Source: Porphyromonadaceae bacterium CG2_30_38_12 (lineage in GTDB: Bacteria > Bacteroidota > Bacteroidia > Bacteroidales > Paludibacteraceae). From it: a stretch of 39,322 bases of DNA. Below are positions 1-39,322 of this stretch, piece after piece. Under the pieces are notes generated by a model. The model did no database searches. It was not told where the DNA came from and saw only the letters and a list, made by a program, of their open reading frames with translations. The position numbers and the translations under genes are program-made. Positions within the stretch are counted from its first letter, which is position 1. Each line of letters begins with the position of its first letter. Where the stretch lies: assembly GCA_001873635.1 (NCBI GenBank), contig MNZK01000015.1, positions 1 to 39,322 of the forward strand, read 5' to 3'.

Positions 1-150
1 TCTGGATTGCCCTGCCGGTCGGTTCATTTTCTTTATCCAACCATCAAAGGTATTGGGATGATAACCATGCTCTCGACTATAATCGGTACGGCTCAAACCG
101 CTACTGAGCCAATCTTCGACTATCTGGCTGTACGCTGCCCGGTACTTCAT
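1..150 (-). CDS. IS66-type accessory protein TnpA, N-terminal part (runs off the left edge)
   Basis: Fifty codons are visible, from the ATG at 150 to the window edge. The peptide contains VEDWLSSGLSRTDYSREHGY followed by HPNTFDGWIKKM, the pattern of the small helix-turn-helix accessory proteins (TnpA/OrfA) of IS66-family elements, in which a W...SGLS..(D/E)(Y/F)(C/S)REHG segment precedes a WI+K motif. Such proteins assist the IS66 transposase TnpC. The remainder of the element lies outside the window, so intactness cannot be judged. The family call rests on this motif alone. Confidence 0.6.
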   Translation of the reverse strand, partial: MKYRAAYSQIVEDWLSSGLSRTDYSREHGYHPNTFDGWIKKMNRPAGQSR

Positions 151-238
151 TTTTGATCTGTTTGTCATCTTTGCTTTTTTACGACAAAGATAATGGAGTC
201 AATTTAATCCCAAAAGATGGGGGTAGCGGAAGGGATAC
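1..238 (-). mobile_element. End of an IS66-like insertion sequence (partial)
   Basis: The TnpA-like gene starts at 150 and the element end is placed near 235-238. On the minus strand, a recognisable recombinase reading frame stops matching its family after NADLL and continues into an unrelated tail (SIPSATPIFWD) ending at 204, so the junction lies at about 238. The element would begin there with GTATCCCTTCCGC. The opposite end is outside the window, so terminal inverted repeats and a target duplication cannot be tested. The boundary is an inference from loss of homology. Confidence 0.45.
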
Positions 239-707
239 TCAGCAAATCGGCATTGTGTCCAAAATTGGGTACTGTCCAGCAAAACATGTTTTTATTCCAA
301 CGTGCATATTTAAACGAGCGAATGAACTGAATATCAGCTTCGTCCTTTGGAATTTTCAGTTCAATTATTTTGGGATAAATTGTAAGGGTAATAGCCGATT
401 TTATTTCACTTGGTTTTGATTTCGTACTAATATCGTCGGATTCTTTGGAAGCTAATTCTATTTTTTTTTGGAATTGGCTCATTATTCTTAATAGTCAATA
501 ATTTTTTTTTGACTTTTTCTTTGCTTTGTTCCACAATTGGTTGTGTCGGATATTCCGCTTCCGGAAACAATTCCTTCAACTGTTCAAACGCTTCTTTGGT
601 GTAAGGTACATGCCAACATTTGAGCGACTGGCTCCAGTTTCGGCATCGTACGGAAAGTCAACGCGTATGCGTGTTTCGTTTCGATGGGTGATTTTGGATA
701 GTTTCAT
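238..707 (-). pseudogene. Decayed and truncated tyrosine recombinase (integrase), N-terminal half
   Basis: The ATG at 707 opens MKLSKITHRNETRIRVDFPYDAE, then a small deletion and frame change leads into WSQSLKCWHVPYTKEAF and a charged linker. A second frame change near 470-510, beside two long A runs, leads to a second similar module, IIELKIPKDEADIQFIRSF then KYARWNKNMFCWTVPN. Two such modules (an R/K-W-x-W-H/T-V-P arm) in front of the catalytic domain are a feature I recall from Bacteroidota tyrosine recombinases. The catalytic domain is absent: homology ends at about 238, where the IS66-like element begins. The gene is therefore broken by at least two frame changes and one insertion. The shorter open frame at 204-482 is part of this relic. 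Confidence 0.6.
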
Positions 708-994
708 GTGTAAAAAAAGATAAAAATAGAAATAGGTTCAAAAAAAACAGTGAAATATTGCGTTTTCACTGCGAAGGTTGAAAGATGTGGACTTTAATTG
801 TTATTTGCAAGCATTATTTTACAATTATTTTACAATTTCATAAAACTGTTTTAAACTGTACTTCTAAAATTTCTTAGCATCAGTATATATTGAAATCCGC
901 TCGCCGTAGCGTAAAAAAACGTTGCATTACACGCTGAGCGTATGTCTCCATACTACGCTCGGCTAAGAGGAAAGATACTATCTTAATCTCCAAA
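708..994. other. Intergenic stretch without a gene
   Basis: I see no coding signal here. It holds a perfect 11-base tandem duplication (unit ATTATTTTACA at 813-823 and 824-834) and the palindrome cluster at 903-963. It separates the recombinase relic from the last gene of the long minus-strand block. Confidence 0.6.
903..963. repeat. Nested palindrome, possible terminator or REP-like hairpin
   Basis: GCCG(T)AGCGT at 903-912 pairs with ACGCTCGGC at 955-963 (nine pairs, one bulged T). Within the loop lies an 11-base palindrome, ACGCTGAGCGT, at 931-941. It begins 32 bases past the stop of the gene ending at 995, where a transcription end is expected, but there is no clear U tract, so a mobile-element relic is also possible. 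Confidence 0.35.
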
Positions 995-1981
995 TTAAAT
1001 TGCTAAAACAAAATGATTACAATTGCTAAACTCAAAAGATTTAGTATTTTGAACGACGCTTACTTTTTCAAAATGGCTAAGATAAGTAACTTGAAATGGA
1101 ACTAAAATATTAAAAGAATTTTCAGAAGCCAAGCGGTATTTCCCATTAAATTCCAAAGCACCATTCGCATTGTAACGGGTAATTTCGAAATCATTGTCTG
1201 TTGCTTTTAAATGAAACCACGAACCGCAACCTTCGCCACTTAACCATTGTGCATCGTGTGGAATATTCGTTGCTCTTTCGGGTTGGGGTAGTGTTGTTTT
1301 AAGAAATTGTTTGTTCGGCAATGGCAGTGGACAAAATGGTACGTTTTTTTGAAGTTTTGGAATAATTGTTTTGTGATTGAAGGCATGTACATTATTCAAC
1401 GTTGTGGGCGTTAATGGTACCAACAATCTTAATTTTACAAGTGACCATAAATTTGGCTTTCCCGCTACAAGGCAATCGTTTACGAAGCGAGAACAATTGC
1501 TGCCTTTGTATCGAAAAGGACCATAAGCGAATGGACTTTTTTCTTGAAACCAATATGCTTTTGCTAATGATTTCTCGTAATCAATTCTACCGTAGGAAGC
1601 GTGAATCGCTCCTTCGCCATGACATTCGGGGTTTAGTTGCAGTTCGGTAAGTATTTCGTTAAAGTTGATAATTTCACTACCAGCTTTATTAAATTTGGCA
1701 CAAGTGTGTATTTTGAGTAACGGATCGGTGTGTACGCTCCGTGCCCTACCTGTTTGCCAAGGTGTATGATACCTCCCAAAATCAAAATAGCTACAGTAAC
1801 CATTTTCGACATTTACCAGCACCAAAGCAGCATGACCAACTTTGTAATAATGGTGTTTTGCTATGCCAATAAAATTCAAAATATTATCGGGAAAATATCC
1901 AGCTTGTTTGCAATAGGTTTCGGGCCAGGCAATGGCAATAGCTAATCCGGTGTGTTTTGTTGTAGTATTCTGTTTATGCAT
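995..1981 (-). CDS. DUF6695-like protein, possible papain-like (NlpC/P60-type) enzyme
   Basis: I recognise this as a Bacteroidota family of unknown function, recalled as DUF6695; the number should be verified. Visible motifs are GLAIAIAWPETYC at the N-terminus, GHAALVLVNVENG, an FDFGRYHTPW segment, HGEGAIHASY, and YKGSNCSRFVND. A His early in the chain (GHAALV) followed much later by an NC..FV motif is the order seen in circularly permuted NlpC/P60 enzymes, so a Cys-His hydrolase or acyltransferase is possible but unproven. No signal peptide or membrane segment is seen. I place the start at the ATG at 1981, giving 328 residues and an 8-base overlap with the stop of the PLP decarboxylase gene upstream, which implies co-transcription. 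A longer non-ATG start at 2029 would overlap far more. Confidence 0.65.
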   Translation of the reverse strand: MHKQNTTTKHTGLAIAIAWPETYCKQAGYFPDNILNFIGIAKHHYYKVGHAALVLVNVENGYCSYFDFGRYHTPWQTGRARSVHTDPLLKIHTCAKFNKAGSEIINFNEILTELQLNPECHGEGAIHASYGRIDYEKSLAKAYWFQEKSPFAYGPFRYKGSNCSRFVNDCLVAGKPNLWSLVKLRLLVPLTPTTLNNVHAFNHKTIIPKLQKNVPFCPLPLPNKQFLKTTLPQPERATNIPHDAQWLSGEGCGSWFHLKATDNDFEITRYNANGALEFNGKYRLASENSFNILVPFQVTYLSHFEKVSVVQNTKSFEFSNCNHFVLAI

Positions 1982-3392
1982 TTTCCAAACTCTCAGCTTC
2001 CGCAATAAAGTTACTGAAGAAACGGTCAATATCTGCCTTGTTCAGTTCGCCATTGGCTGCAACAAATCGAATTACCAAATCGCTTCCATTGTAACCGAAA
2101 TTGACAATAGATTTACCCGTTTTGCGTAATGCTTCGCGCACAGCCAAATTAAAATCATTGACATTGGTTTGTTTGTTTTTTGGAATGTACTGAAAGCAAA
2201 CTGCAAAAGACTGGCGTTTGGAATTGAGCATCAATTGTGGTTGACTCATTACAATTTCTTCGGCATATTCTGCCATATCTATCAGGTTGTCAATTCTGTC
2301 GCGATAACCCTCTACGCCAAAGTATTTCCATGCAAACCAAAGTTTTACGGCATCAACTTTACGCCCGCATTGAATAGATTTCTTGCCTAAATCCTCTATT
2401 TCGTCAATGTCATGATAGATGTAATCGGTATTAATATCGGTAATGTTTTGTTGCAAAGTTCCTGCTTTTTTCACCAAAATAGCGGAGCAAATTAGCGGAA
2501 TATTCATCAGTTTATGAGGGTCCCAGGTAAACGAATCGGTACGTTCAATTCCTTTCATCAAATGACGATGAGTGTCACTCAAAATAAGTGAACCTCCATA
2601 AGCACCATCAGCATGAAGCCAAATTCCGTATTTTTCGGTAATATCGGCAATGGCATCAATGGGGTCGTAAGCTGCCTGCATAGTAGTAGCACAAGTAGCA
2701 GCCACAAAAAACGGTTTTTTACCTTCGGCTATTGCTAACAGAATAGCCGCCTCCAATTCTGAGGGTATCATACGTCCTTCGGTATCCGTTTTTATTTTTA
2801 TCACGTTCTTTGTTCCAATGCCCAACACATTGGCTGCCGTGCCGAACGAATAATGAGCATGTTCATTAACAAAAGCCGTTAGTTTTTCTGTCCGGTCATA
2901 GCCATCCTTTCTACTTTCAGGCAATATGCGGTTACGTGCCGAAAACATAGCTATCAGATTGGCATTGCTTCCACCACTCAAAAAAATGCCATCACCGTTG
3001 GCATAACCCGTATAACTATTCATTAACCGAATCATTTCTGTTTCGATACGTGTAGCCACAGGAGCTACTTCGTAGGTGTACATGGACGTGTTGGCAAGAA
3101 CCGAAAACACTTCGCCAATAAATGCAGGGAAATTAAATCCGGCATATAACTGATTCAAAAACTGCTTATTGCCTGTTTTTACCGAATACTCCAAGTATTT
3201 GTCGAGTAAGTCAAGAAATTCCGTTTCCGAAACTCCATTTTTGGCAATTCCAAAGTTGATTACTTTAGATAAATCTGCCGGGGTTTTAAAATCGATAACT
3301 GGTTTTGATTCATCATTGTTTGCCCGTATGTAGGCTTTAATTTTGTCGAATGCGCTTTCCAGAATGAGTTCGTTGTTCATATTATCTAACAT
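1974..3392 (-). CDS. Group II PLP-dependent decarboxylase, probably cysteine sulfinate decarboxylase-like
   Basis: Fold-type I PLP enzyme of the glutamate / aromatic amino acid / cysteine sulfinate decarboxylase family, 472 residues, full length. Residues 139-146 hold the phosphate-binding SGGSNANL, 178-180 HAH supplies the ring-stacking His, D262 lies in HADGAYGG, and K294 in TWDPHKLMNIPL is the Schiff-base lysine. The substrate cannot be read from these motifs. The gene directly downstream of the cysteine dioxygenase (44 bases apart) is its best clue: the pair would turn cysteine into cysteine sulfinate and then hypotaurine. Glutamate, aspartate or 2,4-diaminobutyrate decarboxylase are alternatives. 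It overlaps the DUF6695-like gene by 8 bases. Confidence 0.8.
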   Translation of the reverse strand: MLDNMNNELILESAFDKIKAYIRANNDESKPVIDFKTPADLSKVINFGIAKNGVSETEFLDLLDKYLEYSVKTGNKQFLNQLYAGFNFPAFIGEVFSVLANTSMYTYEVAPVATRIETEMIRLMNSYTGYANGDGIFLSGGSNANLIAMFSARNRILPESRKDGYDRTEKLTAFVNEHAHYSFGTAANVLGIGTKNVIKIKTDTEGRMIPSELEAAILLAIAEGKKPFFVAATCATTMQAAYDPIDAIADITEKYGIWLHADGAYGGSLILSDTHRHLMKGIERTDSFTWDPHKLMNIPLICSAILVKKAGTLQQNITDINTDYIYHDIDEIEDLGKKSIQCGRKVDAVKLWFAWKYFGVEGYRDRIDNLIDMAEYAEEIVMSQPQLMLNSKRQSFAVCFQYIPKNKQTNVNDFNLAVREALRKTGKSIVNFGYNGSDLVIRFVAANGELNKADIDRFFSNFIAEAESLENA

Positions 3393-3436
3393 TAAAATCT
3401 AAGCCCTAAAAAAGGGAAAAAACAAGTTCGAAAAGT

Positions 3437-4132
3437 TTAAATGCAAACCAGTGCATCTTCCATGTTTTTGATACTTTGAATCAAAAGATTGCGTTCGTAA
3501 AATGGCTTTACCAAGGCATAATAGTCGAGAAGCACATCCTTATTTGTACGTTTCAACGGATTTTCGGAAAGCACCAATTGGTTGTCCATGTGTAAGTAAG
3601 CCGATCCCATTGTAGTCACAACCCGCTGTTCTTCCGGTATAAAAACTTTTGCATTTTCCGACACGTCGTGTTGTCGCGTGTTAGAGCCATATATATGTAA
3701 GGTAGTGAAGTCCTCAGCACTCGCATTTCCCATGATATGCGTTAAATCGCCACACACGGAAGCTACTTCGCCCACATGAAAATTATCCTTTTGCACTAAT
3801 TGCAGTTTATCATCATTTTCTTCGTACAAGCGATGAGTTGCCTCTCCAAAAAAATAAACGCATCCCCATTCGGTGTAACCATGGTTGTGAATGGCTGTGA
3901 AATCGCCTTTTTTCCAGGACATAAGCAAAATTTTAAAATTACCATTGTCGTAAATGAGTTGACGACCATAACTTTCACTCGGGCGATGATCATAAGCAAC
4001 GTAAGACGCTATATCTTTCTCATTGAGTTTAATGGATGCAACCAAATCAGCTACTTTCAAGTTATCCATTTTACGTTCGTTTTGCAAAGCTACAATAAGC
4101 TTTTGAATATTATTGGAGTATTGATTCATCAT
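3437..4132 (-). CDS. Cysteine dioxygenase-like cupin
   Basis: Predicted non-haem iron thiol dioxygenase of 231 residues that oxidises cysteine to cysteine sulfinic acid in the cytoplasm. GDFTAIHNHGYTEWG at 76-90 gives H82, H84 and E88 of the first cupin motif. GDLTHIMGN at 128-136 and TTLHIYGSN at 143-151 align with the mammalian GLHRVEN and SLHLYSP segments, making H146 the likely third iron ligand. Counting from the HxH motif, the position of the mammalian Cys93 (Cys-Tyr crosslink) is a Trp here and the nearest Cys is two residues later, so the crosslink is probably absent, as in many bacterial members. Another thiol (for example 3-mercaptopropionate) is possible. The decarboxylase gene follows and the peroxiredoxin-like gene precedes it by 47 bases. 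Confidence 0.8.
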   Translation of the reverse strand: MMNQYSNNIQKLIVALQNERKMDNLKVADLVASIKLNEKDIASYVAYDHRPSESYGRQLIYDNGNFKILLMSWKKGDFTAIHNHGYTEWGCVYFFGEATHRLYEENDDKLQLVQKDNFHVGEVASVCGDLTHIMGNASAEDFTTLHIYGSNTRQHDVSENAKVFIPEEQRVVTTMGSAYLHMDNQLVLSENPLKRTNKDVLLDYYALVKPFYERNLLIQSIKNMEDALVCI

Positions 4133-4179
4133 GATTCTGTTTTTTATGGAATAAATGAGTTTAGTGCTTAGAAAGTATA

Positions 4180-4833
4180 TTAGAAAAAACTGATAGGATT
4201 GGGAATATTGACTAAAATATCCTTAACAGTAGATCTCTTTTTATAATCAGGGTCGAAATGACGCCATACTATTTTGCTGTCTTTGTTGATAATAAAGGTT
4301 GCTGGAATTGGTAATTGTTGGCTGTCATCAGTTTGTGCTTCCTTTAAGTTTGCCCCAAGCATTCCATTATACATTAATCGTGACATCCTATCTGGTCTGA
4401 AAGTAACATCAAACTGATTGGAGATTTTATAACCATCATCGTAAAGCAATGTAAATGAAGCATGAGTTTTTTCGGCAGTACGTTTGAGAAACTCCGATTT
4501 TTCAGCAGATACTGCAACCACAGCAGCGCCTTTTTCGTAAATTAGAGACAAACTGTCTTGTAAACTTTGAAGGTGTTTGTTGCAAATAGGACACCATTGA
4601 CCGCGATAAAAAATTAATACCACAGGACCTTTTTTGAGTACAGTGCTGAGTTGGAATTTCGTATCATGCAAATCAAGAGCTGAAAAATCACGCACTATAT
4701 CGCCAACTTGTAATCCTTTGGCTTCCTGAGCTGTTTTATAAATTGTTTGTGACATAATATTAGTTATAAGTATCAAAAGCAGCATGCTTAGCAAGCTGCT
4801 TTTGACTAATTTTGAACAATAAAAAAGATACAT
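4180..4833 (-). CDS. Exported peroxiredoxin-like (AhpC/TSA) protein
   Basis: Thioredoxin-fold protein of 217 residues. The N-terminus carries a hydrophobic stretch (about residues 13-28, LLSMLLLILITNIMSQ) that should be a signal peptide or anchor, so it acts in the periplasm. The catalytic region VVLIFYRGQWCPICNKHL has C81 and C84; FYRGxWCPxC is typical of the peroxiredoxin-like AhpC/TSA subgroup. An AhpC-type region GDIVRDFSALD precedes it and PIPATFIINKDSKIVWRHFDPDY follows. Likely role: thiol-dependent reduction of peroxides. It lies 21 bases after the YceI gene and probably belongs to the run started by the ECF-type promoter at 6031-6056. Confidence 0.75.
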   Translation of the reverse strand: MYLFYCSKLVKSSLLSMLLLILITNIMSQTIYKTAQEAKGLQVGDIVRDFSALDLHDTKFQLSTVLKKGPVVLIFYRGQWCPICNKHLQSLQDSLSLIYEKGAAVVAVSAEKSEFLKRTAEKTHASFTLLYDDGYKISNQFDVTFRPDRMSRLMYNGMLGANLKEAQTDDSQQLPIPATFIINKDSKIVWRHFDPDYKKRSTVKDILVNIPNPISFF

Positions 4834-4854
4834 AAATCGAAATACTTAACCTAA

Positions 4855-5412
4855 TTAATACTCTAAATTTACCGTAACTTCTACAGTTTTTGCTATATTG
4901 CTTGAAGGTTTACCTTTTACAAAGGTAACACCATAATCGGATAAAGTAATATTAAATTTAGATTCTCCAGTAAGTTTACCGCCAACAATAGTAATTGTAC
5001 CTTTTTGAGTAACAGGTTTTGTAACTCCTTTAATAGTTAAATCGCCCTGTATAGTAACATTATAGCTGCCATCTTTCTCAAAATTAATTTGTGACACGTT
5101 CACAATCTTACCTTTTAATTTAGCCTTTGGAAATTCCTTTGTGTTCAAGAAATCTTTTCCATTGAAGTGTTTCTGCATCAATGCAATTTTAAATTCGAAA
5201 CTCTGCATAGGTACTGAAAATATCACTTCGCCACTTGGAATGTCAAGAGTAGCTACCGAAGCATAATTATTTGCTTCAATATCTTCAGCCACCGTGTGAG
5301 AATAGAATTTAATGTGCGTTTTGGTAATGGTAGTTTTACCTTGTCCAATAGTAGCTGCTGATAAAGTAGTTGCAATAGCAACTATACTTAAAATAATACT
5401 TAGTTTTTTCAT
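4855..5412 (-). CDS. YceI-family periplasmic protein
   Basis: This 185-residue protein has a clear signal peptide (MKKLSIILSIVAIATTLSAA). The mature part shows the YceI pattern: an early IKFYSHTVAEDIEANN segment, the amphipathic FEFKIALMQKHFNGKDFLNTKEFPKAKLKG stretch (the family F-M..HFNG.DFL.T..FP..KF signature), an L.IKGVTKPV motif, and a C-terminal strand ending in VNLEY. YceI proteins are lipocalin-like barrels that bind polyisoprenoid or other long lipids in the periplasm and are often induced by stress. It sits between the OB-fold gene (62 bases upstream) and the peroxiredoxin-like gene, consistent with one stress operon. Confidence 0.85.
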   Translation of the reverse strand: MKKLSIILSIVAIATTLSAATIGQGKTTITKTHIKFYSHTVAEDIEANNYASVATLDIPSGEVIFSVPMQSFEFKIALMQKHFNGKDFLNTKEFPKAKLKGKIVNVSQINFEKDGSYNVTIQGDLTIKGVTKPVTQKGTITIVGGKLTGESKFNITLSDYGVTFVKGKPSSNIAKTVEVTVNLEY

Positions 5413-5474
5413 TTTGAGTTGTTTTTTTTTATAATTTGTTTGTTTATTTGATAAGAATGTAATTTTTAAAATCG

Positions 5475-5954
5475 TTATTGCAAAATAGCTGCTTTTTCAA
5501 TAATTATGTTTTCGTAAATTTCCAAATCGGAATCGTAAGATGCACCCGAGCGTATGACCCCTTTAATGGTAACTACATCGCCAACCTGTAAGCTCGCTGC
5601 GGCTGCGTTAGTTTCTTCGGTAAAGGTACAACTTACGCCTGCTTTATCGGTTTCAGCTTTGAGAACGACCACTTTCTGCGCATTCATATCGTCGCTTATA
5701 GCACTCACAATACCATGTATAGCTAACACTTTAGAATCGCCATCTTCTGCTAAATATTTGGTGTTTGCTGTAGTTGTGTTGTCTATGAATTCCTGTACCA
5801 GCGAGGATGCCTCTACGGTTAAATCTGCTTCCGTATTTTGCACATTTCGGTGCGGCATGTTGAAAAGATAATAAGCCGTTGCACCTCCGATAATAATACC
5901 TGTCAAGGCAAGTATGCCAACGATTTTAAAGATTTTCTTTTTGTTAATTTCCAT
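5475..5954 (-). CDS. Membrane-anchored OB-fold protein (tRNA_anti-like)
   Basis: A 159-residue protein with one N-terminal transmembrane segment (about residues 11-30, IVGILALTGIIIGGATAYYLF) after a Lys-rich start. The soluble domain has VLAIHGIVSAISDD, a central VVVLKAE, and VGDVVTIKGVIRSG near the end, the layout of the small OB-fold family called tRNA_anti-like in Bacteroidota. No ligand is known to me, and the name does not imply tRNA binding. It is the first gene after the ECF-type promoter at 6031-6056, with a leader of about 70 bases that contains a hairpin. YceI and peroxiredoxin-like genes follow, so a stress role is inferred. Confidence 0.7.
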   Translation of the reverse strand: MEINKKKIFKIVGILALTGIIIGGATAYYLFNMPHRNVQNTEADLTVEASSLVQEFIDNTTTANTKYLAEDGDSKVLAIHGIVSAISDDMNAQKVVVLKAETDKAGVSCTFTEETNAAAASLQVGDVVTIKGVIRSGASYDSDLEIYENIIIEKAAILQ

Positions 5955-6010
5955 GATTGTAATTGATTTATACTGTTGATAATAAAATAGAATGAATTTT
6001 AATTTCTGTT

Positions 6011-6040
6011 TATTCGACTTCGGATAATAAGTCGGAATAG
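6011..6040 (-). promoter_or_regulatory. Inverted repeat overlapping the promoter -10 of the OB-fold gene
   Basis: TATTCGACTT at 6011-6020 faces AAGTCGGAATA at 6029-6039: ten paired bases with one bulged base and an eight-base loop. One arm contains the CGAC element of the ECF-type promoter, so it could be an operator, or a hairpin at the very 5' end of the transcript. Confidence 0.35.
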
Positions 6041-6056
6041 TATGCCGAACCTGACA
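6031..6056 (-). promoter_or_regulatory. ECF sigma-type promoter, site 1 (OB-fold / YceI / peroxiredoxin genes)
   Basis: On the minus strand, TGTCAGG (6056-6050), 15 bases, then CGAC (6034-6031). The -10 element is 76 bases before the ATG at 5954. The same two boxes with the same spacing recur at 28885-28910, 34744-34769, 36455-36480 and 37354-37379. Confidence 0.7.
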
Positions 6057-6078
6057 AAAGAATCTAAAAAAATCTTAT

Positions 6079-6792
6079 TTAATGACATCCACCATCTAAG
6101 CTACATGCCTGACCTTGAAAAGCTGTTTCGGTAAAGTTGGAATTTTTGTTTTTCAGCACACAGCCTTTCAGGATTTCCGTAAAGGACTCTACGCTACTCA
6201 AACCTTTGACAGCAATACTTTTATCGAATTGGAAATAAGGAACACCACTAACTCCAACTTTTTGCGCATTCGCGATATCATTTTCAACCAACACTTTATA
6301 CTTATCCTGACTAAAAAACTCTATGGGAGTACGATTCAGTCCGATCTTTTGGGCAATAAGGCTTAAATTTTCCACATCCCCAATATCTATTCCAGAGCTA
6401 AAATAAGCTTCGAAAAGCTCTTCCTCAGCCTGTTCAGCTTTACCGTGCTCCTGGGCATATTGTATCAATTGGTGAGCCTTGAAAGTATTAGCAACTAATG
6501 CTGTATCGAAATTGAAATGTATCCCAGCGGATGTAGCATAATTATTTAATCGTTTTTTCATGTCATCCAACTGTTGTACGGTCATACCACGGTATGTAAG
6601 CAAATGCTGATTAATGTTAGTAGTAGATTGTGACGGGCGTTCGGGATCTAACTGATAACTATGCAATACTATTTTAAAAAGCTTTTGTTCGTTTGCCGGT
6701 AAGGAACTTAATGCTTGCTCCAAATAATGCTTTCCAATATAGCAATACGGGCATGCTATATCAGCCCAAATGTCAATTAGTATTTTTTCCAT
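6079..6792 (-). CDS. DsbA-family oxidoreductase (FrnE-like)
   Basis: Thioredoxin-fold protein of 237 residues from the ATG at 6792; an upstream TTG at 6819 is less likely. DIWADIACPYCYIGKHYLEQAL places the active-site CPYC at residues 14-17, and VSGVPYFQFD holds the cis-proline. There is no signal peptide, as in FrnE-type members, which are cytoplasmic thiol oxidoreductases linked to oxidative stress. The C-terminus ends GQACSLDGGCH, a second Cys pair (CX5C). A C-terminal CX4C pair is known in Deinococcus FrnE, so this tail may be a second redox centre. The ECF-type promoter with N14 spacing (6842-6866) lies just upstream, inside the end of the preceding gene. Confidence 0.8.
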   Translation of the reverse strand: MEKILIDIWADIACPYCYIGKHYLEQALSSLPANEQKLFKIVLHSYQLDPERPSQSTTNINQHLLTYRGMTVQQLDDMKKRLNNYATSAGIHFNFDTALVANTFKAHQLIQYAQEHGKAEQAEEELFEAYFSSGIDIGDVENLSLIAQKIGLNRTPIEFFSQDKYKVLVENDIANAQKVGVSGVPYFQFDKSIAVKGLSSVESFTEILKGCVLKNKNSNFTETAFQGQACSLDGGCH

Positions 6793-6841
6793 GCTTTTTG
6801 TGTTTGGTAAATTTAACAATATGTTGCTATTTGAATCAATA

Positions 6842-6866
6842 GTCGGTCAATGAATGAAACCTGACA
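6842..6866 (-). promoter_or_regulatory. ECF sigma-type promoter, site 2 (DsbA-like gene), N14 spacing
   Basis: On the minus strand, TGTCAGG (6866-6860), 14 bases, then CGAC (6845-6842), ending 49 bases before the ATG at 6792. The -35 part lies in the last codons of the GT-C gene (stop at 6847). The spacing is one base shorter than in the other sites, so it is a weaker candidate. Confidence 0.5.
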
Positions 6867-8184
6867 GTTTCATTAGTGAAATAAAAATTTTATTTCCAAA
6901 TTGCGTATATTCAGCCATAAAAAAAGCATACATAACGGTGTATTCCACAACCAATAGCCACGGATTTTCGGTAAATGTTGGATTTCCATAGCTATAATAA
7001 CTTAGCCAGATAACCGTTGACCAAGCTAATGGCGTTACATTTCCACTAAACACAGAAATGACTAACAACGAAACAATGTACCAAGGGTGAACGGTGGTGG
7101 CGAATGAAAAATAGATAAGAAAACAGAGTAACAAAGCCCGTGTAAATGTTTTAAAATTCTGTGCATCAGCTCTGTATGTCGTTCGTAGAATAAGTCCTAA
7201 ACTCACCAATGCAAGCACAGGACCTATCACACCTACCAGATCATAGCCAACCGTCCAGAAACCTACAGCTCGCAGGAGATAAAAAACACTGGCATTGAAT
7301 TCGAAACTATGAAAATAAATGAAAATACTTTTGTAAAAATTGCCCGTAGGACTTAAAAAAAATACTGGTGCAAAAAGGAAAAGAAAAACCAAACCAGCCA
7401 TGAGGGCAAAAACAAAACCTTTTCGTTTCATAAAAAGAGGAAAAATCATGAGGGGAATGAGCTTTATCGAGGCAGTCATACCCAAAAGAATAGACGCAAG
7501 TGCATTTCTGTCTCGAAGCATCGCATAGAGCCCAAGTACCAGAAAGAACATCATCACACCCTCGAAATGCAGGTTGCCACACAATTCATTTATTACCAAT
7601 GGATTAAATGCAAATATAGAAATGCGATACAAAGGCTGTTTGGTAAGTTTCAGTATTTTAATTCCAACTAAAATGATGCCTATGTCAGCTAAAAAAACGA
7701 TTGCTCGCAGCACCAGCATATTGGCAACTAAATTATTGCCTCCCACAAAAGCAGCTATCGCAAAAAACAGCTGATTGAGAGGTGGATAGCAGGTGTAATT
7801 GCTGCGCTGCAAGCTGTTGATATGACTGTAAATTTCGGAACTGAGTGGAATCTGTTGTCTTAGTTGGGCATTCATCAGCTCCGGCGGAAGGTGATTAAAT
7901 GGATTGTAACCATGTACTAAAAGTTGTCCGTCCCATAGAAAGCGATAAAAATCGTCGGAAAAAGCTGGCGTTGCGACCACAAAAACAAGCCTGAACATGA
8001 CTGCCCAAAATAAAATCTGCTTCACATTCTCTATATCTTTCCAATATCCAAAAAATGAAGCAAAAAGAACCACATACACCATAAAAAAAGTCTCGATATG
8101 TTCTCTCGATGCGTGATATGCTAAAAAGTAATATGCTGCCAGCGAAGCTAACAAAAAGAAGCTATGTTTGCTAAATATTTTCAT
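6847..8184 (-). CDS. Polytopic GT-C type glycosyltransferase (GT87/mannosyltransferase-like)
   Basis: A membrane protein of 445 residues with about ten to twelve hydrophobic segments. After the second or third helix comes FSDDFYRFLWDGQLLVHGYNPF, the periplasmic-loop motif (D-D-x-Y-R-x-x-W-D-G) found in many bacterial GT-C mannosyl- and glucosyltransferases that use polyprenyl-phosphate sugars. YPPLNQLFFAIAA and HPWYIVSLLVI are also typical. It would add a sugar to a lipid or glycan on the outer face of the inner membrane. It overlaps the GT2 gene upstream by 4 bases, and that pair with the DPM-like GT2 (9661-10356) forms a coherent set: DPM-like enzyme makes the polyprenyl-sugar and GT-C uses it. 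The acceptor is unknown. Confidence 0.7.
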   Translation of the reverse strand: MKIFSKHSFFLLASLAAYYFLAYHASREHIETFFMVYVVLFASFFGYWKDIENVKQILFWAVMFRLVFVVATPAFSDDFYRFLWDGQLLVHGYNPFNHLPPELMNAQLRQQIPLSSEIYSHINSLQRSNYTCYPPLNQLFFAIAAFVGGNNLVANMLVLRAIVFLADIGIILVGIKILKLTKQPLYRISIFAFNPLVINELCGNLHFEGVMMFFLVLGLYAMLRDRNALASILLGMTASIKLIPLMIFPLFMKRKGFVFALMAGLVFLFLFAPVFFLSPTGNFYKSIFIYFHSFEFNASVFYLLRAVGFWTVGYDLVGVIGPVLALVSLGLILRTTYRADAQNFKTFTRALLLCFLIYFSFATTVHPWYIVSLLVISVFSGNVTPLAWSTVIWLSYYSYGNPTFTENPWLLVVEYTVMYAFFMAEYTQFGNKIFISLMKLSGFIH

Positions 8185-9659
8185 TTTGCGGTATTAAAAT
8201 ACTCTTTCAGTGTAAGAATAAAAAAAGTGGAAAAGCCCAATGCAAGGGTTAAATGGAAATAGAGAAAACCGTAAATTTCGTGATACAATTCGTAGCCAAC
8301 AGCAAGCATAAAAACGATAGCAAATAAACCTTCTAAGAGATTTAACACACTCATTTTTTTTCTGATATAAATATTTTTCACTGACTTTTTATCTTCGCTC
8401 CCAATATTGAATTTAGGCGTGCGAATAAACGAACTTTGAATGCCCAAATAGGCTTCGATTACGGCAATAGTATTGCTAAGCGAGAGTCCCATCATAAATA
8501 CCATGAAAAAGAAAAAGTGATATAAATAAGTCAAAAAATTCTTATTCCCTTTTTCAATGCTGAAATAGGGTACACTGTAATACAAAAACAGAATCAGCGT
8601 AGGTAGTAGGAATACCAAACCTATGTTGCGTAAAAGTTCATTACTCTGTTCATGACCATAAAGCATCATCACCGGAATGCTAACCACAGCCATCAGAAAA
8701 ACAATAACGAAAGTGGTGCTATTAAAGAGGTGATAAAGTGCTTGCAATTTCTGAGTTTTGGTAATGTTGGATTGTCTTATTTTCTTTGCGTTAAGCAAGA
8801 AATTCTGTGCGCCACCTTTTGTCCATCTGAATTGCTGACTGCGAATGGCACTGATATTGACAGGAAGTTCGGCAGGAGAGACCACGTCTTCTAAGTATTT
8901 AATTTTCCAACCTTTCAGTTGGGCTCTGTAGCTCAAGTCTAAATCTTCGGTAAGTGTATTTCCTTTCCAATTGCCAGCATCGAGAATACATGATTTACGC
9001 CACACACCAGCTGTACCATTAAAATTCAGAAAATAGTTATTTGCATCGCGTACACTTTGTTCCATGCTGAAATGAGCATCCAAAGCCATGGCTTGCAACT
9101 TCGTAAGCAACGAAAAATTCCGATTGATATGCCCCCAACGTGTTTGTACCACACCAATAGTGGCTTGCTCAAACCAGCACAATGTTTTTTTAAGAAATAA
9201 CGGGCAAGGAATAAAGTCGGCATCAAAAATGGCAATAAATTCACCCTTGGCACTCTCCAGTCCAGCTTTTAGGGCACCCGCCTTGAAACCCTCTCGATTG
9301 GAACGTGTAATATGCTCAATGTGAAATCCTTGCTGCTTAAGTAAGGTAACTTGCGAAGCCACAATTGTCCCTGTATCATCCGTAGAATCGTCCAAAACCT
9401 GAATGTCTATGCACTGCTTTGGATAATCGATATGAGCAATCGCATCCAGCAGGCGGCTTGCTACATAGCGCTCGTTGAAAATAGGTAATTGAATGGTTAC
9501 TGCAGGATAGTTCGAAAGTTCTATATCTGGATCGCAAGTAACGTTCTTTTTAGCTTTTAAGGCTTTATATGCTAACAGGATATGTCCTTGCAGCAAACTG
9601 TAAAAAAGAAAAAATAGCAACGAAAAAATATAAAAAATCAATACTACAACTCCCATCAT
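8181..9659 (-). CDS. Membrane-bound family 2 glycosyltransferase (CESA/CSLA-like)
   Basis: A 492-residue processive-type GT2. An N-terminal transmembrane segment covers about residues 3-30; the catalytic domain has D90-D91 (VLDDSTDD), D146xD148 (FDADF), E238-D239 (TEDLDLS) and the QQFRW motif at 275-279, followed by KGGAQNF. Several C-terminal hydrophobic segments follow (about 315-395 and 435-480). This is the complete D, D, D, QxxRW set of beta-glycan synthases and related lipid glycosyltransferases. The product cannot be deduced; bacterial relatives include glucomannan-like and glycolipid synthases. It overlaps the GT-C gene by 4 bases and lies one base after the DPM-like gene, so the three are one unit. 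Confidence 0.85.
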   Translation of the reverse strand: MMGVVVLIFYIFSLLFFLFYSLLQGHILLAYKALKAKKNVTCDPDIELSNYPAVTIQLPIFNERYVASRLLDAIAHIDYPKQCIDIQVLDDSTDDTGTIVASQVTLLKQQGFHIEHITRSNREGFKAGALKAGLESAKGEFIAIFDADFIPCPLFLKKTLCWFEQATIGVVQTRWGHINRNFSLLTKLQAMALDAHFSMEQSVRDANNYFLNFNGTAGVWRKSCILDAGNWKGNTLTEDLDLSYRAQLKGWKIKYLEDVVSPAELPVNISAIRSQQFRWTKGGAQNFLLNAKKIRQSNITKTQKLQALYHLFNSTTFVIVFLMAVVSIPVMMLYGHEQSNELLRNIGLVFLLPTLILFLYYSVPYFSIEKGNKNFLTYLYHFFFFMVFMMGLSLSNTIAVIEAYLGIQSSFIRTPKFNIGSEDKKSVKNIYIRKKMSVLNLLEGLFAIVFMLAVGYELYHEIYGFLYFHLTLALGFSTFFILTLKEYFNTAK

Positions 9660-9660
9660 T

Positions 9661-10356
9661 CTACCTGTATTTTAATATTGTTGAAATAATTTTAACTCCA
9701 GCACCAATAGTTCCTTTTAGTGTGCCCGAAACTTTTGAAACACCTATCCGCTGACGGTAATTGACGGGTACTTCTACACAATGTAAGTTCATTTTGGCTG
9801 CTTTTATTTGCATTTCTACCGTCCAACCGTAGGTTTTGTCTTGCATTTTCATTGCCAACAGTTGGTCGAATTTTATAGCCCGAAAAGGTCCCAAATCAGT
9901 AAATTTCACATTGTAAAACAGACGAATCAGTTTTGTAGATAGCCAGTTTCCAAAAATCTGTTGGGGCGTCATAGAGCCTTTTTCACTCGTGCCCGTATTG
10001 CGAGTGCCAATCACTAAATCAGCATTCTGTTCCAATATTGGCTGCACCACCAAGGATAATTCGGCAGGAAAATCGGAATGGTCGGCATCCATAAATACGA
10101 TAATATCAGGCTTCTGGTCTTTGTTTCGGAAATATTCAATTCCCTTGAGACAAGCCCAACCATAGCCCTGCCTCTTTTCGTGCAACACGGTAGCTCCATG
10201 TTGTGAAGCTACCGCTGCCGTGCCATCGGTGGAGTTATTGTTTACCACCACAATTTCGGTAACAATGTGTTTTGGTATTTCATCAATTACCATCCCAACT
10301 GCATTTTCTTCGTTGTAAGCGGGAATAATAACGCCAACTACTTTCACTTTAATCAT
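9661..10356 (-). CDS. Family 2 glycosyltransferase, dolichyl-phosphate sugar synthase-like
   Basis: A 231-residue GT-A fold enzyme without transmembrane segments. VVGVIIPAYNEENAVGMVIDEIP opens the nucleotide-sugar domain, VVVNNNSTDGT is the first acidic loop, and D90xD92 in IVFMDADHSDFP binds the metal. TDLGPFRAIKFDQLL and GWTVEMQIKAA match the DPM-like subgroup, which transfers glucose or mannose from a nucleotide sugar to polyprenyl phosphate at the cytoplasmic face. It overlaps the MORN lipoprotein gene upstream by 8 bases and is followed at once by the CESA-like GT2, suggesting it supplies a lipid-linked donor to the GT-C protein. Confidence 0.82.
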   Translation of the reverse strand: MIKVKVVGVIIPAYNEENAVGMVIDEIPKHIVTEIVVVNNNSTDGTAAVASQHGATVLHEKRQGYGWACLKGIEYFRNKDQKPDIIVFMDADHSDFPAELSLVVQPILEQNADLVIGTRNTGTSEKGSMTPQQIFGNWLSTKLIRLFYNVKFTDLGPFRAIKFDQLLAMKMQDKTYGWTVEMQIKAAKMNLHCVEVPVNYRQRIGVSKVSGTLKGTIGAGVKIISTILKYR

Positions 10357-11002
10357 AGGTATCTATCTGAATAATTTTTCCATTTTTATATTTTTTCCAC
10401 TCGCCCCTAAATTCATTGTTTACAAAGGTGCCATCCTTTGTTATTCCATCGGGGAGGTAAAATCGGAAATAGCCATTTCGTTTCCCATTTTTGTAATATC
10501 CTTCGGAAATTTTGGAGCCCTGCTCATTATATTCTTCCCACCAGCCCGTTTTGGAATTAGCACTATAAGAGCCTCTTAGAGCAATTTTACCATTCGCATG
10601 ATAATGAATGGCAGTACCAAAGCGAACATTATTCTCCATTTCACCTTCAAAAATTTTTATCTTCCCAACTTCGTACTCTTCCCACCAGCCTGTCTTGGAA
10701 TCGTCCGAAAAACTACCAGCACACTGTAAATCGCCCGTTGGAAAATAAAACTTCCAATAGCCTGTTTTTTTACCATTTAACGTCCATCCCTCCGATTGTA
10801 GCTTGCCGTTGCTAAAAGTGTTTTTGATATAGCTCTTGGCAGAATCCGTAACTGATATTGAGGCATCTGCATCAAAACGCACCGTTTCCTTTTGTCTCGA
10901 CAAATTGTATTCAGAAGAATAACTTTTCAATTTAGTATCACTGTAATTATCACAAGCATAAAGCAAGAATATTATGCTGCCGAATGCCATAAAAAACCTC
11001 AT
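10349..11002 (-). CDS. MORN-repeat lipoprotein (YwqK-like repeats)
   Basis: This 217-residue protein has a lipoprotein signal: MRFFMAFGSIIFLLYAC with the lipobox LLYAC, cysteine 17. The mature part carries about six MORN-type repeats of the form G+x(x)GYW(K/E)(F/E)Y..G.., for example KTGYWKFYFPTGDLQCAGSF, TGWWEEYEVGKIKIFEG and RNGYFRFYLPDGITKDGTF. Such repeats are often labelled YwqK-family antitoxin, but no toxin gene adjoins it, so I do not adopt that name. It is probably an outer-membrane or periplasmic lipoprotein, and its place before the glycosyltransferases suggests an envelope role. It overlaps the DPM-like gene by 8 bases. Confidence 0.7.
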   Translation of the reverse strand: MRFFMAFGSIIFLLYACDNYSDTKLKSYSSEYNLSRQKETVRFDADASISVTDSAKSYIKNTFSNGKLQSEGWTLNGKKTGYWKFYFPTGDLQCAGSFSDDSKTGWWEEYEVGKIKIFEGEMENNVRFGTAIHYHANGKIALRGSYSANSKTGWWEEYNEQGSKISEGYYKNGKRNGYFRFYLPDGITKDGTFVNNEFRGEWKKYKNGKIIQIDTYD

Positions 11003-11006
11003 ATTA

Positions 11007-11900
11007 TCAATGTATTAATCTAAATCCAACATTAAATGTCTCGCCGGCGCCTGCATTCTTACCGACTGTAAATTTAGTATATAAAGCTTCAGCTTCCAAA
11101 AGTCCTTTTATTAATTGGTACTTCATACCTATACCATTCTGCAAAAATGCAGAACTTATAAAAGGCGTACCAAAACTTGGCCAATATTCATTTTGAACAT
11201 AAAAGCTAATTCTATCCGTAGCGTAATAGCTAAAAAACACGCTCACCGGATTGGAAAATGCAACTCTACTTACACCAGCAGCTTGTGGTTGCCGCTTGAA
11301 ATAGAACCAAGGTGCCACCTGAAAAAAGAGTTGAAATTTTGTTCCAATGGGTTGATCGTAAAAAAATTGATTAATCCAAATATAACTATCATCGCTCAAA
11401 TAAGGCTGCCCGTTAGTTTTGCCTTCCAAATCGGTAGCCACCGGAATCAGGAAAGTAGATTGAAGCGATAGTTTAGTCAAATTTTTAAAAGGCGCAAACT
11501 TAATTTTGGGTCCAAAACCGCTAATGGCAGTTCGGGAGTTGGCGTCATTGGGGAAAGCAAACAAGTCTAAAGCTGAACTTTCGGCAGTTCCATTATGAAC
11601 CGATTTTACCCAAAGGTCGAAACCTACATTCAATGTAGGCGAAACACCGTATAAAAACTGATTGATAGCACTGAAGTAATTAGCACGATTTGCGTTCTGT
11701 TGCCGGTTTCCATTGGCATCAAAATTTGCCGTTTGTGTGTACAGGTTGTTGAATAGCTTGTACTCCCAATTCCCTTTACCCAGTAACACAGAAGGCGAAT
11801 AATCTTGCATATTTATGTCAACTATCTCTGTGCTATCACTTTGAGAAAAACCATTTGTAGCATAAATGATAGATAGCAATACTAAAATTATTTTTTTCAT
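11007..11900 (-). CDS. Secreted outer-membrane beta-barrel-like protein
   Basis: A 297-residue protein with a Sec signal peptide (MKKIILVLLSIIYATNGFSQ). The mature chain consists of alternating amphipathic strands rich in aromatic residues, such as LNVGFDLWVKSVHNG, TKFQLFFQVAPWFYFKRQ, VSVFFSYYATDRISFYVQNEYW and LLEAEALYTKFTV, and ends in FNVGFRLIH, consistent with a 10-14 strand outer-membrane barrel. I do not recognise a named family; MetA-type or porin-like models are possible. It follows the membrane 4Fe-4S protein by 8 bases and precedes the MORN lipoprotein by 4, so it belongs to that operon. Confidence 0.6.
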   Translation of the reverse strand: MKKIILVLLSIIYATNGFSQSDSTEIVDINMQDYSPSVLLGKGNWEYKLFNNLYTQTANFDANGNRQQNANRANYFSAINQFLYGVSPTLNVGFDLWVKSVHNGTAESSALDLFAFPNDANSRTAISGFGPKIKFAPFKNLTKLSLQSTFLIPVATDLEGKTNGQPYLSDDSYIWINQFFYDQPIGTKFQLFFQVAPWFYFKRQPQAAGVSRVAFSNPVSVFFSYYATDRISFYVQNEYWPSFGTPFISSAFLQNGIGMKYQLIKGLLEAEALYTKFTVGKNAGAGETFNVGFRLIH

Positions 11901-11908
11901 TCTGTAGT

Positions 11909-13288
11909 TTATTTTTTATATGTAAATGTTTTATTGTTAATGCGTCCATCTAATTTTCCATTTTCCAATTTCAGTACGCCACGTGGACAAACCGCCGAGC
12001 AAATGCCACAACCCACACAGGAGGCGCGAACAATATTCTGTCCTTTTTGAGCATACGCTCTTACGTCTATTCCCATTTCGCAATACGTAGAGCAGTTGCC
12101 ACACGAAATACACTGTCCACCATTGGTAGTAATTCTGAAGCGCGATTTAAACCGCTGAATAATACCCATATATGCTGCCATCGGACAGCCAAACCGGCAC
12201 CATACACGGCTACCTAATATAGGATAAAAACCAACGCCCACAACTCCTGAGAATGCTGCACCAATTAGAAAACCGTAGGGGTGCGTGAAATAAGTGTAAA
12301 TGTCTAAGCCCAGGAATGTACTACTTCCACTAAAATAGCCATACAATACCACGAATGTTATCAGTGTGATTAATAATAAAATACTGTGAATTAAGTAACG
12401 TTCAATTTTCCAAGCTTTCACACTTTTGTCAGACAAATGGCGAAAAGGATCGCCGGCAGTTTCGGCCAATCCACCACAACCACATACCCACGAGCAGTAC
12501 CAGCGTTTACCAAAATAGTAAGTCAAAACTGGAGTTACAATTAAAAAGCCAATGATACCCCAAACCAAATACACCATACCCAGCGAACCTCCGTGTACCA
12601 TATTATTCAGATGCCAATCGTTGAAAAAATAGTAGTTCAATGGCCAAAAGTATTTTATATCCATGGCAAAATAGGGTCGTTCGGTATTCATTCCTTCCAA
12701 AATGTTGGGAATGAGATAAGCCAAAAAAAGTTGTGCTACAATAACCACCAAAGTGCGGATAATTTGATAGCGATTGTGGCGATACTTTAGAATGAATTTT
12801 ACACCTAAACTGACAATGATAAGTGTATATAATGAGCCATATACAAACCATTGCGAGGCAGGTTTGCCTGTAAAAAAATTGCTCAAAGGATTAAACAAGG
12901 CAATCAGGTGTGTGTTTGGTGCTCCATTCAGCCCCAATCCAAGTAGCTCGGGATACCAGTAAAGCACAATATAAAATCCAGTGAGAATAACGCCGGTGAG
13001 CCATCCGAGCATGCCTTTGGAAGTAAGGGAATTATACCACATACCATGATTTTTGATACCGGCAGGCATACTTAAATAGGTTTTCGTAGCGTAAATAACT
13101 GTTCCAGCAAAAATTGACCCCAGTGATATAGCCAAAAAAAGCGTATTATTCTGGAAACTCACCCCGAAAAGGGCTATGAATAAAATGAGAATACCTACAC
13201 CAGATAATGTCAAACCGAGTTTTTGGATAAATCCTGTTTTGTAGGGCTGTATGTCCACTACGGACAAACTATTATAAATTGGTTTCAT
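11909..13288 (-). CDS. Polytopic membrane 4Fe-4S protein (NapH/NosR/CcoG-like electron carrier)
   Basis: A 459-residue integral membrane protein with about seven or eight hydrophobic segments between residues 24 and 355. Cysteines: YCSWVCGC (C265, C269, C271), WCRFGCP (C364, C368), and two classic ferredoxin motifs, C393xxC396xxC399xxxC403 and C424xxC427xxC430xxxC434. The CxxxCP motifs after membrane helices and the paired [4Fe-4S] clusters are typical of the NapH/NosR/RdxA group, which moves electrons across the inner membrane. The FAD/NAD-dependent oxidoreductase gene immediately upstream (3 bases apart) is the obvious electron donor. The final acceptor is unknown; an arsenic-sugar redox step is a speculative option given the neighbours. 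Confidence 0.8.
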   Translation of the reverse strand: MKPIYNSLSVVDIQPYKTGFIQKLGLTLSGVGILILFIALFGVSFQNNTLFLAISLGSIFAGTVIYATKTYLSMPAGIKNHGMWYNSLTSKGMLGWLTGVILTGFYIVLYWYPELLGLGLNGAPNTHLIALFNPLSNFFTGKPASQWFVYGSLYTLIIVSLGVKFILKYRHNRYQIIRTLVVIVAQLFLAYLIPNILEGMNTERPYFAMDIKYFWPLNYYFFNDWHLNNMVHGGSLGMVYLVWGIIGFLIVTPVLTYYFGKRWYCSWVCGCGGLAETAGDPFRHLSDKSVKAWKIERYLIHSILLLITLITFVVLYGYFSGSSTFLGLDIYTYFTHPYGFLIGAAFSGVVGVGFYPILGSRVWCRFGCPMAAYMGIIQRFKSRFRITTNGGQCISCGNCSTYCEMGIDVRAYAQKGQNIVRASCVGCGICSAVCPRGVLKLENGKLDGRINNKTFTYKK

Positions 13289-13291
13289 ATT

Positions 13292-14590
13292 TTATGCTAT
13301 TTCTAATGTTTTAAAATGTGATTGGAAGTTTTGAGTAATTTCAGCTTCGTAATGTTTGAAAAACTCAGGGTCGAAATTGGCTGTTTTCAAATTGTCAATT
13401 ACATATTCTATGCTTTTCTTTTCCTGAATCCATTGGTCAAATACTTCGTGACGTAAGCGGATTCCAAATACATTTACACCTAAAATATGATTGCCAATCT
13501 TGTCGTAAATCAAACGAAGTGATTTATATTCATTTTTTGATTTCCAAAAAAAAGTAGCTTCGTTTTCTTTGGGTTTTGCCCACACCCAACCATAGGTTTG
13601 ATATTCCACATCGAAGAATTTGGCTGAATTAAACCATATCCCAGGTTGATATTGACTTCTGTTGTTGCAAATCGTTTGGGCAACTGTTTCGCCCATAATG
13701 CGCCCAGTGTACCAAACTTGTTCTACCGGTTTACGTCCTCCGGTAGGGGTACGATGCTGTGCGCAATCGCCAATAGAATAGACATTAGGCACATTCGTTT
13801 CGAGGAATTCATTTACCAAAACCCCTCTTTCCATTTCAATGTCTGAATCTTTTAAAAATTCAATATTGGGTGATACGCCTACCGTCAAGCCTACAAACTG
13901 ACAATCTATTTGTTCTTTTTTACTTGTCGTTATAGATTTAACTTTACCTTCTCCGTCATCAATAACTTCCACAAGCTCTGTATTTAATTGCAAATCAATA
14001 TGGTGCAAACGAATCAAGTCATTAATCATAGCCGATTCTTCGTCAGGCAACACGCCATTCCAGAAACTCTTTTCGCGTACCAATATCGTAACTGCTATGT
14101 TTTTAGAAAGTAGCATTTCGGCTAATTCAATGCCAATCAGCCCACCACCTACAAGTACAGCCCGTTTTATAGACTTGTAATTCTGAGTCAGTTTTTCCAA
14201 ATCTTGTTTATGATATAATCCCTGTACACCATCCAAGTCCTGTCCAGGCCAACCAAATTTATTTGATTTTGAGCCTGTAGCAATAATCAAATCATCATAC
14301 CAAATAGAAATTCCAGTTTTGAGTGTAAGCATTTTTTGTTTTGTATCCACATGCTTTACCGTGTTGTGAATCAAGTCAATTTTATTTTTTTCCCAAAAGC
14401 TGTTTTCGTAGGGTTGCGTGTGTTCAAATTTCATGTGTCCCATAAACACGTACATTAAAGCCGTACGACTGAAGAAATATTCACTTTCTTCAGAAATAAC
14501 TGTGATACGGTAATTGCTCATTTTCCGTATATGTCTGGCAGCTGTTATGCCTGATATTCCATTTCCAATAATAACGATGTGTTTCATCAT
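13292..14590 (-). CDS. FAD/NAD(P)-dependent pyridine nucleotide-disulfide-type oxidoreductase
   Basis: A 432-residue flavoprotein. KHIVIIGNGISGITAARHIRKM is the N-terminal FAD-binding GxGxxG motif, ELIIATGSK-type DDLIIATGSKSN ends the FAD domain, VLVGGGLIGIELAEMLLSKN is the NAD(P)-binding motif, and NVYSIGDCAQH is the second FAD motif. This layout matches rubredoxin/ferredoxin-reductase or nitrite reductase NirB N-terminal-like reductases. Its ATG overlaps the end of the PNP gene by 4 bases (ATGA type), and the membrane 4Fe-4S protein follows 3 bases on. I infer a NADH-to-FAD-to-FeS relay; the substrate is not known. Confidence 0.85.
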   Translation of the reverse strand: MMKHIVIIGNGISGITAARHIRKMSNYRITVISEESEYFFSRTALMYVFMGHMKFEHTQPYENSFWEKNKIDLIHNTVKHVDTKQKMLTLKTGISIWYDDLIIATGSKSNKFGWPGQDLDGVQGLYHKQDLEKLTQNYKSIKRAVLVGGGLIGIELAEMLLSKNIAVTILVREKSFWNGVLPDEESAMINDLIRLHHIDLQLNTELVEVIDDGEGKVKSITTSKKEQIDCQFVGLTVGVSPNIEFLKDSDIEMERGVLVNEFLETNVPNVYSIGDCAQHRTPTGGRKPVEQVWYTGRIMGETVAQTICNNRSQYQPGIWFNSAKFFDVEYQTYGWVWAKPKENEATFFWKSKNEYKSLRLIYDKIGNHILGVNVFGIRLRHEVFDQWIQEKKSIEYVIDNLKTANFDPEFFKHYEAEITQNFQSHFKTLEIA

Positions 14591-15402
14591 GCGAGTTCAT
14601 TTATTAATTGCGTGTATAAAGTAATCAGTTTTGCTTCGGCTTTTGCAGCAATAGCAATAATTTCGGGAATATTTACTGGCTGCAAGTTAGCAGGGTCGCA
14701 CTCGTCGGTGAGTACCGAAATAGCAGCACAAGCTAATCCTATTTGGTTGGCAACGAGCACTTCCGGCACAGTTGACATCCCAACAGCATCGGCTCCAATT
14801 AGTTTTAAATATCTATATTCAGCCCGAGTCTCTAAGTTTGGTCCTTTTAAAGCAGCATACACTCCTTCGTACAGTGTGATATGCTGTTCTAAGGCAATTT
14901 GTTTGAGTAAGGTGTTCAGCTTACACGAGTAGGGTGCCGACATATCTGTAAATCGCGGTCCTTGCGCGTCGTCTTTCAATCCCACCAATGGACTATTTGG
15001 CAATAAATCAATGTGGTCGTCGATAAGCATTAAATCGCCTTTTTTAAAGTTAAGGTTGATAGCTCCAGCAGCATTTGAAAGCAATAAGTACTTCACTCCC
15101 AAAGCTTTCATTACACGCACTGGAAAAGTTATTTGCTGCATGGAGTAGCCTTCGTAAAAATGGAAACGACCTTGCATAGCCAGCACTTTTTTACCCTGTA
15201 AAGTGCCGTAAATCAATTTTCCTTTGTGATATTCCACCGTGGATGATACAAAGTTGGGAATCTCTGTATAATCTAATTGCCACTCGATGCTTATACTTTC
15301 TACTAATTTGCCTAAGCCTGTGCCCAGCACAATGCCAATTTCGGGAAGGTCTATGCCTTTGCTTTTGAGATAGTTTACTGTTTGTTCAATTTGTTTTTGC
15401 AT
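14587..15402 (-). CDS. Purine nucleoside phosphorylase (class I, trimeric), adenine-compatible pocket
   Basis: Phosphorolytic cleavage of purine nucleosides to base and ribose 1-phosphate, 271 residues, full length. IVLGTGLGKL (24-33) binds phosphate, GRFHFYEGYS (78-87) and LLLSNAAGA (106-114) are conserved, E191 in GPNLETRAE contacts the purine and GMSTVPE (208-214) the ribose. After SVL, residues T232-D233 stand where human PNP has T242-N243. The N-to-D change is also found in human MTA phosphorylase (D220), where it favours 6-aminopurines, so adenosine-type substrates are plausible; Asp here is common in Bacteroidota members too. Given ArsS, which makes an adenosyl arsenical, removal of adenine from that intermediate is an attractive inference. 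Aquaporin is upstream (26 bases). Confidence 0.85.
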   Translation of the reverse strand: MQKQIEQTVNYLKSKGIDLPEIGIVLGTGLGKLVESISIEWQLDYTEIPNFVSSTVEYHKGKLIYGTLQGKKVLAMQGRFHFYEGYSMQQITFPVRVMKALGVKYLLLSNAAGAINLNFKKGDLMLIDDHIDLLPNSPLVGLKDDAQGPRFTDMSAPYSCKLNTLLKQIALEQHITLYEGVYAALKGPNLETRAEYRYLKLIGADAVGMSTVPEVLVANQIGLACAAISVLTDECDPANLQPVNIPEIIAIAAKAEAKLITLYTQLINELA

Positions 15403-15428
15403 ATATTATATTTCTTATTTTGTATTTC

Positions 15429-16247
15429 TTACTTTGTTTCATCAGGTGCATCAAACTCTTCATAGGTTTCACACATGTTTTTGTTACCCGAAAGATGTAT
15501 TTTCAAGCCTTTACACTGACCATTATTTCTCAATGTATATATCAATTTATAAATATACCCTGCAAGTAGCATGGCTGCTAAAGGTGCTACAAAATAAATC
15601 CAGAGCGCATCCCATTGATTACCAGCCAATGCCGAAGCCACCGTACGTGCAGGATTCATACTCATGCCTGAAAATGGGGCTTCAAATGTAATAAATAAAA
15701 TCAACAAAAAACCAACAAAAAATCCAGTGTATTTTGCTAATAGTTTGGAATTACTACTCATCAGCACAGTAAACATAATTAAAAATGAAATCAGAAATTC
15801 ATAAAAAAAAGCAATATTCCACCCCCAAACGCCAGGAATGGTAATTACATAATTCACGGTTGGGGCAGAGATATAATCGTACCAAAACACTTTAAAAATA
15901 AGCACACCAAGATAGCCACCAGCAAATTGGAAAACAATGTACCAAAAAGTATCTTCCCAACAAATGCGATTGAGCATATAAAAAGTCAGGGTTACAGCCG
16001 GATTCATGTGCGCACCCGACCGTTTTCCCCATCGCGAGTAAATAAGTAGCATGGCAGTTGTACCCATAGCCACTCCAACTAATAAACGGCGGTTAAAAGC
16101 ATCGCTTACCCACTCAGAAAACAAGAAATGTGGATGCTCGATAAAAATCACAAAGGCACTTGCCGAAATCATAAACATGCCCAAAGCCCATGCTTCTATC
16201 AAATAAATTTGCCAATGCAAATTGAACACTTTAAATAAATTCTTCAT
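15429..16247 (-). CDS. MIP-family channel (aquaporin-like)
   Basis: A 272-residue six-helix membrane channel. The two pore motifs are AHMNPAVTLTF (NPA at 82-84) and GMSMNPARTVASAL (NPA at 198-200, followed by R201). It lacks the Asp after Arg seen in glycerol facilitators (NPARD), so it resembles water channels or unclassified aquaporins rather than GlpF. The polar C-terminal tail carries two Cys (NGQCKGL and NKNMCETYE). It starts exactly one base before the stop-side neighbour, the glucosidase gene (16248), and lies 26 bases before PNP. Substrate unknown: water, glycerol, or a neutral solute such as arsenite or ammonia. Confidence 0.82.
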   Translation of the reverse strand: MKNLFKVFNLHWQIYLIEAWALGMFMISASAFVIFIEHPHFLFSEWVSDAFNRRLLVGVAMGTTAMLLIYSRWGKRSGAHMNPAVTLTFYMLNRICWEDTFWYIVFQFAGGYLGVLIFKVFWYDYISAPTVNYVITIPGVWGWNIAFFYEFLISFLIMFTVLMSSNSKLLAKYTGFFVGFLLILFITFEAPFSGMSMNPARTVASALAGNQWDALWIYFVAPLAAMLLAGYIYKLIYTLRNNGQCKGLKIHLSGNKNMCETYEEFDAPDETK

Positions 16248-18212
16248 CTACTCCATCTCAAGCATTAATAATTTCAGTTCTATAACAGCGCTTACTGACC
16301 AAGCTTGCTGCACCGTTCCTCGCCCAAATTGCGGCTGCAAACCATCAAATATTTCGGATATGCCCTGAATGCAATTTTCGTTGTAAAAATGCTTCTGTAA
16401 AGTGTCTAAGCAAATAGCCATACTATTTTTTATTTCCACTTTTTTTTCTGAAGTATATAATTTGGCTTTAAAATAATCGGCAAGCAAAAAGACCCAAACA
16501 GTGCCTTGATGATAGGCTTTATCGCGCTGCCATAAATTTCCTTGATAAAATTCTTCAAAATCGGCATCCGCCGGCGATAAACTCCGCAAGCCATAAGGCG
16601 TAAAAAGGTTCTGATCTACTTGTCTCATAATTTCCCTGCCCATACGCTTATTTATGAGGGGAAAAGGCAGACTTAATGCATAAATTTGATTGGGACGGAT
16701 GGTAGCATCGGCTCTTAAATAATTATCGAGCACATCGTGCAGATAACCTGCTGTGTTGTAAAAATATTTTACAAAATTTCTTTTTAGCTTAGTAGCAATT
16801 TTTTCCGATAGCACATTTAATTCAGTACCTTGTGGGTAAATTTTACTGCTGAAAAAAATATATATTTTAAGTGCATTGTACCAAAGTGCTTGAATTTCAA
16901 CAGGAGCGCCGTGGCGTGGCGTAACCACATAGTCGCCAATACGTGCATCCATCCAAGTGAGTTGAGTTTTGTCCATACCGCCGCATAAAAAGCCTTCGCT
17001 GGATACATGAATATTGTAATGGGTGCCAACTATATGATACTGAATAATTTTTTCTAAACTAGTAAAATTTTCCTGTATAAAATCCATAGCTCCAAATTTC
17101 TGATAGTATTCATACAACCGAACAAAAAGCCAAAGTGTGGCATCGATTGTGTTGTATTCAGGCATCTCATCTTTGTTATCGGCAAAACGATTCGGAATCA
17201 TTCCTTGGTTCAAATTTTGCAAAAAAGTAGTGAATAAGGATTCGCAGAGTGATTTTTTATTCAAATCAACGGCAAGACCTTTCATAGCAATCATGGTATC
17301 TCTACCCCAGTCGGTAAACCAGTGATAGCCTGCCACAATGCTTTCGCTTTGTGTTGAGTGACGATCTACTACAAACTGATCGGCAGCTATCATTAAATCT
17401 TTTAAAAACACATCGTTGGTATCAAAAGCAATCAATGCGTCAAGTCGTTTTTCCTCTTCGGCTTTCAATGTTTCCACATTTGCTGAAAGCATGGAGGCAT
17501 CAGTGCTAAACATCAAGAATACTGTTTCCGAGGCTTGCAATTCAACATCCAACGTGCCCATCGAAAAAGAATCTTCCAAAAAATCCTGTCCTCTGTATAA
17601 TTCTTCAGGATATTCGTTGTTCAGATGCCAATTGAAACGTTCGTTAAACTGCCCTTTGCTACATTTAAAATACAGAGAGGATGCCTGATTCGGAAAATTG
17701 AGTGCAAAAATATTATCCCTCTGGTTACTAAATTCACACGGATTATCGTTGGCATGGTACAAGCTATGATAATCGCGGTGGACAAAGTAGGGAGACAAAG
17801 CAAGCCTGACGGGGCAATGTTTCAGATTCTTATAAGCCACAATTGTGGTGTTGGACTGGTACACCATAAAGATGGTTTTGCTTATTTCAAAATCATCACC
17901 AACGAAATTTATTTCGGGAAATGGACTCCGTTTAAAACTTTGAATATATTCGAAACCATTTGGAAAAACCGTTGATGGATAAAAATTACTTGAAACAGGA
18001 ATTGTTTTATATGCAGTAATAACGGCCTCATCAATCTTTGAAACAAGCACTTCGCGCTGTACGGGCGGGTTGTGTGAAGCCACGAGTAAAGCATGGTATC
18101 GGCGTGTGTTAGCGCCAGAGATGGTACTCGAGGCATAACTTCCTAATCCATTGGTGTATATCCACTCCTTGCTCAGGCTATCTTTTCGGTTATTGGAATC
18201 AAATATTAACAT
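16248..18212 (-). CDS. Amylo-alpha-1,6-glucosidase (glycogen debranching-type)
   Basis: A 654-residue protein of the GDE family: an N-terminal beta domain (KEWIYTNGLGSYASSTISG, then NTRRYHALLVASHNPPVQREV) and a C-terminal (alpha/alpha)6 barrel. YHWFTDWGRDTMIAMKGLAV near residues 300-320 carries the catalytic-centre DWGRDT motif, and TLWLFVRLYEYY, TWMDARIGDYVVTPRHG and NQIYALSLPF are further family signatures. It cleaves alpha-1,6 branch points of glycogen-like glucans. No signal peptide is seen, so it acts in the cytoplasm. The GH63-like enzyme gene is 58 bases upstream, which suggests joint turnover of a storage or compatible sugar. Length is usual for the bacterial family. Confidence 0.85.
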   Translation of the reverse strand: MLIFDSNNRKDSLSKEWIYTNGLGSYASSTISGANTRRYHALLVASHNPPVQREVLVSKIDEAVITAYKTIPVSSNFYPSTVFPNGFEYIQSFKRSPFPEINFVGDDFEISKTIFMVYQSNTTIVAYKNLKHCPVRLALSPYFVHRDYHSLYHANDNPCEFSNQRDNIFALNFPNQASSLYFKCSKGQFNERFNWHLNNEYPEELYRGQDFLEDSFSMGTLDVELQASETVFLMFSTDASMLSANVETLKAEEEKRLDALIAFDTNDVFLKDLMIAADQFVVDRHSTQSESIVAGYHWFTDWGRDTMIAMKGLAVDLNKKSLCESLFTTFLQNLNQGMIPNRFADNKDEMPEYNTIDATLWLFVRLYEYYQKFGAMDFIQENFTSLEKIIQYHIVGTHYNIHVSSEGFLCGGMDKTQLTWMDARIGDYVVTPRHGAPVEIQALWYNALKIYIFFSSKIYPQGTELNVLSEKIATKLKRNFVKYFYNTAGYLHDVLDNYLRADATIRPNQIYALSLPFPLINKRMGREIMRQVDQNLFTPYGLRSLSPADADFEEFYQGNLWQRDKAYHQGTVWVFLLADYFKAKLYTSEKKVEIKNSMAICLDTLQKHFYNENCIQGISEIFDGLQPQFGRGTVQQAWSVSAVIELKLLMLEME

Positions 18213-18270
18213 GGTCTTAATTATTTTTTTAGATTATGATTATGTGTAATATGCTTATTGTATTACGCAA

Positions 18271-20919
18271 TTATTTAAGTCGGGGATGCACCTGCTGTAT
18301 CAGTTCGGCAATCAATCCTGTCCAGCCCGTTTGGTGCGAAGCTCCTACGCCACGTCCTGTATTTCCATGAAAATATTCGTAGAAAAGGATTAAGTCTGCA
18401 AAATTTGCATCTTCCTGATACAGTTTATTTTCGCTATGTATGGGACGATTTCCATTTGCATCTTTTCGGAACAAGGAAATTAAACTTTGCGATATATCGT
18501 TGGCAATTTGATTCAGATTTACAATACGGTCGCAACCGGCAGGACATGCTGCCTGTACGGAATTGCCGTAGTAATTGGATAAAGTCCGAAGCGCTTCAAT
18601 CATCAAGTAGTTCATTGGCATCCAAATTGGACCTCGCCAGTTGGAGTTGCCGCCAAAAAGATTGGTAGAGCTTTCGCCAGGTTCATATTTAAGTTCGTAA
18701 CCAACGCCATCAATGTTAACTTTATATGGATTTTCATGAATTTTCGAAACACTACGAATTCCATACCTCGAAAGAAATTCATTTTCATCGAGCAAAGCAT
18801 CTAATAACCTGTAAATCCTTCTTTTAGGCGTCAAGGAGAGTAAGATGTCATTTCCGTCTTTTAACTCCTCGATAACGATGTACAAATTATTTTTTAATCT
18901 ATATTTTCTGAACCATTGAAGTCTTTTGAAAAAATCGGGGACTTTATCTAATCGTTTTTTATCGAGAACTAAAGTAGCATAAAATGAAGATAAACCTACC
19001 AACGACCTTACTTTGAGTGGAATATTCTTTCCATTCGGTTTCACCAATACGTCATAAAAAAATCCTTCCGTATCATCCCAAGCACCAGTACAATCTTCGC
19101 TTAATTTATTCAACGATTCGGCAATGTGTACAAAATGCTCAAAAAATTTGGTTGTTACATCTTCAAAAGTAGTATCTGATTGGGCAATTTCGAGTGCCAT
19201 ATCGAGCATATTCAAACAGTACATCGCCATCCAACTGGTACCGTCTGCCTGCTGTAAATGTCCGCCTCCAGGAATAGTTGCGCTACGGTCGAATACGCCA
19301 ATATTATCTAATCCTAAAAATCCGCCCTCAAACACGTTTTTATCTTCTTTGTCCTTCCGATTTACCCACCATGTGAAATTTATGAGGAGTTTTTGGAATA
19401 TTTTTTTCAGAAAATCTACATCTCCCGTTCCAGTTATCTCTTTGTCGATACGATACACTTTCATAGCAGCCACAGCATGTACGGGTGGATTTACATCACT
19501 GAAAGCCCATTCATAAGCAGGCAATTGTCCGTTTGGACGCATATACCACTCGCGCAAGAAAAGTATTAACTGACTTTTTGCAAACTGTGCATCTACTCGA
19601 GCCAACGGAATACAATGAAAAGCCAAATCCCAGGCAGCATACCATGGATACTCCCATTTGTCGGGCATCGAAATAATATCTTCGTTATTGAGCATTTGCC
19701 ATTCGCTGTTGCGCCCAGTTTTTCTGCTTGCCGGCGGTGCTATCTGATTTTCATCGCCATTGAGCCATTTGCGTATGTCAATATTATAATATTGTTTGCT
19801 CCACAACATACCTGCAAAAGCCTGTTTTTGAATAATTTGAGTGTCTTCATCGCCTACACAGAGCTCACTGTAAAAGACTTTGGAATCTTCCACTCGTTGA
19901 TTGAATATGGTTTCGAAATCAGCTTTAAGGGGATTTTCAGAAAACGCAGCTTTTGACATGCGCAGTCTGACTTCAATCTTTTCGCCACTTTCAATGTTAA
20001 AGTCGTACAGAGGCGAGAGTTTAGTCCCTGAAGTCTTCGTTTCAAAAACTTCAAAATCTTGTGCTACTACCGCATCGTTGATAGCATCTTTTACAAAAAC
20101 TGAATCGTTGGGAATGCCATATAGTTTTTGGGTATTTGTTTCATTTTCGGTGAATATTATTCTTTGAGGTGCCTCAAAATAAAAATGGTAAGTCCCTAAT
20201 TTTTTATGCTTTAAAATTACTGAACTATATGCATCAGCAGTAGTTTCTACCTCCATGGAAGGCTTTTCGCTTATTAAGCCAAAACTCCAAAGGTTACGAA
20301 ACCAAAGTGTGGGCAATAGTGTAATTTTAGAAGCTACTTGTGCACGGTTATGTATGGTTATTTTTATTAAAATATCTTCTTCGCTGGCTTTTGCATATTC
20401 GGTAAAAACATCAAAATACTTTCCATCGTCAAATGCGCCCGTATCAGCCAGCTCAAATTCACCCTCGTCTTTTGACCGGAATCTGTTTGTAGTTACTAAC
20501 TGTTCGTACGGAAATTTACTTTGCGTGTATTTATACAAATGTTTCATATACGAATGTGTTGGGGTGCTTTCCAAGTAATAGTAAAGCTCTTTCACATCCT
20601 CTCCATGGTTACCTTCAGTTCCTGTGAGTCCGAACAAACGTTCTTTGATAATGGAATCTTTTCCATTCCAAAGGGCTACTCCGAAACATAAATTACAAAA
20701 TTCATCACTTATGCCCGCAATACCATCCTCGCCCCATCGATATACACGGCTTCGAGCATGGTCGTGCGGAAAGTAATCCCAAGCACTTCCATCGGCACTA
20801 TAATCTTCGCGTACAGTACCCCATTGCCGCTCGCTTAGATAAGGACCCCATTTTAGCCATTTTTTACCTTTGGAATAATTTTGCTGCAGTCTTACTTTTT
20901 CGTTATTGTTTGTTGCCAT
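18271..20919 (-). CDS. MGH1-like glycoside hydrolase (GH63-type glucosidase)
   Basis: This 882-residue protein lacks a signal peptide. It opens with WLKWGPYLSERQWGTVREDY and SAWDYFPHDHARSRVYRWGEDGIAGISD, which are hallmarks of the bacterial glucosidase family annotated as MGH1-like/GH63. The (alpha/alpha)6 catalytic half includes WAWDLAFHCIPLAR-like AAWDLAFHCIPLARVDA, LPAYEWAFSDVNPPVHAVAA, GLDNIGVFDRS and FGGNSNWRGPIWMPMNYL. Family members act on alpha-glucosides such as glucosylglycerate or mannosylglycerate; the substrate here is not visible. Its gene heads a pair with the debranching-type gene and follows the SDR gene by 31 bases. Confidence 0.85.
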   Translation of the reverse strand: MATNNNEKVRLQQNYSKGKKWLKWGPYLSERQWGTVREDYSADGSAWDYFPHDHARSRVYRWGEDGIAGISDEFCNLCFGVALWNGKDSIIKERLFGLTGTEGNHGEDVKELYYYLESTPTHSYMKHLYKYTQSKFPYEQLVTTNRFRSKDEGEFELADTGAFDDGKYFDVFTEYAKASEEDILIKITIHNRAQVASKITLLPTLWFRNLWSFGLISEKPSMEVETTADAYSSVILKHKKLGTYHFYFEAPQRIIFTENETNTQKLYGIPNDSVFVKDAINDAVVAQDFEVFETKTSGTKLSPLYDFNIESGEKIEVRLRMSKAAFSENPLKADFETIFNQRVEDSKVFYSELCVGDEDTQIIQKQAFAGMLWSKQYYNIDIRKWLNGDENQIAPPASRKTGRNSEWQMLNNEDIISMPDKWEYPWYAAWDLAFHCIPLARVDAQFAKSQLILFLREWYMRPNGQLPAYEWAFSDVNPPVHAVAAMKVYRIDKEITGTGDVDFLKKIFQKLLINFTWWVNRKDKEDKNVFEGGFLGLDNIGVFDRSATIPGGGHLQQADGTSWMAMYCLNMLDMALEIAQSDTTFEDVTTKFFEHFVHIAESLNKLSEDCTGAWDDTEGFFYDVLVKPNGKNIPLKVRSLVGLSSFYATLVLDKKRLDKVPDFFKRLQWFRKYRLKNNLYIVIEELKDGNDILLSLTPKRRIYRLLDALLDENEFLSRYGIRSVSKIHENPYKVNIDGVGYELKYEPGESSTNLFGGNSNWRGPIWMPMNYLMIEALRTLSNYYGNSVQAACPAGCDRIVNLNQIANDISQSLISLFRKDANGNRPIHSENKLYQEDANFADLILFYEYFHGNTGRGVGASHQTGWTGLIAELIQQVHPRLK

Positions 20920-20950
20920 AATTTTGTTTTTACTTGTTTGTTCAAAAAAA

Positions 20951-21769
20951 TTATCCGTTGGTTGTAAAACCGGGGTAAAGTGTCATTCCGCCATCCACAT
21001 AAATGGAAGCACCATGTATGTAATCGGCTTCATCGGTAACTAACCACACAGCTACGGCGCCTATGTCGGCAGTTTGCCCGATTCGTTTGTACGGAATAAG
21101 TTTCATCAAGTCATTTAGGGCTTCGGGCGTTTCCCAAGCATCTCTATTAATAGGCGTTTTAATGGCTCCTGGCGAAATACTATTTACTCGTATTCCTTTG
21201 GGACCTAACTCCTGAGCCATCGATTTCATAAGCAGCATTACTCCACCCTTGGAAGTAGCGTAATTTACATGTCCTGCCCACGGAATAGTCTCATGTACCG
21301 AGCTTAAGCAAACGATTTTTCCTAAAGCACAAGAATATGGACTTTTACCTCGCGAAAGAAACTCACGAACTGCTTCGCGCGAACAAAGAAACTGTCCTGT
21401 TAAATTAACATCAATGACCTTTTGCCATTGTTCAAGTGTCATTTCGTGAAAAGGTGCATCGCGTTGCATTCCGGCATTATTTACAAGAATATCAACCGTT
21501 CCAAAATGCTGTTTGGCAATTTTAAACATATTTTTCACCTCGTCTTCCTTACTCACATCAGCTTTCACGGCTATTGCTTTTGCTACCGAGTCGCTCAATT
21601 CAATTTGGTGCGCTACCTCTTCGGCCGAAGCCGGATCTGTTACGTAATTCACAATTACATTCGCACAATCTCTACCCATGGATAGCGCTATTTCTTTCCC
21701 AATTCCAGAATTGGCACCGGTTACAATGCAGGTTTGTCCTGCAAGTCGATGATTTGGATTTTGTCTCAT
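20951..21769 (-). CDS. Classical short-chain dehydrogenase (glucose 1-dehydrogenase-like)
   Basis: A 272-residue SDR. IVTGANSGIGKEIA (about 15-28) is the NAD(P)-binding TGxxxGIG motif, LVNNAGMQRDAPF the NNAG motif, CLSSVHE the catalytic Ser, and VNYATSKGGVMLL the YxxxK active site. YIHGASIYVDGGMTLYP closes the fold and is common in glucose 1-dehydrogenase and 3-oxoacyl-ACP reductase-like members. The substrate is undetermined. It is the first gene after a 283-base gap full of hairpins and a possible housekeeping promoter, and it leads into the two glucosidase genes. Confidence 0.85.
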   Translation of the reverse strand: MRQNPNHRLAGQTCIVTGANSGIGKEIALSMGRDCANVIVNYVTDPASAEEVAHQIELSDSVAKAIAVKADVSKEDEVKNMFKIAKQHFGTVDILVNNAGMQRDAPFHEMTLEQWQKVIDVNLTGQFLCSREAVREFLSRGKSPYSCALGKIVCLSSVHETIPWAGHVNYATSKGGVMLLMKSMAQELGPKGIRVNSISPGAIKTPINRDAWETPEALNDLMKLIPYKRIGQTADIGAVAVWLVTDEADYIHGASIYVDGGMTLYPGFTTNG

Positions 21770-21834
21770 ATTATTTTGTTTTATTTATTCATTAATTTAA
21801 ATGATTATCCGCAAAGCGACTTGTTGGTTTCAAA

Positions 21835-22021
21835 GACTTGAAAAGTCTGAATTTTCATAACCGTAGGTCAACGACCTGCGGTTTGAAAAGAATAAGAATA
21901 ACTGCCTGTAAGGCAGGACAAAGTTAAAATCTTGCCTTTTAGGCAAATTATTTATGTCTTTTTTTTCGCCATAGGTTGCGCTTTGCTTACCTATGGTTAT
22001 GAAAATTAAATCTTTCAGATT
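21835..22021. repeat. Symmetrical multi-hairpin element (REP/BIME-like)
   Basis: Outer hairpins: GACTTGAAAAGTC (21835-21847) and AATCTTTCAGATT (22009-22021), which read on opposite strands as 5-3-5 hairpins with the same GAA loop but different, compensating stem bases. Inside are inverted copies of AATTTTCATAACC(G/A)TAGGT (21850-21868 and 21989-22007, one mismatch). Further hairpins: CCGTAGGTC-AAC-GACCTGCGG (21861-21881), CTGCCT-GTA-AGGCAG (21902-21916), TTGCCT-TTT-AGGCAA (21932-21946) and CCATAGGT...ACCTATGG (21969-21996). This arrangement resembles paired inverted REP units made by REP-associated tyrosine transposases, but no such gene is in view. Confidence 0.6.
21919..21947 (-). promoter_or_regulatory. 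Possible housekeeping promoter for the SDR gene
   Basis: On the minus strand, TTTG (21947-21944), 17 bases, then TAACTTTG (21926-21919), matching the Bacteroidota TTTG / TAnnTTTG pattern at the short end of spacing. It lies inside the hairpin element, 150 bases before the ATG at 21769, so chance match is possible. Confidence 0.35.
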
Positions 22022-22052
22022 TTTAGGTCAATTTGCTGATAATCATTTTTAT

Positions 22053-23066
22053 TTATTCATATATCAAATACGCATGTCCATCAGTGTCGCTCACTATAAA
22101 AGCTTTACTAATACCATTTAAGGCTTTGTTCAGCGTTGTCAGTTTCAGCGATTTGAGTGACAAACCTTTGTTTTTTGCTAAGTTGTAATAAGCATCCACA
22201 TTATCTACTTTGAGCTTAGTCAACCAATACCATACATCGGTAGGATTGGTGTCAGCCATGTAGGGCATCCCGCCAGGCGGCGCTATGTAATCGAGCAACT
22301 CTATGCCCATTCCTTGTGTGGCTTTTAAGCCTGTAATTCGAAGGTGAGCTCCAAACACCTGATTTAAATGTTCCTGTTCCACACCATAATTGATACTTTC
22401 GCCCGCCACTTCTAAATGTAGAAAATGAGTGAAAAAATCGAGCGATGTGTTGGTTGCTTCTACGCCTATTGCCGTATGGTCGATTCCCAAAAATGTTATA
22501 TCGGTATATTTTTCCCATTTTGGATTTCCTTTTCCCTTCGGAAATTGAATTAGCTCCAAATTGTGTCCATCGGTATCCCTAAAATAAAAAGCTTTAATAC
22601 CTGCGGCAGCCGGAATATAAACGGGTAAAGTTTGTGGCATGGTAGATACATGAGTTACATTATTTTGCTCAAGTATTTTGTACGCTTTTTCCATATCATT
22701 TACTACAATGGCAATATGCTGAAACCATAAATCATTGCTTTTGCTCGCGCTTGGTATGGGTCTTCCCCGATAGCTTGCACTATGAAATTCTACTAATTCA
22801 ATTTTTTCGTCACCCAAACGAAGTTGCGCTGTTTCTGTACATAGTGAGCTATCTTGCAAGTTATAAAGCGATTGTAAAAAACTATCGTTTGTAATATACA
22901 CAGTATCTAATTCAAACGGTAATACTTTGGTATAAAATGCAATAGCTGATTTCAAATTGCTCACGGTGATACTTACTCCCTCAACCGAGCGTACTACTTG
23001 CGCCTGAAGAAATACGCTGAAATTAAGAAGCCCTAAAAAAAATAAGTTTCTATAAATTTTCAACAT
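22053..23066 (-). CDS. Exported protein with two VOC (glyoxalase/bleomycin-type) domains
   Basis: A 337-residue protein with an N-terminal signal peptide (about residues 1-22, FFLGLLNFSVFLQAQ). Two vicinal oxygen chelate modules follow: VEGVSITVSNLKSAIAFYTKVLPF (about 28-51) to FYFRDTDGHNLELIQFP (about 155-172), and FLGIDHTAIGVEATNTSLDFFTHFL to FIVSDTDGHAYLIYE at the C-terminus. The DTDGH(N/A)xELIxF ends carry candidate metal ligands, so it may be a metal-dependent isomerase, dioxygenase or binding protein; the reaction cannot be told. It abuts the GMC oxidoreductase gene (2 bases apart) and may be its periplasmic partner. Confidence 0.75.
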   Translation of the reverse strand: MLKIYRNLFFLGLLNFSVFLQAQVVRSVEGVSITVSNLKSAIAFYTKVLPFELDTVYITNDSFLQSLYNLQDSSLCTETAQLRLGDEKIELVEFHSASYRGRPIPSASKSNDLWFQHIAIVVNDMEKAYKILEQNNVTHVSTMPQTLPVYIPAAAGIKAFYFRDTDGHNLELIQFPKGKGNPKWEKYTDITFLGIDHTAIGVEATNTSLDFFTHFLHLEVAGESINYGVEQEHLNQVFGAHLRITGLKATQGMGIELLDYIAPPGGMPYMADTNPTDVWYWLTKLKVDNVDAYYNLAKNKGLSLKSLKLTTLNKALNGISKAFIVSDTDGHAYLIYE

Positions 23067-23068
23067 AT

Positions 23069-24601
23069 CTAAATGCTTTTATTTAGTAAATAATCACCTA
23101 CACGAAGTGCGTTAGCTATAATGGTGAGGGCAGGATTAACAGCCGAACTTGAAGGAAAAAAACTACCATCCACTACATATAAATTTTCTACATCGTGCGC
23201 ACGGCAATTGATATTCAGGGCAGATGTTTTCGGATTTTTCCCAAAACGAATTGTACCACATTGATGTGCAGTACCTGCCAATGGGATTTTTTTACTCAGA
23301 AAAACATAGCTTGGCAAAATGGAATTTTTGGTATTACTTTTTTGTAGTATGGAACGCAATTTTTTCTCTAATTGCTTGTGCCCGTCTAAGTTATTTGGAG
23401 TATAACTGAGCTGTATTTGCCCGTTGGCATCCAAGGTAACCCGATTTTCTTTCAAAGGCAAATCTTCTGAAGTCATCCAAAAATCAACCGCATGGTTGGC
23501 TATGATTTTCAATGCAAATATGGGTACAAAAGCCGGGGCATCCTCCCGAAACATAAGCGCATCCGATTTGCCTAACAGCTGTATATGCCCCATAGGATAA
23601 GGGAATGAATCACTGCCGAAATAAAAATCATTCACGGCAAAGGTTTTACCAAATTTTGTGGGATTGGGTCTCGTAGATAGCGCCACCATAGCCGTATTAT
23701 TATGTGCCATATAATGCCGCCCAACTACATCTGAACTATTGGCTAAGCCATTGGGATGTTTGTCATTAGCCGAACGCAACAGCAGAGCTGCGCTGTTGAT
23801 AGCTCCTGCCGAAAGTATCACGGTATCGGCGCTAAAATGGATAATCTCATCCTTTATTTTGACCTCAATGCTTGTTATTCTTTTTCCGGTATTGTCAGTG
23901 AGTAGCCGTTGTACATAACTGTTGCGTAGCAAAGTAACATTTTTGTATTTTAATGCTTCCCGAATGCCAACCACATGGGCATCTGCCTTGCTTTCGGTGG
24001 GGTCAGGAAAACCATCAAAGCGATCAAGAGGAACTTGAGCTGTGTCGTCATCTTGCTCTTTTAAAAAACCTACCGGCAATGGAAAAGGATGATAACCCTG
24101 CGTTTCAAACTGATTGTATATTTCCTGAATACGGGTTTCGTGCTTGAGAGGAGTGTGAAAATACGGGGCTTTCTCTTTGGGCTCGGTGGGGTCGCTCCCA
24201 CGCAAACCGTGAATGGCGTACAGTTTTTCAGCTTCTAAGTAATAAGGTGCCAAGTCCTCATAGCAAATATCCCAAGCAGGAGAAATTCCGCCATAATGCT
24301 TCACTTCTTTAAAATCATGTTCGCGCATACGTAGCAATGCAGCACCATACACTTTCGTGTTCCCACCTACACAATAATGAATTCCAGGATGAAACTCTTT
24401 CCCTTCTTTGTCTTTCCATGTTTCGTGCGCTTTGTAGCGTGCTTTTAAAAAAACTTCGTTGGTATCCCAATTTTCTTTTTCACGTGGAATATAATCACCT
24501 CGCTCTACTATAAGAATACTTTTGCCAGATGGTGCTAATTTTCTCGCCAATGTTCCACCACCAGCGCCAGTACCAATAATTATAAAGTCATAATTTTTCA
24601 T
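23069..24601 (-). CDS. GMC-family FAD oxidoreductase
   Basis: A 510-residue flavoenzyme. NYDFIIIGTGAGGGTLARKLAPSGKSILIVERGDY is the ADP-binding region with GxGxxG; HYCVGGNTKVYGAALLRMRE, ADTVILSAGAINSAALLLRS and, near the C-terminus, LAGTAHQCGTIRFGKNP and NLYVVDGSFFPSSSAVNPALTI match the GMC family with the active-site His (AHQ) and Asn (VNP). Such enzymes oxidise sugars, alcohols or cholesterol. No signal peptide is clear, so periplasmic location is not supported by sequence. It lies 5 bases after the glycerol-facilitator gene and 2 bases before the VOC gene. Confidence 0.87.
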   Translation of the reverse strand: MKNYDFIIIGTGAGGGTLARKLAPSGKSILIVERGDYIPREKENWDTNEVFLKARYKAHETWKDKEGKEFHPGIHYCVGGNTKVYGAALLRMREHDFKEVKHYGGISPAWDICYEDLAPYYLEAEKLYAIHGLRGSDPTEPKEKAPYFHTPLKHETRIQEIYNQFETQGYHPFPLPVGFLKEQDDDTAQVPLDRFDGFPDPTESKADAHVVGIREALKYKNVTLLRNSYVQRLLTDNTGKRITSIEVKIKDEIIHFSADTVILSAGAINSAALLLRSANDKHPNGLANSSDVVGRHYMAHNNTAMVALSTRPNPTKFGKTFAVNDFYFGSDSFPYPMGHIQLLGKSDALMFREDAPAFVPIFALKIIANHAVDFWMTSEDLPLKENRVTLDANGQIQLSYTPNNLDGHKQLEKKLRSILQKSNTKNSILPSYVFLSKKIPLAGTAHQCGTIRFGKNPKTSALNINCRAHDVENLYVVDGSFFPSSSAVNPALTIIANALRVGDYLLNKSI

Positions 24602-24606
24602 CTTAT

Positions 24607-25449
24607 TTATTTTTTTTTGAATATATCACAAGTATCATTGTCACAGCAGCCGCCATTGGTTGTGCTATTTTTCATTGCAGGCTCAATAATTTTTGTAAAA
24701 AATAATGCTGCTAATATTCCACCTACAATGGGAGCGAGCATATAAACGAGAAAAAATCCACCTTGTTGGTCGGGAAAAGCCGCATTACCCCAACCAAACA
24801 TCCAAGCTACCATTCGCGGTCCAAAATCTCTTGCTGGATTCAAGCCAGCTTGTGTAAGTGGCGCTATCAGACAAATTATTGAACTAACTGTTAATCCTAT
24901 AAGCACAGGCGCAATATCATTACTTGGTTTGCCTACATTACATCCTTCGGTAAGTGCAAAAATCATGAACAATAATATAAAAGTGCCAAAAGCCTCAGCT
25001 GCCACAGCCAATGGCATACCGATACCATGCCCACCAATATTATAAAACTCCCCAAACATCTTAGCTACTTTTGCCGACTCCTCCGAACCACGGATTATAT
25101 TTTGTGTTAGCTCAAAAGAATTAATTGTTGAGGAGAACAATATATAAATTGCAAGTCCAGCAATAAATGCACCCAATACCTGAGCGATAATGTAAGTAGG
25201 CAATCTATGTACCGACATGCGTTTAGTAATAACCATCGCAATACTAACAGCAGGGTTCAAGTGTGCACAACATATATGGCGGGTGAGGTAAATGGCAAGT
25301 GTTACACCAATTCCCCATACCAATGCTATCTCCAAAATGCTCTGATATCCTTTAAACAAAACTGATACTGCCACCGAACCGCATCCGAAAATAACAAGTA
25401 TAAATGTTCCCAGTAACTCACCTAAAAATTCATTTTTGTATTTTAGCAT
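24607..25449 (-). CDS. glpF: Glycerol-facilitator-type MIP channel with Cys-rich sites (candidate arsenite channel)
   Basis: Six-helix aquaglyceroporin of 280 residues. NPA at 65-67 (CCAHLNPAVS) and LNPARDFGPRMVAW later; the Asp after the second NPA-Arg is the GlpF hallmark. The first pore motif is preceded by Cys60-Cys61, where Gly/Ser-Gly usually stands, and the C-terminus reads GGCCDNDTCD, so two clusters of Cys are present. GlpF-type channels conduct glycerol and also As(OH)3, and here the gene sits next to the arsenosugar-type transferase. Arsenite passage, with Cys as possible binding sites, is an inference. It is 12 bases after the transferase gene and 5 before the GMC gene. Confidence 0.8.
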   Translation of the reverse strand: MLKYKNEFLGELLGTFILVIFGCGSVAVSVLFKGYQSILEIALVWGIGVTLAIYLTRHICCAHLNPAVSIAMVITKRMSVHRLPTYIIAQVLGAFIAGLAIYILFSSTINSFELTQNIIRGSEESAKVAKMFGEFYNIGGHGIGMPLAVAAEAFGTFILLFMIFALTEGCNVGKPSNDIAPVLIGLTVSSIICLIAPLTQAGLNPARDFGPRMVAWMFGWGNAAFPDQQGGFFLVYMLAPIVGGILAALFFTKIIEPAMKNSTTNGGCCDNDTCDIFKKK

Positions 25450-25461
25450 ACTTTCTTATTT

Positions 25462-26076
25462 CTATTCTTGAATTAATTGCACTAACTCCTTGTATCTGAA
25501 AACATCTTCAACGGTATCAATATCGTTGAGTGGAATTAAGGTCTTGAAAGTTAGTTTTTCTTTATTCAGCACATCAATAGTTTGAGCAAGTGTTTTTTCA
25601 GTACTCCAGGCTATGTTTTCAAAAAGTAAAGGTTGATTTCTGGTCAACCCCAATAAATAATATCCACCATCGTTAGCCGGACCAATAACGCAATCGCTAT
25701 TTTTTAATTTTTCAAAAGCATCAGCAATTAAATCTGAAGTTATTTCATAATTATCGCTACCAATAATGACTACCCTCGAAAATCCAGCATCAAAAGCCAC
25801 ATTGAATGCCCGTTTCATCCGAGTGCCTAAATCAGATCCTTGTTGCTCATAAACCTCAATATTGCCACTCACCTTGAATGAAAACGCTGATGCATCAGCC
25901 ACAAAAATCAACTTTTCGACATTCAATTTTTCAATTGTCTGAAAGGTATAGTGAAGCAATGATTTGTAAATAATTAATGTTTTTGCATTCCCAATTTCTT
26001 TAGCGATACGGGTTTTGACTTTGCCTAATTCCGGATTTCGCACAAAAATCAGTAGTGCATCGTTTGCATTATTCAT
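25462..26076 (-). CDS. Arsenosugar biosynthesis-type glycosyltransferase (rSAM/selenodomain-associated transferase 1)
   Basis: A 204-residue GT-A fold protein. ALLIFVRNPELGKVKTRIAKEIG is the typical start of the DUF2064 / transferase 1 family, SRVVIIGSDNYEIT the metal-binding region, and GPANDGGYYLLGL the family signature (GP-x-x-DGGYYLLG). Members occur next to ArsS-type radical SAM genes in many bacteria and are proposed to act in arsenosugar formation; the donor and acceptor are not established. Its start overlaps the end of the rhodanese gene by 8 bases, which links both to one transcript. The related transferase 2 family is not seen in this window. Confidence 0.85.
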   Translation of the reverse strand: MNNANDALLIFVRNPELGKVKTRIAKEIGNAKTLIIYKSLLHYTFQTIEKLNVEKLIFVADASAFSFKVSGNIEVYEQQGSDLGTRMKRAFNVAFDAGFSRVVIIGSDNYEITSDLIADAFEKLKNSDCVIGPANDGGYYLLGLTRNQPLLFENIAWSTEKTLAQTIDVLNKEKLTFKTLIPLNDIDTVEDVFRYKELVQLIQE

Positions 26077-26575
26077 ACACCTTATCGCCTTTTTTCAACC
26101 ATTTACCCCACTCTTTATCGTAGGCATGTACTTTAGAAGTTTTATCAGTTTTGTTATCTATAACATCATACCCTAAATTCACCCATTCAAAAATTCCACC
26201 ATACAGGTTCAATACATTTTTAAATCCTGCTTTACGAAGTTTTTCGCCCACTCGTTCGCTGCGGTAACCTACTGAGCAATATACTACTACGAGTTCATTT
26301 TTCCCCAAATCAGTCACTTTGTCAACGCTAAAAGTGTCATAATCTACAAAACGTGCACCAGCTATATGACTGGTATTATATTCTTTTATTTTACGCGTGT
26401 CGAGTATGGTAATAGTCTCTGATGCATCTAATTTTGCTTTTAAATCCTGCGGACTAATTTGCTCTACCGTGTTTTTATACATTCCTTTGAGCATAGTATG
26501 ATATAATTTTGATGATTGAGAAAAACTCAGTTGAATAAATAAAAAAGATACAAGTATGATGAGTTGTTTTTTCAT
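26069..26575 (-). CDS. Exported rhodanese-domain protein
   Basis: A 168-residue protein with a signal peptide (MKKQLIILVSFLFIQLSFSQ). One rhodanese domain spans about residues 36-150: ILDTRKIKEYNTSHIAGARFVDYD, then the active-site loop with catalytic C100 in VVVYCSVGYRSERV, and GFKNVLNLYGGIFEWVNLG. Rhodaneses move sulfur or handle oxidised thiols; a periplasmic form could reduce or thiolate an arsenic compound (oxo-to-thio exchange), which is speculation. It overlaps the transferase gene by 8 bases and follows the terminator at 26602-26641, so its promoter is unclear. Confidence 0.82.
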   Translation of the reverse strand: MKKQLIILVSFLFIQLSFSQSSKLYHTMLKGMYKNTVEQISPQDLKAKLDASETITILDTRKIKEYNTSHIAGARFVDYDTFSVDKVTDLGKNELVVVYCSVGYRSERVGEKLRKAGFKNVLNLYGGIFEWVNLGYDVIDNKTDKTSKVHAYDKEWGKWLKKGDKVYE

Positions 26576-26601
26576 GGCCGTAATACTTATTTAAGAAAAT
26601 T

Positions 26602-26641
26602 AAAAACTATCTGCAAGTTTTTAGTTTACAGATAGTTTTTT
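26602..26641 (-). terminator. Intrinsic terminator after the T9SS protein gene
   Basis: A perfect 12-base inverted repeat, AAAAACTATCTG at 26602-26613 and CAGATAGTTTTT at 26629-26640, with A and T runs on both sides. It lies 11 bases after the stop codon at 26652 and should end minus-strand transcripts, possibly both directions. Confidence 0.75.
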
Positions 26642-26651
26642 GTAATAATTT

Positions 26652-28847
26652 TTATTGAACTAATAATTTCTGAGTTCCAATTAATTGACCATCTAATTCT
26701 ACACGGATAAAGTAGAGTGCTGAATTTGATAAATTACTGCCGACAGAAAAACTATTGTTTCCATTCGTAGCGTGAACAGTTTTTTCAAATACAACTCTGG
26801 CGTTGCTATCGTACAAAGTAGTTTTAACATTACCTGCTTGCTCAACATTTAAATGAACCTGTATTGTATTGTTATTGTTATCTGCATACACTAAAAGCTT
26901 TGAATTATTCGCACTAAAGTTTGTCAAACTTGTTGATAGACCTGAAAAATCATATTCACCCTCGGCGGCAAAAACGTAAGGCGAAGTGCCACCTACTATA
27001 TTGGGTATGCCGTCATTGTCTGAATCGTTACCTACTTCACCGGATTGCATAGATTCAGAAAGAATCATTTTGTCGATAATACTTGCGCCTATACGGCTTA
27101 AAATTATGGGTGCATCAGTCTGATTACCAACAAGCTTAGCCTCTCTGAGTGCCCCTACCAACACAGCCATAACGTTAGGATTATAAGCGGCTATATTGTT
27201 TCCAAATTCAGTTTTGAATGCATGAATCGATGGTACATAAAAATTAGCTATCATATAGTTATAAGCGTTGTTTGCAGCTGTTAGGTAAAGTGTGTTGTTG
27301 GTATAGCTATAAGCAGCATACAAACCCCGAACTAAAGACGCTTGTGCTTCGAGTGTTTTAGGGCTGTTTGAAGCACCAACACCTAATGTAAAACTATTAA
27401 AAAATCCACCGTTTACATCTCCAAAATTAGCAAGAATAAAGTCAGCTTGTTCAGCAATAACAACATCAGCTGTTGCCTTTAATGGCGTTGCTGCAAATTC
27501 AGTAGCAAAATCAGCTAAAATAACAAGCGCGTAACCAGCTGTTTGAGCTGAAATAACATCACCTTGAACAACGTTTCCGGAGGATAAGTTGGCTGCATCT
27601 ACCAATGTCTTGTTAGCTGAATTATAGTGCATAGCCATGATATTTTTAAATAATACCATACTTGTACCATTCATCAAATCAAAGGGTCCAGCTGTTCCTG
27701 TTTGCGACATGGATGCCGGGAATGGGCTACCATCAAACACATGTCTGTATGCATAATGTTGTGCATCTACAATATTGGGGTCAGCCATATTCTTAAAACC
27801 GGTAGTTCCCCAAAGAAACGAAAGCTGATCGAACAAAATACTTCTTGCATCCACCAATGTCATCGTATTTAACATGGGTGGCAACATAGTTCCCATATCA
27901 GTTTCGGTTACTTCAATCAAATGAGGAAAATATTTTATTCCATTTGCAGGGTCGTATGTGGCTGGATCGACAGAACCTAAGGTATTACCATCATAAGCCA
28001 TGCGGTTTATCAAAAACATAGTTTTGTTTATCCCCACTCCTGTAAGCATTTGACCCATAAAACCATCTAAGTTATTGCCACCATAAAATACATTATTGGT
28101 AGGCTCTTTGTTAAAATTTGGTGAACCAATTGAATCGGGACTAACTACACCATCAGCATCAATGGTGTTATCCAAGGAATCATGAAAGGCGCCCAGCATG
28201 TCTTGTGCCCACAAATACTGTTTCATTAGGCTTTGCCCCATAGCGGCTGGATTTAACTTTTTGTCCATCAAACTTCTGTCCCAACGTGCAGAAGAAAAAT
28301 CCATTTGAAAATTTGCATCAACCGCTTGAGGTAAATTCATATTGCCAGAAACAAAATCGGCAAATTGAGGGAAAGCACCCGCGGGAGCTGCTTGATTAGC
28401 GTGCATACTGAACATACCCATCATCATCATCAACATATCATCTTCTTTTCGTCCATTTTGCATTCCGCCCGTAAACGTACCATCAAATGATGGTCCTTGC
28501 ATGCTTGCCATTTGTTCAATCATAGGCGACCACATGAGATGCAAGCCCATACCCGATTGAGCTCCAAGAGCTTGCAACAAATAGCGGGAATACTCGTAAT
28601 TCTCTATCCCAAATGTATATGACATAGAGTCGGGAGAATTAGGCACTAAAGGATCAAGATTGTCCAAATTGTAGCCCAATGCTTCGGCAAAGGGTTCGCC
28701 ACTTTCATTCAACTCGTTAGCCAATAACATTTGATGAGCCGTGTTAAAAGTAGTCGTGTTGGTTTTTGATAACTGTGCAAAAGTGAAATTAGCTATACTC
28801 AAGAGAGCAGCCAAGAGCAGTAAATTAATTGTTTTCATTGTTTTCAA
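26652..28847 (-). CDS. Large Met-rich secreted protein with type IX (T9SS) sorting domain
   Basis: A 731-residue protein with a signal peptide (MKTMKTINLLLLAALLSIANFTFAQ) and a C-terminal sorting domain of about 80 residues (LLVYADNNNNTIQVHLNVEQ, TTLYDSNARVVFEKTV, ALYFIRVELDGQLIGTQKLLVQ), so it should be exported across the outer membrane. The middle has helix-rich segments (KTLEAQASLVRGLYAAYSY, LTAANNAYNYMIANFY, NPNVMAVLVGALREAKLVG) like (alpha/alpha)-toroid enzymes, and an EF-hand-like NDSDNDGIPN. A Met-rich stretch (KEDDMLMMMMGMFSMHAN) lies near residues 133-150. I recognise no enzyme family. The gene is next to arsS, preceded by an ECF-type promoter at 28885-28910 and followed by a strong terminator, so it is a single-gene unit. 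Confidence 0.65.
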   Translation of the reverse strand: MKTMKTINLLLLAALLSIANFTFAQLSKTNTTTFNTAHQMLLANELNESGEPFAEALGYNLDNLDPLVPNSPDSMSYTFGIENYEYSRYLLQALGAQSGMGLHLMWSPMIEQMASMQGPSFDGTFTGGMQNGRKEDDMLMMMMGMFSMHANQAAPAGAFPQFADFVSGNMNLPQAVDANFQMDFSSARWDRSLMDKKLNPAAMGQSLMKQYLWAQDMLGAFHDSLDNTIDADGVVSPDSIGSPNFNKEPTNNVFYGGNNLDGFMGQMLTGVGINKTMFLINRMAYDGNTLGSVDPATYDPANGIKYFPHLIEVTETDMGTMLPPMLNTMTLVDARSILFDQLSFLWGTTGFKNMADPNIVDAQHYAYRHVFDGSPFPASMSQTGTAGPFDLMNGTSMVLFKNIMAMHYNSANKTLVDAANLSSGNVVQGDVISAQTAGYALVILADFATEFAATPLKATADVVIAEQADFILANFGDVNGGFFNSFTLGVGASNSPKTLEAQASLVRGLYAAYSYTNNTLYLTAANNAYNYMIANFYVPSIHAFKTEFGNNIAAYNPNVMAVLVGALREAKLVGNQTDAPIILSRIGASIIDKMILSESMQSGEVGNDSDNDGIPNIVGGTSPYVFAAEGEYDFSGLSTSLTNFSANNSKLLVYADNNNNTIQVHLNVEQAGNVKTTLYDSNARVVFEKTVHATNGNNSFSVGSNLSNSALYFIRVELDGQLIGTQKLLVQ

Positions 28848-28884
28848 TGTTTTAAATTAAAAGAATTATTTCTTTGCACAATCT

Positions 28885-28910
28885 GTCGAATGTATATTCC
28901 AATCCTGACA
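28885..28910 (-). promoter_or_regulatory. ECF sigma-type promoter, site 3 (T9SS protein gene)
   Basis: On the minus strand, TGTCAGG (28910-28904), 15 bases, then CGAC (28888-28885), ending 37 bases before the ATG at 28847. It lies entirely in the gap after arsS. Confidence 0.75.
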
Positions 28911-28950
28911 AATAAAAATAATTTATTAATAAAAAAGCGAATTCATTTTT

Positions 28951-29997
28951 TCAAATAGTTTCACCGCCACAGCTCGAACCTGCACCTGCAGTGCATCCGT
29001 AGCAATGCTGCGACACCTTTATTTCTCGTTGCAACAAATAATCTAAATCGAAATTAGACACATGATTGTGTGAGCTATCGTCCAATTTCATGTTGAGCAT
29101 TTGATTAAAATCGCAGTCGAACAAATAACCATCCCAGCCAACTGAGATCATATTTCGGCACATCACATTTTCAGCGGCAAAAGGATTAAACGCATTGACC
29201 AACTCTTCCATATACGCTACAAAATTGTCAGTGTTCACCAAATGATTCAAAAATCGGCTTACAGGCAAATTGGTGATAGCGAAAAGTTTGTTAAACTCAA
29301 TCCCATGGTCGTTGCGTAAATGTTCTTTAAATTCCATTTCGAGGAAAGCTTGCGATGGAGGCAGAAAAGCACCTGCGGGATTATAGACCAAATCAAGCTG
29401 CAAACTACTATCGGGCATGCCATATCCACGTGCGTTGAGCAACTTAAGTGCCTGAATAGAAGTTTCAAAGACTCCCTTTCCACGCACTTTATCCGTACGC
29501 GATGCATCGTAAAAGGGCAATGAGCTCACTACTTCCACCCCATTTTCGGCAAAAAAATCGGGCAAGTCGTTGAAGCGTTCATCTTCGAGAATAATAGTCA
29601 GGTTGCAGCGTACAATTATTCGGCGTCCCATTTCGTGACAAGCTTTCACAAACCACCGAAAATGTGGGTTTAATTCAGGTGCGCCTCCTGTTAAATCGAC
29701 AATTGGAATGTTAAATTTCTTGATAGCATCCAAGCATTGTTGCATCGTTTCCTTGGTCATTATTTCGGGACGGTCTGGACCTGCGTTTACGTGACAATGA
29801 CGACATGTTTGGTTACACATTTTGCCCACATTTACCTGAAATACATCCAAGCCAATAGGCGTTAATGCCTTTACATTAATACTAGCAAGTGACTCTTTGA
29901 AAGGTATTATATCGGGCGACAATGTGGGAGCATTGTCCAGCACTGCCAGCTGCCTTTTTGCCTCTGCTTCCTCTTTTTCTTTGTTGTATAGTATCAT
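28951..29997 (-). CDS. arsS: Arsenosugar biosynthesis radical SAM protein ArsS
   Basis: Radical SAM enzyme reported to join a 5'-deoxyadenosyl group to a dimethylated arsenical, the committed step to arsenosugars. From the ATG at 29997 (348 residues) the motif C61xxxC65xxC68 (GKMCNQTCRHCHVNAG) binds the [4Fe-4S] cluster; VDLTGGAPELNPHFR is the GGE-like SAM-binding part. The C-terminus is a Cys-rich domain ending HCYGCTAGAGSSCGGETI; relatives may carry selenocysteine in this domain, here Cys only. An upstream TTG at 30030 would add 11 residues and overlap the peroxidase-like gene by 20 bases; I prefer the ATG 13 bases after that gene. Context with ArsM supports the role. Confidence 0.9.
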   Translation of the reverse strand: MILYNKEKEEAEAKRQLAVLDNAPTLSPDIIPFKESLASINVKALTPIGLDVFQVNVGKMCNQTCRHCHVNAGPDRPEIMTKETMQQCLDAIKKFNIPIVDLTGGAPELNPHFRWFVKACHEMGRRIIVRCNLTIILEDERFNDLPDFFAENGVEVVSSLPFYDASRTDKVRGKGVFETSIQALKLLNARGYGMPDSSLQLDLVYNPAGAFLPPSQAFLEMEFKEHLRNDHGIEFNKLFAITNLPVSRFLNHLVNTDNFVAYMEELVNAFNPFAAENVMCRNMISVGWDGYLFDCDFNQMLNMKLDDSSHNHVSNFDLDYLLQREIKVSQHCYGCTAGAGSSCGGETI

Positions 29998-30010
29998 ATT
30001 ATGAAACTTT

Positions 30011-30346
30011 TTAAAAACTAATTTCGTCAATTTTATTCATCATTTGTACACTGTGAGCCAGGGTAGCGCCACCTTTAATAGCAGCACCCACATGAACGGC
30101 TTCCATCATTTGCTCTTCGGAATATCCATTTTTTACGCAGTTGGTGGTGTAGGCGTCAATACAGTATGGACATTGTACAACATGAGCTACCGCTAATGCT
30201 ATCAAATCTTTTTCTTTTTCGGTTAATGCTCCCTCTTTGAACACTTCACCATACCAGGCAAAAAATTTTTCGGCCATGGGTTGTTGGTATTTTCCTATAC
30301 TACCAAACTTTTTCAAATCTTCGGGTTTGTAATATTGTTTTGACAT
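30011..30346 (-). CDS. Arsenosugar-associated peroxidase-like protein (AhpD/CMD fold)
   Basis: A 111-residue carboxymuconolactone decarboxylase-like protein with AhpD-type active site: VVQCPYCIDAYTTNC gives C59xxC62 and Tyr66 in place of the usual His. KFFAWYGEVFKEGALTEKEKDLIALAVAHVVQ precedes it and HVGAAIKGGATLAHSVQMM closes the domain, as in the family always noted near ArsS-type radical SAM proteins. It may handle thiol or peroxide chemistry on the arsenical, but no activity has been shown to my knowledge. It lies between the DUF547 gene (4 bases) and arsS (13 bases). Confidence 0.87.
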   Translation of the reverse strand: MSKQYYKPEDLKKFGSIGKYQQPMAEKFFAWYGEVFKEGALTEKEKDLIALAVAHVVQCPYCIDAYTTNCVKNGYSEEQMMEAVHVGAAIKGGATLAHSVQMMNKIDEISF

Positions 30347-30350
30347 GGCA

Positions 30351-31061
30351 TTATTCGTTTAAAGTCCAATTATATGTTATGTTAGTTATTTTTGCATTTG
30401 AAGCAATTTTTACAGGCGAAAACTGATTTAAGTAAGCTATCAACTTCATGTTTTTAGTGAAATCTGAATTAAACCAAGTAAATATTTCAGAAATCTCAAT
30501 TTTTGAAACACTGATTTTATTCCTACTGGTATCGCTCAAAAATAACTTGGCTGATTCGTCTAATTGTTTATCAAGCGTAGCCGGAAAATAGGCTTTATTT
30601 CTCAATATCGGGCAGGACTTGGCAGCACACACAATAGCAAAATGGATGCGTGCATCTTGGTATTGCGGACGCAAAATTTTGTTTTCAATGTCGTTGAGCG
30701 TATAGATTTTATTAGCCAACTTGATAAACTTTTTATCCCAAGGCGATCCAATATCTTTGATGCTTTTTAATGGATAATTATCAACTATAAGCTTCACAGT
30801 AAAGGCATTGTAAGCATTTATCCAATAAGCTTTCGATTCGTTCTTAGTCCAACTTTTTGTAGGTTGTGCACTTTCAAGCACTTTGAGGTAGCCCTCCAAT
30901 TCAGCACTATTTTTCTTTATTTCCTTGTAATTTACTTGTCCAACTGCATTGACGTGATTTTTCAGGAATGCATCCCATTTTTCGTGCGATACAGAACTGT
31001 TTTGAGCTACAAGTACTTGTGTCAGAAAGAACAAAAGTGTTACTAATTTTAATGGTCTCAT
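30351..31061 (-). CDS. Exported DUF547 protein, arsenosugar-cluster type
   Basis: A 236-residue protein with a signal peptide (about residues 1-20, LVTLLFFLTQVLVAQ). The DUF547 core has SKAYWINAYNAFTVKLIVDNYPLKSIKDIG, IENKILRPQYQDARIHFAIVCAAKSCPILRNKAY and LSDTSRNKISVSKI. The conserved CAAKSCP cysteines, Asn and His suggest a papain-like fold, but DUF547 has no proven reaction. These proteins recur beside ArsM/ArsS genes. It is periplasmic, unlike ArsM and ArsS, so it may handle an exported product. Spacing: 40 bases after arsM, 4 before the peroxidase-like gene. Confidence 0.8.
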   Translation of the reverse strand: MRPLKLVTLLFFLTQVLVAQNSSVSHEKWDAFLKNHVNAVGQVNYKEIKKNSAELEGYLKVLESAQPTKSWTKNESKAYWINAYNAFTVKLIVDNYPLKSIKDIGSPWDKKFIKLANKIYTLNDIENKILRPQYQDARIHFAIVCAAKSCPILRNKAYFPATLDKQLDESAKLFLSDTSRNKISVSKIEISEIFTWFNSDFTKNMKLIAYLNQFSPVKIASNAKITNITYNWTLNE

Positions 31062-31101
31062 ATTTTTTCGTGTTTACTTATTTTGTAATTGTTTTTACTT
31101 T

Positions 31102-32133
31102 TTAGCATCCGCAGGCAGATGCCGAGTTATTATTGTCGGAGGGTGGCGTGCAATCAAACAATCCGTAGTGAACTGACTTTTCCCCCTGAAGTGTAAAATG
31201 TTTGGCAAATCGGGTTTTCGAAATCATATCAGCCGTATTACCACAAACCAACATGGGTTTTCCGGTTACAAATTTGTGATGGTCGTCTAATTCAAAATAA
31301 TGTGGATAATTGGGTATTGTTCCTTTATAAACAGCAACCTGTCCAAAATCTTCGCAGCGGTCTTCCAAATCTAATTTGAATGCTCGCACTGTTAAAGACA
31401 TAAATTCGATAAGTCCCACTTCTGCTTCTATTTCAGGATTGTTGATTGTAATGGGTGCTTGCTCCGTTACACGATAATCTGCGCAACCAACTTCGGTCAT
31501 TAACCTTCTGAAATCTTCTACATACATGGCTCCACCCAAACATTCGCCTTGCATCACCACATCGTTGGCAATGTGAGCTGGTATGCGCTTGTTGGCAAAA
31601 ACATCTGAAAAATAAAGCTCACCACCTGGCTTGAGTACTCTGAAAATTTCTTGAAATACCGATTTCTTATCAGGAGATAAATTAATTACGCAATTGGAAA
31701 TCACTATGTCTATCGAATTATCTGCAATATCCATAGCTTTTAAATCTTCGATATAGCCCAATTTGAATTGCACATTGGATTTGGAATAGCCAAACTTAGC
31801 CATTTGTTCACTTTCGTATTTTTGGGCTACTTCTAATTGATTTTCAGTCATATCTATGCCTATCGACAAGCCGTTTTCACCTACTAACTTGGACAAAATA
31901 TATACATCTCTGCCCGAACCGCAGCCTAAATCAAGTACCGTCCGACCATCTAAGTCGCTTGGAATAGGAGAACCACAACCATAAAACCGATCCTTTATTT
32001 CAGCTGCAATTTCACTCATTGCTAATTTTACATCGGGCGACATTTTGTCGGGACTGCAATAACAAGCGTTTGTTTTGAGATCAGCGCTATGCTGCAATAT
32101 CTCACCGTAATATCTTTTTACGTTTTCTTTCAT
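31102..32133 (-). CDS. arsM: Arsenite methyltransferase ArsM
   Basis: SAM-dependent methylation of As(III) to mono- and dimethyl forms in the cytoplasm. 343 residues. VLDLGCGSGRDVYIL (66-80) is SAM motif I. Arsenic-binding Cys candidates are C24/C26 (TNACYCSP), C53 (RFYGCGSP), C148 (SNCVINLSPDK) and C198 (MQGECLGGAMY); the spacing of 50 between C148 and C198 equals that of C174 and C224 in the algal CmArsM. The C-terminus ends in SASACGC. Its neighbours DUF547, peroxidase-like and ArsS lie directly downstream with small gaps. The upstream GH113-like gene is 44 bases away. The order fits: methylation here, adenosylation by ArsS. Confidence 0.93.
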   Translation of the reverse strand: MKENVKRYYGEILQHSADLKTNACYCSPDKMSPDVKLAMSEIAAEIKDRFYGCGSPIPSDLDGRTVLDLGCGSGRDVYILSKLVGENGLSIGIDMTENQLEVAQKYESEQMAKFGYSKSNVQFKLGYIEDLKAMDIADNSIDIVISNCVINLSPDKKSVFQEIFRVLKPGGELYFSDVFANKRIPAHIANDVVMQGECLGGAMYVEDFRRLMTEVGCADYRVTEQAPITINNPEIEAEVGLIEFMSLTVRAFKLDLEDRCEDFGQVAVYKGTIPNYPHYFELDDHHKFVTGKPMLVCGNTADMISKTRFAKHFTLQGEKSVHYGLFDCTPPSDNNNSASACGC

Positions 32134-32177
32134 CTGTGTATAATTTATTTTTTTTATTTGTCATGCTCATTTCATTT

Positions 32178-33230
32178 CTATTTGTTTTCGTTTTCAAAAT
32201 ATCTCTTTATAATTTCCTCTGCTTTTTTATTCTGAGGCGTGTAATCGGTATTGGTTGCACCGCCTGCATTTTGGTGTTTCGGATACCATTTCCACAAAAA
32301 AGCTCCCTTAAACCATTGCTTATCTGCAAATACTTCAAAAAATGCAGCTAATGCATTGGCTTGAGCCTGCTCGTTGACCACCCTCGAACTCGGATTCCAA
32401 GGTTCGTGAGCGCACTGATTGACACTTTTATATCCTATTTCAGTAAACACAATGTCCTTGTTTTTCTGCTTTCTGAAAGCATCAATGGCATTAAATTCAT
32501 TCGTCCAGGCTTTTACAAGTATTTCTTTGTCAGGTGTTTCCATATCGGACAATGGAAAATAGGCATCAATACCAATAAAATCAAGCTTATCCCAAAAGGA
32601 AACTTGCTGATAGTCGTCCCAGTTAGCGGCATAGAGTAATTTCCCCTTGTAAAATGTTCGTATCGTATCAATGAGCGACACCCAATAATCAGGGCGTTTT
32701 TCAACGGCTATTTTCAATTCAGTGCCTACACAAAACATTTCGATACCCAATGAATCAGCTAAATGAGCAAAGTGTAAAATGTAGTTACTGTAATTTTGTT
32801 CCCATATCTTCCATTCCTCATCTGCGCTCAAGTCAAAGGCTGCCGTATAGCTATTCTGAAACCAAAGTTGAGGTTTGAGCATCGTTTTAATTCCTTTTTC
32901 ACGTGCCAACAGAGTCGTTGCAATTATACCAGCATCTGTTTCACCCCACCACTGATAGGTACTATTGTAAGTTACTTGCGTGCTGTGCTGCACCCCAAAT
33001 GCAAAAGGCATCTGTGCTATATAATTGCAGTGAACAGCTTTTAAGGCATTGATATCCGTACTATCCACCACATCGCGACCAGCCACAAAACTCAATCCAT
33101 TCAATTCAAAATGTGAAGGTTCAAAAGGCTTATCGCGTGTTGTCAGTTCTTTATTGCAAGCATACATCAATCCAAAAATCAGGCTAATGAACGCCAATAA
33201 TGTAAATTGTTTTATTTTATTGAATACCAT
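32178..33230 (-). CDS. GH113-like glycoside hydrolase lipoprotein (paralogue b)
   Basis: A 350-residue TIM-barrel glycosidase-like protein with a lipobox (LMYAC, Cys25), so it is probably anchored in the outer membrane or periplasm. Catalytic candidates match the GH113/clan A pattern: the acid/base Glu in EMFCVGTELKIAV and the nucleophile Glu in DIVFTEIGYKSVNQ. Other signatures are QWWGETDAGI, KPQLWF and DFIGIDAYFPLSD. GH113 includes beta-mannanases; the true substrate is open. The start overlaps the neighbouring paralogue by 19 bases, and the two proteins are closely similar, so the pair arose by tandem duplication. Confidence 0.78.
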   Translation of the reverse strand: MVFNKIKQFTLLAFISLIFGLMYACNKELTTRDKPFEPSHFELNGLSFVAGRDVVDSTDINALKAVHCNYIAQMPFAFGVQHSTQVTYNSTYQWWGETDAGIIATTLLAREKGIKTMLKPQLWFQNSYTAAFDLSADEEWKIWEQNYSNYILHFAHLADSLGIEMFCVGTELKIAVEKRPDYWVSLIDTIRTFYKGKLLYAANWDDYQQVSFWDKLDFIGIDAYFPLSDMETPDKEILVKAWTNEFNAIDAFRKQKNKDIVFTEIGYKSVNQCAHEPWNPSSRVVNEQAQANALAAFFEVFADKQWFKGAFLWKWYPKHQNAGGATNTDYTPQNKKAEEIIKRYFENENK

Positions 33231-34213
33231 TTTTTAATCAATTTTTCTACGGGTTTATGCTGGGGCGTGTAATCCGAATTTGGATTATCCTTGTACATTT
33301 CGTCCTGAGGGTACCATTTCCATATAAAGCCACCAGCCACAAAATCTTGTTGCCAAACCGACTCGTAAAATGCCTGATAAGCATTGGTTTGAGCATTAAA
33401 ATTTATTTTATCAGTCGTTGATATTCGTTCATTTTCCCATTGTTTATAGGCTGCAAAGTCTATACTTTTGTACCCATATTCAGTAAATATCACTTTCTTA
33501 TTATATTTTTTACTAATTGATTTTATGGCTATTATCTTCGTAGCCCAACGCTTAGTTAGCACTTCTACCGTAGGTGTTTTCTGTCCCGACAACGGAAAAT
33601 AGGCATCGATACCAATATAATCAAGTGCATCCCAAAAAGATACGTTTGAAAATTCCTCAAAATTTGCTGCATAGCATAGTTCTCCACTGTAAACACGACG
33701 CACTTGGGCAATAAGTTTTCTGAAATACGCTGGATGACGAGCCGAATAAGTCTGCAATTCAGTACCTATACATAGTAATTTCACATTGTTTTTTTCTGCA
33801 ATAGCTGCCAAAAACAGTATGTAATTGCTATAATTTTGCTCAAAATCAATCTGTTTTGTGCCCGATAAATCAAACTCACCTGCCCAAAAATAATTCATCA
33901 ACCAACAATGTGGTTTTAAACAGACCTTCAATCCATTTTTTTGCGCCCATTTGATTTGTTCTATAAGTCCCTCTTGCCTATCGCCCCACCAGTTTTTTGG
34001 CGTATTAAATGTTACCGTAGCACTGTTTTTATAGATAAATGCAAATGGGCAGATGGCTATCCAGTTGGCATTTATACGTTTGATAGCACCCATTCCATCA
34101 AGTCTTGTTTTGTATTTTGGCGACACCAAGCAAACTCCATTTATCTTTGTCTGTGCACGAAGCCCGAAGAACATAATGAATATAAATAAGGTCAGTAGGC
34201 CTGTTAATTTCAT
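33212..34213 (-). CDS. GH113-like glycoside hydrolase, exported (paralogue a)
   Basis: A 333-residue protein with a Sec signal peptide (KLTGLLTLFIFIMFFGLRAQ) but no lipobox, unlike the paralogue downstream. Catalytic candidates: Glu in LLCIGTELQTYSAR and Glu in KVIFTEYGYKSIDF. Also NWWGDRQEG, KPHCWLMNYFWAGEFDLSG, DYIGIDAYFPLSG and GFIWKWYPQDEMYKDNPNSDYTPQ, all shared with paralogue b. Likely a secreted beta-mannanase-like enzyme. It follows the GNAT gene by 10 bases, so the GNAT-gene promoter probably drives it and the arsenosugar core downstream. Confidence 0.78.
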   Translation of the reverse strand: MKLTGLLTLFIFIMFFGLRAQTKINGVCLVSPKYKTRLDGMGAIKRINANWIAICPFAFIYKNSATVTFNTPKNWWGDRQEGLIEQIKWAQKNGLKVCLKPHCWLMNYFWAGEFDLSGTKQIDFEQNYSNYILFLAAIAEKNNVKLLCIGTELQTYSARHPAYFRKLIAQVRRVYSGELCYAANFEEFSNVSFWDALDYIGIDAYFPLSGQKTPTVEVLTKRWATKIIAIKSISKKYNKKVIFTEYGYKSIDFAAYKQWENERISTTDKINFNAQTNAYQAFYESVWQQDFVAGGFIWKWYPQDEMYKDNPNSDYTPQHKPVEKLIKKWYSIK

Positions 34214-34223
34214 AGTTTTCTTC

Positions 34224-34724
34224 TTAAACTTTTTTGCCTAAAATTCGCAGACTATAATTTTCTTCATCCATTCTTGCAATGTCAGGCAACAGACCCCAAT
34301 GTTCAAATCCAAAACGTTCAAATAGCTTTATGCTGGGCTCATTATGACTAAAAATAAAAGCTAATAAGGTTTCTATCTTTAAATTTTTGCACTGCTCAAT
34401 GCAATATTTTAATATAGACTTACCAAACCCACGCCCCCTAAATTGTTCATCTATGTAGATACTAATTTCAACCGTGGCATTGTAGGCTGGTCGTCCGTAA
34501 AACGATTGAAAGCTTACCCAGCCAACGGTTTCTCCTGAGTTGTTTTCAATCATCCACAGGGGTCGTTGTGAAGCATTATGTGCCTCAAACCAATTTGCTT
34601 TACTTTCCACAGTTACCTTCGACGTATCTGCTGTAACCATACGTGAAGCAACTGTAGAATTATATATCGCTACAATTTTGGACAAATCACTGCGATGCGC
34701 GTCTTTATAAATTAATGTTTCCAT
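34224..34724 (-). CDS. GNAT acetyltransferase, phosphinothricin acetyltransferase (PAT/ArsN)-like
   Basis: A 166-residue GNAT protein. The N-terminus IYKDAHRSDLSKIVAIYNSTV resembles PAT/Bar proteins; VGWVSFQSFYGRPAYNATVEISIYIDEQFRGRGFGKSIL has the acetyl-CoA motif RGRGFGKS, and FSHNEPSIKLFERFGFEHWGLLPDIARMD matches the PAT C-terminal half. PAT paralogues named ArsN1 acetylate arsinothricin and lie in arsenic operons, which gives a context-based hypothesis; amino-acid or other N-acetylation is equally possible. It is the first gene after the ECF-type promoter at 34744-34769, and the arsenosugar genes follow in the same direction. Confidence 0.8.
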   Translation of the reverse strand: METLIYKDAHRSDLSKIVAIYNSTVASRMVTADTSKVTVESKANWFEAHNASQRPLWMIENNSGETVGWVSFQSFYGRPAYNATVEISIYIDEQFRGRGFGKSILKYCIEQCKNLKIETLLAFIFSHNEPSIKLFERFGFEHWGLLPDIARMDEENYSLRILGKKV

Positions 34725-34743
34725 CTATTCTATTTTTCTATTA

Positions 34744-34769
34744 GACGCTTCAATTTCGTTATCCTGACA
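34744..34769 (-). promoter_or_regulatory. ECF sigma-type promoter, site 4 (GNAT, GH113 pair, arsM, arsS)
   Basis: On the minus strand, TGTCAGG (34769-34763), 15 bases, then CGTC (34747-34744), ending 19 bases before the ATG at 34724. It is the only intergenic promoter candidate before the run of seven closely spaced genes that ends with arsS. Confidence 0.75.
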
Positions 34770-34776
34770 GTTGTAG

Positions 34777-35598
34777 CTATTTTTTTAGAGGAAAAATAAA
34801 TTGCCCCAAAAATCTCTTCGGAAAACTCTTCTCATCATCAAAACCGAGCTCTACATCCCTGCCCGAAGTGGGAATGTAATTGGTGCTGAACAAATAATCC
34901 CACACACTCAAAGTCAGTCCAAAATTTACACCATATTTTTTTGGTAATTCCTTGGCATGGTGCCATATATGCATTTGAGGATTATTCAAAATGTATTTCA
35001 ACCAACCCAAGTGAACATTTATATTCGCATGATTAAAATGCCCTATTGCAATAGTGATGACATACATGATGGTGAAATCGTTGACACTCATGCCCAGCAG
35101 TGCCAACGGAATATATTGAAGCAGGCTATAGGCAATCCCTTCCACCCAATGGTAGCGCAGATGTGCCGCAAAGCCCATTTCCTTGACGGAATGATGCACT
35201 TTATGAAATTGCCACAACCAATCGACTCGATGCAACAAACGGTGAATGTTGAACTGAACAAAATCGCGAAGGAGGAAGAAAATTAGAATCTGCAACCACG
35301 ATGGTAAATGATTGATATGCAACAAGTCTAATTGATAAATACCTGCATTATTCAATCCCAACCAAAGTAAATGATGCGTGATGTTTGCCAAAAAATTGAG
35401 CAACAACACGGGGAAAATAAACAGATTAAAAAACATATAAAAGCCATCGAGCCAAAAATCTTTACGAAATATGGATTGACTTTTTCGCCAAGGGAAAAAT
35501 ATTTCCAATGCCCAAAAGAAAATAGAAAGCCCCACAAACCAAAGAAAAAAAGGGCTTGTGAAGGTTTCTTTTATATTTTTGAATATCGATTCGAACAT
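34777..35598 (-). CDS. Sterol desaturase/fatty acid hydroxylase superfamily protein
   Basis: A 273-residue membrane protein with four or so hydrophobic segments. His boxes for a di-iron site: H119xxxH123 (NIHRLLHR), H132xxH135H136 (FHKVHHS), H-rich IGHFNHANINVH and MHIWHHA near residues 215-220. The set is complete, so it may hydroxylate or desaturate a lipid or alkyl chain. The substrate is unknown. It is 21 bases after the second peroxidase-like gene, and the ECF site 4 lies just past its stop, so it belongs with NrtS and the peroxidase-like gene. Confidence 0.82.
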   Translation of the reverse strand: MFESIFKNIKETFTSPFFLWFVGLSIFFWALEIFFPWRKSQSIFRKDFWLDGFYMFFNLFIFPVLLLNFLANITHHLLWLGLNNAGIYQLDLLHINHLPSWLQILIFFLLRDFVQFNIHRLLHRVDWLWQFHKVHHSVKEMGFAAHLRYHWVEGIAYSLLQYIPLALLGMSVNDFTIMYVITIAIGHFNHANINVHLGWLKYILNNPQMHIWHHAKELPKKYGVNFGLTLSVWDYLFSTNYIPTSGRDVELGFDDEKSFPKRFLGQFIFPLKK

Positions 35599-35619
35599 AT
35601 AATTTTGTGATTTAATGAA

Positions 35620-36180
35620 TTAATAATTATATCCAGCACCTTTGTCGGTTTCCAATTCCACACCCAACGATAGTACAAGTCGATTTACAAAGTTGAAATA
35701 AGCCACCACCAATACGGCATCCAAAATTCCCTGTTCCGCAATTCCAACTTCCGATAATTCTTTTGTAAAATCAGTTTTTTCGTGTAAGTGAGGATACAAT
35801 GTAAGATGTTTTGCAAACCTACACAAAGCATTTTCCTTTTCGGAAAGACCTTTGGCTTCAATATTTGTCAACAGCAGTTGAATTTTCGAATTATCTTTCC
35901 AGTATTTATTTAATGCTTCCGAATGGTGCGTTCTACAATAATTGCAGCCATTATTTACCGACACAACCACCGCTATCATTTCACGCTCAGCACGCGACAA
36001 CTCTGAATGATTAAACATTATTTCAATGTAAAGGTTCATGTGTGCCACAATGCTTTCGGGATGCAAACTCTGAATGGTATGCACATCGGCTAATTTTCCA
36101 CGATTTTTTATTAAATCATCGTATATTGCTCTCAGTCTGCCAGTTGACTCCTCGTAATCTATCACTTTAATTCTCGACAT
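35620..36180 (-). CDS. Peroxidase-related AhpD/CMD-fold protein
   Basis: A 186-residue protein, longer than the arsenosugar-type one. HSELSRAEREMIAVVVSVNNGCNYCRTHHSEAL gives C79xxC82xxxH86, the full AhpD CxxCxxxH triad, which supports alkylhydroperoxidase-like activity. RFAKHLTLYPHL and LDAVLVVAYFNFVNRLVLSLGVELE are also typical. No signal peptide, so cytoplasmic. It lies 25 bases after nrtS and 21 before the desaturase gene, and the ECF site 5 is the probable promoter. Confidence 0.85.
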   Translation of the reverse strand: MSRIKVIDYEESTGRLRAIYDDLIKNRGKLADVHTIQSLHPESIVAHMNLYIEIMFNHSELSRAEREMIAVVVSVNNGCNYCRTHHSEALNKYWKDNSKIQLLLTNIEAKGLSEKENALCRFAKHLTLYPHLHEKTDFTKELSEVGIAEQGILDAVLVVAYFNFVNRLVLSLGVELETDKGAGYNY

Positions 36181-36205
36181 GCACGTTGTTTTTGTTTGAA
36201 AAATT

Positions 36206-36430
36206 TTATTTCGTAAAATTATTTTTTGCTTGTACAGCCGAAAAAGTCGACACCAAATAGGGTACGCAATAGGTGAGCAATAACCTTGAAATAGATATAT
36301 TTTCGAAATCTAATGTCGAAATGGCTGTCCATTGATTGATTAAATTGAGCAAGGTTCCTACCACAACCGCCACTTTAATGGCTGTGTATGCTATTTTCTT
36401 TCGGAACGCTATTTCAATAAAATTTCTCAT
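36206..36430 (-). CDS. nrtS: Small membrane protein NrtS (nitrate/nitrite transporter)
   Basis: A 74-residue protein with two hydrophobic segments. The pattern FIEIAFRKKIAYTAIKVAVVVGTLLNLINQW, then SRLLLTYCVPYLVSTFSAVQA, matches the NrtS family (R..A..VALVVGT.L..INQ, LTY.VPY.VST.S). NrtS is linked to nitrate and nitrite transport. Here it shares its upstream region with a divergent MarR gene and has an ECF-type promoter 24 bases before the ATG. Confidence 0.82.
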   Translation of the reverse strand: MRNFIEIAFRKKIAYTAIKVAVVVGTLLNLINQWTAISTLDFENISISRLLLTYCVPYLVSTFSAVQAKNNFTK

Positions 36431-36454
36431 TGTCTATTACCATTTAAACATTGG

Positions 36455-36480
36455 TCGTAAGAAATAAACAAACCTGACAC
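36455..36480 (-). promoter_or_regulatory. ECF sigma-type promoter, site 5 (nrtS, peroxidase-like gene, desaturase)
   Basis: On the minus strand, TGTCAGG (36480-36474), 15 bases, then CGAC (36458-36455), ending 24 bases before the ATG at 36430. Confidence 0.75.
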
Positions 36481-36498
36481 TAAAATTAAGAATTAATG

Positions 36499-36560
36499 CA
36501 AAGATATAAAATAGTTTCAAATGAAACCAATAATTAGTTCGACAAAATGTATTATTTTTG
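36499..36560. promoter_or_regulatory. Divergent nrtS/marR promoter region with palindromic operator candidate
   Basis: The plus strand has TATTTTTG (36553-36560) as -7 box 15 bases before the marR ATG, and the minus strand has TATCTTTG (36506-36499) toward nrtS. Both fit TAnnTTTG, but neither has a clean -33 TTTG at usual distance. Between them lies GTTTCA-AA-TGAAAC (36514-36527), a perfect 6-2-6 palindrome where a MarR dimer could bind and block both promoters. Confidence 0.5.
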
Positions 36561-36575
36561 TAAAAAATAAAAATT

Positions 36576-37013
36576 ATGGAATATAGTTTTTCAACGTCAT
36601 TCGGAAATCTATCGAGTAAATTAGTTTTGGATATAAGAAAGGTATTTGTAAGTTTTCTTTCGCAAGCACAATTAGAAATTACGACCGACGAATGGTTTGT
36701 GCTGTCAAAACTGTTTCATACCAAAGCGAGCACTCAAAATGAAATTGCAAACGAATTGGGATTGAGCAAAGTAAAAATCACGCGTTTAATCGCAGTACTC
36801 GAAAATAAAAATTTTATAAGCAGAGAGACGGGTATGGGCGATAAACGATTTAAAAATGTAACGCTTACAGAGGAAGGAAAAGCAATGTATCGTATTGTGG
36901 AACCAATAGCAAAAGAGACTTTGAAAAAAATATTCGATGGATTTAGCGAAGCAGAAAAGCAGTTGCAAATTGAATTTTACAATAGAATGCTATCAAATTT
37001 AAGACAAACTTAA
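36576..37013 (+). CDS. MarR-family transcriptional regulator
   Basis: This 145-residue winged-helix protein is the only intact plus-strand gene. LEITTDEWFVLSKLFHTKASTQNEIANELGLSKVKITRLIAVLENKNFISRETGMGDKRFKNVTLTEEGK contains the recognition helix (LGLSKVKITRLIAVLE) and the wing (GDKRFKNVTLTEEG) typical of MarR. Target genes are probably itself and nrtS, given the shared intergenic palindrome. The ligand is unknown; no Cys is present in the chain, so direct thiol oxidation is unlikely. Its stop overlaps the anti-sigma stop by 4 bases in convergent orientation. Confidence 0.88.
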   Translation: MEYSFSTSFGNLSSKLVLDIRKVFVSFLSQAQLEITTDEWFVLSKLFHTKASTQNEIANELGLSKVKITRLIAVLENKNFISRETGMGDKRFKNVTLTEEGKAMYRIVEPIAKETLKKIFDGFSEAEKQLQIEFYNRMLSNLRQT

Positions 37014-37273
37014 TCTCTGTGCGATAATTCTTCTTTAATTTTCAATTTCAACTTATCCAAATCGGCAGTATGTGTGTGGGCATTGGCTAAGTGCTGAATA
37101 CCATTTTCGAGAAACTCACTTTGTTTTTCGTAACGGGCACATTTGTCGCACATCATGGTGTGCATGCGCAGTTGGAGTCTTTCTGTGAACGATAGTTTTA
37201 TATGGAATTTTTTTTCTATTAATTCCGTTGCTTTCAAACATGAAAGCATAAGGATATGCATGATATGTTTCAT
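37010..37273 (-). CDS. Zinc-binding anti-sigma factor (ZAS, HX3CX2C)
   Basis: An 87-residue cytoplasmic protein from the ATG at 37273, directly after the ECF sigma gene (4 bases). Residues 38-45 read HTMMCDKC, the HX3CX2C zinc-binding motif of ZAS anti-sigma factors such as RsrA and ChrR; a further Cys12 lies in LSCLKATELIEKK. ZAS proteins hold the sigma factor until thiol oxidation, metal or another signal releases it. The segment SCLKATELIEKKFHIKLSFTERLQLRMHTMMCDKC is a pattern I recall from Bacteroidota pairs. A non-ATG start at 37330 would overlap the sigma gene and is less likely. Its own ECF-type promoter (37354-37379) lies inside the sigma gene. Confidence 0.82.
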   Translation of the reverse strand: MKHIMHILMLSCLKATELIEKKFHIKLSFTERLQLRMHTMMCDKCARYEKQSEFLENGIQHLANAHTHTADLDKLKLKIKEELSHRD

Positions 37274-37277
37274 TTTT

Positions 37278-37829
37278 CTAATTGTTAAACCAATTATTTT
37301 CAATACAGTTTCGAAGTTGCAATTTGGCACGATGTACTATTTGCCAAAAGTTAGTCGTACTAATACCTAATTCCTGACAGATATCCTCACCACTTTGTTC
37401 GGTCAAATACTTTAATTTTACACAGGCGCTCCATTTATCGGGTAATGCATCGAGGCATTTTTTCAAAGTATCATTAAACTCTTCATCATCTAAGAGATTT
37501 GACTCCTCTTCGTGCCATTCTTTTGGAGCTTTTTCATCATGCCAACCTTCATTATCATCGAAGAAAGTCGATATCGTATCGTTACCAAGCACAATGGGGC
37601 TTTTTGCTTTTTTTCGGTAAAAGTCAATGATTTTATGATTCAGAATGGAGAAAAGCCAAGTTTTTGGTGAACTATCGCCCTGAAAAGAATGGATTCTCTC
37701 GGCAGCAACCAGAAATGTATCCTGAACCAAATCTTCGGCTATATGCACCGAGGATGTTTTGAAGTATGCCCAGTTGTAAAGCTCCGAAGTGAATTCGTTG
37801 ACCCAGTGCGTAATGTTTTTGTTGCTCAT
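37278..37829 (-). CDS. ECF-type RNA polymerase sigma factor
   Basis: A 183-residue sigma factor with regions 2 and 4 only. HIAEDLVQDTFLVAAERIHSFQGDSSPKTWLFSILNHKIIDFYRKKAK (about 31-77) is region 2 with the -10-recognising helix, and LDALPDKWSACVKLKYLTEQSGEDICQELGISTTNFWQIVHRAKLQLRNCIE (about 127-178) is region 4 with its HTH for the -35 element. An acidic linker (DDNEGWHDEKAPKEWHEEESNLLDDEEF) joins them. The downstream ZAS protein should be its partner. No ECF-type box precedes the sigma gene itself, but five exact sites and one variant occur elsewhere in the window. I infer these are its targets. Confidence 0.92.
   Translation of the reverse strand: MSNKNITHWVNEFTSELYNWAYFKTSSVHIAEDLVQDTFLVAAERIHSFQGDSSPKTWLFSILNHKIIDFYRKKAKSPIVLGNDTISTFFDDNEGWHDEKAPKEWHEEESNLLDDEEFNDTLKKCLDALPDKWSACVKLKYLTEQSGEDICQELGISTTNFWQIVHRAKLQLRNCIENNWFNN
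37354..37379 (-). promoter_or_regulatory. ECF sigma-type promoter, site 6 (anti-sigma gene), inside the sigma gene
   Basis: On the minus strand, TGTCAGG (37379-37373), 15 bases, then CGAC (37357-37354), ending 80 bases before the anti-sigma ATG at 37273. It overlaps codons of the sigma region-4 HTH (CQELGISTTNF), so it could be coincidental, yet the match and spacing are exact. It would raise anti-sigma level when the sigma factor is free, a negative feedback. Confidence 0.55.
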
Positions 37830-37895
37830 GATTTATTACAAATATTATAAAAAACAATTGATAATTAATTATAGTTCATTATTTTAGTTATTCAT

Positions 37896-38549
37896 TTAAA
37901 GCTCACCATCCCATTCCTTATAAAACTCAGCAAGAAAGTTTTCCATGTAACTATGTCGATGTTCTGCAATAATTTGAGCAGTAATGGTGTTCATTCTATA
38001 CTTTAGCAATAATAGTTTTTCGTAAAAGTGATTAATGGTTGGAGCGCTACTATTACGATATTCATCTTTATTCATGTTTAGTGTTGGATGTATGCTGGGA
38101 TTGTAAATCTCGCGATTTCGGAATCCACCATAATTAAATGTACGGGCAATACCAATCGCGCCAATCGCATCAAGTCTATCGGCATCCTGCACTATATCAA
38201 GCTCTTTCGATCTGAAGAGTTGATTTTCAGTTCCACCTTTGAATGACACATGTTCAATTATAGCTATTATCTGTTGAATAATTGTTTCACTTAGCTCCTG
38301 CGATGCAAGAAATTCCTTCGCTAATGTTGGTCCTACAGTTTCGTCGCCATTGTGAAACTTAGCATCGGCAATGTCATGCAATAACGCTCCCAATTCAACG
38401 ACAAGTATATCAGCTTGTTCGGTGGCAGCTATTCGACGGGCAAGTTTCCATACCCGCTCAATGTGCCACCAGTCATGTCCTCCCTCAGCGCCAGCAAGTT
38501 GCTGTTTCACAAAATGAATTGTATCATTTATCAGGTTTTCGTTGCTCAT
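37896..38549 (-). CDS. HD-domain phosphohydrolase
   Basis: A 217-residue soluble HD-superfamily protein. H25/H29 in GGHDWWHIERVWKLARRIA, H58-D59 in ELGALLHDIADAKFH and a distal Asp in DIVQDADRLDAIGAIGIARTFNYGG form the metal site. The family includes nucleotide phosphohydrolases; the substrate is not known. It has a short AT-rich gap to the sigma gene and no clear operon link. Confidence 0.83.
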   Translation of the reverse strand: MSNENLINDTIHFVKQQLAGAEGGHDWWHIERVWKLARRIAATEQADILVVELGALLHDIADAKFHNGDETVGPTLAKEFLASQELSETIIQQIIAIIEHVSFKGGTENQLFRSKELDIVQDADRLDAIGAIGIARTFNYGGFRNREIYNPSIHPTLNMNKDEYRNSSAPTINHFYEKLLLLKYRMNTITAQIIAEHRHSYMENFLAEFYKEWDGEL

Positions 38550-38774
38550 TTAAGAATTAATTAAAAATTAATTTTCAAATTTACTATAATATTTACTAAC
38601 ATTTCGGAGGATATAGCTACTTGATAACTAAGTGATTAACTGGAAAGTTAAATATAGTTATATTGTTGATTTTTATTGAATTAAGTCATGTAAAAAGCAG
38701 CATATTTAGATATAAATGACTACCTTTGAGATAGTTAGAAAACAAATTCGAAATGCATGCGAAATATGCAATAG

Positions 38775-38969
38775 CACAAAAGTACAAATAAATTTTCAGA
38801 GATAGAAGTATTTGCAAAAGATTCAGACACGCTAACGAGCACCTTGTCTGAAGTTATGGACAAATTTATTATAAAAAGTCATCTTGCACCTTTCGATGCT
38901 CTCAAAAGCAAAGGAGTGGCAATTTCAAGCATATTAATTATTTTGCTTTTGACCTTGATAATGCAATGA
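38775..38969 (+). pseudogene. Transposase N-terminal relic (IS4-like)
   Basis: An open frame with no usable start reads NKFSEIEVFAKDSDTL, then SEVMDKFIIKSHLAPFDALKSKGVAISSILIILLLTL, then a stop. The (F)I(L/I)KS.L.P.D.LKSKG segment followed by a hydrophobic run resembles the N-terminal domain of some IS4-superfamily transposases in Bacteroidota. The catalytic part is absent; further downstream only broken frames occur. A TACCTTTG box at 38721-38728 lies upstream. Confidence 0.4.
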
Positions 38970-39106
38970 AAGCAACTACATCTATCATTCGGAAACACAC
39001 AGATTATACAATGCAAAACCAGTATTTTGCCTAAAGCTTACACCCTCAAAACACAATGCATTTATAGATCTTTTCTGGCAAACGTACAAGTTGCAAATCT
39101 ACTTTT

Positions 39107-39138
39107 TTTGAAAAAGCGAAAAAATTAGTTTATCTTTG
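39107..39138 (+). promoter_or_regulatory. Housekeeping promoter of Bacteroidota type, facing out of the window
   Basis: TTTG (39107-39110), 20 bases, then TATCTTTG (39131-39138), a near-ideal match to TTTG-N19to21-TAnnTTTG. No coding start follows within the window, so it may drive a gene beyond the right edge with a long leader, or a small RNA. Confidence 0.6.
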
Positions 39139-39216
39139 TGGGAGAAAAATATACTATGTAAAAGCCACAATCTATACATGCCTAATACTATACTCCCCAA
39201 TGTTAGGACAATTTTA

Positions 39217-39322
39217 GCAGCAAGTTAAGATATGTTTTGTTGCTGCAAATTAGTTCGGACAAAACGGGAAATAACTTTTGGAGCCGCCACCAAGCGAGCT
39301 CGAAAAAAGTTATTCTCGTTTT
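39217..39322. other. Structured leader or palindromic site at the right edge
   Basis: Hairpin 1: GCAGCAA (39217-39223) with TTGCTGC (39240-39246), loop 16. Hairpin 2: AAAACGGGAAATAACTTTT (39261-39279) faces AAAAGTTATTCTCGTTTT (39305-39322), with inner GAGC (39281-39284) and GCTC (39298-39301); the arms may continue past the edge. It follows the promoter at 39107-39138, so it could be a transcribed leader or a small RNA. A recombination site is another option. Confidence 0.4.

Follow-up and report, generated by a model that had tools for sequence, protein, structure and literature searches.

The window analysed here, a 39,322-nucleotide stretch of the genome of the uncultured Bacteroidota member Porphyromonadaceae bacterium CG2_30_38_12, carries repeated copies of a bipartite motif in the region of an ECF sigma gene, and one of these copies lies within the sigma gene itself. 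This raises the question of whether the adjacent sigma factor reads the motif, and what the internal copy would serve. The reading preferred in this work, to which we give a probability of roughly 0.87, is that the ECF sigma factor and a soluble zinc-type anti-sigma factor would control a local redox regulon, with the inhibitor made from a promoter inside the sigma gene. Motif, positions, conservation beyond codon use and the match to a published promoter were read from sequence, and from these we infer binding, start sites, signal and feedback.

A repeated motif beside an ECF sigma gene

Pattern search of the window returned five exact copies of TGTCAGG-N15-CGWC, all on the minus strand, with CGAC in four and CGTC in one (Table 1). 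A sixth copy has a spacer of 14 bases and is the weakest of the six. At least five (or six) matches were reached in none of 100 dinucleotide-shuffled windows. The recount agrees with the preliminary description in number and strand, and in its coordinates apart from one copy displaced by a single base (36454–36479, not 36455–36480); the plus-strand TGTCAGG pair that it mentions is likewise present without CGWC at that spacing. In the whole 2.63 Mb assembly, which is 82.6% complete, all five occurrences of the exact N15 pattern lie in the window, as do six of the seven exact matches with spacers of 14–16. Allowing one mismatch added 30 matches; the reversed pattern gave 29 with at most one mismatch, which puts the 30 at background.

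The gap between the end of CGWC and a start codon measures 76, 49, 46, 19, 23 and 80 nt for the six copies, within the 19–80 bases first described. Four exact copies stand 19–76 nt upstream of redox, NrtS and arsenosugar-type operons. The remaining exact copy (37354–37379) had also been described as upstream of a start; its distance is correct, but it was overlooked that this copy is intragenic, within region 4 codons of the sigma ORF for I-C-Q-E-L-G-I-S-T-T-N. It ends 80 nt before the anti-sigma start, with a predicted +1 at 37344 on the G of the codon for Trp162, which leaves 71 nt to the anti-sigma ATG. No motif site was found upstream of the window's sigma gene, only the one inside it. This intragenic location is a more important observation than the shared motif itself.

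Family scans bear out the earlier claim of an ECF sigma gene with a zinc-type partner. The sigma factor contains Sigma70 regions 2 (57.0 bits) and 4 (30.3 bits), both above cut-off, without region 3, and scores 91.9 bits against the sigma70-ECF cut-off of 42.9. Its best NCBIfam match, TIGR02943 (Sig70_famx1), reached 140.1 of the required 162.2 bits and it is not a member. The anti-sigma start overlaps the sigma stop, and its product scores 54.4 bits against the NF052368 cut-off of 50 when scanned with the upstream extension of the ORF.

Table 1. Predicted promoter sites and genes of the window
Feature	Position	Strand	Basis or remark
Putative operon of predicted extent	1974..5954	-	Family scans: OB-fold (tRNA_anti-like) protein, YceI, redoxin-like thiol protein, cysteine dioxygenase-fold protein, PLP decarboxylase
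Predicted promoter site, +1 at 6021	6031..6056	-	Motif match
DsbA-like thioredoxin-fold oxidoreductase	6079..6792	-	PF01323
Possible promoter site, 14-base spacer	6842..6866	-	Motif match; N14 rare among relatives
Putative operon, extent predicted from spacing	22053..28847	-	Family scans: 731-aa secreted protein (weak T9SS tail), rhodanese-like protein (NF045521), TIGR04282 glycosyltransferase (197.6 bits, cut-off 134), MIP channel, GMC oxidoreductase, glyoxalase-fold protein
Predicted promoter site, +1 at 28875	28885..28910	-	Motif match
ArsS, radical SAM protein	28951..30030	-	TIGR04167 438.6 bits, cut-off 300
Arsenosugar biosynthesis-associated peroxidase-like protein	30011..30346	-	TIGR04169 174.8 bits, cut-off 120
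DUF547 protein	30351..31061	-	PF04784
ArsM-like methyltransferase	31102..32133	-	Below cut-off of every ArsM model (PRK11873 188.7 of 263 bits)
Two GH113-like proteins	32178..34213	-	PF22612 for 32178–33230; 33212–34213 by resemblance alone
GNAT acetyltransferase	34224..34724	-	Best match ArsN1 family A, below cut-off (106.6 of 170)
Predicted promoter site, +1 at 34734	34744..34769	-	Motif match
Fatty acid hydroxylase-family protein	34777..35598	-	PF04116
Peroxidase-related AhpD/CMD protein	35620..36180	-	TIGR01926 144.4 bits, cut-off 81.8
NrtS-type nitrate/nitrite transporter, 74 aa	36206..36430	-	NF038050 39.3 bits, cut-off 25
Predicted promoter site, +1 at 36444	36454..36479	-	Motif match
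MarR-family regulator, convergent with anti-sigma gene	36576..37013	+	Family scan
Anti-sigma factor, 87 aa	37010..37273	-	Zinc-type C-x25-H-x3-C-x2-C; NF052368
ECF sigma factor, 183 aa	37278..37829	-	Sigma70_r2 residues 11–75, Sigma70_r4_2 122–172
Predicted intragenic promoter TGTCAGG-N15-CGAC, in sigma gene	37354..37379	-	Codons C151-Q152-E153 and T158-T159

Sites around sigma homologues in other genomes

Within 195 loci of sigma homologues (1.86 Mb), TGTNAGG-N15-CGWC was found outside the sigma gene at 127 sites, four of them the window's own, compared with three matches to the reversed pattern. The spacer near the sigma genes of relatives is 15 bases in 127 sites, 14 in seven and 16 in three. 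An ORF begins 7–54 nt downstream of 107 of the 123 external sites that have one (the other four of the 127 are without an ORF). An unseeded tally of heptamers in TGTNNNN-N15-CGWC, taken around sigma genes outside the TGTAATG group described below, returned TGTAAGG 94 times, TGTCAGG 32 times and the next best four times. The external sites give the consensus TGTMAGGWTT..CGWCTAA and mostly have a purine at +35 (A 64%, G 30%), where 95% of the embedded copies have G. When embedded and external copies were compared locus by locus for the A or C dialect, A/A was seen 25 times, C/C four times, A/C once and C/A never, and the dialect of the embedded copy therefore agrees with that of the external copies. 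Among the proteins downstream of the relatives' sites (101 of 104 scanned, with 19 sites upstream of sigma genes set aside), Msr families accounted for two PMSR and one SelR of 50, and two SelR of 51. No Msr gene was seen at a window site.

The sites could be genuine ECF promoters with the embedded copy mainly serving genes beyond the anti-sigma gene, or with the whole block transcribed by read-through. Two relatives (L016 and L078) have AhpD and ArsS after the anti-sigma position with no site found between, as such an arrangement would predict. However, 54 of the 127 external sites are positioned after the anti-sigma gene, as at 36454 in the window, so at those loci the embedded copy would serve the anti-sigma gene alone, and we regard this alternative as unlikely. 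It is more improbable still that another regulator, such as a MarR protein or a different ECF sigma factor, binds the motif in place of the adjacent sigma. Several regulators occur in such islands, and sigma binding itself is deduced from sequence, but the relatives' sites cluster round the sigma gene, MarR was found in few of their sigma loci, and the dialect inside the sigma gene follows that of neighbouring sites. A Neisseria relative, moreover, shares this promoter and transcribes its operon and msrA/msrB in a sigma-dependent manner, as described in PMC2893595. This match, the clustering and the short distance from most sites to an ORF start make the first proposal, an ECF promoter common to these genes and recognised by the neighbouring sigma factor, the best explanation.

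The copy embedded in the sigma gene

At the equivalent codons, 84 of the 195 sigma homologues carry TGTMAGG-N15-CGWC. Synonymous-codon resampling with the amino acids fixed gave a mean of 2.85 (sd 1.62) and never exceeded nine in 2000 draws, and none of 20 control ECF genes has an embedded motif. The homologue set comprised 158 genes, reduced to 147 after removal of near-identical proteins, with 50 later additions of which two were duplicates, and the counts are not independent of one another. The -10 codon is NCG in 138 of 163 genes (29.7 expected, z 22.7), the -35 codon ends in G (AAG/CAG-type) in 134 of 170 (57.4 expected, z 13.5), and the TGT-type codon ends in T in 162 of 192 (99.8 expected, z 9.7). 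The first 50 homologues alone agree (z 10.2, 8.2 and 5.9), and in a column scan the motif's biased codons rank top among the columns of the gene. The peptide C-[KQ]-E-L-x-I-[ST]-x-[ST]-N might happen to spell TGTMAGG...CGWC, and part of the motif is indeed fixed by amino acids because region 4 residues are conserved, but coding coincidence merits almost no credence, since codon use was rejected as an explanation by the resampling and column scan and the control genes lack the motif.

An ORF was found downstream at 64 of the 84 loci with the embedded motif, and 59 of these 64 encode H-x3-C-x2-C. The predicted embedded promoter recurs in distant bacteria; cultured relatives that carry the motif include Flavobacterium frigoris PS1 and Flammeovirga sp. 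SJP92, both from the environment. The strict motif is absent from the remaining 111 of 195 homologues, 19 of which have TGTAATG-N15-CGWC in its place, with CGWC kept in all 19. No external TGTAATG-N15-CGWC copy was found near these 19 genes, and the variant was rejected as a second dialect. A copy upstream of the sigma gene (-300 to -20) occurs in none of the 84 genes with an embedded copy and in 19 of the 111 without (Fisher p 1e-5). No statistical claim of exclusivity is made, because the upstream state needs only four changes on a FastTree tree and an independent-pairs test was not significant (p 1).

Separately, a second stretch of the sigma gene, the LVQxTF codons, has an unexplained bias of up to z 7.6. 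Its reading as an artefact of the peptide-pattern search was withdrawn because a scan that did not use that pattern also shows the bias, placing this Thr column second for T.

The arsenosugar link and the size of the regulon

Curated family scores uphold the earlier labels of NrtS, ArsS and the arsenosugar-associated AhpD protein. The ArsS, associated AhpD-like and glycosyltransferase families all exceed their cut-offs; the ArsM-like protein falls below that for the arsenosugar type (AsSugarArsM, NF038099, 110.5 of 400 bits), so the name of the pathway is not secure. Sigma occurs in 59 and ArsS in 47 of 295 genomes, with both in 17 (Fisher p 0.005), a co-occurrence that is only moderate. Among 30 of the 47 ArsS matches, the window's own not included, ArsS has a site in the 1.5 kb upstream of it in three of 13 sigma-bearing genomes and in none of 17 without sigma. 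The arsenosugar link therefore recurs in relatives but is patchy, and these counts do not support universal control of arsenosugar genes.

The motif had been taken to mark the regulon of the sigma factor. The shared promoter stands, but the extent looks local because relatives have no genome-wide motif excess: 58 sigma-bearing genomes gave 165 matches to TGTCAGG-N14-16-CGWC against 201 reversed, and 13 others gave 69 matches to TGTMAGG-N15-CGWC against 78 reversed. These counts, with the background level of one-mismatch matches in the window's own genome, do not support a large regulon.

Comparison with known systems

One of the nearest published counterparts is Neisseria meningitidis sigmaE (NMB2144)/MseR, in which an ECF sigma gene also lies beside that of a small zinc-type anti-sigma factor and directs a redox regulon, there msrA/msrB (PMC2893595). 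The likeness is drawn from the published promoter and anti-sigma pattern. The promoter given there, GTMAGBWTT-N12-13-CGTCTAAH, equals TGTMAGG-N15/16-CGTC, and the gonococcal msrA/msrB start was mapped 6 nt downstream of CGTCTAAH; our external consensus and purine at +35 match this promoter, with the start at the same place. The adjacent, small anti-sigma factor with C-x25-H-x3-C-x2-C and its NF052368 match likewise falls within the sigmaE/MseR-type pattern, C-x23-26-H-x3-C-x2-C. The systems differ in that the Neisseria promoter, as described in PMC2893595, lies upstream of a multi-gene operon including the sigma gene, giving positive and negative feedback, whereas here no site precedes the sigma gene and one is inside it. 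Haemophilus influenzae RpoE2/HrsE offers a further hypochlorite-responsive ECF sigma with an msrAB target; its cytoplasmic anti-sigma factor has 67 aa and is a relative of MseR. According to PMC7907618 RpoE2 hardly activates its own upstream region, an observation that would be compatible with an internal promoter that went unseen.

The principle of an internal anti-sigma promoter is already known from Corynebacterium glutamicum SigH/RshA, where PrshA, inside the sigma coding region, is sigma-dependent and drives only the anti-sigma gene, with starts 62/66 nt before it established by Northern, reporter and primer extension (PMC3489674). The sequence position of the embedded copy fits a putative promoter of this kind, although SigH is actinobacterial with another promoter type (TGGAAGA, TGTTAAA). 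As far as seen, PMC3489674 does not report a region 4 codon position, conservation or codon constraint for PrshA. In Caulobacter an ECF-related promoter is also embedded in coding sequence, but in the gene of another protein (upstream cabp), from which it drives sigV (PMC13171946). What looks new is the region 4 codon position, along with the breadth and the constraint on codons. No earlier report of such an element was found in the open-access papers searched; of 25 matches on TGTAAGG and sigma, the 20 listed were judged unrelated by title only.

A proposed self-terminating loop

TGTCAGG-N15-CGWC would be the promoter of the sigma factor encoded in the window. In the unstressed cell, sigma would be bound by the small soluble zinc-type anti-sigma factor until an oxidant releases it; analogy points to hypochlorite or to thiol oxidation. 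The local regulon that released sigma transcribes would comprise thiol, peroxide and sulfur proteins together with NrtS and the arsenosugar-type operon. Lying in codons of region 4, which reads -35 elements, the embedded copy would be directed at the anti-sigma gene, and freed sigma would therefore raise its inhibitor without raising itself, forming a self-terminating loop. We lean slightly towards the broader proposal that, in several phyla, the codons with which the DNA-binding helix-turn-helix of this sigma family begins are maintained as the sigma factor's own promoter, and that codons, and even residues (Cys, Lys/Gln and the small residue before Ser/Thr), are fixed by the need for anti-sigma feedback. 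If so, a change of dialect would require sigma specificity and the DNA within its own gene to change together.

The embedded element would escape both promoter prediction and ECF classification because both look upstream of genes. If the mechanism holds, the way in which a widespread redox sigma system is wired, with anti-sigma but not sigma induced, would have been overlooked, and a promoter consensus would be at hand for numerous sigma factors, in Bacteroidota and elsewhere, that are still unstudied. Arsenosugar-type genes would be placed under redox control in several lineages. Synonymous changes in the sigma gene would carry regulatory effects, and the family would lend itself to clean tests of selection where protein and promoter codes overlap.

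Motif-bearing loci in the window

All five exact copies and the one near copy of TGTCAGG-N15-CGWC claimed in the preliminary description were found in the window, one of them a base away from its given position. None of 100 dinucleotide shuffles of the window reached the observed number. The whole-genome scan that the description had proposed, covering 2.63 Mb in 118 contigs (82.6% complete), returned the exact N15 pattern five times, all on the window's contig, and six of the seven matches with spacers of 14–16 bases lay in the window. With one mismatch the assembly held 30 matches, not above the 29 of the reversed pattern at up to one mismatch. The motif set is therefore small, exact and local.

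Four exact copies, as described earlier, sit upstream of genes, at 76, 46, 19 and 23 nt before putative operons whose extents were judged from gene spacing; the fifth lies within the ECF sigma ORF. The 14-base-spacer copy, 49 nt before its gene, is uncertain as a promoter.

Motif copies and other features of the window, with gene content from family scans
Feature	Coordinates	Strand	Genes or content
Exact copy	6031-6056	-	OB-fold protein, YceI, redoxin-like protein, cysteine dioxygenase fold, PLP decarboxylase
N14 copy	6842-6866	-	DsbA-like
Exact copy	28885-28910	-	T9SS-tailed protein, rhodanese, TIGR04282 glycosyltransferase, MIP channel, GMC oxidoreductase, glyoxalase fold
Exact copy	34744-34769	-	GNAT protein, GH113-like protein, ArsM-like methyltransferase, DUF547, arsenosugar-associated AhpD, ArsS
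Exact copy	36454-36479	-	NrtS (39.3 bits, cut-off 25), AhpD/CMD peroxidase-related protein, fatty acid hydroxylase
Embedded exact copy	37354-37379	-	Within sigma ORF
Sigma gene	37278-37829	-	ECF sigma
Anti-sigma gene	37010-37273	-	Small zinc-type
ORF	995-2029		TseH-like domain (PF25218), C-terminal DUF6695 domain
Block without motif	8181-21769		Glycosyltransferase, NapH-like ferredoxin, glycogen debranching, purine phosphorylase

Synonymous codon preference at the embedded copy

The -35 element of the embedded copy, TGT-CAG-G(AA), forms codons Cys151-Gln152-Glu153 and the -10 element, (A)CG-AC(T), codons Thr158-Thr159. Both fall within Sigma70_r4_2 (residues 122–172), in a segment that a profile alignment matches to the helix-turn-helix of the structurally solved SigW and SigH. 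The copy ends 80 nt before the anti-sigma ATG.

Sigma homologues were gathered by protein search from 295 genomes of the source's class (59 with a match), 395 of the phylum, 229 from the class to which a Methylotenera genome belongs (28 of these matched) and a named genome collection (at least 80 loci). Strict TGTMAGG-N15-CGWC was present at the embedded codons in 84 of 195 non-duplicate homologues, against 2.85 on average (sd 1.62) and at most 9 in any of 2000 draws when synonymous codons were drawn by each locus's own usage, and NCG occupied the -10 codon in 138 of 163 (29.7 expected). These counts come from related genes and are not independent; kinship was controlled by scanning all alignment columns of 50 first-search homologues for synonymous preference, where the motif codons ranked first. 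The G-ending codons gave z of 10.2 and 8.2 (next column 3.5), while the T-ending Cys codon (z 5.9) stands out less, since the next column reaches 5.1. Twenty more distant ECF genes treated identically showed neither the embedded motif (0/20) nor such codon bias.

By record title, carriers include Bacteroidota, Ignavibacteriae, Acidobacteriota, Desulfobacterales and Methylotenera, several being metagenome bins in which a stray contig is possible. Of the 30 homologues fetched from the Methylotenera genome's class, 11 have the motif, though the genomes are mostly G+C-rich. Two contigs of one bin (loci L088 and L091) each encode a member of this sigma family (67 and 57% identity to the sigma of the window), with an intact embedded motif in one and not the other. 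A second stretch of the sigma gene with unusual synonymous preference in relatives encodes L-V-Q-x-T-F in region 2, where Thr ACT reached z 5.1 among 50 genes and 7.6 among 195, and Gln CAG z 6.0.

At the embedded place 19 homologues carry TGTAATG-N15-CGWC (L118, L138, L140, L144, L154, L155, L159, L161, L163, L167, L187, L193, L196, L268, L270, L271, L273, L274, L276), with CGWC kept in 19/19. No external TGTAATG sites were found near them, and this form is perhaps a variant promoter for the anti-sigma gene only.

External sites and the Neisseria sigmaE promoter

Comparison of related genomes with the same sigma, also proposed earlier, gave 127 TGTNAGG-N15-CGWC sites outside the sigma gene (195 loci, 1.86 Mb; four are the window's own) versus three for the pattern reversed. 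Sites with a 14-base (7) or 16-base (3) spacer were rare. With the last four -35 bases free (TGTNNNN-N15-CGWC), sigma-gene surroundings outside the TGTAATG group held TGTAAGG 94 times, TGTCAGG 32 and the next best 4. Among the 123 sites having an ORF, 107 lie 7–54 nt before its start. By placement, 54 directly follow the anti-sigma gene, 19 directly precede the sigma gene, 19 diverge from it and 35 are elsewhere. Embedded and external copies matched in their fourth base, the pairing per locus being A/A in 25, C/C in 4, A/C in 1 and C/A in 0.

Among the downstream proteins (101 of 104 scanned) are redoxin/AhpC, YceI, methionine sulfoxide reductases, DoxX, DUF2282, thioredoxins, DUF417, DUF1223, DUF6789 and CMD, which point to a redox theme. 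No genome-wide motif excess was seen in relatives, so the regulon appears small and local. In a Pedobacter/Mucilaginibacter group (L083, L085, L119, L126, L137, L147, L149, L160, L162 and others) sites lie upstream of sigma, after anti-sigma and frequently in divergent orientation. Among the 51 proteins scanned behind divergent and other sites, DUF1223 is the most frequent Pfam family (11).

According to one study, sigmaE of N. meningitidis, with the zinc-type anti-sigma MseR, has the putative consensus GTMAGBWTT, spacer 12–13, CGTCTAAH, and starts six bases past it, as mapped for gonococcal msrA/msrB (PMC2893595). The external sites yield TGTMAGGWTT ... CGWCTAA and have a purine at exactly that start position (A 64%, G 30%), as do 6/6 window sites; in 95% of the embedded copies this base is G, the third position of a conserved Trp codon. 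On these matches, the window's sigma works with a predicted promoter of the Neisseria sigmaE kind.

The arsenosugar association

ArsS, TIGR04169 and TIGR04282 scored above their cut-offs, whereas the window's ArsM-like and ArsN-like proteins fell below theirs, so the arsenosugar label rests on family names. The sigma gene adjoins AhpD-ArsS genes, often with TIGR04282, at five loci (L016, L078, L098, L099, L109), in L109 with a site directly before a TIGR04169 gene. At L207, L212 and L231 the sigma gene has ArsS in its vicinity. Class-wide, of the 13 ArsS loci with sigma that were examined, 3 have a site within about 1.5 kb, two being the embedded copy itself, compared with 0 of 17 ArsS loci without sigma. 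The link of sigma to arsenosugar genes is recurrent and patchy.

Proposed wiring of the sigma and anti-sigma genes

The window has no motif copy upstream of the sigma gene. Across the 195 loci, an upstream copy accompanies 0 of 84 genes with the embedded copy and 19 of 111 without, most from Pedobacter, Mucilaginibacter and Chitinophaga relatives. Because the upstream-copy state changes only four times on the tree, this exclusion is a pattern and is not proven. Some gammaproteobacterial relatives have their nearest upstream-strand site about 0.9–1.2 kb ahead of the sigma gene, as would be expected for a Neisseria-type operon promoter.

In C. glutamicum, according to PMC3489674, rshA alone is transcribed from a SigH-dependent promoter that lies within sigH, so the principle of a sigma-internal anti-sigma promoter is already known and tested there. 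The proposed wiring resembles it in placing a promoter for the anti-sigma gene inside the sigma gene, whereas SigH belongs to another ECF group with another promoter. What induces the system may be surmised from the analogous systems of Neisseria and Haemophilus. Through the embedded copy the level of the inhibitor, the anti-sigma, would rise and that of sigma would not, and this wiring would form a loop in which the response shuts itself off.
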